Below are positions 1 to 64,000 of a stretch of DNA of 64,000 nucleotides, piece after piece; positions within the stretch are counted from its first letter, which is position 1; each line of letters begins with the position of its first letter. Below the pieces are notes generated by a model, which saw only the letters and a program-made list of their open reading frames with translations, was not told where the DNA came from and did not search any database. The stretch lies in assembly GCA_002633085.1 (NCBI GenBank), contig NSIV01000004.1:1-64000 (forward strand), given 5' to 3'. The translations under genes were made by a program, and so were the position numbers. Origin of the DNA: Curvibacter sp. PD_MW3. Its GTDB lineage: Bacteria; Pseudomonadota; Gammaproteobacteria; Burkholderiales; Burkholderiaceae_C.

Positions 1-121
1 GCACTTCGGCGGCACCGCCGGCGGCGACTTCGGCCAGCACCTCTTGCGTGGCCGGGTTGACGGTTTCGAAGTAGTCGGTGCCGGCGACCGGCTTGCCGTT
101 GATGAGGTGGTTGATTTGCAT
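1..121 (-). CDS. hpaE: 5-carboxymethyl-2-hydroxymuconate semialdehyde dehydrogenase, N-terminal 40 residues (cut by window edge)
   Basis: Only the N-terminus is visible; the gene runs off the left edge. The peptide opens MQINHLINGKPVAGTDYFET and continues into VNPATQEVLAEVAAGG, the usual opening of HpaE aldehyde dehydrogenases. HpaE oxidises the semialdehyde made by homoprotocatechuate ring cleavage, using NAD+. The ATG at 119-121 has AAGGA six bases upstream. It lies 9 bp after the hpaG2 stop, so the three genes form one operon. The family call rests on N-terminal similarity plus the hpaG context. Confidence 0.8.
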   Translation of the reverse strand, partial: MQINHLINGKPVAGTDYFETVNPATQEVLAEVAAGGAAEV

Positions 122-130
122 AGCTCTTCC

Positions 131-898
131 TTATCGCTGAAAAGTCGAGTCACCGACCAGTGTGTTTCGCAGTGTTCCAATGCCCTCGATTTCACATTCG
201 ACGACATCGCCTTCATTCACGTTAACTACGCCATCAGGTGTCCCCGTAAGAATTACATCCCCAGCGGATAGCGTCATAAAACTTGAAAGGTACTCAATGA
301 GCGCTGCGACACTGTTGATCATGTTGGCTGTCGTCCCGGACTGGGTTACAACGCCATTCACGCTAGTCCGTAATTCGAGCGCCTGTGGGTCCGGAACGTC
401 TTCTGCGTCCACGAACCATGGTCCGAGAACAGTTCCGCCGTCACGATTTTTCACTCGCAAATTTGGCCTGTACCAGTTCTCCAGGTAGTCACGTATGGCG
501 TAGTCGTTGCAGACCGTATATCCCGCCACGTGCTGAAGTGCATCTTGCAATTTGACCGACTTTGCTGTTTTCCCGATGACGACTGCAAGCTCACACTCGT
601 AGTGCATGAATGCGACACCATTGGGTCTGCGTGTCTGACCGTTATGACCAACTACTGAACCAGGCCCTTTGATGAAGACCAGAGGCTCGTCTTTCGACGT
701 CACCGTCAGTTCTTTGGAAAGTTCTTTGACGTGATCCGCGTAATTCAGACCAAGCGCAATGATTGTTCCGACTTCAAAAGGACTCAGCCATACGACATCT
801 GCTTCTCCCAGGATGCGTCCATCGGCAAGCTGCAATCCCTGCTGGTGCGGATACGCGTCGTGCACGGCTCCACCATATGCCACTCGTGCTCGTTTCAT
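131..898 (-). CDS. hpaG2: Homoprotocatechuate pathway isomerase/decarboxylase, HpaG2-type subunit
   Basis: 255-residue fumarylacetoacetate-hydrolase-fold protein. Seen: the core ALGLNYADHVKE near residue 50, the HYECELAVVIG segment with the metal-ligand glutamates near residue 100, GYTVCNDYAIRDY, and the LTGTPDGVVNVNEGD loop near the C-terminus. Known: in 4-hydroxyphenylacetate degradation this half of HpaG decarboxylates 5-oxo-pent-3-ene-1,2,5-tricarboxylate and/or isomerises the product, acting in the cytoplasm. Its ATG overlaps the hpaG1 stop by 4 bp, so the pair is translationally coupled. In enterobacteria the two halves are fused; here they are separate genes. Confidence 0.85.
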   Translation of the reverse strand: MKRARVAYGGAVHDAYPHQQGLQLADGRILGEADVVWLSPFEVGTIIALGLNYADHVKELSKELTVTSKDEPLVFIKGPGSVVGHNGQTRRPNGVAFMHYECELAVVIGKTAKSVKLQDALQHVAGYTVCNDYAIRDYLENWYRPNLRVKNRDGGTVLGPWFVDAEDVPDPQALELRTSVNGVVTQSGTTANMINSVAALIEYLSSFMTLSAGDVILTGTPDGVVNVNEGDVVECEIEGIGTLRNTLVGDSTFQR

Positions 899-1551
899 GC
901 GATTACTCCGTTGACCGTTCCCAGCGATGAGGTGACCTTGAACCTGTCCCCTTTCTTGGCAAGCACTGCATCGGCCTTCAGGCCGATGAGCAAGATATCT
1001 CCACGAGATAACGTCATGAAATCAGTAACGTCCGCTACCAGCTGATCCGCTGACCGAACCATGTTGTTGAACGAGTACGTCCCTGCATGCGCCCCATTGA
1101 TTTCGACTGACAACTCGACGCTCCCGATCTCATGGATTGAGTTGAGAGGCACGATGCTCTTAGCCATGACACAGGAATGATCCCGCGCCTTGAACCTGAC
1201 AGATGGACGATAGAAACTGCCGTGCGGGATGGTCAAATCCGCGACAAGTACCATTCCGGCGACTACATCAGCAACATCTTCCTTCCGGACGCGACATGCG
1301 GCCCTCTTGAACACCAACCCGATCGTTGCATTGATTTCGACCGCAGCTTCATTCGCGGCCAGTCGCATTTCTGTATTTTGTGAAATCAGCGTATTCCTTG
1401 GCTTCAGATAGAGCACCGGCGCCACTGGGGCAGCTTTGTACGGAGCTCGATTCACAGCGTCTCCGATTGCATCCAAGGATTTTGGATCGTTCATCAGAAC
1501 ACCGTAGACCGTGCCACTGAGCCGATAAGGATCTTGATCAAACTCAATCAT
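895..1551 (-). CDS. hpaG1: Homoprotocatechuate pathway isomerase/decarboxylase, HpaG1-type subunit
   Basis: 218-residue paralogue of the downstream gene, corresponding to the N-terminal half of fused HpaG. Seen: YGVLMNDPKSLDAIG at the start, APVLYLKPRNTLI near residue 45, and the C-terminal MTLSRGDILLIGLKADAVLAKKGD. In this last loop the TGTPDGV of hpaG2 is replaced by IGLKADA, as expected for the N-terminal repeat. It is the first gene of the hpaG1-hpaG2-hpaE operon and diverges from hpaR across about 70 bp containing a long palindrome, so it is probably repressed by HpaR. Confidence 0.82.
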   Translation of the reverse strand: MIEFDQDPYRLSGTVYGVLMNDPKSLDAIGDAVNRAPYKAAPVAPVLYLKPRNTLISQNTEMRLAANEAAVEINATIGLVFKRAACRVRKEDVADVVAGMVLVADLTIPHGSFYRPSVRFKARDHSCVMAKSIVPLNSIHEIGSVELSVEINGAHAGTYSFNNMVRSADQLVADVTDFMTLSRGDILLIGLKADAVLAKKGDRFKVTSSLGTVNGVIA

Positions 1552-1571
1552 TGTTTGTTTCTCGCCTATAT

Positions 1572-1612
1572 TTACTAATATGTTAGCAGAAAGATTGCTA
1601 ATATGCGAGTAA
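1572..1612. promoter_or_regulatory. Probable HpaR operator between hpaG1 and hpaR
   Basis: A 41-bp imperfect palindrome fills the divergent intergenic region. Left arm TTACTAATATGTTAGCA (1572-1588) and right arm TGCTAATATGCGAGTAA (1596-1612) pair at 13 of 17 positions around a 7-bp centre. The inner TTAGCA/TGCTAA is perfect. It ends 10 bp before the hpaR ATG. MarR-family dimers bind such sites; assignment to HpaR is by position. Confidence 0.65.
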
Positions 1613-1622
1613 TATCTTCAGC

Positions 1623-2078
1623 ATGAGAAATGAAAAGTTGTCCTTTAAGCGCAGGAACCTACCTCAGCTCTTGCTGCAGGCCCGCGAGGCTGTACTTGCT
1701 AGGTTTCGCCCCCTATTGAATGAGGCCGGCTTCACGGAGCAACAATGGCGAATTGTTCGAGCCCTTGTCGAACATGGGCCACTAGAGCCGCGGCAGATTG
1801 TTCCGCTTTGCGGGATATCCAGTCCCAGCCTTACCGGCATCCTGTCTCGGATGGAGGAAACCGGTTTGGTAAAACGTGAGCGGATCGCAGAAGACCAACG
1901 TCGATTGTTAGTTACTGCCACGCCCAAAAGTCGAATGATGGCTTCCAAGATTGCTCCGAAGGTCGAGGAGGCATACGAGCAACTTGAGAGCGAAGTTGAT
2001 GCAACGCTTCTTGATCATCTCTATGAATCTCTCACTGAGCTGATCGAGAAAATTGAATCGGAAGTTGAAGACGCTTAG
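1623..2078 (+). CDS. hpaR: MarR-family repressor of the homoprotocatechuate operon, HpaR
   Basis: 151 residues. The winged helix-turn-helix is visible: FTEQQWRIVRALVEHG (about 38-53), GISSPSLTGILSRMEETGLV (recognition helix, about 64-83), then the wing KRERIAEDQRRLLVTATPKS. The N-terminal LPQLLLQAREAVLARFRP is typical of HpaR. Known: HpaR represses the meta-cleavage genes until pathway substrate appears. It is divergent from hpaG1 with a palindromic operator between them, which would also give autorepression. The next gene on the right points towards it. Confidence 0.85.
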   Translation: MRNEKLSFKRRNLPQLLLQAREAVLARFRPLLNEAGFTEQQWRIVRALVEHGPLEPRQIVPLCGISSPSLTGILSRMEETGLVKRERIAEDQRRLLVTATPKSRMMASKIAPKVEEAYEQLESEVDATLLDHLYESLTELIEKIESEVEDA

Positions 2079-2143
2079 TTGTCAGCAGCGACCATTAGCG
2101 ATCAACAGCTTCCGGCTTCCCATCGCATCACCTAGGCGCCCCT

Positions 2144-2160
2144 GAGCCACTAGGTGGCTC
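2144..2160. terminator. Stem-loop between convergent hpaR and the hemerythrin gene
   Basis: GAGCCAC (2144-2150), loop TAG, GTGGCTC (2154-2160) form a perfect 7-bp stem. A competing stem CACCTAG/CTAGGTG (2129-2135 with 2150-2156) overlaps it. No T-run follows on either strand, so termination is only suggested by its place between two convergent operons. Confidence 0.35.
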
Positions 2161-2210
2161 TCGATCTTGGAGTACGGAAGAACTACGATTCATTGCTAAA
2201 AAGGCAGCCG

Positions 2211-2642
2211 CTAGATTTGTACAGCTCTTTGCACACGGTGAATCACCACCGGCTTGCCACCATATCTGCGCTTGAACATCCAATGCGCAAGTGCAGAATC
2301 CAAGTGTGTTGCGTGATTTGGAAACCAATCTGCCAGAGCATCCACCAACGATCGAGCGACAGTTCTGTCGCCTTGTTCAAGCAACGCTCGTACTTCGCGT
2401 ATGGACTTCAGGACTGCCTCATGTTGCTCCATGTGGCATTCCCGAGGAGGAAAATTCGTCTCCGCCATCCAGCGATCCTCTTCCTGAAAATGTTCCTGGG
2501 TGTGACGCTCAAGTTGCGCGAGAAGTTCGACCAGTTCACCATCCGCTGCGCCTTGGCAATCGGCAATGAGTTGAACGAACTCTTCGTGCGTGTCATCCAT
2601 AGGGCCGTAACCCAGACGTAAACCATCACTCCACTGGATCAT
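2211..2642 (-). CDS. Bacteriohemerythrin, last gene of the dioxygenase operon
   Basis: 143-residue single-domain hemerythrin. The diiron ligands are all visible in order: His in MDDTHEEF, His and Glu in LERHTQEHFQEED, His in CHMEQHEAV, and His plus Asp in FPNHATHLDSA. Known: such proteins bind O2 reversibly at a diiron site; some deliver O2 to oxygenases, others serve chemotaxis or iron/NO handling. It follows the 64-residue gene by 13 bp and lies in the same direction as the oxygenase subunits, which fits oxygen supply or sensing for the dioxygenase. That role is inferred from position. Confidence 0.85.
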   Translation of the reverse strand: MIQWSDGLRLGYGPMDDTHEEFVQLIADCQGAADGELVELLAQLERHTQEHFQEEDRWMAETNFPPRECHMEQHEAVLKSIREVRALLEQGDRTVARSLVDALADWFPNHATHLDSALAHWMFKRRYGGKPVVIHRVQRAVQI

Positions 2643-2655
2643 CTCAGCACCTCAG

Positions 2656-2850
2656 TCAGTCGACAACTTTGAGAACGTCTTCGCAATAGCAGAGTTCCTC
2701 ATTTCCTACCATGCTCGGATCTCCAGGATGCTCCAAGAACTTAGCATTCACCCAGATGCCATCTCCAATGTTCTCGACAATCTCTGCCACGGCTTGCGAC
2801 TTCAGAAGGATTTTTTGCCCAGGTTTGAGCTCAAGGAAGTTGACGAACAT
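2656..2850 (-). CDS. Conserved-looking 64-residue protein of unknown function in the dioxygenase operon
   Basis: I do not recognise the family. The protein starts MFVNFLELKPGQKILLKSQA and ends with two close cysteines (CYCEDVLKVVD is its C-terminal stretch). Alternating hydrophobic positions and Gly/Pro turns suggest a small beta-barrel (SH3- or KOW-like), an inference from pattern only. No signal peptide or membrane segment. It sits 11 bp after the beta-subunit gene and 13 bp before the hemerythrin gene, so it is surely co-transcribed. A GGAGAT ribosome-binding site precedes its ATG, supporting a real gene. Confidence 0.7.
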   Translation of the reverse strand: MFVNFLELKPGQKILLKSQAVAEIVENIGDGIWVNAKFLEHPGDPSMVGNEELCYCEDVLKVVD

Positions 2851-2861
2851 GTTCTATCTCC

Positions 2862-3446
2862 TTAAAAGAATCCACTGATATTCTTGGCCAGCAATACGGT
2901 CTGTCCAAGCGTGATTTCGCGTCGTGCAAGCTTGAGTCCATTCTCGGTGCGTCGGATGATGTCCTCGCGCTTCCCAATGAAGTTGTACTCTTCATATTCA
3001 CAGCGGTTCTGATAGACATGGAATCGACTCCGAACAGCAAATTCTTGCTCACCGTTCTCGTTTGTTCTAGATCCTGTCACCTGAACGTTGCTGATCAGAC
3101 GGCAAAAACGGGATAGAGGCTCTTCCGCCCAGTGAACTCCGGTCTGAATTTGTTCAGCCCGCTTTGTCAGGGTCCACTTATCTTCGTTATGCCAACTCAT
3201 CTCTTTCTCGATTTTTGTTCGCTCACGCGTCGCGTGCTCACCAAATTTGACGTTGAACATCATCGGCATGAAGTAAACCAGATCGTCTGCCAATGTGTCC
3301 AGCCATGCCTTGAGCTCCCTGCTATCGAGCAACTCCGCTTCGTCGTAGAGATACTCTTCGATCTCCATGCGAAGCTTGAAATAGTTCGCGTCGCGGGGTA
3401 CTTCCGTGAAGACCGATTTGGATTCGGCCGATGCGATTTCAGACAT
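2862..3446 (-). CDS. Aromatic ring-hydroxylating dioxygenase, small (beta) subunit
   Basis: 194 residues, the usual length for beta subunits, with the typical N-terminal EIEEYLYDEAELLDSRELKA and LADDLVYFMPMMFNVK, then a SnoaL/NTF2-like fold ending QTVLLAKNISGFF. Known: beta subunits have no cofactor; they form the alpha3beta3 hexamer and help shape substrate choice. An SDR gene separates it from the alpha gene, an order alpha-dehydrogenase-beta. All are on one strand with short gaps. Confidence 0.88.
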   Translation of the reverse strand: MSEIASAESKSVFTEVPRDANYFKLRMEIEEYLYDEAELLDSRELKAWLDTLADDLVYFMPMMFNVKFGEHATRERTKIEKEMSWHNEDKWTLTKRAEQIQTGVHWAEEPLSRFCRLISNVQVTGSRTNENGEQEFAVRSRFHVYQNRCEYEEYNFIGKREDIIRRTENGLKLARREITLGQTVLLAKNISGFF

Positions 3447-3465
3447 ATGTACTCCTTCAATGTGT

Positions 3466-4275
3466 CTATTTGACTAATGTCTTTTCCGGGATGGGTCCGC
3501 CTTGATTTGCGAAACAACCTACGTCAATGACGGTCCCAGTAATGGCCTCGGATTCCTTTGAGAGCAGAAAAGCCACCGCGTTTGCAAGATCTGCCCCGTG
3601 CGCGGGTCTTCCGGCTACTGTGCCGTGGACTTTGCGCGAGGTGAACGCAGCCACATCCCCCCCAACACGTCCGACACTCATGCCAGAAACAATTCCGCCG
3701 CCGCCTGGTATGGCTACATTGACGCGAATGTGGTCATGGAAGTGGTCGTACGCCATTGCTGTGCTCAATGCGAGAACCGCCCCCTTGCTCGCCGCATACG
3801 CAGCCATATTCGGTTTGCCGTAGCCGGCGCCTGAGCCAATATTCACAATTGACCCCGAGCCTTGCCGCCTCATATGCGGGATCACGGCCCTTGACATCAG
3901 GTAGATCCCTTCCACGTTGACGGAGAGGATCCGCTTGAACATCTCAGGCTCCGTTGTCAGGATGGTTCCAAGTGGCCCGATCGCTGCGTTGTTCACGAGA
4001 CCATCAATCTGGCCATACTTTTCAATTGCCATTGAAACAACTCTGGCCACATCCTTTTCATTTGAGACGTCTGCCTCGACGGCTTCGACCTGGCCTTCAA
4101 GTTTTGATTCAGCTATCGCACGTTCAAGTGCTTCAAACCCCCTTGCTGTGCTTGAAACCTGCGCCTCGGCCAGTCCAAACGCGATTACTTGATACCCGCG
4201 TTTAGCAAGCTCAACGCTGATGGAAAGACCGAGCCCGAAGGTGCCGCCACTTACCAGTACTACTGGCTTTGTCAT
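3466..4275 (-). CDS. Short-chain dehydrogenase/reductase, probable cis-dihydrodiol dehydrogenase
   Basis: 269 residues with a complete SDR signature: nucleotide loop SGGTFGLGLSISVELAKRGY near residue 9, NNAA near 91, catalytic Ser in NIGSGAGYG and Tyr-Lys in AAYAASK. Its start codon lies 2 bp after the alpha-subunit stop, with the ribosome-binding site inside the end of alpha. Between alpha and beta subunits the likely job is NAD+-dependent rearomatisation of the cis-diol to a catechol, as BenD does. The substrate cannot be read from sequence. Confidence 0.75.
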   Translation of the reverse strand: MTKPVVLVSGGTFGLGLSISVELAKRGYQVIAFGLAEAQVSSTARGFEALERAIAESKLEGQVEAVEADVSNEKDVARVVSMAIEKYGQIDGLVNNAAIGPLGTILTTEPEMFKRILSVNVEGIYLMSRAVIPHMRRQGSGSIVNIGSGAGYGKPNMAAYAASKGAVLALSTAMAYDHFHDHIRVNVAIPGGGGIVSGMSVGRVGGDVAAFTSRKVHGTVAGRPAHGADLANAVAFLLSKESEAITGTVIDVGCFANQGGPIPEKTLVK

Positions 4276-4277
4276 GT

Positions 4278-5624
4278 TTAATTACCTTGCCCTTTTTGAG
4301 CAGGCGCTTTATCGGCCAAGACATCCCAACTCTCTTCGTTCATGTAATTCCTCCATGCACGGTAGAACTGACGCGGGTTCTCTTCGCTGACCTGCAAACT
4401 GACGTTTCCAGCAACGGGTCCTTCCCCTGGGGGCAATGCAGTCCCTAGCGATTGCATGTAGTTGTAGGGATATCGACGCGCGATGGGGCCTCGGCTACCG
4501 GCCGTCGCATAGTTCCAGTTCTCCATGTCATCTTGCTCTGTCATGCCAGCTGGTCCGGAGTAGCGCATGTAGTAACGGCGCATGAAGTCTTTCACCTCTT
4601 GCGGCGCGTCCTTGTCTACAAGGAAGAAACGCCAAGCTTCGGTTTTCTCGGGTCCATGTGGATGCCATACGCAGATTGATCGTGGCTGGCGACCATGGAA
4701 AGATGCATTCGGAAAGATGGTTCCCACAAAGGGCATTAGACGTGCCTGCTCACCCATCCGTCGCTTGCGCTCGTCGTGACAGTACTGAAAGTAATCTGCT
4801 ACCACCGGGTTGTTCTGGAAGGTGTTCACGAACGGACTGTCTTCTGGAACGATGGCGCTGTGCACACCATGTCCACCAGGAAAGTTGACCCACAGATGCT
4901 TGGCGAATTCGAGCTCGTTATCGCGTCGTCCTTTGACGCCAGCTTCGGCGCTCGGTCCGATGCCGACCAGATCGACAGAACGATGGCTCACGTTGTGATA
5001 GGTATCACCCAGAAAGTTCTCCGCAGCAACCTTCCAGTTGCACGGAATGATCCACTTGTGGACTCCCATCAGCACTTCCGAGCCGCCTTCCCGCCCATCT
5101 CGACAATCCAGCGCCAGGTCGAGGTGTGTCTTGGCTTCGCCGAGATAAGTCAGAAAATCCGGAGCATCTTTGTCCCAGGTAGCCCAAATAGTTCCCTTGT
5201 AGTTATAGATCTGGGCGACTTCGATCAAGGACCACTCATCCTTGTTCAAATGCTCCTCGTACAACCCCTTGTACTGCGGAACGCCGAAGAGCTTTCCTTC
5301 TGTCGTGAAACTCCAGCTGTGGTAGGGGCAGGTAAAGAGTTGTGTGTTGCCATGGTCGTACTGGCAAACCTTCATCCCGCGATGACGACACGAATTGTGG
5401 AAAACGTGGATTTTGTTTTTCTTGTCACGTGTCAGGATGACTGATTCAGTCCCCATGCGCGAGGTAAAGAAATCACCCGGATTGGGAATCTGACTCTCAT
5501 GGCCAACAAATAGCCAAGCGCGAGTAAAGACTCGTTCGAGTTCTTCTTCGAAGATGTCCTTGTCAGAGAAGATTTCACGACTGATCAGGCCGCGCTCGTT
5601 ATCGATCATTTTTGAGTAATTCAT
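4278..5624 (-). CDS. Aromatic ring-hydroxylating dioxygenase, large (alpha) subunit
   Basis: 448 residues. Rieske [2Fe-2S] ligands are visible as CRHRG (about residue 80) and CPYHSW (about 100). The mononuclear iron site is DTYHNVSH near residue 208, preceded by NWKVAAENF. Length and motif spacing match naphthalene/benzoate-type alpha subunits. With the beta gene downstream and a ferredoxin-fused reductase upstream, this is a two-component alpha/beta oxygenase inserting both atoms of O2 into an aromatic ring. The substrate is unknown. The neighbouring hpa genes suggest an aryl-acetate or related acid. Confidence 0.88.
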   Translation of the reverse strand: MNYSKMIDNERGLISREIFSDKDIFEEELERVFTRAWLFVGHESQIPNPGDFFTSRMGTESVILTRDKKNKIHVFHNSCRHRGMKVCQYDHGNTQLFTCPYHSWSFTTEGKLFGVPQYKGLYEEHLNKDEWSLIEVAQIYNYKGTIWATWDKDAPDFLTYLGEAKTHLDLALDCRDGREGGSEVLMGVHKWIIPCNWKVAAENFLGDTYHNVSHRSVDLVGIGPSAEAGVKGRRDNELEFAKHLWVNFPGGHGVHSAIVPEDSPFVNTFQNNPVVADYFQYCHDERKRRMGEQARLMPFVGTIFPNASFHGRQPRSICVWHPHGPEKTEAWRFFLVDKDAPQEVKDFMRRYYMRYSGPAGMTEQDDMENWNYATAGSRGPIARRYPYNYMQSLGTALPPGEGPVAGNVSLQVSEENPRQFYRAWRNYMNEESWDVLADKAPAQKGQGN

Positions 5625-5647
5625 GTTGTCTTGGGTGGTTTGTTGGG

Positions 5648-6655
5648 TTAGGCAAATCGTTCGCAGAGGATCTCGCTTTTCTTCGCCCCGGCTTTGATGC
5701 TTGCGGCTCGTGCTGCATCAACCATCGGCGGCGGACCACATAGATAAATCTGCGTATCCGGACTCATTCGACCCGTCCCGATCAGATCTGTTGGATAGCC
5801 TTTGGCGCAACCGTCTGGGACATCTGTTTCCGCTGCAATTTCTATATGAAGGTTCGGAATTCGAGCCTGGAGATCCTTTAGCTCTTCCAGTGCGAACAAA
5901 TGTCTACCCGTCCGAGCTCCGATCAATAGTCGGGTCTCAGCTGCTGCCACTTCAGGTTGGACCCCATTGGCGATCTTCCTGAGCATCGCCAAGAAGGGGG
6001 CTAATCCAGTCCCACCAGCGATCAAGAGTCGCGGACGTTCGGTTTCTCTGAGGAAGAAGCTTCCTCGTGGTGCACTGACTTCAATCGGCATTCCTGGCCT
6101 AGCTTCGTCAAGGAGCCATGTTGAGAATTCGCCGTCCGGCACGATTCGGACATAGAAGACTAGACGCGTAGCCCCCGATTCATTCGCCATGGAATATGAA
6201 CGCGGCTCTTTGAGACCTTCAGGCTGCAGTCGTACGTACTGGCCAGGCAAGAAATTGACCGGCGTCGCCACATCGACCAAGAGACGCACAATTTCCTCGG
6301 CAATCTTCTGGACTTCGACGACAGTTCCAGCCTGACCAGGTGCCTCCTCACCACTAGCCTCTGATGCGTCATAGGGCATTTCGATGACGGATGGGCCACG
6401 AACCCTGGCGACACAGCACAGAATTCCTCCGTCTTCTTTTTCGTCATCCGGCAAGACACTCGAGTCATACTCGTCTAACTCAACACTTCCCGAAACACAT
6501 TTCGCGACACACGTACCGCATTGCCCGTTGGAGCAGTCGGTCAACAGGTTCATTCCCAGAGATTCCGCTACCGCCAAGAGCTTTTGTCCCTCTGCAGCTT
6601 CTGCAGTTCGACTTACGCCATCGGCGAAGAGCAGCGTGACAGGGTGCATTGTCAT
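5648..6655 (-). CDS. Dioxygenase electron-transfer component: ferredoxin fused to FAD/NADH reductase (BenC-like)
   Basis: 335 residues from the ATG at 6653-6655, chosen because AAGGA lies at the right distance; an open frame upstream would overlap the preceding gene. The N-terminal plant-type ferredoxin shows CSNGQCGTC, with the fourth Cys about 30 residues on in GGILCC. Next comes an FAD domain (PRSYSMAN) and an NAD domain (LLIAGGTGLAPFLAML, then YLCGPPPMVDAA). This order, [2Fe-2S]-FAD-NAD, is that of benzoate/toluate/anthranilate dioxygenase reductases. It passes electrons from NADH to the Rieske centre of the next gene. Confidence 0.87.
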   Translation of the reverse strand: MTMHPVTLLFADGVSRTAEAAEGQKLLAVAESLGMNLLTDCSNGQCGTCVAKCVSGSVELDEYDSSVLPDDEKEDGGILCCVARVRGPSVIEMPYDASEASGEEAPGQAGTVVEVQKIAEEIVRLLVDVATPVNFLPGQYVRLQPEGLKEPRSYSMANESGATRLVFYVRIVPDGEFSTWLLDEARPGMPIEVSAPRGSFFLRETERPRLLIAGGTGLAPFLAMLRKIANGVQPEVAAAETRLLIGARTGRHLFALEELKDLQARIPNLHIEIAAETDVPDGCAKGYPTDLIGTGRMSPDTQIYLCGPPPMVDAARAASIKAGAKKSEILCERFA

Positions 6656-6680
6656 TGCATGTTCCTTCGATGACGAGCCA

Positions 6681-7682
6681 CTAGTCGGCTTTGATGTTGG
6701 CCCGCTTGGCAATCTCCGACCAACGCTTGATGTCAGAGTCAATACGGCGCATCAGTGCTGAGCCATCGGTATTACCTGGGTCCATACCGAGTGCTTTCAG
6801 CTTCTCGATCATGTCCTTGTCCTTCAGGATCTCGGCCATTGCCACTCGCAGCTTTGCCAGCACGGGCTCGGGGGTTCCTCGCGGTGCCATGAACGCGGTC
6901 CAGATCGGTGCGTCGTAACCTTTGTAGCCAGAATCACCCACTGTTGGAATCTCTGGGAAAGCGCTGGACCGAGCGGCCGTCGTGACAGCCAGGGCTTTCA
7001 GGCGCCCAGCTTTGACCTGCGTCATCACTGCGGCACTGTCAAGCAATGCCACTTGGATCTCTCCTCCAAGCAACGCGGCAACTGTCGGACCTGAGCCACG
7101 GTAGTTCACGTGGTTCATCTTCACCCCTGTTGCTCCAGCCAGGAGTTCTGCAACCAACTGAAAGGACGTGCTAGCGACCCCGTGATCAAGCTCACCTTTG
7201 GTCTTTTTGGACAGAGCGACCAGGCCTGCCAGATCGTTGAAAGGCTGTGACGCGTTCACCGTCACCACCAGCGGGAATGTGCCGAGCAGTGCGATCGGGT
7301 CAAAGTCCTTTCCTGGGTTGTAGGCCAGCCCGGGCATCAACACTGGGTTCACCGTGAGACCGCCACTTGATGAAACAAGCAATGTGTAACCGTCAGCCTT
7401 CGCCTTCGCCACGAAGTCTGTCCCGACCGCAGAACTGGCACCCGGCTTGTTCTCCACAACAAACGGCTGCTTCAACTTGTCTTGAAGCTTTATGGCTATG
7501 GTGCGCGCAACAATGTCATTGGTACCGCCGGGAGCGAATCCGACAATGATCTTTACCGGCTTATCCGGGTATACAGCCTGAGCGTGAGCACCCACTGACA
7601 CAAAATTGCTGACTGTCGCTAGCCCAGCCCAAGCCGACAATTTCAACCACTTAACCCAATTTGTTTGCGTCATTTGCGTTTT
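6681..7682 (-). CDS. Bug-family (TctC-like) periplasmic solute-binding protein
   Basis: About 333 residues. Signal peptide WLKLSAWAGLATVSNFVSVG ending AHAQA, then the Bug signature YPDKPVKIIVGFAPGGTNDI; later NKPGASSAVGTDFVAKAKAD. I place the start at TTG 7680-7682 because AAGGAG sits 6 bases upstream; the ATG at 7671-7673 is too far from that site but remains possible. Known: Bug proteins bind carboxylates, often aromatic acids, and feed tripartite tricarboxylate transporters. It leads the dioxygenase operon without TctA/TctB, so the membrane partner must be elsewhere. Divergent from an IclR gene. Confidence 0.82.
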   Translation of the reverse strand, partial: KTQMTQTNWVKWLKLSAWAGLATVSNFVSVGAHAQAVYPDKPVKIIVGFAPGGTNDIVARTIAIKLQDKLKQPFVVENKPGASSAVGTDFVAKAKADGYTLLVSSSGGLTVNPVLMPGLAYNPGKDFDPIALLGTFPLVVTVNASQPFNDLAGLVALSKKTKGELDHGVASTSFQLVAELLAGATGVKMNHVNYRGSGPTVAALLGGEIQVALLDSAAVMTQVKAGRLKALAVTTAARSSAFPEIPTVGDSGYKGYDAPIWTAFMAPRGTPEPVLAKLRVAMAEILKDKDMIEKLKALGMDPGNTDGSALMRRIDSDIKRWSEIAKRANIKAD

Positions 7683-7758
7683 CAAAGTTTTCTCCTTGTT
7701 TGGCTTACTTGCCTTGACTTGTCCGTCTGGTGAAAATAGAATCCATTTGATGATTATT

Positions 7759-7772
7759 ATGACTTGGATCAA
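7759..7772. promoter_or_regulatory. FNR/Anr-like box in the IclR/Bug divergent region
   Basis: ATGAC-TTGG-ATCAA resembles the FNR/Anr consensus TTGAT-N4-ATCAA with a perfect right half and two mismatches in the left. It lies 77 bp from either start codon. A closely related sequence precedes the second Bug gene at 12153. Function is inferred from match only. Confidence 0.35.
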
Positions 7773-7849
7773 TCGTTTATATATTAGTAATAACCCGCAT
7801 CAACCCTTACTTAAAGTCATCAATTAACTGAAACTAATCAGCACTTCCT

Positions 7850-8611
7850 ATGGAAAATGAAAAACAAGGCGCTGAAGGCGTAAGGGCGGTCGTTCGTGCC
7901 CTAGAAATCCTTTTGGCTTTTGCGAAGGGAGACCGCGAACTCACAGTGACGGAGTTACTTGCACGTGTGAATCTGAGTCGCCCAACTCTCTACAGGCTCA
8001 TCTACACGCTTCAAGAGTGCGGGTTCGTAACCTCAGAGGGAGAACCACAGAAGTTCCGCCTAGGTCCATCGATCGGACAGCTCTCGTGGGCATGGGCATT
8101 GAACCTTGACGTCGCGCGAGTTGCAAAGCCATTCATGGATGAGATCGCAGCGAAGACTAGGGAGACTGTGGCCGTATTTACCCCAGCCGGGACTACTCGT
8201 ACCTGCGTCGCAGAGATTCCCAGCACGCAGCCTTTGAGCTTCAAACGAGGAGTTGGTTACAGCGAGCACATCATGCGAGGCGCCACTGGCAGAGCGTTGC
8301 TAGCATGGATGCATCTACCTGACTCGCAGTTCGAGGAATACTGCCAAGAGACAGGTCTTCACTCGCAGCGCCTGCGAAAAGAACTGGAATTAGTCCGCGC
8401 CAATGGATATGCAACAAGTAGCGATGAGTTGATTCAGGGTGCAGTCGCCGTTGCGGTGCCTTTCTTTGATGGCGGTAGCCGCATCGCGGGTTCGATTGGT
8501 GTGTTTGGACCATCCGCTCGATTGACTCCAGCGCGGATACAAGAATTTGCGCCATTGTTGATCGATGCCGCCCAGAAAATTTCTTCAGCCTTAGGCAGAA
8601 GTGAGGCGTAA
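7850..8611 (+). CDS. IclR-family transcriptional regulator
   Basis: 253 residues. N-terminal winged helix: VRALEILLAFAKGDRELTVTELL and VNLSRPTLYRLIYTLQECGFV (about 15-60). The C-terminal effector domain shows the typical MRGATGRALLAWM, GYATSSDELIQGAVAVAVPFFD and IAGSIGVFGPSARL. IclR proteins controlling aromatic pathways (PcaR, PobR, CatR types) bind pathway acids in this domain. It diverges from the Bug-reductase-alpha-SDR-beta operon across about 170 A/T-rich bp, so it is the obvious regulator of that operon. Confidence 0.85.
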   Translation: MENEKQGAEGVRAVVRALEILLAFAKGDRELTVTELLARVNLSRPTLYRLIYTLQECGFVTSEGEPQKFRLGPSIGQLSWAWALNLDVARVAKPFMDEIAAKTRETVAVFTPAGTTRTCVAEIPSTQPLSFKRGVGYSEHIMRGATGRALLAWMHLPDSQFEEYCQETGLHSQRLRKELELVRANGYATSSDELIQGAVAVAVPFFDGGSRIAGSIGVFGPSARLTPARIQEFAPLLIDAAQKISSALGRSEA

Positions 8612-8969
8612 ATCGACAAGGGCTTGAGTTCTTGGAATCCGTAAGGGATTGGGAGGGCTATTGCAGGCTCCATGGACGCCAACCTATGCCTCTAAGACAG
8701 CAACACCGCAGGAACCACTTGCGCTTCACCTTTGTACGTTGGCCGGCTAGCGTTGGTGCTAGTCACACGTAGACATGCGCTAGGTGCATTAGAAAAGACC
8801 AACAACGAAGACGGTGACAGTGACGGACGAGTGGGCCAGCCCTGGTCCCCGCACATGTCCCCGCAGATTGAGGACACCTGCGCAGAACTGGGGGCTCAAA
8901 TGGAACAAATTTGCTGGGGGCCGTACGAAACGCAGTGCCACGTTGTTGCCCAAGTTGCCGTAAATTCAG
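8612..8969. other. 358-bp stretch without a supported gene
   Basis: Lies between the IclR gene and the end of the second oxygenase operon. Short open frames on both strands (for example 8692-8877 minus and 8732-9007 plus) have no recognisable motif, no convincing ribosome-binding site and no family resemblance. A small stem AATCC/GGATT occurs near 8636-8650. It may be the scar of a rearrangement joining two catabolic operons, but I see no insertion-sequence end. Confidence 0.5.
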
Positions 8970-9935
8970 TCACAAATCAAGCACCAGACGATCCGACTTC
9001 GCCCTAGAGCAGCAAGGCAGCATACAGGTGCCCGCCGCCTGCTCAGCAGGCGTTAGGTACAGATCTCTGTGGTCAACGGTGCCCGCCAGAACAGTCGTGA
9101 GGCATGCCCCACAAACGCCCTGTTCACAGGATGTTTCCACGGCCACACCACTTGCCTTGAGCACTTGCGTGATGGCTTGGTCAGCAGGCACCCAAACAGA
9201 GCGCTGTGAGCGGTCCAGATACACCTCAAACCCTTGGTCAGTGCCAGCCGGATGCGATACAGCCCCGAAATGTTCAGAATGGAACCGTTCGTCGGGGATG
9301 CCCACCGCCATAGCAGCAGCCTTAGCCGCCTGGATAAAAGGCCCTGGTCCACAAGCGTACACATCCAAGGGGTGCGCGACCTCCTGCTCCAAGACACCTA
9401 GCATGTTGAGCCGGCGTCGTGAATCTCCATGCGTGAAATGAAACTTCACCTGGTCCACATACGCGCTGTTTGCCAGGCGGTCCATGAAAGCGGCATCTGC
9501 CGGTTCGCGTGAACAGTAGTGCAACACAAACCGCTTGCCCAAATCGTGCAGTCTCTCTGCCATCACCACAATGGGCGTGATACCGATGCCGGCGGCAAAC
9601 AAGACACTGAACGCAGTATCCTCGTTAAGAGGAAAGCGGTTCTTGGGCTCGGAGATCTGCAACACGTCGCCTTCGGACACACCTTCGTACATTGACACCG
9701 ATCCACCACGACCATTCATCTCCCGCCGAACGGCGACCTGGTACGTACCCTGGCTCGACAATGGGCCGCACAAGGAATACTGTCGAACATGCCCAGCGGG
9801 CGTCCAGACATCGATATGAGCCCCTGCAGTGAAGGTGGGGAGCCTATTGCAGGGTCCAGGGGCCAATTCAAACAAGGCCGTATTTGTGGCCAGCACTTGC
9901 TTGCGAACCACCTTCACTTCGGTTACCAATGGCAT
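8970..9935 (-). CDS. Phthalate-dioxygenase-type reductase (FMN, NADH, C-terminal [2Fe-2S]; VanB-like)
   Basis: 321 residues in the order flavin-NAD-ferredoxin. Seen: RQYSLCGP (FMN binding, about 50), FAAGIGITPIVVMAERL (about 113), YACGPGPFIQAA (about 192), then the C-terminal plant-type ferredoxin with CEQGVCGAC and a distal CMLPC. This is the mirror order of the reductase at 5648 and belongs to type IA systems (phthalate dioxygenase reductase, VanB). It begins 1 bp after the oxygenase stop, so the two proteins form one enzyme. Confidence 0.88.
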   Translation of the reverse strand: MPLVTEVKVVRKQVLATNTALFELAPGPCNRLPTFTAGAHIDVWTPAGHVRQYSLCGPLSSQGTYQVAVRREMNGRGGSVSMYEGVSEGDVLQISEPKNRFPLNEDTAFSVLFAAGIGITPIVVMAERLHDLGKRFVLHYCSREPADAAFMDRLANSAYVDQVKFHFTHGDSRRRLNMLGVLEQEVAHPLDVYACGPGPFIQAAKAAAMAVGIPDERFHSEHFGAVSHPAGTDQGFEVYLDRSQRSVWVPADQAITQVLKASGVAVETSCEQGVCGACLTTVLAGTVDHRDLYLTPAEQAAGTCMLPCCSRAKSDRLVLDL

Positions 9936-9936
9936 C

Positions 9937-11130
9937 TCACTCGATCAAGAAGTTGCCAGCATCAAAGTGCACCAACGGTGCTTCGGGATCAAAGCTCACG
10001 CCAACTGGGTCTTCACCACGGGCCACGGCATCCAACTGATTTTTCAGGAAACGCCGCAACATCACGATACCCCGATCGGACATGGCCAAGTGCTCCTCCG
10101 AGTGCTTGGCCACCACGCCCTGACTGACCATGGCTTCATAGTCCCCCGGGGCGGCACGGTGTTCTTCCTCGGTCAGCTCTTCCCACAATTTGCCGTTCTG
10201 GCGCGAACGCATTTTCGACAGCTCACCCGCTTCTTTAACCCGACCCACCACGTAGATCCTGAAGCTGTGGTCATCAATGGGCAAGATCCAACCTATCGAT
10301 TCCACCCGTCCAAACTTTCCCACCTTGGGACTGGGAATCACACGAAGCGTTGGTATGGCAGCCTGACTGATGCGATGAAAGACCTTCCCGTCGCCCAGAT
10401 CCCGAACCGATGTAGTCCGAACGCCCAGTTCGACGGTATCCCATGTCACCTTGGGCATCAAAGCCATTTGCTCGATGAACTGCGTGCCACTGAACGTGGA
10501 GTGCAACACGACCACATGAAACGGGTCCACTAGATTCTCGTAGTGCTGCAACCAGTTGCATTGAATAATCTGAGGGCCACCACCTCCGATGCTACGGTCG
10601 TTGGCCTCGAGAAACTCCCCCTCATCCAACCGCTCCAAGGCGTCATAACGCGGCAGCACCGGTTTTTTGTCCGGAGGTCCCATATAGGCCCAGATGAGGC
10701 CATAGCGCTCTTCCACTGGGTACCACGGTTGGCGAACCTTGTCTTTGGCGCGCCCGCCCTCCGGCTCGCAAGGCTGTTCCACACATTTGCCTTGCACGTT
10801 GAACATCCATCCGTGGTAACAACAGCGTATCCCCTCTTCTTCCACCTTGCCGTAATACAAAGAGGTACCTCGGTGCGCGCAGTGGGGGTACAGCAAGCCA
10901 GGGCGTCCTGCCTTGTCACGAAACAGAATCAGATCTTCACCCAGGACCCGCACACGGCGAGGCGTATCTGAGGCGTCCCCCTCCAAACCTACCGGGTGCC
11001 AATAACGCCGTAACAGTTCCCCCATCGGGGTACCGGGTCCGACCTCGGTCAACTCGCGCTTGTACGTCGGTTCAGGCCGGCCATACGCCGTACCTTGGTC
11101 GGGGACAATGGGAATCACACGTGCATTCAT
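9937..11130 (-). CDS. Rieske non-haem iron oxygenase, phthalate 4,5-dioxygenase type
   Basis: 397 residues from the ATG at 11128-11130, chosen for a GGAGG eight bases upstream. Seen: family opening PMGELLRRYWHPVGL, Rieske ligands CAHRG and CCYHGW, and mononuclear iron site NLVDPFHVVVLH. Alpha-only oxygenases of this group are homotrimers or hexamers without a beta subunit. They hydroxylate aromatic acids or demethylate aryl methyl ethers. Substrate is not readable. Near hpa genes, plausible reactions are conversion of a substituted phenylacetate, or O-demethylation of homovanillate, to homoprotocatechuate. The reductase follows directly. Confidence 0.86.
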   Translation of the reverse strand: MNARVIPIVPDQGTAYGRPEPTYKRELTEVGPGTPMGELLRRYWHPVGLEGDASDTPRRVRVLGEDLILFRDKAGRPGLLYPHCAHRGTSLYYGKVEEEGIRCCYHGWMFNVQGKCVEQPCEPEGGRAKDKVRQPWYPVEERYGLIWAYMGPPDKKPVLPRYDALERLDEGEFLEANDRSIGGGGPQIIQCNWLQHYENLVDPFHVVVLHSTFSGTQFIEQMALMPKVTWDTVELGVRTTSVRDLGDGKVFHRISQAAIPTLRVIPSPKVGKFGRVESIGWILPIDDHSFRIYVVGRVKEAGELSKMRSRQNGKLWEELTEEEHRAAPGDYEAMVSQGVVAKHSEEHLAMSDRGIVMLRRFLKNQLDAVARGEDPVGVSFDPEAPLVHFDAGNFLIE

Positions 11131-11166
11131 TTCTGTAACCTCCAACGAACTCAATAACTACTGGCC

Positions 11167-12135
11167 TTAGCTGGCCTTCAGACCCGCTGCACGGATCAAG
11201 GCTTCCCACCGTGGCAGGTCGCGGATCTGGTCTTTGGCAAATTCGTCCGGCGACTGGAACACTGGCTCAAGGCCGAACTCCACCAACTTGGCGCGCACGT
11301 CTGGGGACTGGATGGACTGACGAAGGTTCTCCACGATCTTGTCCACCACAGGTCGCGGTGTCTTGGCAGGTGCCAAAAAACCAAACCAGCTATCGGTGGC
11401 AAATCCACTTTTCAGCCCCTGCTCTGGAAACGTAGGTACGCTGGGCAACACACTGACACGTTGTGTGCCGGCAATCCCCAAGACGCGAACTTTCCCCGAA
11501 TCCAGAAAAACCTTCGCTGTGGCCGGATTTGCCCAAGCAGAATCAAGAACACCGCTCAACAAGTCAATGTGAGCAGGGCCTTGCCCTTTGTAAGCGACAT
11601 GCTCCATGGGGGCACCCACTTGGCTCTTGAGGAGTTCGGTATACAGGTGTGCAGCGGTGCCTTGGCCCCACGTACCACAGGTCACCCGGCCTTTGGACTT
11701 GGTCCAGGCTACAAACTCTGCCATGTTGTTGACAGGTGTGTCAGCACGTACCATCAACACCGGACCTCCCACACCCACTGGCGTCAGGGGCTGGAAATCC
11801 TTGATCGGGTCGTATGGCACTTTCTGCAGGAAGGGCAGCACCAACTGGGTGTTGGTAAGGGTGAACAACAGGGTGTGACCATCTGCTGGCGCCTTGGCCA
11901 CAAAATCTGCCGCCAGCAAGCCACCTGCGCCAGGCTTGGTTTCAACCACCACTGGCTGCCCCCAACTTTTGGTCATTTTTTCCCCAAACAGCCGGGCAAG
12001 TACGTCCAGCGGCCCACCTGCCTGCCCAAAGGGCACGATGCGAATAGCCCGGCTGGGGAATGCAGGGGTCTGGGCAATCGCTGTGCCCATGAGGGGCGAG
12101 GTCATTGCGGCCCCCAACAGATAACGTCGTTTCAT
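11167..12135 (-). CDS. Bug-family (TctC-like) periplasmic solute-binding protein
   Basis: 322 residues starting MKRRYLLGAAMTSPLMGTAI with cleavage near AIAQ. The twin arginine is not followed by a full TAT consensus, so Sec export is likelier. Signature FPSRAIRIVPFGQAGGPLDV, then ETKPGAGGLLAADFVAKAPAD. It heads the second oxygenase operon, as another Bug gene heads the first. The ligand is probably the aromatic acid attacked by the oxygenase. No TctA/TctB nearby. A GGAGACACC ribosome-binding region supports the start. Confidence 0.83.
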   Translation of the reverse strand: MKRRYLLGAAMTSPLMGTAIAQTPAFPSRAIRIVPFGQAGGPLDVLARLFGEKMTKSWGQPVVVETKPGAGGLLAADFVAKAPADGHTLLFTLTNTQLVLPFLQKVPYDPIKDFQPLTPVGVGGPVLMVRADTPVNNMAEFVAWTKSKGRVTCGTWGQGTAAHLYTELLKSQVGAPMEHVAYKGQGPAHIDLLSGVLDSAWANPATAKVFLDSGKVRVLGIAGTQRVSVLPSVPTFPEQGLKSGFATDSWFGFLAPAKTPRPVVDKIVENLRQSIQSPDVRAKLVEFGLEPVFQSPDEFAKDQIRDLPRWEALIRAAGLKAS

Positions 12136-12152
12136 GGTGTCTCCTTGTTGTT

Positions 12153-12166
12153 TTGACTTAGATCAA
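12153..12166. promoter_or_regulatory. FNR/Anr-like box upstream of the second oxygenase operon
   Basis: TTGAC-TTAG-ATCAA differs from TTGAT-N4-ATCAA at one position. It lies only 18-31 bp upstream of the Bug start codon, so it would overlap the promoter or leader, which suits repression more than class II activation. Both Bug promoters in the block share the string GACTT-R-GATCAA. Confidence 0.45.
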
Positions 12167-12222
12167 CGATTCGAAAGGCGCAACCATAGCTAGGATGGCG
12201 CGGTGAGTCAAAACACATTTGT

Positions 12223-12237
12223 GGATATGGAATATCC
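12223..12237. promoter_or_regulatory. Palindrome, probable LysR-type operator
   Basis: GGATAT-GGA-ATATCC is a perfect 6-3-6 inverted repeat in the 200-bp divergent region between the Bug gene and the LysR gene, about 90 bp upstream of each start. Position and symmetry fit the recognition site of the adjacent LysR-type regulator. Confidence 0.5.
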
Positions 12238-12336
12238 AAACAACTGATATTCAGGATTCACATACGATTGGGAGGATCACTGTCTTGCCTAATCAACAAT
12301 AGCCTGTTGTCTCAAAACTTCCGTACAGGACCCGCG

Positions 12337-13260
12337 ATGGAAAACAAGACCTACACCCTCATCCGCGGTGTGGACGTAATCATGCTCAGAACCTTTGACG
12401 CCTTGCTACGGGAGGGAAGCGTATCCAAGGCCGCAGCCAGGTTGTTTCTAAGCCAACCAGCTGTCAGCGCATGCCTAAAGCGGCTACGGCTGGTGTTTGA
12501 TGACGAGTTGTTTACCAGGTCGAAAAACGGGGTCGTACCCACGAACAAAGCGTTGGCCCTCGCGCCACAGGTGGAAAAAGTGCTGGAGGAGCTGCAACGC
12601 TTAGTCACGCTGAACCAGGTGTTCAGCCCGGCCACGTCTGACCGGATCTTGCGCATCGCGGGAAGCGACCACACCTGCCGCACACTGTTGCCCACTCTGA
12701 GCCGCAACTTGACAGCACTGGGGTCGTCCATCAAAGTGTCATGGTCCTTGCCTAATTACAACCGGTACGCAGAAGACTTGGCCAAAGGCAATATCGACTT
12801 GGCATTGATACCTAAGATGACTCAGGTCACTGGCGTTCAGTCGCAGCTGTTGGGAGAAGACGCCTACATCTGCGTGGCCCGTGAAGGTCATCCGTTGTTT
12901 GCCGCTGACGTGAACTTGGACAGCTTTTGTTCCTACCCTCACGTCGCACTTGGACAGACACGGTCCGTTCTGGAAGACACGATCGATGGCACGTTGACCC
13001 GGCTGGGCCGGCGCCGTCATGTGCAAGTCACAGTGACGTCCTTCAGCCAGATGGCAGACCTGTTGGACAGAACGGACCTGATAGCGGTCTTCCCACAACG
13101 GGTCGCCAAACGCTACGCGGGTGTCCTCGCGAGCGGACGGTTGCCGTTTGAACTACCCAACTACCGGCTCTACCTCTGTTGGCACAAACGCAGCGAAGCT
13201 GATGCTGCGTTCAACTGGCTCAAGGAGCAGATTTTGCAGACCACGGAACTCACGCTTTGA
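12337..13260 (+). CDS. LysR-family transcriptional regulator
   Basis: 307 residues from ATG 12337, chosen for AGGA six bases upstream; an in-frame ATG at 12268 lacks support. N-terminal helix-turn-helix: LRTFDALLREGSVSKAAARL then SQPAVSACLKRLRLVFDDELF. The C-terminal substrate-binding domain follows, with FDDELFTR and LPNY-type segments as in NodD/LinR-like LysR proteins. It diverges from the Bug-oxygenase-reductase operon, with a perfect palindrome between them. It ends 15 bp before the glmS stop codon of the opposite strand. Confidence 0.84.
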   Translation: MENKTYTLIRGVDVIMLRTFDALLREGSVSKAAARLFLSQPAVSACLKRLRLVFDDELFTRSKNGVVPTNKALALAPQVEKVLEELQRLVTLNQVFSPATSDRILRIAGSDHTCRTLLPTLSRNLTALGSSIKVSWSLPNYNRYAEDLAKGNIDLALIPKMTQVTGVQSQLLGEDAYICVAREGHPLFAADVNLDSFCSYPHVALGQTRSVLEDTIDGTLTRLGRRRHVQVTVTSFSQMADLLDRTDLIAVFPQRVAKRYAGVLASGRLPFELPNYRLYLCWHKRSEADAAFNWLKEQILQTTELTL

Positions 13261-13275
13261 GCATCCTCTTGACCG

Positions 13276-15129
<1,854 letters not shown>

Positions 15130-15263
15130 GCTTGATATCTCCTCAAATGGATGGCCGATGGTAGAGCGCTTAAGTCAAAATTTCTGATTGATTTTTATTG
15201 ATTTTTGAACTTTAATTTCATAAATTGGATTTATATTGAAAATATTCCAATAAATAGATATTT

Positions 15264-15758
15264 ATGGAACAAATCACCATCGACGGAACCGACCTCTTGT
15301 TGCTGGACGCCCTGCAGCGCGACGCCGGCCAGAGCAACCAGGCCCTGGCGGCACGGGTGCACATTTCGCCACCCACCTGCCTGCGCCGCGTCAAGCGCCT
15401 GGCAGATGTCGGTCTGATTGAAAAACAGGTGGCGGTGCTGAGCGGCGACCGGCTGGCCTCTTTGATTGGCCACGGCTTGCAAGCCATTGTGGAGATCACG
15501 CTCGACCGCCAGGGCGCGGAAGCGCTCGAGGCCTTTGAGCAGCGCGTGGCCGCGGACGATGCCGTGCAGCAGTGCTACCGCGTCTCCCCCGGGCCGGACT
15601 TCGTGTTAGTGGTGCACGCACGCGACATGCCGGACTACCTGGACCTGGCCCAGCGACTGTTCACCAGCGATGCCAATGTGCGCAATGTCAAAGCCTTCTT
15701 CAGCGTGAAACGCAGCAAGTTCGGCACGCAGGTGCCACTGCCGAAGAACATGCCCTGA
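15264..15758 (+). CDS. Lrp/AsnC-family transcriptional regulator
   Basis: 164 residues. Helix-turn-helix: LLLDALQRDAGQSNQALAAR followed by HISPPTCLRRVKRLADVGLI (about 8-50). The C-terminal RAM/AsnC domain contains VEITLDRQGAEALEAFEQRV and CYRVSPGPDFVLVVHARDM. Such proteins form octamers that sense amino acids. It diverges from glmS across a very A/T-rich 134-bp stretch (around 15180-15260), typical of Lrp-bound DNA. It converges on the histidine kinase gene with a 9-bp gap. Confidence 0.87.
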   Translation: MEQITIDGTDLLLLDALQRDAGQSNQALAARVHISPPTCLRRVKRLADVGLIEKQVAVLSGDRLASLIGHGLQAIVEITLDRQGAEALEAFEQRVAADDAVQQCYRVSPGPDFVLVVHARDMPDYLDLAQRLFTSDANVRNVKAFFSVKRSKFGTQVPLPKNMP

Positions 15759-15767
15759 GCGGGCCGT

Positions 15768-16517
15768 TCACGCCGCCAGCGGCAGTGTGAAGCGGATACA
15801 GCAACCGGCATCCGGCGCGCCCTCGGCGCGGATGCTGCCGCCATGGCGCTCAACAATCTTGCGCGCCAGCGCCAGCCCCAGGCCCTGGCCTTCGAATTCG
15901 CTGGCGCTGTGCAGGCGCTGAAAGACGTGGAACAGCTTGCCCTGCTGTTGCGGGTTGAAGCCCACGCCGTTGTCGCGCACGAACAGCAGGCATAACCCAT
16001 CTTCGTCCGCTGGTTGCCAGCCAATGCTGATCACCGCCGGTGCGCGCGGGCGTGTGAACTTGAGTGCATTGGACAGCAGGTGCGCAAAGAGCTGACGCAG
16101 CAGAACCGCATCGCCTCGCAGCCGTGGCAGATCGGCCGCCACCTGCCAGTCAATCTGCCGGCCAGCCGCCTCGGCCGCCAGCACGTGGCGCGCCTCAACG
16201 ACCAGCGCCTGCACATCCAGCGTCGTGGCGTCCAGTTCAGCCCGATCCAACTGGGACCAGGCCATGAGCCCGTCAATCTGTCGCCCCATCAGCTTGGCGG
16301 CGTTGGTCACGGTATCGAGGTAGCTCACAACGTCGGCCGGCGTCGAGTCACCCAGCTCCTCCCGCACCAGGCCGGCATAGGCGCTGATGTGGCGCAGGTT
16401 GGCGCGCAGGTCGTGCGACACCACATAAGCGAAGTCACCCAATGCATCACGCGCCGCCTGCAACTCGGCGCGCAGCCGGCTCAGCTCTTGCTCCTGGGGA
16501 GAGGGTGGCGCACTCAT
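15768..16517 (-). CDS. Small cytoplasmic sensor histidine kinase without a sensory domain
   Basis: 249 residues, all catalytic core. H-box FAYVVSHDLRANLRHIS (about 28-44), N-box LLSNALKFT, G1 RDNGVGF, F-box KLFHVFQRLH, G2 GQGLGLALARKIV. A short N-terminal coiled coil (QEQELSRLRAELQAARDAL) precedes the H-box. No membrane segment, PAS or GAF domain and no response regulator gene beside it, so it is an orphan kinase. The core resembles phytochrome-type kinases. It begins 10 bp after the glmU stop, same strand, so it may be co-transcribed with glmU. Confidence 0.82.
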   Translation of the reverse strand: MSAPPSPQEQELSRLRAELQAARDALGDFAYVVSHDLRANLRHISAYAGLVREELGDSTPADVVSYLDTVTNAAKLMGRQIDGLMAWSQLDRAELDATTLDVQALVVEARHVLAAEAAGRQIDWQVAADLPRLRGDAVLLRQLFAHLLSNALKFTRPRAPAVISIGWQPADEDGLCLLFVRDNGVGFNPQQQGKLFHVFQRLHSASEFEGQGLGLALARKIVERHGGSIRAEGAPDAGCCIRFTLPLAA

Positions 16518-16527
16518 GTCCGGGGAC

Positions 16528-17952
16528 TCACTTTTTCTTTTTCACGGGCCGCGTCCAGTTGGCCACGCTCACCTGCTTGGCGCGCGCCACGGTCAACGCA
16601 CCGGGCGCAGTGTCCTTGGTGATGGTGGAGCCACCACCCACCGTGCCGCCGGCGCCGATGGTCACCGGCGCCACCAGCACGCAGTTGCTGCCGATGTGCA
16701 CATCAGCCTCGATCACGGTCTGGTGCTTGTTGGCGCCGTCATAGTTGGCGGTAATGCTGCCCGCGCCGTAGTTGACGCGCTCGCCCAGGCTGGCATCACC
16801 CACATAGGCCAGGTGGTTGGCCTTGGCACCGGCGGCCATGGTGGCATTTTTGACCTCGACGAAGTTGCCGATGTGCACCTCCTGGCCCAGCTTGGCACCA
16901 GGACGCAGGCGGGCAAAGGGGCCCACCAGCGCACCGGGGCCGACCTCGACCCCGTCCTTGTCGCTGTGACCACCCTCGATATGGGTGTAGGGGTGGATCA
17001 CGGCACCGGCGCCGATGCGGGCATTGCTGATGACGCAGTTGGCGCCGATGCGCACGCCTTCGCCCAACTGGACGCGACCGGAGAAGATGCAGTTGACGTC
17101 AATCTCCACGTCCTGCGCGCACTGCAGTTCGCCGCGCACATCGAAGCGTGCCGGGTCAGCCAGCCGCACGCCCTGCTCCATGAAGGCCTTGGCCTGGCGC
17201 AATTGATGGGCGCGCTCCAGCTCGGCCAGTTGCACCGGGCTGTTGATCCCAGCCACCTGCAACGCATCACTGATCTTGTGCGCCACCACCGGCACGCCGT
17301 CCGCCACGGCGAACTTCACCACGTCGGTCAGGTAGTACTCACCTTGTGCATTCTTGTTGTCCAGTTTGGCCAGCCAGGGCTTGAGCAGCTTGGCTGGCAC
17401 AGCCATGATGCCGCTGTAGATTTCCCTGATCTGGCGCTGCGCGTCACTGGCGTCCTTGTGCTCGACGATGGCCTGCACGGCCCCCGAACCGGTGCGTTCG
17501 ATGCGGCCATACCCTGTGGGGTCGGCAAACTCGATCGTCAGCAGCGCCAGCTTGTTCCCGTCGCACGCACTGATCAGCGCTTGCAATGTGTCAACCTGCG
17601 TCAACGGCACGTCGGCCGACAGCACCACCACCACGCCGTCGTCCGGCAGCGCGGGTACTGCCTGCTGCACCGCATGGCCGGTGCCAAGCTGCGGCTCCTG
17701 CCGCACGAATTCCATGCCAAATCCGGCTCCAGCCCTTGCTGGCTGTGCGAGACCCGCTTCAACTTCCATAGCGCCGTGACCGGTGATCACCACCACGCGG
17801 CGCGCATTCAGGCCGGCCGCGGTGTCCACCACATGCTGCAGCAGTGCACGCCCGGCCAAACGGTGCAACACTTTGGGCAGTTTGCTTTTCATGCGGGTGC
17901 CCTTGCCGGCGGCCATGATGACCACATCCACTGCCTGTTGGGACTGAACCAT
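16528..17952 (-). CDS. glmU: Bifunctional UDP-N-acetylglucosamine pyrophosphorylase / glucosamine-1-phosphate N-acetyltransferase
   Basis: 474 residues from ATG 17950-17952. N-terminal uridyltransferase loop VVIMAAGKGTRMKSKLPKVL. The C-terminal left-handed beta-helix has hexapeptide repeats (IGNFVEVKNATM, NHLAYVGDASLGE, NYDGANKHQTVIE). The acetyltransferase catalytic His is in AKANHLAYVGD. It acetylates GlcN-1-P and then makes UDP-GlcNAc for peptidoglycan and LPS. The C-terminus has a basic tail ending KKKK. Its start codon overlaps head-to-head, within the same CATG, the start of the lipoprotein gene on the other strand. Confidence 0.96.
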   Translation of the reverse strand: MVQSQQAVDVVIMAAGKGTRMKSKLPKVLHRLAGRALLQHVVDTAAGLNARRVVVITGHGAMEVEAGLAQPARAGAGFGMEFVRQEPQLGTGHAVQQAVPALPDDGVVVVLSADVPLTQVDTLQALISACDGNKLALLTIEFADPTGYGRIERTGSGAVQAIVEHKDASDAQRQIREIYSGIMAVPAKLLKPWLAKLDNKNAQGEYYLTDVVKFAVADGVPVVAHKISDALQVAGINSPVQLAELERAHQLRQAKAFMEQGVRLADPARFDVRGELQCAQDVEIDVNCIFSGRVQLGEGVRIGANCVISNARIGAGAVIHPYTHIEGGHSDKDGVEVGPGALVGPFARLRPGAKLGQEVHIGNFVEVKNATMAAGAKANHLAYVGDASLGERVNYGAGSITANYDGANKHQTVIEADVHIGSNCVLVAPVTIGAGGTVGGGSTITKDTAPGALTVARAKQVSVANWTRPVKKKK

Positions 17953-18853
17953 GTTTTTCTCGTTTGCTTCCGTCAAGTTGAATTCCAGACGCCTGCCGGC
18001 GCTCCTGCCCCGCATTATCGGCGCGCTGCTGCTGGTTTTTCTGGGTGGCTGCAGCGCCGTCCGAATTGGCTACAACAACGCCCCCTCGCTGGTCTACTGG
18101 TGGCTGGACAGCTACATCGACTTCAACGATGCCCAGGCGGTGCAGGTACGCGACAGCCTGAGCGCGCTGCAGGCCTGGCACCGCAAGACCGAGCTGCCGG
18201 CCTACGCCGACCTGTTGCGCCAGATACAGCGCGTGGCCAGCGGGCCAGTCACACCGCAGCAGGTGTGCGAGTTCAGCGACCAAATACGCACGCGCGTTCA
18301 AAGCCTGGGCGAGCAGGCTGCCGAGGGCATGAGCCGCGTGGTGCCGACGCTTACGCCGGAGCAACTGCGCCACCTGGCACTGCAGTTCGACAAGCACAAC
18401 CGGACCTGGCGCGAAGAGTGGCTGGACGGCACACCGGCCGAACTTTCAGCACGTCGGTTGAAGAAAGCCGTGGAGCGGGCGCAGAGCTTTTATGGCCGGC
18501 TGGAAGAAACGCAACTGGCCATCCTTCGCCAGAGCGTAGCCAGCCCCACCTTCGACGCGCGACTCGCCTGGCGTGAACGGCTGCGTCGCCAGCAGGACAT
18601 GCTGCAGGTCTTGCGGGAACACGGCAACAGTGACCGCCCGGCCCACGTCAAAGCTGAGATTCTGGCGTTGCTGCAACGCAACCTGAATTCGCCCGATGCG
18701 GCCTACCAAACCCAGTTCGAACGCCTGGTCGTCGAGAGTTGCACCAACATTGCCGCGCTACACAACAGCACCAGTGCAACGCAGCGACGCCAGCTGCAGG
18801 AAACACTGCAGGACTACGAGGCCGATGCGCGGGCCCTGATCAGCGCCAAATAA
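17951..18853 (+). CDS. DUF6279-type outer-membrane/periplasmic lipoprotein of unknown function
   Basis: Up to 300 residues. The N-terminus has a hydrophobic stretch IIGALLLVFLGGCSAVRIGY with lipobox LGGC, so the mature protein is lipid-anchored at Cys. The following YNNAPSLVYWWLDSYIDFND is the hallmark of the DUF6279 family; the rest is helical, without a catalytic motif. The start is uncertain: the ATG 17951 sits in the glmU start CATG with no clear ribosome-binding site, and a TTG near 17980 would also give a short signal peptide. Function unknown. Confidence 0.75.
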   Translation: MFFSFASVKLNSRRLPALLPRIIGALLLVFLGGCSAVRIGYNNAPSLVYWWLDSYIDFNDAQAVQVRDSLSALQAWHRKTELPAYADLLRQIQRVASGPVTPQQVCEFSDQIRTRVQSLGEQAAEGMSRVVPTLTPEQLRHLALQFDKHNRTWREEWLDGTPAELSARRLKKAVERAQSFYGRLEETQLAILRQSVASPTFDARLAWRERLRRQQDMLQVLREHGNSDRPAHVKAEILALLQRNLNSPDAAYQTQFERLVVESCTNIAALHNSTSATQRRQLQETLQDYEADARALISAK

Positions 18854-18874
18854 GGGGCCTGCATTGCAGGCCCC
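18854..18874. terminator. Strong bidirectional stem-loop between convergent genes
   Basis: GGGGCCTGC (18854-18862), loop ATT, GCAGGCCCC (18866-18874): a perfect 9-bp GC-rich stem starting at the base after the lipoprotein stop. The metallo-hydrolase gene ends at 18895 on the other strand. No clear T-run, so it may act as a barrier or an RNA 3'-end stabiliser for both transcripts. Confidence 0.6.
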
Positions 18875-18894
18875 GGCAGATCGGCAACAGGCGC

Positions 18895-19884
18895 TCAACC
18901 CTGCAGCGCCGCCCACATGGCCTTGTCGCGCTCGGCAGTCCAGATGCGCGGGTTCTTGATGCCGCTGGCCTCGTCATAGGCACGGGTTACGTCGAAAGGC
19001 AGGCAGTGCTCATAGATGAAGACTTTGCCGAACACCGGGTCCATGCTCTTGCGCGTGTGCGCCATGGCGGCTTTCAGATCCATCTTCTGCGCCACGGCTT
19101 CCTTGCCCGCCGTGTACAGCATCTCGACCCAGCGCTTGGTGTAATCCAGCGCCTTGTTGACGTTGGCGTTGCCCTTCATGGCCTCGCCGCGACCCGGCAC
19201 GATGGCCTCGGCCTTGAGGGCGCGCAGCGCCTCCAACGTGGCCGGCCACTCTTCGAGCTGCGCATCGCCGGTGTAGACGCCGGCCTCGAACTCCACCAGG
19301 TCGCCCGAATACAGCACCTTCTCTTCCTCCACCCAGGCGATGGTGTCGCCGCGCGTGTGGCCGGGGCCGGGGCTCCAGATCTGCACCACCACGCCACCCA
19401 GATTGATGCTGAGCTTGCCTGGCACTTCACCTTTGACCGGGTTGCCGCCGCCGATCACCATGCTCGGCCAGGTCAGGCCGGACACGGTTTCGGCGTTGCG
19501 GAACAGGCGCGGGAAACGCTCCATCTCGCTTTTCATGTCCTGCGCGCCACGCTCGCGGATCAGCTCCAGCGTGCCCTGGCTGGCAATGATCTCGGTCGCA
19601 CCCTCGGCCACGAAAGCGCTGGCGCCGAGCACGCGCACCGCGTGGTAGTGCGTCAGCAGCACGTACTTGATCGGCTTGTCGCTGATGGTGCGGATCTTCT
19701 TGATGAGGTCGCGCGCCATGGCCGGTGTGGCGGTGGCATCGCTGACCAGGATGCAGTTGTCGCCGATGATGACGCCTGAGTTCGGGTCGCCCTCGGTGGT
19801 GTAGGCCCAGCAGTGTTTGCTGAGTTGCTCGAAGGTGATTTTCTTGTCGGTCAGGTCGGCTTGCGAGGCAAAGGCTTTGCTCAT
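18895..19884 (-). CDS. Metallo-beta-lactamase-fold protein with altered zinc motif
   Basis: 329 residues from ATG 19882-19884 (GGAG six bases upstream). The fold is clear: VSDATATPAMARDLIKKIR, LLTHYHAVRVLGASA, then GPGHTRGDTI, YSGDLVEFEAG and VPGRGEA. The usual HxHxDH is HYHAVR, so the Asp and third His of the second metal site are missing. I recall the string HAVRVLGASA in a group of MBL proteins, so it is probably a subfamily trait and not damage. No signal peptide. Substrate unknown. It lies downstream of the tetR terminator. Confidence 0.78.
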   Translation of the reverse strand: MSKAFASQADLTDKKITFEQLSKHCWAYTTEGDPNSGVIIGDNCILVSDATATPAMARDLIKKIRTISDKPIKYVLLTHYHAVRVLGASAFVAEGATEIIASQGTLELIRERGAQDMKSEMERFPRLFRNAETVSGLTWPSMVIGGGNPVKGEVPGKLSINLGGVVVQIWSPGPGHTRGDTIAWVEEEKVLYSGDLVEFEAGVYTGDAQLEEWPATLEALRALKAEAIVPGRGEAMKGNANVNKALDYTKRWVEMLYTAGKEAVAQKMDLKAAMAHTRKSMDPVFGKVFIYEHCLPFDVTRAYDEASGIKNPRIWTAERDKAMWAALQG

Positions 19885-19970
19885 GGTGTCTCCGGTAGGG
19901 TCTGGATCAGGGTACATCGGGGTACGGCCCCGATTTTATTTAAGCGTAACGCATTACGGATGGTGAAACC

Positions 19971-19990
19971 GAAAAACCCCGGTTGCCGGG
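19971..19990 (-). terminator. Rho-independent terminator after the tetR-type gene
   Basis: Read on the minus strand: CCCGG, loop CAA, CCGGG, then G and TTTTT. The stem is 19978-19982 with 19986-19990, the T-run 19972-19976. It begins 8 bp after the TetR gene stop and separates that gene from the metallo-hydrolase gene. Confidence 0.65.
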
Positions 19991-19997
19991 CACACCC

Positions 19998-20597
19998 TCA
20001 CTTGGTCAGACCACGCTCCAGCATGGCCACCACCTCGTCGGCAAAGGCGGCGTAGCTCAGGGGGCCACCCGGGCGCAGCCAGGTGAAGGTCCAGTTGATC
20101 ATGCCGAACAGCATCATGGTGATGGCGGTCTGGTTGCGCGCGTTCAGCCGCCCCGGGTAGGCGCGCTTGAGCATGTGCGTGACGGCGGCCACCACATCAC
20201 GCTGGCGGTTGAAGATCTGCTCCCGCTGCACCTCACCCAGAAACTTGGTGTCATGCAGCAATGCCACATGGCGTGTGGCCGAGGTTTCGTACTCTTGCAA
20301 GAAGCAGCGCACCAGCTCATGCAGCGCGGCGCGGTCATCCAGGTTGCGCCGCTGCGCCGTGGCCTGCACCTGGCCGACGAGGGCCAGCAGCTGCTGGGTA
20401 TAACGGTCCAGCAGGTCGAACAGGATGGACTCCTTGCTGTCGTAGTAGTGGTACAGCCGCGCCTTGGAGGTGCCGCAGGCCGTGGAGATGTCGTTCATGC
20501 TGGCGGCGGGGTAGCTCTTGTCGGCAAAGCACTGCGCCGCGATGTCGAGGATTTCGTCGCGTTTGAGCTCGTGGGAAGCGGATTTGGGTCGAGCCAT
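19998..20597 (-). CDS. TetR-family transcriptional regulator
   Basis: 199 residues. N-terminal helix-turn-helix: RDEILDIAAQCFADKSYPAA followed by MNDISTACGTSKARLYHYYDSKESIL (about 14-55). The C-terminal ligand domain resembles PaaR/FadR-like TetR_C (FLQEYETSATRHVALLHDTK). It starts 21 bp after the 5-formyl-THF cyclo-ligase stop, same strand, so could be co-transcribed with it. Target genes are not evident; proteins of this kind often control acyl-CoA or phenylacetate catabolism. Confidence 0.85.
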   Translation of the reverse strand: MARPKSASHELKRDEILDIAAQCFADKSYPAASMNDISTACGTSKARLYHYYDSKESILFDLLDRYTQQLLALVGQVQATAQRRNLDDRAALHELVRCFLQEYETSATRHVALLHDTKFLGEVQREQIFNRQRDVVAAVTHMLKRAYPGRLNARNQTAITMMLFGMINWTFTWLRPGGPLSYAAFADEVVAMLERGLTK

Positions 20598-20618
20598 GAC
20601 AGGAATAAAGTGCAGCAG

Positions 20619-21218
20619 CTAGACCGGCCAGACCACGCCGTTGTCGTTCAGGATGGCGTCCAGCGGCACATCGTGCGGCTCAGGCTCGAAGTCCGACAGG
20701 AAGCCCTGGGTGAAGCCCAGCCCCACGGTAAAGGGCTTGGGCTGCAACGCCGCCAGCGTGCGGTCATAGAAGCCGCCGCCGTAGCCCAGGCGATAGCCGC
20801 CGGGGCCATAGCCGACGCAGGGCACGAACAGCAGAGTGGGCACAATCAGCTCGGTGTCTTTCGGCTTCGGAATGCCGTAGGCATCTTCCTCCATCGGGCA
20901 GCCGGGGTACCAGGCGTGGAAAGTCAGGGTTTTGTGCACCTTGTCGATCACCGGCAGGCCGATGCGCCGCGGCTGCGGCTGGTCGATCAGTTCGCCGTCC
21001 TCCTTCCATCGGTGCAGGGCCGGCAAGGGGTCGAACTCACCCTTGATCGGCCAGTAGGCACCGATCACCGCATCCGGGCGCCCCACCAGCCAGATGCGCA
21101 TGACTTGCTGCAACAGGGTCGCGCGTTGTAGGCGATCGGGCAGGTTCAGGCGTTGAGAGATGAGTTGCTGGCGCAGCGCCTTCTTTTCCTGCGCCCTTTT
21201 TTCCTCAGATGTGTCCAT
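20619..21218 (-). CDS. 5-formyltetrahydrofolate cyclo-ligase
   Basis: 199 residues from ATG 21216-21218. Seen: KKALRQQLISQR at the start, IGAYWPIKGEFDP, and the conserved PCVGYGPGGYRLGYGGGFYDR that binds ATP and folate. It converts 5-formyl-THF to 5,10-methenyl-THF with ATP, returning a stored folate to the one-carbon pool. An open frame extends another 462 codons upstream but is the antisense of the transglycosylase and is not used. Its start is 9 bp from that of the divergent transglycosylase gene. Confidence 0.92.
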   Translation of the reverse strand: MDTSEEKRAQEKKALRQQLISQRLNLPDRLQRATLLQQVMRIWLVGRPDAVIGAYWPIKGEFDPLPALHRWKEDGELIDQPQPRRIGLPVIDKVHKTLTFHAWYPGCPMEEDAYGIPKPKDTELIVPTLLFVPCVGYGPGGYRLGYGGGFYDRTLAALQPKPFTVGLGFTQGFLSDFEPEPHDVPLDAILNDNGVVWPV

Positions 21219-21227
21219 AATTCCCAC

Positions 21228-23237
21228 ATGCAGTTTCAAGCCATTCTGACATCGATCGCCTTGGTGGCGGGTCTGATGTTGCCACACGCCAGCGCCGTTG
21301 CCGCCTCCAAAGTCAAACCCCGCCCGCAAACCGCAGACGATGCCGTCATCCTGGACATGAACCAGGCCTTCAAGAAGGGCGACCGCAAACGCCTGTCTGC
21401 GCTGCTGCCGCAGGTGCAAGGCCATGTGCTGGAACCCTGGGGCGCTTATTGGGAGTTGGCCGCGCGGCTTGACGAGGCCGGCCCGACGGAAATCCGGACC
21501 TTCCTGAGCCGTTACGCCGGCACTTACCAGGAGGACCGCCTGCGCAACGACTGGCTGTTGCTGCTGGGCAAACGGCGCGACTGGGCCACCTTCTCCGCCG
21601 AATACCCCAAGTTCCGCATGAACGACGACCGCTCCGTACGTTGTTATGCGCTGCTGAATGAGGCCCAGAACAGCGGTGCCGACGTGGCCGCCCAGGTGCA
21701 GGACCTGTGGCTGGCGCAGAAGGAAGCCGATGAAGGCTGCGCTGCCGCCGCCGACCAGCAACTGGAGACCGGCAAGCTGAAAGCCCACACAGCTTGGCTG
21801 CGCGCCCGCCTGGGCTTCGAAAACGAGCGTCCCCGTATCGCCGCACAGGCGGTGGGCCTGCTGAACCCGGACTGGGTGGACAGCGTCAACGCTGTCTACG
21901 CCAACCCGGTGCGCTTCCTGGATGACAAGATCACCGCCCTGCGTCCGCGCACCAAGGAACTGGTGACGCTGGCACTGGTGCGGCTGGCCAGCACCGACAC
22001 CACCGCGGCCATGGACGAAATGAACAAGGTGCGCTGGCGCACCCAGCTCACGCAGGAAGAACGCAGCTGGGTCTGGGGCGTGATCGGCAAACGCGCCGCA
22101 CGCCGCCTGACCGAGGGCGCCATCAACTATTTCTCCCACGCGCAGGACCAGCACCTCAACGGCGACCACCTGACCTGGAAGGTACGCGCCGCCTTGCGTG
22201 CCGGTGCCTGGCAGGAAGTACTGAATGCCACGGCGGCCATGCCGGAGGCACAACGCCAGGACCCGGCCTGGGTCTACTGGCGCGGGCGCGCCCTGCTGGC
22301 GCTGGCCGGCAAACCGGACGCACCGGCTCAGGCACGCGCACTGTTCGAGTCGATCGCCTCGCCGCGCGGCTTCTACGAACAGTTGGCGCAGGAAGAACTG
22401 GGACGCCCGATCACGGTGCCGCCCAAGCCGGAACCGCTGACCGCGGCAGAAAAAGAAGCCGCGCAGGCCAACCCCGGTCTGCGCCGCGCGCTCTACGCCA
22501 TCCAGGCCGGGCTGCGTGCCGAAGGCGTGCGCGAGTGGAACTACAGCGTTGGCGCACACCAGCGCGGCGGCCTGTCCGATCGCGAACTGCTGGCTGCCGC
22601 CCAACTGGCCTGTGACAACCAGGTGTGGGACCGCTGCATCAACACCAGCGAGCGCACCAAGACCGTCATCGACTTCGAGCAGCGCTTCCCGATGCCGTTC
22701 AAGAACGCCGTGGTGCAGCGCGCCGGGCAGATCGACCTTGACCCGGCCTACGTCTACGGCCTGATCCGGCAGGAGAGCCGCTTCATCATGGACGCGCAGT
22801 CCAGCGTCGGTGCCTCCGGCCTGATGCAGGTCATGCCGGCCACGGCACGCTGGACCGCCAAGCGCATCGGCCTGACCGACTTCAAGCCGCAGCAGATTAC
22901 CGACCGCGACACCAACATCGCCATCGGCACCGGCTACCTCAAGCTGGTGCTGGATAGCTTTGACGGCTCCATGCCGCTGGCCGCTGCCGCCTACAACGCC
23001 GGCCCGAGCCGCTCACGCGCCTGGCGCGGCCAGGACGGCGACCCGATGCTGGAAGCCGCCATCTGGGCCGAGAACGTGCCGTTCAACGAAACGCGCGACT
23101 ACGTGAAGAAAGTGCTGTCCAACACCACCAACTACGCCGCGCTCATCACCGGCCGGCCGCAATCGCTCAAGGCCCGGCTGGGCCAGGTCGGCCCGCAACG
23201 TCCTGGCAAGAGCGACACCTACGAAGACCTGCCATGA
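21228..23237 (+). CDS. Soluble lytic murein transglycosylase (Slt70-like)
   Basis: 669 residues. Signal peptide MQFQAILTSIALVAGLMLPH with cleavage near AVAA. A long alpha-superhelical region follows, then the SLT domain: catalytic Glu in IRQESRFI, GASGLMQVMPATARW, and AAYNAGPSRSRAWR. It cleaves the MurNAc-GlcNAc bond in peptidoglycan, forming 1,6-anhydroMurNAc, in the periplasm. Start chosen at ATG 21228, where the signal peptide begins. The next gene overlaps its stop by 4 bp. Confidence 0.93.
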   Translation: MQFQAILTSIALVAGLMLPHASAVAASKVKPRPQTADDAVILDMNQAFKKGDRKRLSALLPQVQGHVLEPWGAYWELAARLDEAGPTEIRTFLSRYAGTYQEDRLRNDWLLLLGKRRDWATFSAEYPKFRMNDDRSVRCYALLNEAQNSGADVAAQVQDLWLAQKEADEGCAAAADQQLETGKLKAHTAWLRARLGFENERPRIAAQAVGLLNPDWVDSVNAVYANPVRFLDDKITALRPRTKELVTLALVRLASTDTTAAMDEMNKVRWRTQLTQEERSWVWGVIGKRAARRLTEGAINYFSHAQDQHLNGDHLTWKVRAALRAGAWQEVLNATAAMPEAQRQDPAWVYWRGRALLALAGKPDAPAQARALFESIASPRGFYEQLAQEELGRPITVPPKPEPLTAAEKEAAQANPGLRRALYAIQAGLRAEGVREWNYSVGAHQRGGLSDRELLAAAQLACDNQVWDRCINTSERTKTVIDFEQRFPMPFKNAVVQRAGQIDLDPAYVYGLIRQESRFIMDAQSSVGASGLMQVMPATARWTAKRIGLTDFKPQQITDRDTNIAIGTGYLKLVLDSFDGSMPLAAAAYNAGPSRSRAWRGQDGDPMLEAAIWAENVPFNETRDYVKKVLSNTTNYAALITGRPQSLKARLGQVGPQRPGKSDTYEDLP

Positions 23238-24196
23238 AGAAGGTGCTGCTGCTCGGCGGCACCGGTTTCGTCGGCCGCCATGTCTGCGAAAAGCTGGCAC
23301 GGCTGGACTGGCGCATCACCGTACCGACGCGGCGCCCCCACCAGGCGCAACACCTGCAGCATCTGCCGCGGCTGGAGGTGGTCACGGTCGACGTGCATGA
23401 CGAGGCAACACTGAGGCAACTGGTCAGCGGCCACGACGCCGTGGTCAATCTGGTGGCCATCCTGCATGGCACGGCAGCAGCGTTCGAACGCACCCATGTC
23501 GAGCTACCCACCAAGCTGGCGCGCACCTGCCTGGCGAATGGCGTGCCGCGGCTGCTGCATGTCAGCGCCCTGAGCGCCGAGCCCAACGCCGCCGAGACAG
23601 CACCGTCGCTTTACCTGCGCAGCAAGAGCCGCGGTGAAGCGGCCCTTCAGGCGGCTGCGGCTGACGGCCTGCAGCTCACGGTGCTGCGCCCCAGTGTCAT
23701 CTTCGGTGCCGGCGACCAGTTCCTCAACCTGTTCGCCCGCCTGCAGCGCGTGTTGCCCGTCATGCCACTGGCCGGCGCGCAGGCACGCTTCCAGCCGGTC
23801 TGGGTGGAAGACGTGGCGCAGGCCATCGTGCACTGCCTGCAAAACCCGGCCAGCATCGGCCAGACCTATGAGGCTTGCGGGCCGGACATCTTCACACTCA
23901 AGCAACTGGTCCAGCTGGCGGGCCGCTACAGCGGCCTGCGCCACGCCCGCCCGGTCATCCCGCTGCCCATGGCGCTGGGGCGGCTGCAGGCCGGCTTGAT
24001 GGAATTGCTGCCGGGCCAGCCGCTGATGAGCCGCGACAACCTCGACTCCATGCACATCGACAACGTCGCCAGCGGCCGGCTGCCCGGCCTGGCAGCGCTG
24101 GGCATCACGCCCACGGCCCTGGGTGCCATCGCCCCCGGCTATCTGAGCCAGAACGACCGCTACGTAACACTGCGCGGCCAGTACTGGCGCCACTGA
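23234..24196 (+). CDS. NAD-dependent epimerase/dehydratase-like protein of the complex I NDUFA9 family
   Basis: 320 residues with an extended-SDR Rossmann N-terminus, KVLLLGGTGFVGRHVCEKLA, and VWVEDVAQAIVHCL typical of the NDUFA9/atypical SDR group. The active-site YxxxK is reduced to YLRSKSRGE around residue 130. Bacterial members are often annotated as complex I-associated proteins but act as sugar- or ubiquinone-related dehydrogenases of unknown substrate. Translationally coupled (ATGA) to the transglycosylase gene. Confidence 0.82.
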   Translation: MKKVLLLGGTGFVGRHVCEKLARLDWRITVPTRRPHQAQHLQHLPRLEVVTVDVHDEATLRQLVSGHDAVVNLVAILHGTAAAFERTHVELPTKLARTCLANGVPRLLHVSALSAEPNAAETAPSLYLRSKSRGEAALQAAAADGLQLTVLRPSVIFGAGDQFLNLFARLQRVLPVMPLAGAQARFQPVWVEDVAQAIVHCLQNPASIGQTYEACGPDIFTLKQLVQLAGRYSGLRHARPVIPLPMALGRLQAGLMELLPGQPLMSRDNLDSMHIDNVASGRLPGLAALGITPTALGAIAPGYLSQNDRYVTLRGQYWRH

Positions 24197-24229
24197 CGTG
24201 ACAGGCAGGGTTGACCGCTACCCCGCCGT

Positions 24230-24643
24230 TCAGGCCAGGTGGAGCGTGCGGCGCAGCCCCACATATTCCAGTTCCGCCAGGCCTAGAACGGCCAGCGCCT
24301 GCACGACGAGAAAAATCTGGCCCAGGGTGGTGGGCGTGAACCAGACGAAGGCCACCAGCAGACTCGCCAGCACCCACGCCACATTACCGAGCACGACGAC
24401 CCAGACCAGCAGCGTGGCTGGCTTGGCCGAGTTCCCCGTCAGCCACATCAAGGCAGCGCAGGGAAACAACAACAGGCCAGCGACCAGCAACAGGGTGGAC
24501 GGCAAGCCCAGCAACGGCTCAAGCGCCGCTTTGGCCAGGACCAGCAGCAACCCCATGGCGAGGCAGGTCAGGGCATCGAGTTGCAGGATGCGCGAGAGCA
24601 AAGAGGTTGGGTTCGCGGCCAGAGGGGGCTGAACAGCAGACAT
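24230..24643 (-). CDS. Small integral membrane protein, unknown function
   Basis: 137 residues from ATG 24641-24643, with AGGAG six bases upstream. Four hydrophobic segments are visible: LTCLAMGLLLVLAKAALEPL, LLLVAGLLLFPCAALMWL, LLVWVVVLGNVAWVLASLLV and LGQIFLVVQALAVLGLAELE. No known catalytic motif. It faces a divergent MmyB-like regulator gene across 168 bp that contain an 11-bp palindrome, so it is probably the regulator's target. In many bacteria these XRE regulators are paired with one small membrane or dehydrogenase gene. Confidence 0.75.
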   Translation of the reverse strand: MSAVQPPLAANPTSLLSRILQLDALTCLAMGLLLVLAKAALEPLLGLPSTLLLVAGLLLFPCAALMWLTGNSAKPATLLVWVVVLGNVAWVLASLLVAFVWFTPTTLGQIFLVVQALAVLGLAELEYVGLRRTLHLA

Positions 24644-24706
24644 GGTGAACTCCTGAAAATTGGACAAGGGAGGCCAGTCTTTCGAAGTTCCTGCCGTGGG
24701 TCGATT

Positions 24707-24717
24707 ACCTGACAGGT
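24707..24717. promoter_or_regulatory. Short palindrome in the XRE/membrane-protein divergent region
   Basis: ACCTG-A-CAGGT is a perfect 11-bp inverted repeat 95 bp upstream of the XRE gene and 64 bp upstream of the membrane-protein gene. Helix-turn-helix regulators of this class bind such short palindromes; assignment is by position. Confidence 0.35.
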
Positions 24718-24811
24718 CATGGACGCCACGCACCCCCTCGGGCATGGTGCCTATGCCGGCGCCCTGAAAATGTGGTGCTGCGCCCATCTGGAAACACACC
24801 GCGGAGGCAAT

Positions 24812-25642
24812 ATGACGGTCACGAGCAAGCCAATCCCGACAGACAACCGGTCCGGGGTCGGCTCCCTGGTCAAGGCATGGCGACTGGGCCGGCGCATCAG
24901 CCAGATGGATCTGGCGCTGGATGCAGGAATCTCCCCCAGACACCTGAGTTTTGTGGAGACGGGGCGCGCCAGGCCAAGCGCCGACGTGCTGCTGGCCCTG
25001 GCCGCCCAGTTGGAGGTGCCTTTGCGCACCCGAAACACCTGGCTGCTTGCCGCCGGCTATGCGCCGCGTTTCTCGGAACAGGCGCTGACATCGGCCAAGA
25101 TGGCGCAAATCCATGCAGCGCTCAGCAAGCTGCTGAGCGCGCACGACCCCTACCCCGGCGTGGTGCTGGATGGCCGCTGGAACGTGGTCCTGGCCAATGA
25201 CGCAGCCCAGCGCCTGATCGCACTGCTCCCGGAGTTCCTCCGGCAACCGCACGTCAACATGTTTCGCGCCAGCCTGCACCCGCAAGGATTTGCCGCCCTG
25301 ACCCGGAATTTCCCGGAATGGGGCGGCTATCTGATGCACGAGCTGCAGAAACTGGTGCTGCAGTCCCGCGACGAGGACATGGCGGCATTGCTCCAAGAAC
25401 TGGCCAGCTATCCGAATGTCGTCGCGATCCAGGGCCTCCCGGCCGAGGCGCCCAACAGCGCACCCCGCCTGCTGATCCCTTGCCTGCTCGAGCTCAATGG
25501 CCAATGCTTCTCGCTTTTCACGACCATGTCGTCGTTTGGCACCCCGCGCGATATCACGCTGGCAGAACTGAGCGTGGAACTGTTTTACCCGTCCGACCCC
25601 GAAACCGATGCGCTGCTACACCAGCTCGCCGCTGCGTCATGA
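24812..25642 (+). CDS. XRE-type regulator with MmyB-like ligand-binding domain
   Basis: 276 residues from ATG 24812 (GGAGG four bases upstream). Helix-turn-helix: LGRRISQMDLALDAGISPRH then LSFVETGRARPSADVLLALA (about 25-65). The rest matches the MmyB-like PAS-related domain, with YPGVVLDGRWNVVLANDAAQ near residue 112 and a C-terminal LFYPSDPETDALL. Such regulators bind fatty-acid-like ligands in Actinobacteria. In Proteobacteria they usually control one divergent gene, here the four-helix membrane protein. Confidence 0.83.
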   Translation: MTVTSKPIPTDNRSGVGSLVKAWRLGRRISQMDLALDAGISPRHLSFVETGRARPSADVLLALAAQLEVPLRTRNTWLLAAGYAPRFSEQALTSAKMAQIHAALSKLLSAHDPYPGVVLDGRWNVVLANDAAQRLIALLPEFLRQPHVNMFRASLHPQGFAALTRNFPEWGGYLMHELQKLVLQSRDEDMAALLQELASYPNVVAIQGLPAEAPNSAPRLLIPCLLELNGQCFSLFTTMSSFGTPRDITLAELSVELFYPSDPETDALLHQLAAAS

Positions 25643-25685
25643 TGGTGCCGAGCGGATCCACATTTCTGAATGACAAGGAGCGACC

Positions 25686-26369
25686 ATGCTGAAACTCTTC
25701 ATCGGCAACAAGAACTACTCGTCCTGGTCCATGCGGCCCTGGGTGCTGATGCGCCAGGCCGAGATCCCGTTCGAGGAAGTGTTGGTGCGCTTCGACGCCT
25801 TCGATGCCGGCTCACAGTTCAAGCAGACACTCAGCGGTCTCACCCCGACGGGCAAGGTGCCGCTGTTGATCGATGGTGAGCTGGCCATCTGGGACACGCT
25901 GGCGATTGCGGAATACCTGGCCGAGCGTTTCCCCGAATTGCACCTGTGGCCGCAGGACGCGGCGGCTCGTGCGCGGGCGCGCAGCATCTGCGCCGAGATG
26001 CACGCCGGCTTCACCGCGCTGCGCAGCCACTGCCCGCAGAACATCGAAGCCTCACTGCCCGACGTCGGCGCCCTGATCTGGCGCGACCAGCCCGCCGTGC
26101 GTGCCGATGTGGCCCGGCTGGTGAGCATGTGGGAAGAACTGCTGGCACAGCACGGCGGGCCGTTGCTGTTCGGCGACTTCACGATTGCCGACGCCTACTT
26201 CGCACCGGTCGGCATGCGTCTGAAGACCTATGCCTTGCCCGTGCCGCCGGCCGTGGCCGCCTACGTCGATCGCGTGGCGGCATTGCCCGGCGTGGCAGCC
26301 TGGCTTGCGCAGGCGCGGGCCGAACATGACTTCCGCGCCTTCGAGGAACCTTATCGTCTGCAGCGCTGA
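25686..26369 (+). CDS. Glutathione S-transferase family protein
   Basis: 227 residues. Thioredoxin-like N-domain: LFIGNKNYSSWSMRPWVLMR (catalytic Ser/Tyr region), GKVPLLIDGELAIWDTLAIAEYLAERFP with the cis-Pro and glutathione-binding Asp-Thr. Helical C-domain with FTIADAYFAPVGMRLKTYAL. Likely cytosolic and active in detoxification. AAGGAG precedes the ATG. It stands between the XRE gene and the efflux operon on the same strand; a role with the efflux genes is possible but unproven. Confidence 0.86.
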   Translation: MLKLFIGNKNYSSWSMRPWVLMRQAEIPFEEVLVRFDAFDAGSQFKQTLSGLTPTGKVPLLIDGELAIWDTLAIAEYLAERFPELHLWPQDAAARARARSICAEMHAGFTALRSHCPQNIEASLPDVGALIWRDQPAVRADVARLVSMWEELLAQHGGPLLFGDFTIADAYFAPVGMRLKTYALPVPPAVAAYVDRVAALPGVAAWLAQARAEHDFRAFEEPYRLQR

Positions 26370-26439
26370 GTCCCGGCCGGACGCACTCTGCGCCCCTTCA
26401 CTTTTCTCCATAATGGGGGTTCACGTTGCGCCCTCATAG

Positions 26440-27840
26440 ATGAAAAAGAAAAACAAGCACTTGCTGGCTCGGGTTGCCCTGGCCATGGCATTCGCCCATC
26501 CGGCCGCTTCGCAGGCTCAGCCCTTGAGCTTCGAATCAGCGTGGCAACGCCTGCTCAGTGGCTCGGACAAGTTGGCCGCCGCGCAATCGGCCGTCGACAG
26601 CAAACGCCTGCAAGGCGAGGGGCTCAAGGGCCTGGGCGGTCCGGTGGTCAGCGTCACCGGCGCCAGCTACGTCTACAACGCCAACCTGAACATCAACCTC
26701 GACCCGGTAAACCAGGGCATTGCGCAGGCCACACAGTCGCTGCCGGCGCCGTTGAAAAACGTGCCGATCAGCGTCTCGCCTCTGCCGTCGCAATACATCT
26801 ACAACCGGCACGAATCAGCCACCAACGCCTCGGTATCCGCCATCTGGCCAATCTATGCTGGCGGCGCAGCCGACAGCATGCGCGGTTTCGTCAAGGCCCA
26901 AGGCGACGAAGCCCAGGCCGACGCAGCGCGCACCAGCCACGAGCTCGCGACGCTGCTGGCGCAGCGCTACTTCGGTGCCCAACTCGCAGTCCGCGCGGCC
27001 CGCCTGCGCGCGGCGGCACGCGACAACGTGGCGCGGCACGACAGCACCGCTGAGCGCCTGCTGGCAGCGGGCCTGATCTCGCGCATCGAGCGGCTGCAGG
27101 CCCAGAGCGCCTACGAGGAGGCCAAGCGCAATGCCTTGAAGGCACAGGACGATGCCGACATGGCCATGCTCGCGCTGGCACGCACCATCAAGGTGGCCGG
27201 TCCGGTCGAGGCACTGTCGCCGTTGTTTGTCATCTCGCAGCCGCTGGAGCCGCTGCCGCATTTCACCGATGCCGCACTGCGGCTCCACCCCGGTCTCGAC
27301 AAGGTGGCGGCCAAGAAGGCACAGGCCGAGCAATTGCACGAAGGCGAGGAAGCCATGCGGCGCCCGCAAGTTTTTGCCTTCGGCCAGCACCAGATCAAGA
27401 GCGACAACCCGGACTGGGTCGCCGGCATTGGTGTGCGCTGGACACTGTGGGATGCCGTGAACCGCGACACCCTGGCCGCGGCCTCGCTCAAGCAGGTCGA
27501 GCAGGCCGAACGCACCGACGCCCAGGCACGCAATGACATCGCGCTGCTGGTCGAGAAGAATTGGCGCGCCCTGGAGAACGCGCGGCGCCAGTTCCTGGGG
27601 CAGCAGACATCGGCCGAGCTGGCCGCCGAGGTGCTGCGCCTGCGCACGGCCGCCTTGCGCGAAGGCACGGGCACGGCGCTTGAGCTGATCGATGCCGAAA
27701 CCAATATGGCCAAGGTGCAGACCGAGCGTGCCCAAGCCGCTTACGAGTACGTCATGGCCCTGGCCAATCTGCTGGAAAGCTGTGGCCTGTCCGAAGAATT
27801 CAGCGCCTACATGGCACGCGCCGACGTGCGGGTGGAATGA
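26440..27840 (+). CDS. TolC-family outer-membrane efflux protein
   Basis: 466 residues. Signal peptide MKKKNKHLLARVALAMAFAH, ending near ASQAQP. It has the two OEP repeats with long coiled coils, for example LRAAARDNVARHDSTAERLL and the C-terminal EVLRLRTAALREGTGTALEL. It forms the outer-membrane channel of a tripartite exporter. The adaptor gene overlaps its stop codon and two ABC-2 permeases follow, making one operon. Confidence 0.87.
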   Translation: MKKKNKHLLARVALAMAFAHPAASQAQPLSFESAWQRLLSGSDKLAAAQSAVDSKRLQGEGLKGLGGPVVSVTGASYVYNANLNINLDPVNQGIAQATQSLPAPLKNVPISVSPLPSQYIYNRHESATNASVSAIWPIYAGGAADSMRGFVKAQGDEAQADAARTSHELATLLAQRYFGAQLAVRAARLRAAARDNVARHDSTAERLLAAGLISRIERLQAQSAYEEAKRNALKAQDDADMAMLALARTIKVAGPVEALSPLFVISQPLEPLPHFTDAALRLHPGLDKVAAKKAQAEQLHEGEEAMRRPQVFAFGQHQIKSDNPDWVAGIGVRWTLWDAVNRDTLAAASLKQVEQAERTDAQARNDIALLVEKNWRALENARRQFLGQQTSAELAAEVLRLRTAALREGTGTALELIDAETNMAKVQTERAQAAYEYVMALANLLESCGLSEEFSAYMARADVRVE

Positions 27841-27842
27841 AG

Positions 27843-28826
27843 ATGAACAAAAAAACTGTCACCATGATCGCCGCCGGCACCGCCGTGCTGGGCTTCCTGG
27901 TCTATGGCGTCTGGCGTGCTGCGCAGCCGGCACCCGACGTCTTCCAGGGCCAGATGGAAGCACGCGAGACCGATATCGCGCCCAAGGTGCCAGGACGCAT
28001 TGCACAGGTGCTGGTGAAAGAAGGCGATGTGGTGCAGCCTGGCACCCCGCTCATCCGCATGGACAGCCCCGAAGTCAATGCCAAGCTGGCTCAGGCCAGT
28101 GCCGCGCAGGAAGCGGCCAAGGCCATTGCCGCCAAGGCGGAACACGGCGCCCGCCCCCAGGAAATCGAGATGGCACGCCTGCAATGGCAACGTGCCGAGG
28201 CCGCGGCCGAACTGGCCGCCACCTCGTTCAAGCGTGTGGACGGACTGGCGCGCGACGGCCTGATCGCCGCCCAGAAACGCGACGAGGCCGAAGCCAACAA
28301 CAAGGCTTCGCGCGATGCCGCCGCTGCCGCCAAGGCCCAGTACGACATGGCGCGCATCGGCGCACGCCCCGAGGACAAGGACGCAGCGAACGCGCAGGCG
28401 CGCCAGGTGGCCGGCGTAGTGGCCGAAATCGAGGCGGCCAAGGCCGAGACCGAGCTCAAGAGCCCGGTGTCCGGCGAAGTGGCCAAGGTGCTGGCCAAGG
28501 CCGGCGAACTCTCACCGCAAGGCGTGGCCGTGGTCAGCGTGGTGGACCTGAAGGACCAGTGGGTGGTACTCAACGTGCGCGAGGACCGGCTGCAGCGCTT
28601 TGCCATCGGTTCCGAGTTCGATGCTGTGCTGCCGGCCCTGTCAACACCGGGCGCCAGCAAGGTGGTGCGTTTCAAGGTTTTCCACAGCGCCGCATTGCCC
28701 GACTTCGCCACCTGGCGCGCCACGCGCAGCGGCCAGGGCTTCGACGCCCGGACCTTTGAGGTGCGGGCCCGGCCGCTGGCGCCGATCGAAGGGGCACGCC
28801 CCGGCATGAGCGTGCTGGTGCAATAA
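27843..28826 (+). CDS. HlyD/EmrA-type periplasmic adaptor of the export operon
   Basis: About 327 residues. A membrane anchor MIAAGTAVLGFLVYGVWRA near the N-terminus, then the biotinyl-lipoyl half-motif ETDIAPKVPGRIAQVLVKEG, a coiled-coil hairpin, the second half ELKSPVSGEVAKVLAKAGEL, and a beta-barrel segment. Start taken at ATG 27843 because GGTGG is better spaced there than for the ATG at 27837, which overlaps the TolC stop. It links the permeases to the TolC channel. Confidence 0.85.
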   Translation: MNKKTVTMIAAGTAVLGFLVYGVWRAAQPAPDVFQGQMEARETDIAPKVPGRIAQVLVKEGDVVQPGTPLIRMDSPEVNAKLAQASAAQEAAKAIAAKAEHGARPQEIEMARLQWQRAEAAAELAATSFKRVDGLARDGLIAAQKRDEAEANNKASRDAAAAAKAQYDMARIGARPEDKDAANAQARQVAGVVAEIEAAKAETELKSPVSGEVAKVLAKAGELSPQGVAVVSVVDLKDQWVVLNVREDRLQRFAIGSEFDAVLPALSTPGASKVVRFKVFHSAALPDFATWRATRSGQGFDARTFEVRARPLAPIEGARPGMSVLVQ

Positions 28827-28858
28827 CCACATCGCCCGCCCTTCCTGCCGCCCAACGA

Positions 28859-30043
28859 TTGCATGCTGTGGGTTCAATAGCATCCAGCATCCGACGCGAA
28901 GCCCGCTTGCTGCGCCAGCGTCCCTGGGACCTGGCCATGATCAGCTGGGTGCCGCTGCTGGCCGCCGCGCTGCTGTGGTGGATCTTTTCGGCCGGCCTGC
29001 CGACCCGGCTACCCATTGGCGTGCTCGATGACGACCATTCCGTCCTCTCGCGCCAGCTGGTCCGCTTCCTCGACGCCACACCCGGCTTGGCGGTGGCCCG
29101 GCGCTATGACAATCCGGCCGAGGCCGAGCATGCGCTGCGCCGCATCGATGTCTATGCCGTGGTCAGCATTCCGCGCGATTTCTCACGCGACGTGAAGCAG
29201 GGCCGCAGCACCCAGGTCACGCTGCTGCACAACGCGCAACTGGGCACGCACTCCGGGCTGATCCAGCGTGACGTGCGCACCGCCGTCGGCACGCTCTCGG
29301 CCGGTGTGGAAATGACGGCGCGCAACAAACGCGGCGAAGCGGCCCAAGGCGTGCGCACCAGCATGGAGCCGGTGCGTGCCGGCATGGTGACGCTGTTCAA
29401 CGCCTCGCTCGACTACGAGCAGTTCCTGGCTGCGGCGCTGATCCCCGCACTCCTGCACATCCTGGCCATGACGGCCGGTGCCTGGGCCGTGGGGCGCGAG
29501 TTGCGCGACCGCACCCTCGGCGACTGGCTCGGCCCGACGCCGGCCCTGGGCCAGACGGCCGGCGCCCTGCTCGGCAAGCTGCTGTGGTCCTGGCTCGGCC
29601 TGGGCGGGGTGGCCACACTCGCCCTGCTCTGGATCACCTGGGGCCGCGGCTGGCACCCAGCGGGCTCGGTGCCATGGACGCTGGTGGCGCTGTGGGTGTT
29701 TCTGGCACTGTCCATCGCCTTGGGGGCACTGGCGTCTGCCGCCACGCGCTCCTTGCGCACCGCCTTGTCCGCCACCGGCTTCATCACGGCGCCGGCATTT
29801 GCCTTCAGTGGCGTCGGCTTCCCGCTGCTGGCCATGCCCTGGGCAGCCCAGCTCTGGGCCCTGGCGCTGCCCTACACGCATTACATCCGGCTGCAGATGG
29901 AGCAGTTGCAAATGGGCGCGCCGCTCAGCGTTTCCATCGCCACCCCGCTGTGGATGGCGCTGGCCACTGCCGTGCTGCTCGCCGCCTGTGTACCGCTTCT
30001 GCGTGCCGCGGCGGCACAACCTGCCAGCTGGGGGAAACGCTAG
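28859..30043 (+). CDS. ABC-2-type permease subunit 1
   Basis: About 394 residues with the ABC-2 (YhhJ-like) layout: one N-terminal membrane helix (MISWVPLLAAALLWWIFSAG), a periplasmic domain of ~150 residues (LPIGVLDDDHSVLSRQLVRF and VVSIPRDFSRDVKQG), then five helices. The start is a TTG at 28859 or a GTG at 28868; neither has a strong ribosome-binding site. The next gene begins at the base after its stop. No ATPase gene belongs to the operon, so the energy source must be elsewhere. Confidence 0.8.
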   Translation: MHAVGSIASSIRREARLLRQRPWDLAMISWVPLLAAALLWWIFSAGLPTRLPIGVLDDDHSVLSRQLVRFLDATPGLAVARRYDNPAEAEHALRRIDVYAVVSIPRDFSRDVKQGRSTQVTLLHNAQLGTHSGLIQRDVRTAVGTLSAGVEMTARNKRGEAAQGVRTSMEPVRAGMVTLFNASLDYEQFLAAALIPALLHILAMTAGAWAVGRELRDRTLGDWLGPTPALGQTAGALLGKLLWSWLGLGGVATLALLWITWGRGWHPAGSVPWTLVALWVFLALSIALGALASAATRSLRTALSATGFITAPAFAFSGVGFPLLAMPWAAQLWALALPYTHYIRLQMEQLQMGAPLSVSIATPLWMALATAVLLAACVPLLRAAAAQPASWGKR

Positions 30044-31183
30044 ATGCTGCGTGCCATCCTCCAGGCCTGGCAGGCCACGCTGGCGGCGGTGATGCGCGAT
30101 ACCGGTGTGCTGTTGCTGCTCGTCGGTGCACCGGTGCTCTATGGCTTCTTCTACCCCTGGCCCTACTCGCAGCAGGCCGTCACGCGCGTACCGGTGGCGG
30201 TGGTGGACCTGGACCACAGCAGCCTGTCGCGCCAGATCACGCGCTTTGCCGCGGCCAATCCGCGCATCGATGTGCGCTGGGTCACCGGTGACGTCCAGCA
30301 GGCGCAACAGGCGCTGTGGCGCGGCGAGATCGAAGGCTTTGCCGTTCTGCCGGCCGACCTGAAACGCCAGGTGGTGCGCGGCAGCCCGGCCACCGTGACG
30401 GTGGAGGGCGACGGCGCCTACGCTCTGCTCAACAAGGCGGTGCTGTACGGTTTTGCCGAAGCCGTGGGCACGGTATCCGCCGGGGTCGAAATCAAGAAGC
30501 TACAAGCCGCGGGCCAAGGCGCACGCCAGGCCACGGCCAGCCGCAGCCCCATCAACACCCAGATGGTGCCACTCTTCAACCCGACCGAAGGCTACGGCAG
30601 CTACGTGGTGCCGGCCGTGGCCCTGCTCATCATCCAGCAGACGCTGCTCATGGGCGCGGCCCTGCTGGCCGGCACCTGGGCCGAGACCGGCGCCCACCGC
30701 GCCAGTGCGCACACCTGGCTGGGCCGCCTCCTCGGCCTCTCGACGCTGGGCCTACTGTCGGGCCTGTTTTATGTCGGCTGGGTGTTTGAGTGGCAGGACT
30801 TCCCGCGCGGCGGCAACCCGTGGGGTGCGGTGGCGTTGCTGGCGCTTTACGCGCCGGCCATCAGTGCCCTGGGCCTATTGCTGGGCGTCTGGTTCCGCGA
30901 CCGTGAGCGCGCCATGCAGGTCTTGCTGCTCACGGCCCTGCCGATGGCCTTCCTCTCCGGTTTCTCGTGGCCGGCCGAGACGCTGCCGGCGCCTCTGCAG
31001 GCGCTGCGCTGGCTGATCCCCAGCACCTCGGGCATCCAGGCTTCCTTGCGGCTGAACCAGATGGGCGCCTCGCTGGCCGACGTGCTGCCCCAGTTGCTGA
31101 CGCTGGGCGCATTGGCGCTGGTGGCAACGGGGTGGTTGATGTGGCTGGGGCGAGCCCATGCTGATCTGACAACTTCCCGCTAG
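30044..31183 (+). CDS. ABC-2-type permease subunit 2
   Basis: 379 residues, a paralogue of the preceding gene: N-terminal helix VLLLLVGAPVLYGFFYPWPY, periplasmic part with VAVVDLDHSSLSRQITRF and FAVLPADLKRQVVRG, then five helices ending LVATGWLMWLGRAH. The two permeases probably form a heterodimer. The ATG directly follows the stop of subunit 1 (TAGATG), implying translational coupling. Substrate unknown; relatives with TolC and HlyD partners export hydrophobic compounds. Confidence 0.8.
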   Translation: MLRAILQAWQATLAAVMRDTGVLLLLVGAPVLYGFFYPWPYSQQAVTRVPVAVVDLDHSSLSRQITRFAAANPRIDVRWVTGDVQQAQQALWRGEIEGFAVLPADLKRQVVRGSPATVTVEGDGAYALLNKAVLYGFAEAVGTVSAGVEIKKLQAAGQGARQATASRSPINTQMVPLFNPTEGYGSYVVPAVALLIIQQTLLMGAALLAGTWAETGAHRASAHTWLGRLLGLSTLGLLSGLFYVGWVFEWQDFPRGGNPWGAVALLALYAPAISALGLLLGVWFRDRERAMQVLLLTALPMAFLSGFSWPAETLPAPLQALRWLIPSTSGIQASLRLNQMGASLADVLPQLLTLGALALVATGWLMWLGRAHADLTTSR

Positions 31184-31269
31184 TGACCGCAGCCATGAAC
31201 AACCGTCGCTCGTAGAACGCGGGCTGATGGCCAGTTGGGGAAGGCGCCCACGGCGCTCAGGCTGTCAAA

Positions 31270-32103
31270 ATGTCGGCCATGAGCGCCCCGAACACACCAA
31301 GAATCAATCCCTCTTTCCCCATCGATTTTGTGCCGCTGGCCGGCACACCTCGTGATTGCGAGGATTGCGGCAAGGCCGAGCGCGTGGGCTTCCAGTTTGA
31401 TTACGCCTACCAACCCATTGTCGATGTCGATCACAGAACGGTCTTTGCGCATGAGGCTTTGGTTCGCGGCCCCAACGGCGAAGGTGCGATGTCCGTGCTG
31501 TCGCAAGTCAACGAACAGAACCGCTATCGCTTCGATCAGGCTTGCCGGGTCAAGGCCATCAAAGGCGCCAGCCAACTGCAGATCCAGGAGCACATCTCCA
31601 TCAATTTCCTGCCGAACGCGATCTACAAACCGGAGATGTGCATCCGCACCACGCTGGAGGCCGCCAGGGCACACGATTTTCCGCTCGAGCGCATCATCTT
31701 CGAGGTGACCGAAGGGGAGCGGATTGAGGACGGCCCCTGGTTTGCCGAGATTCTGCGGGAGTACAAACGTTGCGGTTTCAAGACCGCCATCGACGACTTT
31801 GGTGCCGGTTATGCCGGAATGAAGCTGCTGGCGGACTTTCAGCCCGACATCATCAAGATCGACATGGACCTGATTCGGAACGTGGATACCAACCCGGCGC
31901 GTCAGGCCATCGTGCGAAGCCTGGTCCGCCTGTGCGAAGAGATGCGGATCCAGGTGGTTGCCGAGGGCATCGAAACCCTGGCGGAGCGGGATTTCCTCTA
32001 CGACGCAGGCATCCACCTGATGCAAGGCTACCTGTTTGCAAAACCGGCTTTTCGCGCCATTGCTGCGGTAGACCCCTCGCTTTTCCCGACATCGCAACGC
32101 TGA
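31270..32103 (+). CDS. EAL-domain c-di-GMP phosphodiesterase, stand-alone
   Basis: 277 residues. All EAL catalytic elements are visible: EALVRG (signature), ISINFLP (Asn), IIFEVTEGE (Glu), AIDDFGAGYAG (Asp pair), IIKIDMDLI (Lys), VVAEGIET (Glu) and MQGYLFAKP (Gln). It should hydrolyse c-di-GMP to pGpG. There is no GGDEF, PAS or membrane part. The N-terminal 40 residues carry DCEDCGKAERV, a CxxC that could bind metal or act as a redox switch. It precedes a chemoreceptor gene by 396 bp. Confidence 0.88.
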   Translation: MSAMSAPNTPRINPSFPIDFVPLAGTPRDCEDCGKAERVGFQFDYAYQPIVDVDHRTVFAHEALVRGPNGEGAMSVLSQVNEQNRYRFDQACRVKAIKGASQLQIQEHISINFLPNAIYKPEMCIRTTLEAARAHDFPLERIIFEVTEGERIEDGPWFAEILREYKRCGFKTAIDDFGAGYAGMKLLADFQPDIIKIDMDLIRNVDTNPARQAIVRSLVRLCEEMRIQVVAEGIETLAERDFLYDAGIHLMQGYLFAKPAFRAIAAVDPSLFPTSQR

Positions 32104-32499
32104 CCCTCGGGTTTCTGCCGTCAGGGCTCGCACGGTTGGTCGTGCCGCGCAAGGCATCCGTCGTGCTCATCTCGAAAAGTTCGAAGAACACGATCAAGAC
32201 ATTTTGCTTGGTCGCCTGAATCGATCCAACCATTCGTCTTGGACATATCACCGGTTCACGCCCTCGTTTCTTCGAGGCCAGACCGGTGTACGCGGCACCC
32301 GCCGGCGCCCCCAATTCCCGTTACTAACTGTTAGTGCATCGCATAATGCGTGAACGCATATACCCACATGCACAAGAGGTTTATTTTTCTTTTTGTCTAG
32401 GACAAACAAAGAAAACAGTACGATCCGTGTACTGAATGATGCGTTCTTCTCATCACTGCATCACAAACCATCCAGCGAAGCGATATCAGGACCCCACCC
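32104..32499. other. 396-bp non-coding stretch before the chemoreceptor gene
   Basis: No gene is supported. The left part is a frame remnant rich in short symmetries; the right part (32320-32470) is A/T-rich with GCATAATGCGTGAACGCATA-type repeats of the string GCAT and probably holds the promoter of the chemoreceptor gene. I see no clear -35/-10 pair, sigma-28 site or rho-independent terminator. Confidence 0.45.
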
Positions 32500-34113
32500 A
32501 TGAAAACTCTCACTGTTCGTGCCAAGCTGACTCTGGCGTTTGGGGGCCTGATATTGGTCGTCCTGGCCATTGCAGGTTTTTCCGTCACCGGTCTTGCGGA
32601 TGCCAATGCGCGTTTTGAAAATTACGTCAACGGCATCAATGCACAAGCAAGTGCCGCTGCACGCGTTCGCGCCGCGATTGATCTGCGCGCGATTGCGGCA
32701 CGCAATCTGGTGCTGGTCACCAAAGCCGAAGATCTGGCGCTTGAAAAACAGATTGTGCTGAAGGCTCATGCGGATGCCACACAGAACCTGGCCCAACTGA
32801 AACAGCTCGCTGACACCGGCAAGGCCCCGGCGGATGTCCGCAAGATGATCGATGAGATTTCCCGAATCGAGCAGGCTTATGCGCCGGTGGCACTCAACAT
32901 TGTTGACCTCGCATTGAACAGCAAGCACGAGACTGCGATCGAGAAGATGAACAACGAATGCCGACCCTTGCTGGCGGCACTCATCAAAGCGACCGACGAC
33001 TATGCCGAATTCACTGACGCTCGGGCAGGAGAGCAGATCAAGAAGGCCATGGAGGAATACGCGTCCCAGCGCAATCTCCTGATTGCGGTCAGCTTGCTGG
33101 CCGTGGTCTTGGCCGTCGTCGCGGGCATGCTGATCACACGGAATCTGTCGCATGACTTGGGCGCCGAACCCTCAGAGTTGCGCCGTGTCGTCAATCAAGT
33201 GGCCGATGGCGACCTGACGACGGCAGTGCAGGTTTGCGCAGGCGATGAAGCAAGCGTGCTGGCCGCCGTCGGCCGCATGCAGACATCGCTCATGCAGATT
33301 GTGTCCTCGGTCCGTCAGGGTGCAGAAGAAGTCTCCAGTGCCTCGGAGCAGATTTCCAGCGGCAACGCCGAGTTGTCGGCGCGTACCGAGAGCCAAGCAA
33401 GTTCTTTGGAACAGACCGCAGCGTCCATGGAGCAGTTCAGCTCGACCGTCAAGCAGAACGCCGACAACGCACGTCAGGCGAATGAGCTGGCACAAAGTGC
33501 CAGCGCCGTTGCCGCGCATGGAGGTGAGGTTGTGGGCAAGGTCGTTGACACGATGCGGGGCATCAATGACAGTTCCCGCAAGATTGCCGACATCATCAGC
33601 GTCATTGACGGCATCGCCTTTCAGACCAACATCCTTGCACTGAATGCAGCGGTGGAAGCCGCACGGGCCGGTGAACAAGGTCGAGGTTTCGCGGTGGTCG
33701 CCAGTGAGGTGCGCAGCTTGGCGGGTCGCAGTTCCGAAGCGGCGCGGGAGATCAAGGCGCTGATCACCGATAGCGTGACGCGTGTGGAACAGGGTGCAGT
33801 TCTGGTCGACGATGCGGGCAAGACCATGGCCGATATCGTTTCGGGTATCCGGAACGTCGCGGAAATCATCGGCGAAATCTCAGTCGCCAGCCGCGAGCAG
33901 AGCCAAGGCGTCGCCCAGGTCGGGGAGGCGGTCAGCCACATGGATCAGTCCACCCAGCAGAATGCCGCCATGGTGGAAGAAATGGCCGCCTCTGCCGCCA
34001 ACATGTACGCCAAGGCTCACGAGCTGGTGAAAGCCGTGGCCATTTTCAGGCTGACTGACAGCAGGGGTTCTGCCAACCTCGGATACGCCGCACCAGCGTT
34101 GCTTAGCCGTTGA
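32500..34113 (+). CDS. Methyl-accepting chemotaxis protein, four-helix-bundle type
   Basis: 537 residues. First helix [20 protein letters not shown], a periplasmic helical domain of about 150 residues, second helix [20 protein letters not shown], a HAMP segment ([19 protein letters not shown]) and a signalling domain with the conserved tip [20 protein letters not shown]. Methylation regions carry [16 protein letters not shown]-like repeats. No C-terminal pentapeptide for CheR/CheB. The ligand is unknown; the organism is evidently motile. Confidence 0.92.
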
Positions 34114-34229
34114 CCAAGACCACCGAAGCCTGGCGTCAACATGGCCCTTGGGCATGAACCAGCCCCACCGCGCCATCCCAGGGCAACGTCCAGACGCCCT
34201 CGCTGCCGAGCAAAGCTAAACTGCCACCC

Positions 34230-35495
34230 ATGCAGATATACATGGTAGGTGGTGCGGTCCGCGATGCCTTGCTGGGCTTGCCCGTGAAGGACCACGACTG
34301 GGTGGTAGTGGGCGCCACGCCGGAAGAGATGACGGCGCGCGGTTTTGTGCCGGTGGGCAAGGACTTCCCGGTGTTTTTGCACCCCGAGACCAAGCAGGAG
34401 TACGCGCTGGCGCGCACAGAGCGCAAGACGGCGCGCGGCTACAAGGGTTTCGCCATCCACACCTCGCCCGAAGTCACGCTGGAAGAAGACCTGGCGCGGC
34501 GCGATCTTACTATCAATTCGATAGCTGTTCGCGCAGACAATACAAGGCCAGATGGAACTTTTGATCTTGAACACCTGACCGACCCCTTCAACGGCCGGAA
34601 AGACGTGGCCGACAAGGTATTCCGTCACGTCACCCCCGCTTTCCGCGAGGACCCGGTGCGCATCCTGCGCGTGGCGCGCTTGTCGGCGCGCTTCACCGAC
34701 TTCACCGTGGCGCCCGAGACCATGACGCTGATGCAGCACATGGTGGAGGACGGCGAGGCCGACCACCTGGTGGCCGAGCGCGTCTGGCAGGAGCTCAGCC
34801 GCGGCCTGATGGAAGACAAACCGTCGCGCATGTTCGAGGTGCTGCGCGCCTGCGGTGCCCTCAAACGTCTGCTGCCGGAAGTGGACCGCCTGTGGGGTGT
34901 GCCGCAGCCGGAGCAGCATCACCCCGAGATCGACACTGGCGTGCACCTGATGATGGTGCTGGACACGGCCGCGCAATTGGGCACGTCGCTGGCCGTGCGC
35001 TTTGCCTGCCTGGGGCACGACCTCGGCAAGGGCACCACCGACCCCGAGGTGCTGCCACGCCACATCGGCCACGAGGAACGCAGTGCGCGTTTGCTCAAAG
35101 GTTTGTGCGAACGCCTGCGCGTGCCAGTGGACTGCCGCGAACTGGCCGACGTGGTGGCGCGCGAGCACGGCAACATCCACCGCAGTGGCGACCTCGGTGC
35201 GGCAGCACTGGTGCGCTTGCTGGAACGCTGCGATGCCATCCGCAAGCCACAGCGCTTCGCCGAGATCCTGCAAGCCTGCGCCTGCGATGCGCGCGGTCGC
35301 CTGGGGCGCGCAGACGAAGACTACCCGCAAGCCTTGCGGCTGCAGGCTGTGCTCGACGTGGTGCTGGGCGTTGCCACCCACACCATCGCCGAGCACGCCA
35401 TGGCGCAAGGGCACAACGGCAAGAAGATCGGCGAACTGATCCATGCCGCGCGCACCGACGCCGTTGCCCGCCATCTAGCCACTCTCGAACCCTGA
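34230..35495 (+). CDS. cca: Multifunctional CCA tRNA nucleotidyltransferase
   Basis: 421 residues. Class II nucleotidyltransferase head: MQIYMVGGAVRDALLG, catalytic DHD in VKDHDWVVVGA, LARRDLTINSIA. HD phosphohydrolase domain with FACLGHDLGKGTTDPEVLP and HIGHEERS. It adds or repairs the 3' CCA of tRNAs. Residues ~94-112, just after RRDL, are encoded by a ~58-bp dispersed repeat (34509-34566) and make this loop longer than in E. coli Cca. The frame is kept. Confidence 0.95.
   Translation: MQIYMVGGAVRDALLGLPVKDHDWVVVGATPEEMTARGFVPVGKDFPVFLHPETKQEYALARTERKTARGYKGFAIHTSPEVTLEEDLARRDLTINSIAVRADNTRPDGTFDLEHLTDPFNGRKDVADKVFRHVTPAFREDPVRILRVARLSARFTDFTVAPETMTLMQHMVEDGEADHLVAERVWQELSRGLMEDKPSRMFEVLRACGALKRLLPEVDRLWGVPQPEQHHPEIDTGVHLMMVLDTAAQLGTSLAVRFACLGHDLGKGTTDPEVLPRHIGHEERSARLLKGLCERLRVPVDCRELADVVAREHGNIHRSGDLGAAALVRLLERCDAIRKPQRFAEILQACACDARGRLGRADEDYPQALRLQAVLDVVLGVATHTIAEHAMAQGHNGKKIGELIHAARTDAVARHLATLEP
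34509..34566 (+). repeat. Dispersed ~58-bp repeat, copy A (inside cca)
   Basis: Core features shared with the other copies: CTATC, then ATAGCTG, CGCGCA, AAGGCCAGA-like and TTTTGATC blocks at the same spacing. Read in the cca frame it starts at codon 94 (ACT ATC ... ATA GCT), the stop-free phase of the repeat. It encodes IAVRADNTRPDGTF, parallel to the segment encoded by copy C. Confidence 0.75.
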
Positions 35496-35510
35496 ACTCA
35501 CCTATCTGCC

Positions 35511-37580
35511 ATGCCTGACACCGCCACCTCATCCACTCTGGTGCGGGGCGCCTGCCCGCACGACTGCCCTGACACGTGCGCCCTGCTGACGCAGGTGGAG
35601 AACGGTGTGGCCATCAAGGTGTCCGGCAACCCGGCACACACGCACACCGACGGCGTGCTGTGCGCCAAGGTCTCGAAGTACACCGAGCGCACCTACCATC
35701 CGGAACGCGTGCTGCACCCGCTACGCCGCACCGGACCCAAGGGCAGCGGCCAGTTCGAACGCATCACGTGGGACGAGGCGCTGCGCGAGATCGCCACCCG
35801 GCTGGGCGGCATCGCGCAGCGCAACCCGCAAGCCATCCTGCCTTACAGCTATGCCGGCACCATGGGGCTGGTGCAGGGCGAAGCGATGGCGGCGCGCTTC
35901 TTCCATCAGCTGGGCGCCTCGTTGCTGGACCGAACCATCTGCGCCTCCGCCGGTGGCGCGGGCCTGACGCACACACTGGGCGGCAAGCTCGGCATGCGGG
36001 TGCAGTTCTTCGCCGAGGCGAAGCTGATCCTGATCTGGGGCAGCAATTCGATCGGCAGCAACCTGCACTTCTGGCGCCTGGCGCAGGAGGCCAAGCGGCG
36101 CGGCGCCAAGCTGGTCTGCATCGACCCGCGCCGCAGCGAAACCGCCGAGAAGTGCCATGTGCACCTGGCGTTGCGCCCCGGCACCGACGCCGCCCTGGCG
36201 CTAGCCCTCATGCATGAGCTGATCCAGCACGACTGGCTGGACCACGATTACATCGAACGCCACACCCTGGGCTGGCCGGCACTGCGCGAGCGCGCGCTGC
36301 AATGGAGCCCGGAACGCGCGGCCGAGGTCTGCGGGCTGGAGGCACAGCAGATCCGCGACCTGGCACACGACTACGGCCAGTGCCTCGTGCGCGGCGAGCC
36401 GGCCGCCATCCGCCTGAACTACGGCATGCAGCGCGTGCACGGCGGCGGCAATGCGGCGCGTGCCGTGGCCTGCCTGCCGGCGCTCATCGGCGCCTGGCGC
36501 CACCGGGCCGGTGGCGTGCTGCTGAGCAGCTCGGGCGCTTACCCGACGCGGCGCGAAGCGCTGCAGCGCCCCGACCTGCTGGGCAACCGTCGTCCGCGGG
36601 TTCTCAACATGAGCACCATCGGTGACATCCTGCTGCACCAGGGCGATGCCTCCTGGGGGCCGAAGGTGGAGGCGCTGGTGGTCTACAACAGCAACCCGGT
36701 GGCGGTGGCGCCCGAATCCGGTGCGGTGGTGCGTGGTTTTGCGCGCGAGGACCTGTTCACCGTAGTGCTGGAGCATTTCCTGACCGACACCGCCGACCAT
36801 GCCGACATCGTGCTGCCCGCCACCACGCAGCTGGAGCACTGGGACATTCACACGGCCTACGGCCACACCGACGTGCTGCTGAACCGGCCGGCCATCGCCC
36901 CCCTGGGCGAGACGCGCAGCAACACGCAGATCTTCCGCGACCTGGCGCGGGCCATGGGCTTCGACGACCCTTGTTTTGCCGACAGCGACGAGACGCTGTG
37001 CCGCACCGCCTTCGACGGCCTGATCGATTTCGACGTGCTGCTGCGCGACGGTTTTGCCAGCCTGCCGCTGCCCGACGCCCCCTTCGCCCAGGGCGGCTTT
37101 GCCACGCCGTCCGGCCGCTGCGAGTTCTTCAGCGAAGCGCTGCAACGCAGCTGGGGCGACGGCCTGCCCGACCATGTACCCAACCACGAGCCGGCCGGCA
37201 GCGATGCGCGCTACCCGCTGGCCATGATCTCGCCGCCGGCGCGCAACTTCCTCAACTCGACCTTCGTCAACGTGAAGAGCCTGCGCGACATCGAGGCCGA
37301 ACCGGTGCTGGAGATGCACCCGACCGATGCCGCCGCGCGCGGCCTGCGCGACGGGCAGGCGGTGCGCGTATTCAACGACCGCGGCAGCTACCACTGCGTG
37401 CTGCGCCTCAACGGCCGCGCGCGCACAGGCGTGGTCAACGGCCTGGGCATCTGGTGGCGCAAGCTGGGCCTGAACGGCACCAACGTCAACGAACTGACCA
37501 GCCAGAAGCTGACCGACCTCGGCGGCGGCCCAGTGTTCTACGACTGTCTGGTTGAGGTGAGCGAAGTAAGCGCCGCCTGA
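35511..37580 (+). CDS. Molybdopterin-dependent oxidoreductase with N-terminal [4Fe-4S] cluster
   Basis: 689 residues. N-terminal cluster ligands in RGACPHDCPDTC, with the fourth Cys in GVLCAKV about 30 residues later. Mo-bis-MGD fold: SYAGTMGLVQGEAMAARFFH, LIWGSNSIGSNLHFWRLAQE, CIDPRRSETAEKC, LPATTQLEHWDIHTAYGHTD. The C-terminal cap domain has NDRGSYHCVLRLN and NVNELTSQKLTDLGGGPVFYD. No TAT signal, so cytoplasmic. The family (BisC/YyaE-like) includes sulfoxide and formate-type enzymes; substrate is unknown. It lies 15 bp downstream of cca. Confidence 0.85.
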   Translation: MPDTATSSTLVRGACPHDCPDTCALLTQVENGVAIKVSGNPAHTHTDGVLCAKVSKYTERTYHPERVLHPLRRTGPKGSGQFERITWDEALREIATRLGGIAQRNPQAILPYSYAGTMGLVQGEAMAARFFHQLGASLLDRTICASAGGAGLTHTLGGKLGMRVQFFAEAKLILIWGSNSIGSNLHFWRLAQEAKRRGAKLVCIDPRRSETAEKCHVHLALRPGTDAALALALMHELIQHDWLDHDYIERHTLGWPALRERALQWSPERAAEVCGLEAQQIRDLAHDYGQCLVRGEPAAIRLNYGMQRVHGGGNAARAVACLPALIGAWRHRAGGVLLSSSGAYPTRREALQRPDLLGNRRPRVLNMSTIGDILLHQGDASWGPKVEALVVYNSNPVAVAPESGAVVRGFAREDLFTVVLEHFLTDTADHADIVLPATTQLEHWDIHTAYGHTDVLLNRPAIAPLGETRSNTQIFRDLARAMGFDDPCFADSDETLCRTAFDGLIDFDVLLRDGFASLPLPDAPFAQGGFATPSGRCEFFSEALQRSWGDGLPDHVPNHEPAGSDARYPLAMISPPARNFLNSTFVNVKSLRDIEAEPVLEMHPTDAAARGLRDGQAVRVFNDRGSYHCVLRLNGRARTGVVNGLGIWWRKLGLNGTNVNELTSQKLTDLGGGPVFYDCLVEVSEVSAA

Positions 37581-37739
37581 CTTCAATCGCCGTCAGTCTT
37601 CCGGGCACACCAGAAAGGCTTGACACATGACAGCCTGAGATCGTGCGTAGTCCGGCTTTCCTTGATGCAAATCAGGTTTCGAGAGGACGGCCTTCGGCAG
37701 AATTCCCCCTACTTCAAGTAGTCCTATTGGGAGAGCCGT

Positions 37740-39353
37740 GTGCGGTCAAGTGTGAAACTGAAAATTTGGACCCAGTTGCTGGCCACCATCGGCGTGGCGC
37801 TGCTGGTCGTCTGGTCGGGTGTGATCGTCTGGCAAAGTTATGTGTCGCGCCAGGCCGCCTTGGCCCAGGCCCAGGACTTCTCCCTCAGCATGCACGACGC
37901 CACCATGGCCGGCCTGACCGGCATGATGGTCACCGGCACGGTGGCGCAGCGCAACATCCTGCTCGACCAGATCAAGCAGCTGGGCACCATTCGCGACGTG
38001 CGCGTGCTGCGTGCCGAGGCGGTGAGCAAGATCTTCGGCCCCGGCAGCGGCAAGGACGATGCCCAGCCCGATGCGCGCGAAAACCAAGTGCTGCAAAACG
38101 GCAAGGAACAGATCTGGACCGAAAGCGACGACAAGGGCGAGTACATGCGCGCCATCCGCCCGGCCATCGCCAGCAAGAACTACCTCGGCAAGGACTGCAC
38201 GGTGTGCCACCAGGTGCCCGAAGGCACGGTGCTGGGCGCAGTGAGCATGAAGGTCTCGCTCGACCACGTGAACCAGGGCCTGGTGGAACAGCGCTACAAG
38301 TCCATCTTGGCGGCCATCCTCACCAGCATTCCGGTGCTGCTGCTGATCTACCCCTTCATCCGCCGCGTCGTCACGGCCCCGCTGGCCGGCGGCGTGACGG
38401 CCGCACGCGCCATTGCCACCGGCGACCTGACGCAGAAGATCGAGGTCACCTCCGGCAACGAGGTGGGCGACCTGCAGCAGTCGCTGTGCGACATGAACGA
38501 CAGCCTGATCCGCATCGTCGGCCAGGTGCGCTCGGTTACCGACGAGATCTACACCGCCTCGAACGAAATCTCGCAACGCAATGCCGACCTGGCCGGCCGC
38601 ACCGAGGAGCAGGTGGGCACGCTGGAGCGCACCGCCCAGTCCATGCACCAGTTCACCGCCATGGTCAACCGCAATGCCGAAGACGCGCAGCGCGCCAACC
38701 GGCTGGTGCTTGACGCCTCCGAGGTGGCCACCCGCGGCGGCGGCGTGGTGTCACAGGTGGTGAAGACCATGGAGTCGATCGACAGTTCCTCCAAGCGCAT
38801 CGTGGACATCATTGGCGTCATCGACGGCATCGCCTTCCAGACCAACATCCTGGCGCTGAACGCGGCGGTGGAAGCCGCGCGCGCCGGTGAGCAGGGCCGC
38901 GGTTTTGCCGTCGTGGCAGCCGAGGTGCGCAGCCTGGCCCAGCGCTCGGCCGAAGCGGCCAAGGAAATCAAGACACTGATCGACGATTCGGCCGCGCGCG
39001 TGCAGACCGGCAGCGCCCTGGTGCACCAGGCCGGCGCCACGATGAAGGAAATCGTGGAGAGCATCCAGCACGTGACACAGATCATGAGCGGCATTGCCAC
39101 CGCGAGCGCCGAGCAGATCTCGGGCATCGCGCGTGTCAACCAGGACATCGACGGCATGAACAGCGCCACGCAGCAGAACGCAACCATGGTGGAACAAGCG
39201 GCCTTCAATGCCCGTTCGCTGCAGGAGCAGGCCGGCCACCTGGAGCAGGTGGTGCGCACCTTCAAGCTCGAGGTGGCGGCCGCGACTGCGGTCGCCGACG
39301 AGGCCCTGCCGACCGGCAGCGCGCCGCAGTTGCCCTACGACACCCGTCGCTGA
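37740..39353 (+). CDS. Methyl-accepting chemotaxis protein with periplasmic CXXCH haem-binding site
   Basis: 537 residues from a GTG start with GGGAG six bases upstream. Helix 1 (about 9-32, LLATIGVALLVVWSGVIVWQ), a periplasmic domain of ~155 residues, helix 2 (ILAAILTSIPVLLLIYPFIR), HAMP, and signalling tip [20 protein letters not shown]. In the periplasmic part lies GKDCTVCHQVPEGTVLGAV: CTVCH at residues 153-157 is a c-type haem attachment motif. Known: periplasmic haem-c chemoreceptors in Geobacter and Desulfovibrio sense redox or gases. This one probably does likewise. Confidence 0.88.
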   Translation: MRSSVKLKIWTQLLATIGVALLVVWSGVIVWQSYVSRQAALAQAQDFSLSMHDATMAGLTGMMVTGTVAQRNILLDQIKQLGTIRDVRVLRAEAVSKIFGPGSGKDDAQPDARENQVLQNGKEQIWTESDDKGEYMRAIRPAIASKNYLGKDCTVCHQVPEGTVLGAVSMKVSLDHVNQGLVEQRYKSILAAILTSIPVLLLIYPFIRRVVTAPLAGGVTAARAIATGDLTQKIEVTSGNEVGDLQQSLCDMNDSLIRIVGQVRSVTDEIYTASNEISQRNADLAGRTEEQVGTLERTAQSMHQFTAMVNRNAEDAQRANRLVLDASEVATRGGGVVSQVVKTMESIDSSSKRIVDIIGVIDGIAFQTNILALNAAVEAARAGEQGRGFAVVAAEVRSLAQRSAEAAKEIKTLIDDSAARVQTGSALVHQAGATMKEIVESIQHVTQIMSGIATASAEQISGIARVNQDIDGMNSATQQNATMVEQAAFNARSLQEQAGHLEQVVRTFKLEVAAATAVADEALPTGSAPQLPYDTRR

Positions 39354-39363
39354 ACCGCCCGGC

Positions 39364-39804
39364 TCAGCGCAGCTGGCTGCGCACCCAGGCGGCGATCTGC
39401 GCCGGTGAGGTCATGGCGCCCGGCTGGCGCGCCACCTCGCGCCCGCCCACGAACAACGCCAGCGTCGGAATGCTGCGGATGTTGAAACGGGCCGCCAGGT
39501 TCTGCGCCGCTTCGGTATTCACCTTGGCCACGCGCACCTGGGGTTCGAGCTGGCCGGCCGCCTGCTCGTAGGCCGGCGCCATCATGCGGCACGGCCCGCA
39601 CCAGGGCGCCCAGAAGTCCACCAACACGGGAATCTCGTTACGACTGATGTGACGCTCAAACGAGGCTTCATCCAGTTCCAGCGGATGCGCCGTGAACAAC
39701 GGCTGGTGGCACTTGCCGCAATCGGGCGCATGCCCCAAGTCGGCCACCTGGACCCGGTTGGTGGTGTGGCAGTGCGGACAGACGATGTGGCGCGTATCGC
39801 TCAT
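39364..39804 (-). CDS. trxC: Thioredoxin 2 (zinc-containing), TrxC
   Basis: 146 residues. N-terminal zinc module with two CxxC pairs (IVCPHCHTTNR and PDCGKCHQPLF), then the thioredoxin fold with active site FWAPWCGPCRMM and cis-Pro in IRSIPTLALF. TrxC reduces protein disulfides in the cytoplasm and is often induced by oxidative stress. It converges on the haem chemoreceptor gene with a 10-bp gap. Confidence 0.95.
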   Translation of the reverse strand: MSDTRHIVCPHCHTTNRVQVADLGHAPDCGKCHQPLFTAHPLELDEASFERHISRNEIPVLVDFWAPWCGPCRMMAPAYEQAAGQLEPQVRVAKVNTEAAQNLAARFNIRSIPTLALFVGGREVARQPGAMTSPAQIAAWVRSQLR

Positions 39805-39863
39805 GAGGAACCCCTTCTTCTCCTTCCCAGAATGGGGGCAGGGGTAGGCAGTTCAAGAGGTGG

Positions 39864-40058
39864 TCAGAGCACCTTGGCCACGCCGGCCGCCACCAGGCTC
39901 AGGATGATGGTGGTGGTCAGCGGCAGGTTGAACTCGCGGCCGAAGAGCGTGAAGTTCAGGTCGCCCGGCAGGCGGCCGAAGCCGATCTTCTTGAACCAGG
40001 GCGTGAAGGCGTTGATGATCAGCAACGCAATGAAGATGACGATGAGCCAGCGAAACAT
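39864..40058 (-). CDS. DUF2905 small membrane protein
   Basis: 64 residues with two membrane helices (FRWLIVIFIALLIINAF and LTTTIILSLVAAGVAKVL) joined by the DUF2905 core IGFGRLPGDLNF. Widespread in bacteria, function unknown. Starts 3 bp after the end of the MidA-like methyltransferase gene on the same strand, so co-transcribed with it. Confidence 0.87.
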   Translation of the reverse strand: MFRWLIVIFIALLIINAFTPWFKKIGFGRLPGDLNFTLFGREFNLPLTTTIILSLVAAGVAKVL

Positions 40059-40061
40059 GGT

Positions 40062-41159
40062 TCAGAGTGTATGGGTACGGTCACCCGCGGAGAAACCCAG
40101 CGCGGCCCAAGGCTCACCGGCCGTTAAACCGATGACCTTGAACAGCTCGCCCATTTCGTGCTCCATGATGAGCTTGCTGGCCTGGGCGCGTGCGGCCAGG
40201 TCGCTCTGCTCCATCAACTGCGCCAGGCCGCAGTTCAGCAGGAAGCGCGCCTGCGAGCTGTAGCCCAGCACCTCCAGCCCCGCTTCCTGCGCCGCCAACG
40301 CCACGCCGGTGAAGTTGACGTGGGCGGTGATGTCCTTCAGCCCCACGTCACACAAGGGGTCGGCATCCGCCTGGTGAGCGCGGTGGCACATCACGGTGCC
40401 CATGTGGCGCTGCAGGTGGTAGTACTCGCGCTCGGGAAAGCCGTAGTCGAGAAAGAAGGCCGCCCCCTGTTGCAGCTTGTCGGCCAGCGTGCGCACAAAA
40501 GCCTCGGCCTGCGGATGGATCTCGGTCAGGTAGTCGTGCGCGCCCTCCACCTCGATCGACGGGCGCAGCGCAGTGGCGCGGTCCTGCCAGACGAAAGCCT
40601 GCGTTGCGGCATCGACCGTCACGCCACGCTCATGCCAGACACCGCCCAGGCGGGCCAGCAGCTTGACCGGCATAGCGTCCAACACCTCGTTGCCGACCAC
40701 CACGCCCTGCATGGCCGCCGGCAACTCGCTGGCCCAGCGCACCTTGTCGCCGAACTTCTGCAGCGTTTGCTGCTGGCGTGCGCGCAGGGCGCCCGAGAGG
40801 TCGACGATGGTGTAGCGCGTCACCTGCTCGCCCAAAGTGTCGAGCAGTTGCAGCGCCAGCGCGCCGGAGCCGGCGCCGAACTCCCACACTTCATGGGTCT
40901 GCGTCTGCTGCAGCGCCTGCCCGACCTGGGCCGCCAGCGCGCGGCCGAACAGCGGCGACAGCTCGGGCGCGGTCACAAAGTCGCTGCCGGAGCCGGGCAT
41001 GAGGCCCAATTTGCGCAAATCGTTGGCGTAATAACCCAGGCCCGGGGTGTACAGGGTCTGGGCCATGAAGTCATCAAACCCGAGCCAGCCGCCGGCCACC
41101 TGGATGGCTTGCGCAATGCGGGATGTCAGGGCGGTCGTTAAACTGTCGGGTGTTGTCAT
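40062..41159 (-). CDS. SAM-dependent methyltransferase of the NDUFAF7/MidA family
   Basis: 365 residues from ATG 41157-41159. Seen: FDDFMAQTLYTPGLGYY, DFVTAPELSPLFGRALAAQV, the SAM loop VWEFGAGSGALALQLLDTLG, and FFLDYGFPEREYYH. Eukaryotic members methylate an arginine of complex I subunit NDUFS2; bacterial function is not firmly known. It diverges from the FolM-like reductase gene with start codons 20 bp apart. Confidence 0.85.
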   Translation of the reverse strand: MTTPDSLTTALTSRIAQAIQVAGGWLGFDDFMAQTLYTPGLGYYANDLRKLGLMPGSGSDFVTAPELSPLFGRALAAQVGQALQQTQTHEVWEFGAGSGALALQLLDTLGEQVTRYTIVDLSGALRARQQQTLQKFGDKVRWASELPAAMQGVVVGNEVLDAMPVKLLARLGGVWHERGVTVDAATQAFVWQDRATALRPSIEVEGAHDYLTEIHPQAEAFVRTLADKLQQGAAFFLDYGFPEREYYHLQRHMGTVMCHRAHQADADPLCDVGLKDITAHVNFTGVALAAQEAGLEVLGYSSQARFLLNCGLAQLMEQSDLAARAQASKLIMEHEMGELFKVIGLTAGEPWAALGFSAGDRTHTL

Positions 41160-41179
41160 TACCCGCCAATTCTCCCTCA

Positions 41180-41974
41180 ATGCCTGCATCCTCTCCCACG
41201 CGCACGGTTCTCGTCACCGGCTCGGCCAAACGGCTGGGGCGCGAGATCGCGCTCGCCTTGGCTCGCGCCGGCTGGCAGGTGGCGGTGCATTACCGTGGCT
41301 CGGCGGATGATGCTATGAAAACCGTAGCTGATTGCGCTGCATTCACGGCGTCTGCAGCCGCTTTTGATGCCGATCTGGCGGATGAGGCGGCGGTGCGTGC
41401 ACTGCTGCCGCGGGTGATTACCCACTTTGGCCAGGTCGATGCCGTGGTCAACAGCGCGGCGATTTTCGAGCACGACAGCGCGAAAAGTTTCAGCTTTGCC
41501 GCCATGGAACGGCACCTGCGCTGCAACACCGGCGCGGCCATCATCCTGGCGCAGGCACTGCATGCCCACGTGAGCGAGCGTACCGGTCGGGGCGGCAACG
41601 GGAACGACGCCGGACGTGGTGTCGTGGTCAACCTGCTGGACCAGAAGCTGTGGAACCAGAATCCGGACTTCATCAGCTACACCCTGTCCAAGGCTGCGCT
41701 GGAAGCCGCCAACACCATGCTGGCCCAGGCGCTGGCCCCCAGGGTGCGGGTGGTAGGCGTGGCGCCGGGCCTGACGCTGACCAGCGAATTCCTGACGCCA
41801 GAGAAGTTCGAGGCACTGCACAAGCTGTCGCCCCTGGGCCGCTCGTCCACCGCGGACGACGTGGCGGCAACGGTGAAGTTCGCGTTGGAGAATTCGTCCA
41901 TCACCGGCACCACGCTGCTGGTGGATGGCGGCCAGCACCTGATGCGCTTCGAGCGTGATTTTTCGATGATGTGA
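41180..41974 (+). CDS. Pteridine-reductase-like SDR, probable dihydromonapterin reductase (FolM-like)
   Basis: 264 residues from ATG 41180. The nucleotide loop is VLVTGSAKRLGREIALALAR, with the TGxxxRxG form of pteridine reductases instead of TGxxxGxG, which favours NADPH. Active site YTLSK near residue 171, preceded by LLDQKLWNQNPDF typical of FolM/PTR1. The next gene, 7 bp on, is folB, which supports a pterin role. Residues ~45-64 are encoded by repeat copy B. FolM call is an inference from motif plus neighbour. Confidence 0.8.
   Translation: MPASSPTRTVLVTGSAKRLGREIALALARAGWQVAVHYRGSADDAMKTVADCAAFTASAAAFDADLADEAAVRALLPRVITHFGQVDAVVNSAAIFEHDSAKSFSFAAMERHLRCNTGAAIILAQALHAHVSERTGRGGNGNDAGRGVVVNLLDQKLWNQNPDFISYTLSKAALEAANTMLAQALAPRVRVVGVAPGLTLTSEFLTPEKFEALHKLSPLGRSSTADDVAATVKFALENSSITGTTLLVDGGQHLMRFERDFSMM
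41312..41370 (+). repeat. Dispersed ~58-bp repeat, copy B (inside the FolM-like gene)
   Basis: The most diverged copy. GCTATGAAAA, GTAGCTG, TTGCGCTGCATT and CTTTTGATGC align with the other copies at equal spacing. It begins at codon 45 in phase GCT ATG, the same phase as copies A and C. It encodes AMKTVADCAAFTASAAAFDA, a region that varies in SDR proteins. Confidence 0.6.
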
Positions 41975-41981
41975 GGGCACG

Positions 41982-42353
41982 ATGTCCAATAACAAAAGTA
42001 CCCAGATCCTCACGCTCACCGGCTTGCGCTTCGATGCCAACCTGGGCATCCTCGACCATGAGAAAACCGCGCCTCAGCCGATCCAGGTGGACGCCGAGCT
42101 CAACCTCGGCCCGCAGGCGCTGCTGCCGCACGACGACGACATCAACCACGTGTTGGACTACCGCAAGGTGCGCCAGATCATCATCAACGAATGCACAGCC
42201 GAGCACGTGAACCTGCTGGAAAGCATGATCGGCAAGCTGGCCAACCGCCTGCTGCAGCTGCCCGGCGTGGTGGGCGTACGCGTGAAGATCGTCAAGCTGG
42301 AGATCTTCGACGACTGCGAAGTGGCGATCCGCGCCGAGACGGGAACCTGGTAA
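41982..42353 (+). CDS. folB: Dihydroneopterin aldolase
   Basis: 123 residues, the usual length. Seen: TLTGLRFDANLGILDHEK at the start, NHVLDYRKVRQII, NLLESMIGKLANRLL with the catalytic Glu, and VKIVKLEIFDDCEVA. It splits dihydroneopterin to 6-hydroxymethyl-dihydropterin and glycolaldehyde in folate synthesis. Follows the FolM-like gene by 7 bp. Confidence 0.92.
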   Translation: MSNNKSTQILTLTGLRFDANLGILDHEKTAPQPIQVDAELNLGPQALLPHDDDINHVLDYRKVRQIIINECTAEHVNLLESMIGKLANRLLQLPGVVGVRVKIVKLEIFDDCEVAIRAETGTW

Positions 42354-42354
42354 A

Positions 42355-42403
42355 CGGGGCTGGACCCCGATTCAGGGTGACCTCCGCTGCAGCGGGAACC
42401 CTG
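42355..42403. other. Hairpin-rich intergenic segment between folB and ttcA
   Basis: CGGGG/CCCCG (42355-42359 with 42365-42369) starts 2 bp past the folB stop. A larger nested hairpin follows: CAGGGT/ACCCTG (42373-42378 with 42398-42403) enclosing the perfect 12-bp palindrome CCGCTGCAGCGG (42384-42395). No T-run. It may be a termination or processing site, or a small REP-like element. Confidence 0.5.
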
Positions 42404-42453
42404 CCGTGAAATTGGGCTCTGACCCTCACTGATTGAGATGAATTGAGAAAACC

Positions 42454-43377
42454 ATGAGTGCAGTTTGGATTGAGAACGAACCGTCGGTCAGCGACACCAA
42501 GTCGCTGAAGATCGAGCGCGAGACGCACAAGCTCGAGAAGCGCCTGTGCCGCCAGGTCGGGCAGGCCATCGTCGACTACAACATGATCGAAGAGGGCGAC
42601 CGCGTCATGGTCTGCCTCTCAGGCGGCAAGGACAGCTACGGCATGCTCGACATCCTGATGAAGCTGAAGGCGCGTGCGCCGATCGACTTCACGCTGGTGG
42701 CCGTCAACCTCGACCAGAAGCAACCCGGTTTCCCCGACCACATCCTGCCCGAGTACCTGGCCAAGCTCGGCCTCCCCTTCCACATCGAGACGCAAGACAC
42801 CTACTCCATCGTCAAGGACAAGATCGCCGAAGGCAAGACCATGTGCAGCCTGTGCAGCCGGCTGCGCCGCGGCATCCTGTACCGTGTGGCACGCGAGCTG
42901 AAATGCAACAAGCTGGCGCTGGGCCACCACCGCGACGACATGCTGCAGACATTCTTCCTCAACATGTTCTTCGGCGGCAAGTTGAAGGGCATGCCACCAA
43001 AGCTCACCAGCGACAACGGCGAATTCATCGTCATCCGCCCGCTGGCCAATGTGGCCGAGAAGGACCTGATCCGCTGGGCCGAGCACCGCCAGTTCCCCAT
43101 CATTCCCTGCACCCTGTGCGGCAGCCAGGAAAACCTGCAGCGCAAGCAGATCGGCAACCTGCTGCGCGAGTGGGACAAGAAATTCCCCGGCCGGCTGGAG
43201 ACCATGTTCACCGCGCTGCAGAACGTCGTGCCCTCGCACCTGATGGACGCCAAGCTGCACGACTTCAAGAACCTCAAGGCCACTGGCGTGCCGGACGAAA
43301 ACGGCGACATCGTTTTCGATGAAGAGGAATTCCCCACCACGCCGGCCCTGCCGGGTGTGCAGGTGGTGTCCCTGTAA
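42454..43377 (+). CDS. ttcA: tRNA 2-thiocytidine biosynthesis protein TtcA
   Basis: 307 residues. PP-loop [16 protein letters not shown] near residue 53, first Cxx[12 protein letters not shown] near 131, [20 protein letters not shown], and third cysteine region [13 protein letters not shown]. TtcA activates C32 of certain tRNAs with ATP and thiolates it, using a [4Fe-4S] cluster held by these cysteines. A segment of about 100 bp with hairpins separates it from folB. Confidence 0.95.
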
Positions 43378-43388
43378 GCGCCACGCCC

Positions 43389-43985
43389 ATGAAACGCCTG
43401 CTTGCCCTGTTCGCCCTGGCCCTGCTGCTGTCCGGCTGCGGCGGCATGCGGCTGGTGGACGCCCAGGTGCAGGCCACCGCCACCAACGCCACGATCGACA
43501 AAGGCGGGCGTTACCGCTTCGAGCGCCTGCCTTCGCAGGCCGACCAACCCCTGACCGCGCAGGTCGAGGCCATCACCCAGGTGGCACTGGCGCAGGTGGG
43601 CCTGGTGCGCAACGACAGCGCCGCACGCTACAGCGTGCTGCCCGGCGCACGCGTCCAGGCCTATACCGCCGACTACTGGGGCGACCCGTGGGGCCGCTCT
43701 CCGGGAGCTGGGCCCTACGGCCAGGTCATCATCGGCACCGGCAGCGCCGGTAGCATGGTCGGCTGGGGCATGCGCTTCCCGCCGCCCACCTACTACCGCT
43801 ACGAGATCAGCCTGTTGCTGCGCGACCTGCAAAGCGGCCAGGTGGTCTATGAAACACGCGCCACGCACAACGGCCCCTGGGCCGACAACGCCAACATCCT
43901 GCCCGCCCTGTTCGAGGCGGCGTTGAAAGACTTCCCCCACCCTCCGGCCGGCGTACGCCAGGTCAATATCGAAATTCCGCGCTGA
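43389..43985 (+). CDS. DUF4136-type lipoprotein
   Basis: 198 residues. Lipoprotein signal MKRLLALFALALLLSGCGGM with lipobox LSGC. The DUF4136-like body includes GGRYRFERLP, a Gly/Trp/Tyr-rich middle (YWGDPWGRSPGAGPYGQ), and the ending FEAALKDFPHPPAGVRQVNI. Probably anchored to the outer membrane; function unknown. It follows ttcA by 11 bp and precedes the phosphatase gene by 17 bp, so the three form one transcription unit. Confidence 0.82.
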   Translation: MKRLLALFALALLLSGCGGMRLVDAQVQATATNATIDKGGRYRFERLPSQADQPLTAQVEAITQVALAQVGLVRNDSAARYSVLPGARVQAYTADYWGDPWGRSPGAGPYGQVIIGTGSAGSMVGWGMRFPPPTYYRYEISLLLRDLQSGQVVYETRATHNGPWADNANILPALFEAALKDFPHPPAGVRQVNIEIPR

Positions 43986-44002
43986 GTCGCGGCAAATCAT
44001 TG

Positions 44003-44647
44003 ATGGACGCCACCCGCATTCTGGCCATTCGGCACGGTGAAACCGCCTGGAACGTCGACACCCGCATCCAGGGCCACCTCGACATCCCCCTCAACGAACG
44101 CGGCCGCTGGCAGGCCCAGCGGCTGGCCCGCGCGCTGGCAACACGCGACAGCCTGCAGGCCATCTACAGCAGCGACCTGTCGCGCGCCCATGAGACCGCG
44201 CGCGCCATTGCCGAGGCCACTGGCGCACCGCTGGCCACGCACGCCGGCCTGCGCGAACGCGGCTTCGGCCTCTTTGAAGGCAAGACCTACGTCGAGATCG
44301 AGCAGACCTGGCCGGAAGAGTCCGAGCGCTGGCGCAAACGCGACCCACACTGGACACCGCTGGGCGGCGGCGAATCGCTGGTGCAAGTGCGCGAGCGCAT
44401 CACGCGCACGCTGCACGAACTGGCCTCGCGCCATCCCGGTGAACAGATCGTGCTGGTGGCCCACGGCGGCGTGATGGACCAGCTCTACCGCGCCGCCACC
44501 GGGCAGGACCTGCAGGCGCCGCGCACCTGGCAGTTGACCAACACCGCCGTCAACCGCCTGTTGTGGACGCCGCAAGGCCTGTCCCTCGTCGGCTGGGCCG
44601 ACACCACCCACCTCGACGACGAATCGCTCGACGAAATCACCAGTTGA
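44003..44647 (+). CDS. Histidine phosphatase family protein (phosphoglycerate-mutase-like)
   Basis: 214 residues from ATG 44003 (the TTG before it is an alternative). Catalytic RHGETAWN with the phospho-accepting His near residue 10, GHLDIPLNERGRWQAQRLA, SDLSRAHETARAIAE, the acid Glu in LRERGFGLFEGKTY, and the second His in LVAHGGVMDQLYR. The type (CobC/GpmB/PhoE-like) does not define the substrate; a small phosphomonoesterase is most likely. Confidence 0.87.
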   Translation: MDATRILAIRHGETAWNVDTRIQGHLDIPLNERGRWQAQRLARALATRDSLQAIYSSDLSRAHETARAIAEATGAPLATHAGLRERGFGLFEGKTYVEIEQTWPEESERWRKRDPHWTPLGGGESLVQVRERITRTLHELASRHPGEQIVLVAHGGVMDQLYRAATGQDLQAPRTWQLTNTAVNRLLWTPQGLSLVGWADTTHLDDESLDEITS

Positions 44648-44746
44648 GCGGTACCCGAACCACCAAGGGCCACGCACACTGGCAGGCGCCACGCATTCGG
44701 GTTAGTGCGAGGGACGCACCGTGCCGACCCTGACGACAATCTGCCC

Positions 44747-45430
44747 ATGACGTTCCACTCGACCAGCGCGCCCTCCAACCCGCTTTTTCTGCTGCTGATC
44801 GTGCTCGCCGCCGTGTCCACCGGCACGGCAAGCGCCGGGCTGATCGAGCTGCACCGCATCACCAAGCCGCTGGCCATGCTGATTGCTATTATTTTTATAG
44901 CTATTCGCGCATACCAATCAAGACCCAGAGGCCGATTTGAATCACGATTCAAAGCATGGCTGCTGATCGCCCTCGCCTGCTCGCTGGCAGGCGACGTGGC
45001 CCTGATGGTCCCGGGCTACTTCATCCCCGGCCTGGTGGCTTTCCTGCTGGCCCACCTGAGTTACATCGCCCTGCTGAAGCAGGGCCAGGTCTGGTTTGCG
45101 AGCCGGCGCGCGCTCATGGCCACGCTGGGCTTTGGCGCCGCCATGTATGCCGTGCTCTGGATTGGTGGCTTGCCGCCCGCCCTGCGCGCACCGGTGGCCG
45201 CCTATGTGGTGGTGATCGCGCTGATGGCGGCACAGGCCATCGGCCGTGCCACGGTGCTGCGCGACCAGGCGGCCTGGGGTGTGGCCATCGGTGCCGGCTT
45301 CTTCATGCTCAGCGACACGCTGCTGGCACTCAACAGGTTCGTCGTCCCGCTGCCGCTGGCACCGCTGTGGGTGCTCAGTACCTATTACGCGGCACAGATC
45401 CTGATCGTGCGCCACGCACGACCAAGCTGA
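44747..45430 (+). CDS. Lysoplasmalogenase / YhhN-type membrane protein
   Basis: 227 residues with about seven or eight membrane helices, for example NPLFLLLIVLAAVSTGTASA, HRITKPLAMLIAI, WLLIALACSLAGDVALMVPG and LPLAPLWVLSTYYAAQILIV. The YhhN/TMEM86 signature KPLAM...SLAGD is visible. Animal members cleave the vinyl ether bond of lysoplasmalogens; the bacterial role is unclear. Residues ~47-66, between the first two helices, are encoded by repeat copy C, giving a basic stretch IRAYQSRPRGRF unlike its neighbours. Confidence 0.84.
   Translation: MTFHSTSAPSNPLFLLLIVLAAVSTGTASAGLIELHRITKPLAMLIAIIFIAIRAYQSRPRGRFESRFKAWLLIALACSLAGDVALMVPGYFIPGLVAFLLAHLSYIALLKQGQVWFASRRALMATLGFGAAMYAVLWIGGLPPALRAPVAAYVVVIALMAAQAIGRATVLRDQAAWGVAIGAGFFMLSDTLLALNRFVVPLPLAPLWVLSTYYAAQILIVRHARPS
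44885..44943 (+). repeat. Dispersed ~58-bp repeat, copy C (inside the YhhN-like gene)
   Basis: GCTATTATTTTTATAGCTA, then CGCGCATA, AAGACCCAGAGGCC and ATTTGAATC. Markedly A/T-rich against the surrounding gene, so it stands out by eye. It begins at codon 47 in phase GCT ATT, the same phase as copies A and B. A near-perfect internal inverted repeat AGCTAT/ATAGCT-like lies at its left end. Confidence 0.8.
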
Positions 45431-45437
45431 CGACAGG

Positions 45438-46153
<716 letters not shown>

Positions 46154-46157
<4 letters not shown>

Positions 46158-47389
46158 ATCCGTATTGCCTGGGCTGGGTCCATGGCGGCGGCGCGGCGCG
46201 CTGGGGTAATCGCCGCCAGCACGCCACAGACGGTGGCGATGCCGGCCACCTGCAAGGCGGTTGCCAGCGGCAGCGTGATGGCGAACAAGGGCAAGCCGTC
46301 CGAGCCGCGCACGAAATGGGTGAAAGCCCAGATCAGCAGCACCGCCAGCACGATGCCGAGTGCCGACCCCAGCGCGCCCACCACCGCACCTTGCAGCAGG
46401 AACACGCGCAGCACCTGGCCGCGCGTGGTTCCCATGGCGCGCAGGATGCCGATCTCGCGGCGCTTTTGCACCACCGACACCACCAGCACACTGGCAATGC
46501 CCAGCACCACCACGATCATCACCACGCCGCGGATCAGCGCCGTGCTAACCGACTGGGCATTGAGGGCCGAGACCAGTTGCGCGTTGTTCTCCTGCCAGCT
46601 CTCCACCTTGTAGGGGTAGCGCTGCCGTAGCTCTTGCGCCAGTTCGTTGGCGGTCCACACATCCTTGAGCGTCATGTCCAGCACGGTGGCGCCGCCGGGC
46701 AGGCCAAGCAGGCTTTGCGCGGCACGCAGCGGCACGATGACGGTGCGGCGGTTCAGGTCGCGCACGCCCAGGTCCACCAGCGCGGTCACGCGCACGGCAT
46801 CGCTCACGCTGCGGCTGCCCACCGTGGTCTGTAGCGTCACGCGGTCGCCCACGCGCACCCCCAGATCGGCTGCCAGGTCGCGGCCCAGGATGGCCTCGCC
46901 CGGGTCCAGCCGCGCCACGCCACTCACCACCTTGCTGCGCAGGCCAACGATGCGGTCGTAGCGGTCCAGCTCCACGCCCATGAGTGCAATGGCCTGCGTG
47001 GCCTCGCCGCGCAGCGCCAGGCCCGAGCCCGAGACCATGGGCGACACGGCCGCAATCGGCCCCATCTGTTCCAGCAGCGGCAGCAAGGCCTGCCAGTTGG
47101 CAACCGAGCGCAGGCGCTGCACGCGTGGCTGGGTTTCGGTCAGGGTCAGCACGTCGTCGGCGGCGCGCGCCGGGGTCACCGCGTCGTCCAGTGCGCGCAG
47201 CGTGATGTGGGCCTGGGCGCCCAGGGTCTTGGTCAGGGTGCTGCCCTGCAGGCCGGAGATGAGTGCGGAGATATAGGCCACCACCGCCACGCCGGCTGCC
47301 ACGCCCACGATGATGAGCAGGGTCTGCATGCGGCCTTCACGCAGGAAGCGCAGCGCCACACGGAGTTCGAAACCGAGCCAGCCGCGCAT
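46154..47389 (-). CDS. ABC transporter permease, FtsX/MacB-like (DevC type)
   Basis: 411 residues. N-terminal helix TLLIIVGVAAGVAVVAYISA, a periplasmic MacB-PCD-like domain (VSPMVSGSGLALRGEATQAI; RDLAADLGVRVGDRVTLQT), then three helices of the FtsX domain (GVVMIVVVLGIASVLVVSVV; RREIGILRAMGTTRGQVLRV; ending ALQVAGIATVCGVLAAITPARRAA). Works with the ATPase that follows and the adaptor that precedes. Such systems act as mechanotransmitters exporting periplasmic substrates, lipids or peptides. Confidence 0.88.
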
Positions 47390-47400
47390 GGCGATTCCGC

Positions 47401-48564
47401 TCAGCGCCCCATGGCGTTGCTCAGCGCCGAGCCGGCACTGCCAGCGCCATCGGCGCGCTGCGCAGACGGCGACGCCGCAGCGGGCTGCCAGGCCACGGGA
47501 CTGACGCTGACGCGCTGGCCGGCCTTCAGCGCCGTGCTGGTCAGCACGGCGTCGCCAGCGCGCAGACCGTCGAGCACCTCTACGGCCGCCAAGGTGCGCA
47601 AGCCCAGTCGCAGCCGGCGCTCCTGCGCAACGCCGTCAACGGCAACCAATACGCTGGCCGTGTCACCCTGGGCCTGCCGCAGCGCGGCCAAGGGCAGGGC
47701 CAAGGCCTGCTCACGGCGGCCGGTTTCAACCTCGACCGACAGCGTCATGTCTTCACGCAGAAAAGCGGGCGGCTCCTGCAGCAGGGTGAACTTGACCTCG
47801 ATGGCGCCACGCTGCGCGTCCACCACCGGCGCGATGGACAGGATCTTCGCCGCGAAGCGCTGGCCGGCAAAGGCATCGGCCACCACCGCCGCCTGCTGGC
47901 CCGTCTGCAACTGGTCCAGGAAGCGCTCGTCCACCTGTGCCACCAACTGTGTCGGGCCGGTCAGTGCCAGGCTCAAGAGGGCCTTGCCCGGCTGCACGAT
48001 CTGGCCGGGTTCGACCTGGCGCGACAGCACGCGGGCATCGGCCGGCGCCACCAGCACCGCCTGCGTCAGGCGTGCGCGTGATGCGGCCACGGCGGCACGG
48101 GCCGAGCCGCGCTGCGCCACGGCGACATCAACCGCACGTTGGGCCTCGTCAAGTTGCGCCGCACTGTAAAAACCCTGCGCCACCAGTTGCTGGCCGCGCT
48201 TCAGCGTGGCTTGCGCTGCCTGCAACGTGGCGTCGGCCTGGCGCTCAGCGGCCACGGCCTGCGACAGCGCGGCATTCAATTCATCGGTTTCGAGCCGGAT
48301 CAGCACCTCGTCGGCCCGCACCTGCGCCCCTTCACGCACCAGCACCTGCGCCACCCGGCCGGTCAGGGTGCTGCCGACATCGACGCGCGACAGCGTGGCC
48401 ACGCGAGCGGAAAACTGCAGGGTGCGCACCAAGGGGCCGGGCTGCATCAGCAGTGCCTCAGCACGCGGTGCACGCAAGGTGAAGGCCGCCAGCGCGGCGA
48501 GTGCCAGCGTGAGCAACACGGCGATAACGATCCAACGGGTCTTGCCGGCAGGAAGTTTGATCAT
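47401..48564 (-). CDS. Periplasmic adaptor (membrane-fusion protein) of the MacB/DevC-like exporter
   Basis: 387 residues from ATG 48562-48564. Membrane anchor WIVIAVLLTLALAALAAFTL, then the RND/HlyD plan: VDVGSTLTGRVAQVLVREGA, a helical hairpin rich in Gln/Ala (QADATLQAAQATLKRGQQLV), VLVAPADARVLSRQVEPGQI, a beta-barrel, and a C-terminal membrane-proximal domain. It starts the three-gene operon. The 200 bp upstream hold a hairpin-rich repeat element instead of an obvious promoter. Confidence 0.87.
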   Translation of the reverse strand: MIKLPAGKTRWIVIAVLLTLALAALAAFTLRAPRAEALLMQPGPLVRTLQFSARVATLSRVDVGSTLTGRVAQVLVREGAQVRADEVLIRLETDELNAALSQAVAAERQADATLQAAQATLKRGQQLVAQGFYSAAQLDEAQRAVDVAVAQRGSARAAVAASRARLTQAVLVAPADARVLSRQVEPGQIVQPGKALLSLALTGPTQLVAQVDERFLDQLQTGQQAAVVADAFAGQRFAAKILSIAPVVDAQRGAIEVKFTLLQEPPAFLREDMTLSVEVETGRREQALALPLAALRQAQGDTASVLVAVDGVAQERRLRLGLRTLAAVEVLDGLRAGDAVLTSTALKAGQRVSVSPVAWQPAAASPSAQRADGAGSAGSALSNAMGR

Positions 48565-48601
48565 CTCGGTTGCTCCAACATGCCCCCAGCGATCCAAAGC
48601 G

Positions 48602-48798
48602 AATGAAACGAGCTAACCGGGAAACGCCGTGGAACCGGCTTCGCCGGTCCACTGGCGTTGCCCCCTGCAAGGGGGGCTGAGGCCTGCGGCTCCAAGCCTG
48701 CCTGCGCAGGCTTGGACAGGCCGAAGAGCCTTGGCCTCTGGCCGAGGCCCCACGGCGGTAAGCGACACGAAGTGCGCGAAGCCTGGGGGTGTTTCATT
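48602..48798. repeat. 197-bp hairpin-rich element with terminal inverted repeats
   Basis: Ends are AATGAAAC (48602-48609) and GTTTCATT (48791-48798), perfect inverted copies. Inside are four stems. AACGCCGTGG/CCAC-T-GGCGTT encloses ACCGGC/GCCGGT (48623-48659). The others are CCCCCT/AGGGGG (48661-48675), CCAAGCCTG/CAGGCTTGG (48692-48715) and GGCCTC/GAGGCC (48733-48749). It fills the whole space between ruvB and the adaptor gene and ends at the ruvB stop. It looks like a REP/MITE-type element; both flanking genes are on the same strand. Confidence 0.7.
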
Positions 48799-49881
48799 TC
48801 ATGCCTCGAACAGGCCGCCCTCGGTCTTGGGCGGCGTCACGCCCAGGTGGCGGTAGGCCGCCAGCGTGGCAATGCGCCCGCGCGGCGTGCGCTGCAGGAA
48901 GCCTTGCTGGATCAGGTAGGGCTCGATCACGTCCTCGATGGTGTCGCGCTCTTCGCCAATGCTGGCGGCGATGTTGTCCAGGCCCACGGGGCCGCCGTCG
49001 AAGCGATGAATCACGGCTTCCAGCAGCTTGCGGTCCATCAGGTCGAAGCCCTGTGGGTCGACGTCGAGCATGGCCAGCGCCTTGTGCGCAATGTCCTGCG
49101 TGATGCGGCCAGTGCCCTTGACCTCGGCGTAGTCGCGCACGCGGCGCAGCAGGCGGTTGGCAATGCGCGGCGTGCCGCGCGAGCGGCGCGCGATCTCGAA
49201 ACCGCCTTCGGCGTCCATCGGCGCATTGAGCAGACCGGCGCTGCGCGTGACGATGCGGCCCAGCTCTTCGGCCGAATAAAACTCCAGCCGCGCGACGATG
49301 CCGAAACGGTCGCGCAACGGGTTGGTCAGCATGCCAGCGCGCGTGGTGGCCCCCACCAGCGTGAAGGGCTGCAGGTCGAGCTTGATGGAACGCGCCGCCG
49401 GCCCTTCGCCGATCATGATGTCGATCTGGTAGTCCTCCAGCGCGGGGTAGAGGATTTCCTCCACCACCGGTGACAGGCGGTGGATCTCGTCGATGAAGAG
49501 CACGTCGTTCTTCTCGAGGTTGGTCAAGAGCGCCGCCAGGTCCTTGGGCTTTTCCAGCACCGGGCCGCTGGTCTGGCGCAGGTTCACGCCCAGCTCGTGC
49601 GCAATGATGTGGGAGAGCGTGGTCTTGCCCAGGCCGGGTGGGCCGAACAGCAGCACGTGGTCCAGCGCTTCCTCGCGCTTTCTGGCCGCGCCGATGAAGA
49701 TCTCCAGCTGCTCGCGCACCTTGGCCTGGCCCACGTACTCGTCCAGCAGCTTGGGCCGTAGCGCGCGCTCGATCGCCTCCTCGCCGGGCGAAGTCGGCGC
49801 GGCCGAGACCACGCGGTTGGCGGAAGAGGGGGCAAAGTCGTCGGTCTGGATGCTCACGGCAGAATCAGGGGGAGATGTCAC
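48799..49881 (-). CDS. ruvB: Holliday junction ATP-dependent DNA helicase RuvB
   Basis: 360 residues. Walker [21 protein letters not shown], Walker [11 protein letters not shown], sensor 1 [20 protein letters not shown], arginine finger and sensor 2 [18 protein letters not shown], and a winged-helix C-terminus ending [16 protein letters not shown]. RuvB hexamers drive branch migration with RuvA. In many bacteria ruvA and ruvB are adjacent; here they are 1.7 kb apart with a carbonic anhydrase gene on the other strand and a YkvA gene between. Confidence 0.97.
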
Positions 49882-50001
49882 ACAAAACGCTGGCGTTTTA
49901 CGCCATGATGCACGACTATACCCCCTGGACCTTGTTGCCTGACCGGCCTCTTTTTATATCTTCTCAAGCCGGGCGCCGCCCGTGCCGATACCCTAGAAAC
50001 C

Positions 50002-51150
50002 ATGTCTGATCGTCTGCTGCCCACCCCCTGGATGTTCCGCTCACGCTATGTCGCCATGACGGGACTTGGCCTGGCCTGCCTGCTGGCACTGCCGCCCTTG
50101 CGCGCGGCCGAGCCCAACGCCAAGCCAACACCTGGCACCGCCGTCGGCCAGGACATTGCCGAGCAGCTGCGCGAGGCGGCCAAAGGCAACCTGTCGCAGA
50201 AACAGCTCACCGTGATCGTCAACGGCTCGGAAGCCAAGAGCACCGGCATCACGGCCATCCCCAAACCGGCCAAACCGGTGGCCCCGACCAAACCGGCCGG
50301 GGCAAGCGCCAAGGCCGCGGAGCCTGAACCATCCGAGCCGCCCGCACCGGCGGTGCAAGGCCACAAGCCGGCGCCCGTCTCGTCGCAATACCAGCGCGCC
50401 CGTACCGCTGCCCTGGTCGGCCACGCAGCACCGACCGCATCACCCAAGAAAGAGAGCCACGGCCACGACGTGCACTGGGCTTATGAAGGCGAAGGCGGCC
50501 CCGATGCCTGGGGCCAGCTGAAATCGGAATTCAAGACCTGTGCCATCGGCAAACGCCAGTCGCCCATCCACATCCAGGAATCGAACACGCTGCAAGGCCC
50601 GGCCGAGGCCATCCAGTTCAGCTACCAACCCAGCCAGGGCACGGTGGTGAACAACGGCCACACGATTCAGGTGGATGTGATTGGCAACAACAGCATCACG
50701 GTGCGCGGCTCCAACTACAGGCTGCTGCAGTTCCACTTCCACCACCCGTCGGAAGAGCGCATCAACCACAAGGTGTATTCCATGGTGGCGCACCTGGTGC
50801 ACCGCAATGCCGAGGGCCAGTTGGCCGTGGTGGCCGTGCTGCTCGACCCGGGTGCGGCCAACGGCCTGATCAACAAGGTCTGGACCTACATGCCGCTCGA
50901 CAATGGTGACGCCGTGCGCATGCCCGACGGTCTGCTGGACCTGAACGAGCTACTGCCGAAAGACCAGCGTTATTACCAGTTCCTCGGCTCGCTCACCACA
51001 CCGCCCTGCACCGAAGGCGTGTTGTGGCTGGTGCTGAAGCAGCCCACCACCGTCAGCGCGGAGCAGCTCAAGCTGTTCAGCCAGCTCTACCCGCACAACG
51101 CGCGCCCGGTGCAGCCGATCAACGACCGCCCGATCCGCGACGCGCAGTAA
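50002..51150 (+). CDS. Secreted alpha-carbonic anhydrase with long N-terminal linker
   Basis: 382 residues. Signal peptide around YVAMTGLGLACLLALPPLRA. About 110 residues rich in Ala, Pro, Lys and Thr follow (KPAKPVAPTKPAGASAKAAE), then an alpha-CA domain from HWAYEG. Zinc ligands: two His in LLQFHFHHPSEE and one in MVAHLVHRN. Also seen: QSPIHIQ, TTPPCTEGVLWLV, and the Cys pair CAIGKRQSPI/PPCTEG for a disulfide. It hydrates CO2 in the periplasm. The linker may span peptidoglycan. A start at ATG 50032 is also possible. Confidence 0.9.
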   Translation: MSDRLLPTPWMFRSRYVAMTGLGLACLLALPPLRAAEPNAKPTPGTAVGQDIAEQLREAAKGNLSQKQLTVIVNGSEAKSTGITAIPKPAKPVAPTKPAGASAKAAEPEPSEPPAPAVQGHKPAPVSSQYQRARTAALVGHAAPTASPKKESHGHDVHWAYEGEGGPDAWGQLKSEFKTCAIGKRQSPIHIQESNTLQGPAEAIQFSYQPSQGTVVNNGHTIQVDVIGNNSITVRGSNYRLLQFHFHHPSEERINHKVYSMVAHLVHRNAEGQLAVVAVLLDPGAANGLINKVWTYMPLDNGDAVRMPDGLLDLNELLPKDQRYYQFLGSLTTPPCTEGVLWLVLKQPTTVSAEQLKLFSQLYPHNARPVQPINDRPIRDAQ

Positions 51151-51166
51151 ACCGAAGGGCGCCGGT

Positions 51167-51559
51167 CTAGCCGGCGAAGACCCGCCAGCCCCAGGCCACG
51201 CCTAAAGCGGCAATCCCCAGCCAGATCAGCACGATGACGACCGCCGCCACGCGGCTGGTCGGCTTGCCCGCTTGCCTGGCGGCTTGCACCTTGGCGTGGC
51301 ACTCATCCAGCACCGCCTGCGGCACCAGCTTGATGGCCAGCGCGATACCCAGCGGAATCAGCACCAAGTCGTCCAGATAACCCAGCACCGGCACGAAGTC
51401 CGGAATCAGGTCGATCGGGCTGAAGGCATAGGCCACGATGACGGCCACCAGCAGCTTGGCGTACCAAGGCGTGGCCGGATGGCGCGCCGCCAGGTACAGC
51501 ACATAGGTCTCGCCCTTGAGCGCCTTGGCACGCCGCTTGAGCCGAGCCAGCCAGGCCAT
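51167..51559 (-). CDS. YkvA-family (DUF1232) membrane protein
   Basis: 130 residues. The family core YAFSPIDLIPDFVPVLGYLD followed by DLVLIPLGIALAIKLVP is unmistakable; a C-terminal helix VAAVVIVLIWLGIAALGVAW anchors it. Function unknown. It lies 11 bp after the ruvA stop on the same strand and converges on the carbonic anhydrase gene. Confidence 0.88.
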   Translation of the reverse strand: MAWLARLKRRAKALKGETYVLYLAARHPATPWYAKLLVAVIVAYAFSPIDLIPDFVPVLGYLDDLVLIPLGIALAIKLVPQAVLDECHAKVQAARQAGKPTSRVAAVVIVLIWLGIAALGVAWGWRVFAG

Positions 51560-51570
51560 AGGGCCCGCCT

Positions 51571-52143
51571 TTACCTGGCCAGTGCCTTGAGCGCGAGCTT
51601 GATGCCCTCGCTCACGCCCACGTCACCCGGCAAGGCCTTGAGCGCGGCGGCGGCTTCCTTGTCGCTGTAGCCCAGGGCCAGCAACGCCTGCAGGATGTCG
51701 GCCTGCGCATCGTCCACCGGGCCACCCACGGCGCCGATGTCGGCCCCCAGCTTGCCCTTGAGTTCCAGCAGCAGGCGCTCGGCCGTCTTCTTGCCGATGC
51801 CCGGCACCTTGACCAGGCGGCCGGCTTCCTGCAAGCTCACCGCCTGCGCCAGTTCGGCCACGCTCATGCCCGAGAGCACGGCCAGCGCGGTGCGCGGGCC
51901 GACGCCGCTGATCTTGATCAATTGGCGGAACGCTTCACGTTCAGTGGGTGTGCCGAAGCCATAGAGCAGCTGGGCATCCTCGCGCACGATGAAATGCGTC
52001 AGCAGGCTGACCTTCTCGCCCAGGTTGGGCAGGTTATAGAAGGTGCTCATGGAGACCTGGACTTCGTAGCCCACGCCATGGCAGTCCACCAGCACCTCGG
52101 GTGGATTTTTTTCGAGAAGAATGCCTGTGAGCCGGCCGATCAT
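51571..52143 (-). CDS. ruvA: Holliday junction branch migration complex subunit RuvA
   Basis: 190 residues. OB-fold start [20 protein letters not shown], helix-hairpin-helix motifs [19 protein letters not shown] and [20 protein letters not shown], and the mobile C-terminal domain [19 protein letters not shown] that contacts RuvB. RuvA tetramers clamp Holliday junctions. Divergent from phoH; the downstream YkvA gene is on the same strand. Confidence 0.97.
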
Positions 52144-52224
52144 GGGGTGTCCGTTTTGTTGTCAGTGACTATGATTGCAGTTTGGGCCCGTTGTCATGCC
52201 GGCCCGCTTACAGGAATTATCAGC

Positions 52225-53169
52225 TTGATTCTCCGCCACCTCTTCTCTCCGCCGAATAACGCCCGTCTGGCCCACCTGTGCGGCCCCATGGACGAGCACC
52301 TGCGCACCATCGAGACCGCGCTGCAGGTGAAGATCGCCCACCGCCATGAGCAGTTCAAGGTCGACGGCCCCAAGGTCAAGGCCAAACGCGGCATGGAAGT
52401 GCTGCAGGCGCTGTATGAAATGGCGGCGCGCCCGATTGACACCGCCACCGTGCAACTGATGCTGGCCGGCGACGCCGCCATGGCCACGGAAGAAGGCGAA
52501 ACCCTGCAAACCCGGCGCAGCAACCTGCGCGCCCGCACCCCCAACCAGGCGCACTACCTGGACAGCATCGCCAACCAGGACATCACCTTCGGCATCGGCC
52601 CGGCCGGCACCGGCAAGACCTACCTGGCGGTGGCCTGCGCAGTGGACGCGCTGGAGCGCAGCGTGGTGCAGCGCATCGTGCTCACACGCCCGGCGGTGGA
52701 AGCCGGCGAGCGCCTGGGCTTTCTGCCCGGCGACCTGACACAGAAGATCGACCCCTACCTGCGCCCGCTGTACGACGCGCTGTACGACCTGATGGGTTTC
52801 GAGAAGGTGCAGAAGGCCTTCGAGCGCAACGCGCTGGAGATCGCGCCGCTGGCCTTCATGCGCGGGCGCACGCTCAACAACGCCTTCGTCATCCTGGACG
52901 AAGCGCAGAACACCACGCCCGAGCAGATGAAGATGTTCCTCACCCGCATCGGCTTCGGTTCGCGCGCCGTGGTCACCGGCGACGTCAGCCAGATCGACCT
53001 GCCCAAGACGCAGCTCAGCGGTCTGATCGACGCCGAGCGCGTGCTCAAGCGCGTCAACGGTATCGCCATCTGCCGCTTCACCAGCGCCGACGTGGTGCGC
53101 CACCCGCTGGTGGCCCGCATCGTCGACGCCTATGACAAGCCCCGCGCCAGAACGCTATCAAAAGAATAG
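52225..53169 (+). CDS. PhoH-family ATPase
   Basis: 314 residues from a TTG at 52225 with AGGA nine bases upstream; this gives MILRHLFSPPNNARLAHLCG, as I remember for related PhoH proteins. Longer in-frame extensions run antisense into ruvA. Walker A FGIGPAGTGKTYLAVACAV, Walker B FVILDEAQNTTPEQMKMFLT, and GFGSRAVVTGDVSQIDLP. PhoH is a nucleotide-binding protein next to ybeY in many genomes and linked with RNA metabolism. Its last four codons and stop lie inside repeat copy D. Confidence 0.92.
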   Translation: MILRHLFSPPNNARLAHLCGPMDEHLRTIETALQVKIAHRHEQFKVDGPKVKAKRGMEVLQALYEMAARPIDTATVQLMLAGDAAMATEEGETLQTRRSNLRARTPNQAHYLDSIANQDITFGIGPAGTGKTYLAVACAVDALERSVVQRIVLTRPAVEAGERLGFLPGDLTQKIDPYLRPLYDALYDLMGFEKVQKAFERNALEIAPLAFMRGRTLNNAFVILDEAQNTTPEQMKMFLTRIGFGSRAVVTGDVSQIDLPKTQLSGLIDAERVLKRVNGIAICRFTSADVVRHPLVARIVDAYDKPRARTLSKE

Positions 53170-53211
53170 CTGCTTGCGCATATTTGACAAGGGCCAGAGG
53201 CCAAAATGACC
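53154..53211 (+). repeat. Dispersed ~58-bp repeat, copy D (phoH/ybeY junction)
   Basis: GCTATCAAAAGAATAGCTGC, then TTGCGCATATTTGACAAGGG, CCAGAGGCC and AAAATGACC. Unlike copies A-C it lies in a different phase: AATAG supplies the phoH stop (53167-53169), AGAGG provides the ybeY ribosome-binding site, and AAATGAC the ybeY ATG (53206-53208). It therefore forms the entire junction of the two genes. Confidence 0.8.
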
Positions 53212-53661
53212 ATGAATTCACTCTCACTGTCGCTGCAATTCGGCAGCCCCTCCGGCATGGCGCGCCACCGCGCCGTGCTGACGCGCGCCAAGGTAGCGCG
53301 CTGGATCCGCCACGCCCTGCTGCGCGATGCCGAGCTCACCGTGCGCATCGTCGACGCCAAGGAAGGCCAGGCGCTCAACCGCAGCTACCGTCACAAGGAC
53401 TACGCCACCAATGTGCTGACTTTCGACTACGCGCAAAAGCCGGTGGTGCTGGCCGACCTGGTGCTGTGCGCCCCGGTGGTGGAACGCGAAGCGAAGGAAC
53501 AGGGCAAGACGTTGGAAGAACACTACGCCCACCTGCTGGTGCACGGCACCCTGCACGCGCAGGGCTACGAGCATGAGACCAATGAGAAGGACGCGTTGGA
53601 GATGGAAGCGCTGGAAGTCCTGCTGATGGAATCGCTGGGGTACGGGAATCCATATGAGTAG
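53206..53661 (+). CDS. ybeY: Endoribonuclease YbeY (rRNA maturation factor)
   Basis: 151 residues (149 if the second ATG at 53212 is used). The zinc motif [11 protein letters not shown] near residue 113 has all three histidines of the family H-x3-H-x5-H. Upstream are [20 protein letters not shown] and [12 protein letters not shown]. YbeY takes part in 16S rRNA 3'-end maturation and ribosome quality control. Its ribosome-binding site and start codon come from repeat copy D. Confidence 0.95.
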
Positions 53662-53690
53662 TCTGCGGCCTCTACGCTATCTCTGGCACA

Positions 53691-54071
53691 TCACCTGAAC
53701 GATGAAACTGCAAACCAAGCACCGCACGCGAACGCGCCGAGGCTAAGTGCCATAGCCACTATCGCAATAACCAAGCGCCAATCACGCTGGATTTGTTCGC
53801 CCCTTGCGACCAGATTGAGGCGATTCAGCTGGGTTATGTAGGCAAATAGCATTCCAACCCCACAGAAAACCAAACCAGCGAGAAATGCGGCCATTGCCCC
53901 TCGCATATCTGGCGTGTTCCCTGCCTTTCCAGCGATGTTTCCCAAGTAGGCAAGGATTGCAACCGCGGCACCGCCATTCGCGAGTGCACAGAATTTAAAC
54001 GCCTCCGTCGAGATAGTGATGAGCGATTTATAGGTCTCTACCCAGTCGCTAAACACGGGATCCGAACTCAT
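53691..54071 (-). CDS. Small three-helix membrane protein, unknown
   Basis: 126 residues from ATG 54069-54071 with GAGGGAGG six bases upstream, a strong ribosome-binding site. Three hydrophobic segments: FCALANGGAAVAILAYLGNI, MAAFLAGLVFCGVGMLFAYI and LVIAIVAMALSLGAFACGAW. No family recognised. Codon use is less GC-rich than the neighbours on both sides, which suggests recent arrival. It converges on ybeY and ends 30 bp from it. Confidence 0.7.
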   Translation of the reverse strand: MSSDPVFSDWVETYKSLITISTEAFKFCALANGGAAVAILAYLGNIAGKAGNTPDMRGAMAAFLAGLVFCGVGMLFAYITQLNRLNLVARGEQIQRDWRLVIAIVAMALSLGAFACGAWFAVSSFR

Positions 54072-54089
54072 GGCCAACCTCCCTCATCG

Positions 54090-54155
54090 TCAAACAATCC
54101 GCACCGGTATCGTCACTAGCCCATAGTTGACCAGATGCACCTGCATGTCAACGCA
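54090..54155 (-). pseudogene. Fragment of a dtd 3' end (last ~21 codons)
   Basis: Read on the minus strand this gives [20 protein letters not shown] then a stop. The true Dtd, 3.8 kb to the right, ends [20 protein letters not shown] and stop. At DNA level 54126-54154 matches 57961-57989 at about 26 of 29 positions. The catalytic GlyPro (NxGPVT) has become GlyLeu, and an in-frame stop precedes the fragment, so it is a dead copy of only the gene end. Confidence 0.75.
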
Positions 54156-55061
54156 TCAGGTGTGCTGTTTCAGCCGCTTCACGATCAACTGTCGCAGCGC
54201 CTGCGCCGCCACCGACAGGCTCTCCCCCTCACGCTGTACCACGTAGATGCGTCGCTTCAGGCCCGCCAGCTTGAGCGCACGCGTCACCAGTGCCGGGCGC
54301 TGAAAGTGGAACAGCGTGAGCGCCGGCACCACGCTGATGCCCAGCCCAACTTCCACCATGCCGGCCACGGTGGCCAGGTGCTCGACCTCCAACACCGTGT
54401 TCAGTTGCATCGGGTGCAGTGCAGCATCGAGCCGCTGGCGCACGCTGCTGTTGCGCGCCAGGTGCACGAAAGGGTAAGGCGCCAGGTCTTTCAGCTTGAG
54501 TTCCGTTGCCTTACGCTTGGCCAGCGGGTGGTCCTTGCGGCACACCAGATGGAAACCATCCGAGCACAGCACCTCGGTCTGCAAGCCGGCGCTGTGGGCC
54601 CCAGTGGAGGCCAGCGCGAACTCGACCACGCCGCCGCGCAGCAGGTCGAGACAGTCGTCCGACAGGCTGTCGTGCAGGCTCAGCTCCACCCCCGGCCACT
54701 GCGCCTTGTACTCGGCCAGGATGGCCGGCAGCCAGCCGGCGGCAAGCGACGGCAACGCCGCCAGGCAAACGCGGCCGGTGCGCAGCTGCAGGTGGTCGCG
54801 CAGGTGGCCGACAGCGGCACCAAAATCACCCAGCAACTGGCGCGCCGAGGCCTCGAACAGCCGGCCCTCGGCGGTGAGCTCCACGCTGCGCGTGCTGCGG
54901 TCGAACAGGCGCGCGTCGAGCGACGCCTCCAGCGCACGAATGAGCGCGCTGAAAGCCGGCTGCGACAGATGCACCTGCTGCGCCGCGCGCGTGAAGCTGC
55001 GCTGCTCGCCCAGCGCCAGGAAGGCGCGCAGCTGGCGGGTGGAGAGGTCGGGTTGGCTCAT
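54156..55061 (-). CDS. LysR-family regulator of the AtuA-like module
   Basis: 301 residues from ATG 55059-55061. Helix-turn-helix: LRAFLALGEQRSFTRAAQQV then LSQPAFSALIRALEASLDAR and LFDRSTRSVELTAEG. The C-terminal effector domain resembles the CbbR/CysB-like type (HLATVAGMVEVGLGISVVPA). It diverges from the AtuA-like operon across 109 bp that contain a T-N11-A-type inverted repeat. A fragment of dtd follows its stop directly. Confidence 0.87.
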   Translation of the reverse strand: MSQPDLSTRQLRAFLALGEQRSFTRAAQQVHLSQPAFSALIRALEASLDARLFDRSTRSVELTAEGRLFEASARQLLGDFGAAVGHLRDHLQLRTGRVCLAALPSLAAGWLPAILAEYKAQWPGVELSLHDSLSDDCLDLLRGGVVEFALASTGAHSAGLQTEVLCSDGFHLVCRKDHPLAKRKATELKLKDLAPYPFVHLARNSSVRQRLDAALHPMQLNTVLEVEHLATVAGMVEVGLGISVVPALTLFHFQRPALVTRALKLAGLKRRIYVVQREGESLSVAAQALRQLIVKRLKQHT

Positions 55062-55077
55062 GGGAATGAATCCGGAC

Positions 55078-55102
55078 AATTGATTTGTTTTACAGATCAA
55101 TT
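55078..55102. promoter_or_regulatory. Inverted repeat, probable LysR operator
   Basis: AATTGAT (55078-55084) and ATCAATT (55096-55102) are perfect arms with an 11-bp spacer, the classical LysR T-N11-A geometry. It lies 17 bp upstream of the LysR start and about 70 bp upstream of the AtuA-like gene, in an A/T-rich promoter region. Confidence 0.6.
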
Positions 55103-55170
55103 GATTCTAATTTTCAATTTCACAAATCAAAAGCCATGGCCTACAGTGCACGTCAGAAACACCTGAACGC

Positions 55171-56541
55171 ATGACGACGACCACCCCTGCCCCGCTCTTC
55201 ATCGGCTGTGCCGCCGGTTTCTCTGGCGACCGCGTCGACGCGGCCGGCCCGGTGGTGGACACGCTGATCGCCCGCTTGGCCGAACGCGGCGGCAGCGCCT
55301 GCCTGATCTTCGAAACGCTGGCCGAGCGCACGCTGGCACTGGCCCAGCTGCGCCGCCGCGCCGACCCGCAGGCCGGCTACGAGCCGCTGCTGGAGCTGAT
55401 GCTGCGCCCGGTGCTGGCGCGCTGCCTGCAGCACGGCATCCGCATCGTGAGCAACTTCGGCGCCGCCAACCCGCGGGCCGCGGCACAGCTGATCCAGCGC
55501 ATGGCGTGCGAACTCGACCTGCCTACACCCCGGATCGCCGTGATCCACGGTGACGACCTGTCGGCCCCGGCCCAGCGCGCCCTGCTGCGCACGCACCTGG
55601 GCGAGCAGGTCGATGCGTTGCAGATCGTCAGCGCCAACGCCTACATCGGCGCCGAGCCGATTGCCGCCGCGCTGCGCGCCGGCGCGCAGATCGTGGTAGC
55701 CGGGCGCGTGGCCGACCCCTCGCTGGCCCTGGGCCCGGCACTGGCGCACTACGGCTGGCGCAGTGACGACGGGGATGCGCTGGCCGGCGCCACCATGGCC
55801 GGCCACCTGCTGGAATGCGGCGCCCAGGTCTGCGGCGGCTACTTTGCCGACCCCGGCTACAAGGACGTGTCGGACCTGGCCCAGGTGGGCTTTCCGGTCG
55901 CCGAAATCGACGCGCGCGGTGGCTGCATCATCGGCAAGGCCGAGGGCACCGGCGGCCTGGTGAACCTGGCCAGCGTGAAGGAGCAACTGCTGTACGAGGT
56001 GCACGACCCAGCGGCCTACCTGACACCCGATGTGGTGGCCGACATCAGCGCCGCCGAGCTTGAAGCACTCGGTCCCAACCGCGTGGCCTTGCGCGGCGTG
56101 CGCGGCCACGCACGCACCGACACGCTCAAGGTCAATGTCTGCCATGAAGGTGGCTGGCTGGCCGAAGGCGAGATTTCCTACGCCGGCCCGCGCGCCGAGG
56201 CGCGCGCCCGGCTGGCCGCCGACGTGCTGCGCCAGCGCCTGCCCGCACACACCTTGCGCGTGGACCTGATCGGCGCACTCAGCGTGATGGGCGACGACAG
56301 CGGCGCCCTGCTGCAGGCCACCCCCGCCGGCACGGCACGCGACGTGCGCCTGCGTGTGGCCTCTGCCTGCACGGAGCGCGCACAGGCTGAGCAGCTGACG
56401 CGCGAGGTGACAGCGCTCTACACCTGCGGCCCGGCCGGCGGCGGTGGCGTGCGCACCGCGCTGACGCCGCGCCTGAACACCCTGTCTGGGCTGGTGCCGC
56501 GCGAGGCGGTGCCGGTCGGTTTTGAGATGCTGGAGGCCTGA
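55171..56541 (+). CDS. AtuA-family (DUF1446) acyclic terpene utilisation-like protein
   Basis: 456 residues. Family features: FIGCAAGFSGDRVDAAGPVV at the start, RIVSNFGAANPRAAAQLIQR, IVVAGRVADPSLALGPALAH, GYFADPGYKDV and CIIGKAEGTGGLVNLASVKE. AtuA is part of the citronellol/geraniol pathway in Pseudomonas, but the DUF1446 family is much wider and its reaction is unclear. Here no AtuC/AtuF carboxylase is present. The next gene overlaps its stop by 1 bp. Confidence 0.83.
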   Translation: MTTTTPAPLFIGCAAGFSGDRVDAAGPVVDTLIARLAERGGSACLIFETLAERTLALAQLRRRADPQAGYEPLLELMLRPVLARCLQHGIRIVSNFGAANPRAAAQLIQRMACELDLPTPRIAVIHGDDLSAPAQRALLRTHLGEQVDALQIVSANAYIGAEPIAAALRAGAQIVVAGRVADPSLALGPALAHYGWRSDDGDALAGATMAGHLLECGAQVCGGYFADPGYKDVSDLAQVGFPVAEIDARGGCIIGKAEGTGGLVNLASVKEQLLYEVHDPAAYLTPDVVADISAAELEALGPNRVALRGVRGHARTDTLKVNVCHEGGWLAEGEISYAGPRAEARARLAADVLRQRLPAHTLRVDLIGALSVMGDDSGALLQATPAGTARDVRLRVASACTERAQAEQLTREVTALYTCGPAGGGGVRTALTPRLNTLSGLVPREAVPVGFEMLEA

Positions 56542-56927
56542 TGGACAAATACAGCTTCATCACCGTGCCGCTGTACCGTGCCGCCCACGGCCGCACTGGC
56601 GACAAGGGCAACCGCTCCAACATCAGCGTGATCGCCTGGCAGCCCGAGCTCTATGCGGCGCTGGTGGCGCAGGTCACCGAAGAGGCGGTGGCGCGCCACT
56701 TCGCGCACCGCCACCCCAGCGCCGTGCGGCGCTACCTGCTGCCGCAACTGGGCGCGATGAACTTCGTGCTGGACGACGTGCTCGATGGCGGCGTCAACGA
56801 TGCGCTGAACCTCGACACGCACGGCAAGGCGCTGTCTTACTGGCTGCTGGACCTGCCGGTGCGCATTCCCACGGCTCTGCAACCCTTGCTGGCCGGCGAT
56901 GACCACGATGTATTGATAACCACTTGA
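56541..56927 (+). CDS. AtuA-associated small protein
   Basis: 128 residues, the separate form of the C-terminal domain that is fused to AtuA in other bacteria. Seen: VPLYRAAHGRTGDKGNRSNI near the N-terminus, VARHFAHRHPSAVRRYLLPQ, and LNLDTHGKALSYWLLDLPV. It overlaps the AtuA gene by one base (TGATGG junction), implying a complex of the two. Reaction unknown. Confidence 0.8.
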   Translation: MDKYSFITVPLYRAAHGRTGDKGNRSNISVIAWQPELYAALVAQVTEEAVARHFAHRHPSAVRRYLLPQLGAMNFVLDDVLDGGVNDALNLDTHGKALSYWLLDLPVRIPTALQPLLAGDDHDVLITT

Positions 56928-56937
56928 GGAGACACCC

Positions 56938-57921
56938 ATGAACCGCACGACTTCCCCCCGCATCCGTCCGCTCGCGTTGGCTATGCTGGCTGCCGCACTG
57001 CTGGCCCCCACGCTGGGCAGCGCCCAGGGCTTCCCGGAGAAACCGATCACCTTCATCGTGCCCTTTGCCGCCGGCAGTGCCACCGACCAGTTGGCGCGCG
57101 CCATCGCCCAGGGCGTGACGTTGGAAAGCAAGCAATCGGTGGTGATCGACAACAAGCCGGGCGCCAATGCCTTCATCGGCGCGCAAGCCGCCAAGGCGGC
57201 CAAGGCCGATGGCTACACGGTATTCATCACCACCAACACCACGCATGCCGCCAACGAACACCTGTTCAAGCGGCTGCCCTATGACCCGGTGAAAGATTAC
57301 GAGCCGGTGACGGCACTGGGCCGCGGCGGCCAGATCATGGTGGTCAACCCCAGCCTGCCAGTCAACAGCGTGGCGGACTTCATCAAGCTGGCCAAGGCAC
57401 AGCCGGGTAAGCTGTCCTTCGGCAGCGGCAGTTCGTCCAGCCGCACGGCAAGTGAGCTGTTCAAGCAGATGACGGGCACCTACATCGTCAACATCCCCTA
57501 CCGCAGCAACCCGCCCGCGGTGACCGACCTGATCGGCGGCCAGATCGACATGATGATCACTGACATGGCCACCGGCCTGCCGCAGGTGAAGGCCGGCAAG
57601 CTCAAGGCGCTGGGTGTGTCGACCAAGAAGCGCAGCCCACTGGCGCCCGAGGTGCCGACCATCGACGAAGCCGGCGTGAAGGGCTACGAGATGACCTACT
57701 GGTTTGCCGCCTACGTGCCGGCCGGCACGCCGGCGCCAGTGATCGCGCGCCTGAACAAACTGCTGGTGGGCGCCGCACACAGCAGCACAGCCGCCAACTT
57801 CTACCAGTCCACCGGCACCGAAATCTTCACCAGCACCGCGGAAGAACTGCGCAAGTTCCAGGCCGCCGAATCGCTGAAGTGGGGCCGCATCATCAAGTCG
57901 GCCGGCATCGAGGCGGAATGA
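56938..57921 (+). CDS. Bug-family (TctC-like) periplasmic solute-binding protein
   Basis: 327 residues. Signal peptide LALAMLAAALLAPTLGSAQG, then FPEKPITFIVPFAAGSATDQ, NKPGANAFIGAQAAKAAKAD and TTNTTHAANEHLFKRLPYDP. It is the third gene of the AtuA-like module, 10 bp downstream, and probably binds the carboxylic acid the module handles. It converges on dtd with only 3 bp between stop codons. Confidence 0.85.
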   Translation: MNRTTSPRIRPLALAMLAAALLAPTLGSAQGFPEKPITFIVPFAAGSATDQLARAIAQGVTLESKQSVVIDNKPGANAFIGAQAAKAAKADGYTVFITTNTTHAANEHLFKRLPYDPVKDYEPVTALGRGGQIMVVNPSLPVNSVADFIKLAKAQPGKLSFGSGSSSSRTASELFKQMTGTYIVNIPYRSNPPAVTDLIGGQIDMMITDMATGLPQVKAGKLKALGVSTKKRSPLAPEVPTIDEAGVKGYEMTYWFAAYVPAGTPAPVIARLNKLLVGAAHSSTAANFYQSTGTEIFTSTAEELRKFQAAESLKWGRIIKSAGIEAE

Positions 57922-57924
57922 GTT

Positions 57925-58365
57925 TCAGCGCACCGTCAGCGGGATGGTGACCGGCCCATCGTTGACCAGGTGCACCTGCATGTCGGCGCCAAATTGGCCG
58001 GTCTGCACCACTGGGTGTGCGGCACGCGCCCGGGCCACGAAGTCGTCGTAGAGCCGCCGCCCCTCATCAGGCGGTGCGGCATTGCCGAAGCTCGGACGGT
58101 TGCCGCCCGAGGTGTCGGCCGCCAGGGTGAACTGGCTGACGATCAACAAGCCGCCGTTGACGTCCTGCACGCTGCGGTTCATCTTGCCGGCGTCATCGCT
58201 GAAGATGCGCAGCTTGAGAATTTTGGCCAGCAGGCGCTCGGCCTGGGTCTCGATATCACCGCGTTCGGCACACACCAGAATGAGCAAACCCGCGTCGATC
58301 TGGCCGACGGTGTGACCGTCGATCTCGACGCGGGCTTCTTTGACGCGTTGAAGTAAAGCCAGCAT
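57925..58365 (-). CDS. dtd: D-aminoacyl-tRNA deacylase
   Basis: 146 residues. Start [20 protein letters not shown], catalytic [10 protein letters not shown] with Thr, [12 protein letters not shown], and the cis GlyPro motif [11 protein letters not shown] at the C-terminus. Dtd removes D-amino acids (and glycine from tRNA-Ala) to protect translation. A broken copy of its last codons lies at 54090-54155 in the same orientation. Confidence 0.95.
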
Positions 58366-58407
58366 GCGGCGTTTATACCGCGTCCCGCCGGCGCTTCGGC
58401 TGGCGGT

Positions 58408-59391
58408 TTACTTGCCGCGGGCCACCGACTCCATCGCGCGTTTTTCCATCGTCCACTGGTGCATGGAGCCGTCGTACAGCTTGGCCTGCTTGTTGCCTAG
58501 CAGTTCGTGCAGCACGAACCAGGTGCCCGAAGCCTGGTGGCCGGTGTTGCAGTAGGCAATGGTGGCGGCTTGCGGGTCGACGCCGCTCATCTTGAAGATA
58601 TCGCGGTAGGTGTCGGCGCCCATCAGGCGGGCAGCGTCGCCGCCCTGGCTGGACATCAGCGTGGTCGGCACGTTCTTGGCACCCGGCACATGGCCGAAGG
58701 TGCTGACCGAACCCGGCTTGCTCAGGCCCAGGAAGGTGGCGGTGTCGCGCGCATCGACCAATTGCGACTTGGTGCTCATGGCCTTTTCGACATCGTCCGA
58801 GCTGGCCGTCAATTCGGCCGAGCGGTCCGCCTGGGCAACCCAGTTGCCTTCCGTGGGCTTGACCGCTGCGCTGCTGACCTCACGGCCTTCGGCAATCCAA
58901 CCGGCGGTACCACCGCTGAGCACGGCGATGTTGTCTTCACCGTAGACCTTGAACTGCCAGTACAGACGCGCGGCTTCGTTGAAGTCGATCGGCTCCATGC
59001 CGGTCGAGACCAACACGATGGGGCGGCCCGCCTGCACGCCCCAGCCGCGGGCCAGCTTTTCGAAGTCAGCGCGCTCCGGAATCATGCCGCTGAGCTTGAG
59101 GCCGTTGATGACACGCTCGACACGCACCTTCTTGTTGTCCACCGGCACGGCATCGGCAATGTGGCCGCCGAGCTCGACCAGGAATTTCTTGCCGGTCTTC
59201 TTGTCGGTCTCGAACTCCGGCGTTGCGGTGAACGACTTCTGGTTCGGGCGCACATCGAGCACCGTGACATCGGCCCGGTTCTTGGCCAGCCACTCGCCGT
59301 CGACTACCGGGCCAGGCACATTCAGGGCCAGCGCCCACTGGGCCAGGCCTAGCAGGGCCGCGCCGGCAAAGAAACGGATGTGAGTTTTCAT
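58408..59391 (-). CDS. Exported two-domain rhodanese-type sulfurtransferase
   Basis: 327 residues. Signal peptide MKTHIRFFAGAALLGLAQWA, cleavage near ALA. First rhodanese domain: VTVLDVRPNQKS with STGMEPIDF, where Ser stands in place of the active-site Cys, so it is inactive. Second domain: QLVDARDTATFLG and the loop AYCNTGHQASGTWF with the persulfide-forming Cys. It should move sulfane sulfur in the periplasm. It ends the minus-strand run that starts with the SoxH-like gene and YeeE pair, giving a sulfur-handling context. Confidence 0.87.
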   Translation of the reverse strand: MKTHIRFFAGAALLGLAQWALALNVPGPVVDGEWLAKNRADVTVLDVRPNQKSFTATPEFETDKKTGKKFLVELGGHIADAVPVDNKKVRVERVINGLKLSGMIPERADFEKLARGWGVQAGRPIVLVSTGMEPIDFNEAARLYWQFKVYGEDNIAVLSGGTAGWIAEGREVSSAAVKPTEGNWVAQADRSAELTASSDDVEKAMSTKSQLVDARDTATFLGLSKPGSVSTFGHVPGAKNVPTTLMSSQGGDAARLMGADTYRDIFKMSGVDPQAATIAYCNTGHQASGTWFVLHELLGNKQAKLYDGSMHQWTMEKRAMESVARGK

Positions 59392-59403
59392 GAAGGTCTC
59401 CTT

Positions 59404-60072
59404 TTATGAACGGGAACGGGAACGGGATGGCTGGCCCGCGACATGCAAGGCATCTTGCGGCCAGTGAAGGGGAACGGAACGCCAGACCGCAATGCGACGG
59501 TCGGCCCAGGCCTGCGGCCGGTCGATGCGGTGACGCGCGCAATGGCGCGCCAATGCGTCGTCACGCTGCAGCAGCATCTGGCGCAGCGGCGCGGCATAAA
59601 AACGGACCATGTCGGCCAACCACAGCGCAGCACCCGCCAACGGGCCGCGCAGGCGCAGCTCGATGCCGGGCAGGCCACGCACCAACGACTCGGCCGCCAT
59701 CCAGCGCTCGCCCGTCACCCACTGGTTGGTGGCAAACCAGGTCAGCGGCAGGCCGCGTGCGTCGAGTGAGAGGCCGGCCAGGTGTGACAGGCGCCCTTGC
59801 GGGCTGCGGCGAAACAGGTGGATATGGCCATGCTCCTGCGGATGGCGCGCACTGTCTTGTTCAGTGCGGTCATGGGCATGGAAATAGAACTGCCAGCGGC
59901 CGGTGTTGTCCACGGCGTCATGGCGAGGATAGTGCTGCCAGACTTCAAAACGCTGGCTGCGGCCGATGAAGGGGTAGAGCATGGAGCGGCCCTGCTCGGC
60001 CAGCCGCAGTTGCCGGGTCAACGCAGCATGTGCAGCGTCGGCAACGTCGTGGCGAACCCCAGTGGCAGCCAC
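59404..60072 (-). CDS. DUF6969-like protein next to the Cys-repeat peptide
   Basis: 222 residues from GTG 60070-60072 with GGAG five bases upstream. I tentatively place it in DUF6969 from WQHYPRHDAVDNTGRWQFYF followed by HAHDRTEQ and HPQEHGHIHLFRR. The HAH and HGHIH clusters look like a metal site. The middle has LTWFATNQWVTGERWMAAES. No signal peptide, so it should be cytoplasmic. It begins 11 bp after the Cys-repeat peptide gene and is surely co-transcribed. The C-terminal SRSRSRS comes from a tandem GAACGG repeat (59407-59426). Function unknown. Confidence 0.68.
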   Translation of the reverse strand: MAATGVRHDVADAAHAALTRQLRLAEQGRSMLYPFIGRSQRFEVWQHYPRHDAVDNTGRWQFYFHAHDRTEQDSARHPQEHGHIHLFRRSPQGRLSHLAGLSLDARGLPLTWFATNQWVTGERWMAAESLVRGLPGIELRLRGPLAGAALWLADMVRFYAAPLRQMLLQRDDALARHCARHRIDRPQAWADRRIAVWRSVPLHWPQDALHVAGQPSRSRSRS

Positions 60073-60083
60073 TTCAACTCCGC

Positions 60084-60389
60084 TTAACGGCTCTTGCCCG
60101 CGCAGGGGTTGTCACTACCGCTGCGGCGGCGGGACTTGCCCGCACAAGGATTGGCGGCACACGGATTCTCAGCACCGCGCCGGCTTTTGCCGGCACAGGG
60201 GTTGCCAGCGCACGGGTTGTCCGCACGGCTGCGGCGACGGCTGCCAGCACACGGGTTGCCACCAGCGCACGGTGCAGCGGCCTTGGCCGGTGCATCGGCT
60301 GCCTGAGCCACGTTGGCGGCCGGCACCGTCAGCAAGGTCATGGCCAGCGCCGAGACCAGCGGGGCCAGGTTGTTGCGGGTACGTTTCAT
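60084..60389 (-). CDS. Exported Cys-repeat peptide, (N)PCAG motif x7
   Basis: 101 residues from ATG 60387-60389. Signal peptide MKRTRNNLAPLVSALAMTLL, cleavage after AQA near residue 30. The ~71-residue mature part has seven cysteines (41, 47, 60, 65, 77, 82, 96), nearly all in NPCAG or NPCAA, separated by basic Arg/Lys/Ser stretches, and little else. It resembles metallothionein-like or RiPP-like Cys-rich exported peptides. It sits between the YeeE pair and the DUF6969-like gene in one operon. Metal binding or sulfane-sulfur carriage is inferred, not shown. Confidence 0.78.
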   Translation of the reverse strand: MKRTRNNLAPLVSALAMTLLTVPAANVAQAADAPAKAAAPCAGGNPCAGSRRRSRADNPCAGNPCAGKSRRGAENPCAANPCAGKSRRRSGSDNPCAGKSR

Positions 60390-60420
60390 GAAAAAGCTCC
60401 TGCAAAAAAACAGAACAGCA

Positions 60421-60999
60421 TCAGACTTGGCCAGCCGCGCGCGCACGGCGCTCGAACCAGCCACCGAGAAAGAACACCCCCACTGCGGCGGCCACCAACA
60501 CGACCAGCACCAGCCACTCCGGCACGCCCAACAGCTCAGGCAGGCGGTCGCCCTGGGTCAATTCACCCGCGGTGGTGAGCGCATCGAGTTGCGGGAAGAA
60601 GCCGGCGAACAGGTAGGTGCCGATCAGCAGGCCGGCAAAAAATACCAGTGCATCGATGCGCCCGGTCATCAAGCCCACCGCCGAGGTACCCGGGCAATAG
60701 CCCCCCACGGCAAAGCCGGCACCGATCAGCGCACCGCCGACCGCAATGGCCCACAGGTAGGGAATGGGCACGTAAAGCGCTTGCCCATTCACCAGGCCAA
60801 CCTGCTCCAGCACATACAGGCCGACCGCCGCAAAGACGATGGCACTGAACATGACCTTGAACACCGACCAGTCGGTCAGGCGGAATTGCGCCGTGAGCTT
60901 GCAGCCGCTGCCGAAGCCGGCACGCTCCAGCACGAAACCAAAACCGAAGCCCAGCAGCACGGCCACCAGCGGGCCGCCTGCAGAGAACAGACCGTTCAT
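60421..60999 (-). CDS. YeeE/YedE-family sulfur transporter, second half
   Basis: 192 residues from ATG 60997-60999. Membrane segments from LVAVLLGFGFGFVLERAGFG, VMFSAIVFAAVGLYVLEQVG, PYLWAIAVGGALIGAGFAVG, then GYCPGTSAVGLMTGRIDALV with the Cys typical of the family, and two more helices. Known: TsuA-type YeeE proteins take up thiosulfate by transient contacts with conserved cysteines. Its start overlaps the stop of the first half by 4 bp, so the two form one transporter. Confidence 0.87.
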   Translation of the reverse strand: MNGLFSAGGPLVAVLLGFGFGFVLERAGFGSGCKLTAQFRLTDWSVFKVMFSAIVFAAVGLYVLEQVGLVNGQALYVPIPYLWAIAVGGALIGAGFAVGGYCPGTSAVGLMTGRIDALVFFAGLLIGTYLFAGFFPQLDALTTAGELTQGDRLPELLGVPEWLVLVVLVAAAVGVFFLGGWFERRARAAGQV

Positions 61000-61529
61000 T
61001 TGACACCTCCACCGCTCAGACGCGCGGCCACCAGGCCAGCAGCAAAGAAGGCGCCGAGAAAAACAAAACCCGCCACGCTGAGGACCGCCGCGCCCGACAG
61101 GCCGACGCCACTGGTGCACCCAGCGGCAATGCGCGCGCCGAAGCCGGCCAGAATGCCGCCGGCCAGGGCCTTGAGCAGGCGACCGATGCGGCCAGCACTC
61201 GCCTCACCTTCGATGCGCCATGCCATGCGGCCGGCGAAATAAGCCGACCCCAGAGCACCGAGAAAAACACCCAGCACCTGCCAGGTGATCCAGGACGACA
61301 GCACCGAACCGTCTTCGATCATCGGACCCAGGTAGTCGTTGGCCAGCGTCCATTGCGGCGCAGCCAGATCACCCAGCCACGCGCTCAGGCGGGTGGTGAA
61401 CCCGGTGGCACCGAGACCATGACCGGTCAACACAAACGTCAACAACAGCACCACGCCCAAGGCCAGGCCAGCGCGCCACGCCGGCCAATAGGGCCGCTGC
61501 GGCAGCCCACATGCATTTGAGTTTTCCAC
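60996..61529 (-). CDS. YeeE/YedE-family sulfur transporter, first half
   Basis: 177 residues. Helices GLALGVVLLLTFVLTGHGLG, WQVLGVFLGALGSAYFAGRM and ALAGGILAGFGARIAAGCTS with the conserved Cys in AAGCTSGVGLSG, then VLSVAGFVFLGAFFAAGLVA. Together with the next gene it makes a full-size YeeE. The promoter region upstream has a G/C-tract palindrome of CsoR/CstR type (61561-61579). Confidence 0.87.
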   Translation of the reverse strand: MENSNACGLPQRPYWPAWRAGLALGVVLLLTFVLTGHGLGATGFTTRLSAWLGDLAAPQWTLANDYLGPMIEDGSVLSSWITWQVLGVFLGALGSAYFAGRMAWRIEGEASAGRIGRLLKALAGGILAGFGARIAAGCTSGVGLSGAAVLSVAGFVFLGAFFAAGLVAARLSGGGVK

Positions 61530-61560
61530 TTCGTCTCCTGTAACGAGATGACCCCGGGAA

Positions 61561-61579
61561 TATACCCCCAGGGGCTTAC
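61561..61579. promoter_or_regulatory. G/C-tract palindrome resembling a CsoR/CstR-type operator
   Basis: TATACCCCCAGGGGCTTAC lies 32-50 bp upstream of the YeeE start. The C-tract/G-tract centre flanked by TAT and TTA is the form of operators for CsoR-family repressors, of which CstR senses sulfane sulfur. A TATATT (minus strand, 61564-61559) next to it could be the -10. No such regulator gene is in the window. Confidence 0.35.
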
Positions 61580-61665
61580 CAACAAGAGTCGAAGTATAGG
61601 GTCAATTCAGGTACATCACAGCCCCCGCCTGACGCCGGCGGCGGCTTCAAATGCCGGCAAAGGTG

Positions 61666-62169
61666 TCAACGCAGCGCAGCGCGGGCCTGCTGGAGCCGAT
61701 CGTCGAGGTAAGCGCCGTAGAAGTCGGGGATGTAGCCCCCGACCAGCCGCTCGGCCACCTCCACACCATCGCGGCCCAGGAACAGCACCGTGGGGGCGAT
61801 GCGGATGCGCCACTGGCGGATCATGTCGTCATGGGTGGTGCTGTCGCCGCGAAAGTTCTTCAGCGCGCGCTTGCTGCGCATATCAACCTGCACCACCGGC
61901 AAACCTTGTTGCTGACGCAACGGGCCAAGGTAGTTCTCGCGCACCACCTTGCAGAAAGGGCAGCCTTCCAGGCTGACCATCACCACCAGAGGCTGCCCCT
62001 TCTTCAGGGCCAGCGCCAGTTCGTCCTGCAGCGATTCAGCCGGCGGCAAGATGGCCGGCGCCGCCCATGCCGCGCCAGTGGCACACAGAGCACCACCGGC
62101 CAGCAACAGGTCACGGCGCGACAGGCCGCGGCCCGCTACAGGGGCAGAGGTGAAAGCCGGCTTCATCAT
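61666..62169 (-). CDS. TAT-exported thioredoxin-like protein (SoxW-like)
   Basis: 167 residues. Twin-arginine signal GLSRRDLLLAGGALCATGAA followed by WAAPA. Thioredoxin-like fold with redox site SLEGCPFCKVVRENYLGP and cis-Pro in IRIAPTVLFLG. TAT export suggests it is folded before export, or simply a reporter of the periplasm. Relatives (SoxW, TlpA-like) reduce or maintain sulfur-oxidation proteins. It overlaps the SoxH-like gene by 4 bp. Confidence 0.83.
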   Translation of the reverse strand: MMKPAFTSAPVAGRGLSRRDLLLAGGALCATGAAWAAPAILPPAESLQDELALALKKGQPLVVMVSLEGCPFCKVVRENYLGPLRQQQGLPVVQVDMRSKRALKNFRGDSTTHDDMIRQWRIRIAPTVLFLGRDGVEVAERLVGGYIPDFYGAYLDDRLQQARAALR

Positions 62170-63131
62170 CGCGCTTCCTGCTCAAGCAGCAGATAGGTGT
62201 TGTAGGCGTTCATGCGGTTGGCAACACGAAACAGCGGCAGGTGTTCGAACTGACTCCAGTCGGTGTTCTTGTAGGCATCTTCGAAGGGCTCCAGATTCTG
62301 CGCCGCTTTGCCCATGCTCTCGCGCAGGTAGACCAGGTAATCACGCGTCAGCTGCATGTCCTTGCGCGCCTCGTGCGAGAGCGGGCCATGACCGGGCACG
62401 ATGACGGCAGCGTCGAACGCCAGCAACCGTTCCAGCGCCGCGATCCAATGCCGGCTGTCTGCTTGCCCCACATAGGGAATGCGGCTGCGGAACACCAGAT
62501 CGCCGGCAAACAGCACCTTCTCGCTCGGCAGATAGACCGCCAAGTCTTCCGGCGTGTGCGAGGGGCCCACCGGCTTGATCTGGAACTGCACGCCACCGAC
62601 CGTCAGATTCTGTTCGCCATCAATCCACTCGTCAGCCTCGACCAGGTGCGTGTCATCGTTGACCCAGGGCGCCAGTTCCTGGCGCGACACTTCCAGCCGC
62701 AGGCGGGCGGTGTCGGAGTTCAGATACACCTTGGCGGCCTGGTGCGCGATGATGTGCGCGCCCAGTGCCTTGAAGGCCTGCAGGCCATAGATGTGGTCGG
62801 CGTGGTAATGGGTAACGATCACATGGGTGATGGGCTGGGGTGTGTGCTTGCGGATTTCCGCCACCAGCCGCGTGGCCAGCGCCGGCGAGCCCAGTGCGTC
62901 AATCACGACCACGCCAGCTGGCGTCACCACAAAACCCGCATTGGAGATGAAATTCTGGTTGGCCGGTGAGCCGAGTGCCGAAACACCCTCAACAAACCAG
63001 GCCGAAGGCGACACCTGTTGCGCCACCATGGGCGGCGCCTCGTCGGCGTTGGCCAGCACCACGGTCAGTGCCAGCCCCAGGCCCGCCAGCACCCGGACCA
63101 GGAAAGTCGTCTTTGTCTTCGTCATACCCAT
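62166..63131 (-). CDS. Exported metallo-beta-lactamase-fold hydrolase (SoxH-like)
   Basis: About 321 residues from ATG 63129-63131 (63125 is equally possible). Signal peptide TTFLVRVLAGLGLALTVVLA. Intact zinc site: VTHYHADHIYGLQAF, then GPSHTPEDLAVYL, LFAGDLVFRSRIP and VPGHGPLSHEA. The family includes SoxH and the quinoprotein relay zinc hydrolases. First gene of the minus-strand sulfur run, it diverges from a full-length YeeE gene. Confidence 0.85.
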   Translation of the reverse strand: MGMTKTKTTFLVRVLAGLGLALTVVLANADEAPPMVAQQVSPSAWFVEGVSALGSPANQNFISNAGFVVTPAGVVVIDALGSPALATRLVAEIRKHTPQPITHVIVTHYHADHIYGLQAFKALGAHIIAHQAAKVYLNSDTARLRLEVSRQELAPWVNDDTHLVEADEWIDGEQNLTVGGVQFQIKPVGPSHTPEDLAVYLPSEKVLFAGDLVFRSRIPYVGQADSRHWIAALERLLAFDAAVIVPGHGPLSHEARKDMQLTRDYLVYLRESMGKAAQNLEPFEDAYKNTDWSQFEHLPLFRVANRMNAYNTYLLLEQEAR

Positions 63132-63174
63132 TCGATCTTCGACCCCGTCATCTTGTATTTCATGCCACCGGTAC

Positions 63175-63188
63175 TTGAGGAAGATCAA
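63175..63188. promoter_or_regulatory. FNR/Anr-like box in the SoxH/YeeE divergent region
   Basis: TTGAG-GAAG-ATCAA differs from TTGAT-N4-ATCAA at one position. It lies 44 bp from the SoxH-like start and 63 bp from the YeeE start, close to a TTGACA at 63190-63195 that could be a -35 for the YeeE gene. Oxygen control of a sulfur module would be sensible; inference only. Confidence 0.45.
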
Positions 63189-63251
63189 GTTTGACAGGGA
63201 CAATTAAATTACCATCCAATATAAGCAAATACTAAATTATGGGATGGCCCC

Positions 63252-64000
63252 ATGGATCTGGCAACCCTTCTTGAACAGCATGGTGAAAGCGTTCTCCTCG
63301 CAACAGGGGGACTTTGCATTGGCGCCTTGTTCGGTTTTTTTGCTCAGCGCTCCAGGTTCTGTCTGCGTGCGGCCGTCATCGAGTTTTGGCACCACAAGTT
63401 TGGCGAAAAGCTTTCGGTCTGGCTGCTGGCCTTTTCCACAGCGGTGGTGGTGGTGCAGGCACTCATCCTCTTGCATTCACTGGATGTCAGCACGTCCCGG
63501 CAGATTGCGTCGCGCGGCAGCCTCTCGGGAGCGTTGATCGGTGGCCTGCTGTTCGGTGCCGGCATGATCATGACGCGCGGCTGCGCCAGCCGTCTGCTCG
63601 TCCTCTCCGCCAATGGCAATCTGCGCGCCCTGCTCTCGGGCCTGATCTTTGCCGTGACGGCACAGGCGGCGCTGTCGGGCGCGCTCGCGCCCTTGCGTAA
63701 CACCATCAGCGCCTGGTGGACCGTCGAGGGAGGTCCAACGCGCGACCTGCTCGCCATCACGGGGGCCGGCCACTGGGGCGGCCTGCTTTTCGGTCTGGTG
63801 TGGCTGGTGGCCGCACTCTACTTTTCAGTGCGCAGCGGCTGGGGCTTCTGGAAATGGGTCGGCGGCATCGGCACCGGCCTGATGGTGGCAGCAGGCTGGT
63901 ATTTCACCTACCTGATCTCGTCCAACTCCTTCAACGTGGTACAGGTGCAGGGCCTGACCTTCAGCGGCCCGTCCGCCGAATGGCTGATGCGGGTGCTGTC
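63252..64000 (+). CDS. YeeE/YedE-family sulfur transporter, full-length type (cut by right edge)
   Basis: The frame is open from ATG 63252 to the end, 249 codons. Start MDLATLLEQHGESVLLATGG, first signature FFAQRSRFCLRAAVIEFWHH with the conserved Cys, second signature MIMTRGCASRLLVLSANGN, then more helices (GHWGGLLFGLVWLVAALYFS). This is a TsuA/YeeE permease with both halves in one chain, unlike the split pair at 60421-61529. It should import thiosulfate or a related sulfur compound. An A/T-rich divergent promoter precedes it. Confidence 0.87.
   Translation, partial: MDLATLLEQHGESVLLATGGLCIGALFGFFAQRSRFCLRAAVIEFWHHKFGEKLSVWLLAFSTAVVVVQALILLHSLDVSTSRQIASRGSLSGALIGGLLFGAGMIMTRGCASRLLVLSANGNLRALLSGLIFAVTAQAALSGALAPLRNTISAWWTVEGGPTRDLLAITGAGHWGGLLFGLVWLVAALYFSVRSGWGFWKWVGGIGTGLMVAAGWYFTYLISSNSFNVVQVQGLTFSGPSAEWLMRVL

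What the first reader, a model, noticed from the sequence alone, without database searches (positions are those of the whole stretch)
34509..53211. A ~58-bp dispersed repeat present four times, three of them inside genes
Copies at 34509-34566 (cca), 41312-41370 (FolM-like), 44885-44943 (YhhN-like) and 53154-53211 (phoH/ybeY) share GCTATN, ATAGCT, a GCGC block, an AGAGGCC-like block and a TTGA/TGAC end at equal spacing, all on the plus strand. They are A/T-richer than their surroundings. I recall similar strings in Comamonadaceae genomes but cannot cite a description. A short element that lives inside essential genes without breaking them would be unusual.
Basis: partly seen in the sequence, partly recalled or inferred. 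Interest (0 to 1): 0.85.

Follow-up and report, generated by a model that had tools for sequence, protein, structure and literature searches.

The report
Genome-wide 65-bp DNA motif, uptake-signal-like
The four look-alike stretches belong to a large family of 65-base DNA signatures scattered through many Comamonadaceae genomes, written even into conserved genes through the choice of codons, and they look most like tags read by a DNA-binding machine such as the one that takes up DNA, although that function is not yet shown.

Summary
A nearly ungapped ~65-bp motif occurs at the four stated places; a profile trained only on other genera scores them 20.8, 27.5, 27.7 and 41.1 bits, while 952 kb of shuffled sequence has no hit at 14 bits. 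The genome has 170 core matches (up to 3 mismatches) against 6 for the reversed pattern; one relative has 35 copies per 100 kb.

"Element inserted into genes" is only partly right. In cca and the FolM-like gene, relatives without the motif differ by 0-3 bp in length; the motif is written in by codon choice. In 17 motif-bearing genera examined, invariant cca residues T-I-N-x-I-A carry ACT 15/17, AAT 16/17, ATA 15/16; 11 motif-poor congeners carry none of these codons there. Several intergenic copies do add 43-68 bp.

Paired columns do not covary and A-tracts avoid TpA: DNA read by a protein rather than a hairpin. Best reading: an unusually long DNA-uptake-type signal of Comamonadaceae. Uptake is untested. 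Against it: weak consensus, no extra constraint on coding copies in the window's own clade, partial insertions.

The parts
34509..34573 (+). motif copy inside cca (encodes TINSIAVRADNTRPDGTFDLEH), overlays the conserved T-I-N-x-I-A codons
   Evidence: 22.6 bits, 20.8 with the cleaned profile; orthologue alignments
34230..35495 (+). cca, CCA-adding enzyme / tRNA nucleotidyltransferase
   Evidence: PDB relatives 4wby, 1vfg
41312..41376 (+). motif copy inside a FolM-like short-chain dehydrogenase gene
   Evidence: 24.6 bits, 27.5; length difference 0, 3 and 0 bp against three relatives
41123..41974 (+). FolM-like short-chain dehydrogenase (start codon not settled; 41177 also possible)
   Evidence: PDB relative 5tgd FolM, E 1e-42
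44885..44949 (+). motif copy inside a YhhN-like membrane protein gene
   Evidence: 28.9 bits, 27.7; motif-poor relative G125 keeps a degenerate GCTATTGTTTTGGTAGC at the site
53154..53218 (+). motif copy across the phoH/ybeY junction; its ATAG gives the phoH stop, its right end overlaps the start of the next frame
   Evidence: 43.3 bits, 41.1; +46, +43, +43 bp against G125, G130, G139
17708..17772 (-). doubtful fifth copy inside a gene that I recognise as glmU (label recalled)
   Evidence: 14.4 bits, 11.0 with the cleaned profile; 11.4 bits at the same site in G014

Best explanation
The copies are members of a genome-wide DNA recognition motif of Comamonadaceae: about 65 bp, loosely pseudo-palindromic, with a GCTAT...ATAGCTGCTnGCGC left half, a GCGC-rich centre, a GaGGC block and A-tracts near both ends. 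A protein acting in trans reads the DNA itself. The function I think most likely is a DNA uptake signal for type IV pilus natural transformation: fragments that carry the motif are taken up preferentially, and repeated recombination enriches it. Shown here: the family, its distribution, motif codons kept at one deep conserved site across genera, their absence in motif-poor congeners, absence of hairpin covariation over the family. Inferred: a trans-acting reader, preferential uptake, and the drive. The window's own clade may already be losing it.
For: Family real and large: own genome 170 core matches against 6 reversed; 31 of 120 sampled family genomes have matches at up to 1 mismatch, reversed control 2 matches in all; 100 kb of evenly placed samples hold 35 (G015), 21 (G072), 11 (G085) and 3 (G003) copies (35, 24, 11 and 5 with the cleaned profile). 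DNA-level retention: cca codons in 17 motif-bearing genera (16 others picked from the 30 genera with matches, plus the own) ACT 15/17, AAT 16/17, ATA 15/16, GCT or GCA 16/17, against a mean G/C-ending fraction of 0.85 in 136 other near-invariant columns; in 11 motif-poor congeners (of 22) ACC/ACG 10/10, AAC 11/11, ATC/ATT 9/9, GCC 11/11. Profile score at the cca site 15 bits or more in 4 of 4 rich congeners and 11 of 14 rich other genera in which the site was found (2 more of 16 not found by that script), 0 of 11 poor congeners, 0 of 30 genera without core matches; the cleaned profile gives 14 bits or more in 4 of 4 and 11 of 14, highest of the others 12.2. Sharp contrast within one genus: four species with 87-114 matches, 22 with 0-8. 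No covariation: paired cells 0.662 against 0.661 shuffled, double changes 113 against 110 +- 9, 222 copies. A-tract shape: TpA 3 seen, 45 expected at positions 52-53; 7 against 32 at 9-10. No consistent strand polarity. Between own and G014 each copy whose flanks were placed has a match at the same place, 10 of 10 and 11 of 11, three of these counterparts weak (6.7-11.4 bits); four own copies could not be placed. Literature: Haemophilus uptake sequences have AT-rich flanks, lie in both orientations, more in non-coding DNA, and arise without gaps (PMC1626085, passages); Acidovorax temperans, a carrier here, was transformed only by same-species DNA, and Verminephrobacter uptake is selective and pilus-dependent (PMC4212676, passages).
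Against: No uptake was measured and no receptor found. The motif is about twice the length of extended Pasteurellaceae uptake signals (up to 32 nt, PMC12616744 passage) and its consensus is weaker: own genome 6 exact and 24 single-mismatch core matches, where known uptake signals have more exact copies. In the window's own clade conserved motif positions change no more slowly than flanks in coding copies (30/225 against 362/3426), and only slightly more slowly than variable motif positions in intergenic copies (26/199 against 31/171). Several non-coding copies add 43-68 bp (others differ by -9 to +10, 18 or 126 bp) and some coding ones 9-42 bp, which point mutation alone does not give. A. temperans was not transformed by A. 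facilis or A. delafieldii DNA, although genomes under both names carry the motif. One motif-bearing genus, G009, lacks the motif in cca, and G099 and G064 score only 6-7 bits there. Three of 30 genera without core matches keep the ACTATyAATTCAATAGC core in cca. pVEIS01 of Verminephrobacter has no copy, but it is one 31-kb plasmid; the chromosome was not looked at.
Confidence: 0.5

Rival explanations
1. A non-autonomous mobile palindromic element (MITE- or REP-like) that spreads by insertion, mostly between genes; genic copies are old insertions worn down and refitted to the protein.
For: Loose pseudo-palindrome of fixed length; 90 intergenic plus 52 mostly intergenic of 228 copies in a copy-selected set; net gains of 43-68 bp at some non-coding sites, fairly clean at 149470; net gains of 4-14 residues in TilS, cca, Tex and CobU; depleted between divergent genes, 10 of 155 placed copies against 183 of 988 gaps.
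Against: Motif overlays deeply conserved cca codons, which an insertion cannot supply; codon-level retention across genera while poor congeners lost it; no presence/absence polymorphism at about 90% identity among placed copies; no GTAG or CGTC tag in the consensus; Y1 transposase in 27 of 31 motif-bearing but also 61 of 89 other genomes; copies near it 9 in 89 kb (8 with the cleaned profile), within the range; no covariation.
Confidence: 0.25
2. A binding site for a chromosome-organising or regulatory protein (nucleoid-associated, condensin-loading, or a two-fold symmetric regulator), kept by selection at each site.
For: Partial two-fold symmetry: 93 of 128 strong copies also match the profile in reverse at 8 bits or more, 29 at 14 or more; A-tracts with TpA avoided; retention at orthologous sites such as cca and groES-groEL.
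Against: Copy number swings from about 35 per 100 kb to nearly none between related genomes; no polarity in G015, 15 plus and 19 minus; sites inside genes of many kinds.
Confidence: 0.17
3. A bidirectional transcription terminator or mRNA hairpin family.
For: Consensus folds at -21.6 kcal/mol; non-genic copies mean z -1.76; non-coding copies sit between convergent genes in 21 of 47 against 55 of 285 gene pairs; a 14-bp hairpin with compensatory changes in the groES-groEL spacer of Acidovorax.
Against: No covariation over paralogous copies; co-directional copies lie in both orientations, 55 and 42; copies inside coding sequence of conserved genes; TTTT and AAAA are interchangeable at 51-54, which a one-way terminator would not allow.
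Confidence: 0.06

Closest known systems
Uptake signal sequence (USS) of Pasteurellaceae and DNA uptake sequence (DUS) of Neisseriaceae
   Same: Hundreds of copies per genome, both strands, core plus AT-rich flanks (USS), enriched between genes but also in genes with a preferred reading frame, fading in lineages (PMC1626085 passages; PMC2346458 abstract).
   Different: About 65 bp instead of 9-32; loosely pseudo-palindromic; weak consensus with few exact copies; lower density except in G015; partial insertions; uptake role untested; different taxon.
REP / RAYT repeats and REPINs
   Same: Short palindromic dispersed repeats, mainly intergenic.
   Different: No GTAG or CGTC tag (PMC3733652 passages), no repeat-flanked RAYT gene in the own genome, no stem covariation, copies inside conserved genes.
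Rickettsia palindromic elements (recalled; touched on in the listing and a passage)
   Same: Palindromic repeats found in frame inside protein genes.
   Different: Those are insertions of 100-150 bp (recalled); here genic copies largely overlay existing codons.
MITE / ERIC-like elements (recalled)
   Same: Imperfect palindrome with net gain at some intergenic sites.
   Different: No target duplication or terminal repeat pair established, no polymorphism seen between the two near relatives compared.

Membership tests
DNA uptake sequences (USS/DUS) | strong over-representation in the genome | tested here: met
   170 against 6 reversed in the own genome; 35 copies per 100 kb in G015
DNA uptake sequences (USS/DUS) | both orientations, no consistent strand bias | tested here: met
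   G015 15 plus / 19 minus, G072 15 / 6; G003 20 / 14
DNA uptake sequences (USS/DUS) | arise in genes by mutation, without alignment gaps | tested here: inconclusive
   no gap inside the FolM-like copy, a 2-residue gap at its edge; +6 cca, +4 to +6 TilS, +10 Tex, +14 CobU residues
DNA uptake sequences (USS/DUS) | strong consensus, more exact than once-mismatched copies | tested here: not met
   own genome 6 exact, 24 single-mismatch
DNA uptake sequences (USS/DUS) | short core (9-13 nt, extended to about 32) | tested here: not met
   information extends from about -1 to 65
DNA uptake sequences (USS/DUS) | raises DNA uptake by competent cells | not testable with these tools
   needs a bench assay
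REP/RAYT | GTAG or CGTC tag at one end | tested here: not met
   consensus of the profile and of 234 copies
REP/RAYT | repeats flank a RAYT gene | tested here: inconclusive
   none within 1.5 kb in the own genome; 21 neighbourhoods together 9 copies in 89 kb, 8 with the cleaned profile; by my arithmetic five of the 20 others have one near the gene's 3' end
REP/RAYT | hairpin kept by compensatory change | tested here: not met
   222 copies; exception the groES-groEL site
MITE | clean insertion with target duplication | tested here: inconclusive
   net gains of 43-68 bp at some sites; no duplication apparent in the alignments, two of five incomplete
Integron attC site | GTTRRRY / RYYYAAC ends (recalled) | tested here: not met
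   absent from the consensus

The most novel reading that the evidence does not exclude
A self-spreading DNA signature about 65 bp long that biases DNA uptake in Comamonadaceae and copies itself into new sites by short-patch overwriting: fragments of motif-bearing DNA, favoured at uptake, replace stretches of the chromosome that already look alike, with net gains from 0 to about 68 bp, even across codons of conserved enzymes. It would be the longest known uptake signal, two-fold symmetric, and the first outside Neisseriaceae and Pasteurellaceae at this scale (to my knowledge; no such description came up in the searches).
Probability: 0.25. Interest if true: 0.88.

Novelty: new variant of a known kind. 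Interest (0 to 1): 0.74.

Why it matters
If right, a large and ecologically common family (Acidovorax, Polaromonas, Rhodoferax, Comamonas and others) marks its own DNA with a long signature that shapes the codons of core genes, and lineages gain and lose it within a genus. That makes natural transformation in these bacteria, reported as sequence-selective without a known signal, directly testable, and gives pairs of close relatives with and without the mark for finding the receptor.

Tried and rejected
RNA or ssDNA hairpin as the selected feature: rejected at family level, no long-range signal among the 45 strongest of all column pairs in 234 copies and no covariation in 222; kept as a local feature of the groES-groEL spacer. 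Known RNA family: Rfam scan of the window at gathering thresholds gave 0 matches. RAYT-mobilised REP: no flanking copies in L031; 20 other Y1_Tnp neighbourhoods gave a density within the range, though five seem to have a copy near the gene's 3' end. Replication polarity: a hint that I saw by eye in the G003 places was not borne out in G015. A first genome-contig scan had a spacing error of one base and found nothing; the corrected one gave 90 stretches, 80 listed. One search's lack of length change was first read as proof of no insertion; comparison with 30 genera without core matches suggests that the genus shares a longer cca loop, so the poor congeners are best read as lineages that lost the motif, and the claim was softened. 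A constraint test in the own clade did not support current selection in genes. The first profile held 8 reverse self-matches among 79 rows; a cleaned one changed scores by a few bits and no conclusion, except that the glmU copy fell to 11.0 bits. The 300 hits include reverse self-matches; 228 remain after removal. The loci were chosen because they hold copies; those (own contig) and 84 were not. No paper with the core 14-mers was found: the 15 of 58 papers listed hold only a shorter 10-mer; the results were seen as listings only, and of those listed five papers were opened in part. Short-patch illegitimate recombination during transformation is recalled, not found in the library. Structure prediction and fold search were not used.
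Full report
Observation. The four segments exist as described. The core pattern GCTAT-N7-ATAGCTGCTnGCGC is met four times in the window at up to three mismatches, where shuffles give 0.06. To avoid circularity I built a 68-column profile from six other genomes; its alignment has few gaps. With it the four window copies score 22.6, 24.6, 28.9 and 43.3 bits, shuffled sequence (952 kb) has no hit at 14 bits, and 541 kb from three same-genus relatives with 0-2 core matches have none at 10 bits. On checking, 8 of its 79 training rows were reverse matches of the same places; a cleaned profile of 71 places gives 20.8, 27.5, 27.7 and 41.1 bits, no shuffle hit at 14 bits and no relative at 10. A doubtful fifth copy lies at 17708-17772 on the minus strand (14.4, then 11.0 bits). 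Information content is above background from about position -1 to 65 (234 copies).

Genome and taxa. The own genome (3.37 Mb, 17 contigs) has 80 forward and 90 reverse core matches against 6 for the reversed pattern. Of 120 genomes sampled across the family, 31 have matches at one mismatch, up to 239 in G015; the reversed control gave 2 in all. Inside the window's genus, four species have 87-114 matches at two mismatches and the other 22 have 0-8. Named carriers found with a strict pattern in one genome for each of 84,980 species are Acidovorax (temperans, facilis, delafieldii, radicis and others), Polaromonas, Giesbergeria, Simplicispira, Rhodoferax bucti, Comamonas badia and granuli, Ottowia, a Rubrivivax bin, and a number of bins with coarse labels, one of them called Chloroflexota (80 of 90 stretches listed). 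In samples placed at fixed intervals (100 kb each) G015, G072, G085 and G003 hold 35, 21, 11 and 3 copies, or 35, 24, 11 and 5 with the cleaned profile; the own contig has 15 (or 16) at 14 bits or more in 238 kb.

Where copies lie. In the fixed-interval samples 44 of 70 copies are intergenic, 5 at gene edges and 21 inside genes, with 87% of the sequence called coding by a simple caller of my own. Non-coding copies prefer convergent gene pairs (21 of 47 placed against 55 of 285 pairs) and are fewer between divergent ones (6 of 47 against 57 of 285). In the larger, copy-selected set of 228, co-directional copies lie in both orientations, 55 and 42, and the 62 genic copies favour one frame on each strand: same strand 22/10/4, opposite strand 5/18/3 for phases 0/1/2. 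By my reading of the consensus those are the frames without stop codons.

Not simply an insertion. At the cca and FolM-like sites, motif-lacking congeners have nearly the same protein while the DNA differs: for example ACCATCAACGCCATCGCC in place of ACTATCAATTCGATAGCT; the length differences are 0, 0 and 0 bp in cca and 0, 3 and 0 bp in FolM-like. At the YhhN-like site they are 12 and 27 bp. Genic copies elsewhere on the contig differ by 0 bp (145660, 191814, 222469) and the doubtful glmU one by 9-12. The phoH/ybeY copy adds 43-46 bp, 126416 adds 60, 60 and 18, 149470 adds 68 and 54, 173346 adds 54 and 41, 178286 adds 126; 140099 differs by 5-10 and 211748 by -9 (alignments, two of five incomplete). 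Against solved distant homologues, five motif-bearing proteins show net gains of 0 (FolM-like, with a 2-residue gap at the edge), 6 (cca), 4-6 (TilS), 10 (Tex) and 14 (CobU) residues within a motif that encodes about 22. So genic copies largely overlay existing sequence and grow it in part.

The cca test. In 15 of 16 motif-bearing genera examined (picked from the 30 genera with matches, mostly for high counts) the same cca site carries a motif-like segment with 1-6 mismatches to 19 specified bases; G009 does not. At the invariant residues T-I-N-x-I-A the codons are ACT 15/17, AAT 16/17, ATA 15/16 and GCT or GCA 16/17 (own included), in genes whose other near-invariant codons end in G or C in 85% of cases; 11 motif-poor congeners (of 22) have ACC/ACG 10/10, AAC 11/11, ATC/ATT 9/9, GCC 11/11. 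Profile scores at the site reach 49.5 bits (G015; 44.2 cleaned); G099 and G064 score only 6-7. Of 30 genera without core matches, the highest is G031 at 12.4; G042, G054 and G031 keep the ACTATyAATTCAATAGC core, which I read as remnants. The rich genera are 70-81% identical to the window here and the poor congeners 71-84%, so similarity of the gene as a whole does not explain who keeps the codons.

Read as DNA, not as a hairpin. The 45 strongest mutual-information pairs are all within three columns of each other. For the 15 pairs of the central palindrome, 66.2% of cells pair against 66.1% after shuffling partners, and double changes are 113 against 110 +- 9, in 222 copies. The ends hold A-tracts: TTTT or AAAA at 51-54 with TpA seen 3 times where 45 are expected at 52-53, and 7 against 32 at 9-10. 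The motif is loosely symmetric: 93 of 128 strong copies also match the cleaned profile in reverse at 8 bits or more, 29 at 14 or more. This fits a two-fold protein that reads sequence and groove shape. One site is different: the groES-groEL spacer in Acidovorax, with a copy in 22 of 27 genomes aligned, forms a long stem with compensatory changes in some species.

Dynamics. Between the own genome and G014 (about 90% identical) all copies whose flanks could be placed have a match at the same place (10 of 10 and 11 of 11, three of them weak, 6.7-11.4 bits; four own copies could not be placed), differing mainly by substitutions. In the own clade conserved motif positions are not slower than flanks in genic copies (30/225 against 362/3426) and only slightly slower than variable ones between genes (26/199 against 31/171). 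At the Acidovorax groEL site they are slower (35/420 against 60/331), perhaps for that site's own reason. The own clade may thus have stopped maintaining the motif.

Mobile DNA. 21 viral contigs hold an exact core match against 3 for the reversed pattern; 17 of the 21 reach 14 bits, so some phage or prophage contigs carry copies. Two 50-kb stretches of Polaromonas plasmids hold one copy, pVEIS01 none in 31 kb; the densities of their hosts are not known. A Y1 transposase gene is present in 27 of 31 motif-bearing and 61 of 89 other genomes; around 21 such genes there are 9 copies in 89 kb (8 cleaned), within the range, though by my arithmetic five other genomes have one near the gene's 3' end.

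Interpretation. The best fit is a genome-wide recognition sequence maintained by something acting in trans, most like the uptake signals of Pasteurellaceae and Neisseriaceae in architecture and distribution (PMC1626085 passages; PMC2346458 abstract; PMC12616744 passages). Supporting the function, Acidovorax temperans was transformed only by same-species DNA, and Verminephrobacter takes up DNA selectively and needs type IV pili (PMC4212676 passages); against it, DNA of A. facilis and A. delafieldii, names under which the motif was found here (the A. delafieldii record is a bin), did not transform A. temperans. Length, weak consensus and partial insertions set it apart, so I do not file it as a member of the USS/DUS families. 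The mobile-element rival stays alive because of the intergenic gains. The mended figures did not call for a change of the odds.

Prior description. No held paper was found to contain the core 14-mers (15 of 58 hits listed, those only for a 10-mer), and searches on uptake sequences or repeats in these taxa listed no description. The library omits most subscription journals.

Noticed in passing
L223:1495-1551 (E. coli plasmid NZ_MZ513635.1): The DUF1010 cassette between dfrA12 and aadA2 in this class 1 integron holds a 43.7-bit copy of the motif; 1751 plasmid records match the consensus, and most of the 20 listed match in a DUF1010 gene. The cassette, which I recall as gcuF, may have come from a Comamonadaceae genome.
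   Followed up: partly
L093:7784-7848 and L285-L314: In Acidovorax a copy forms part of the groES-groEL spacer and there makes a long stem with compensatory changes; 5 of 27 genomes aligned lack it.
   Followed up: partly
L031 (G000:C5:940875-941201) and L345-L364: A diverged Y1 (IS200/RAYT-like) transposase gene is present in 88 of 120 family genomes, mostly once; in five other motif-rich genomes a motif copy seems to lie near its 3' end.
   Followed up: partly
G015:C1: The highest-copy genome also has 20 Y1_Tnp matches, several with equal scores, so it carries what look like recent IS200 copies.
   Followed up: no
L176:4217-4281, L174:6099-6163, L107:2371-2435: High-scoring copies (41-54 bits) lie inside cobU, tilS and tex genes, next to conserved motifs.
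   Followed up: partly
cca proteins of L255-L270, L032-L051 and L315-L344: By eye, the loop after T-I-N-A-I/M-A in cca is longer in most motif-bearing genera than in most genera without matches, also in congeners that lost the DNA motif: perhaps a protein scar of the motif.
   Followed up: partly
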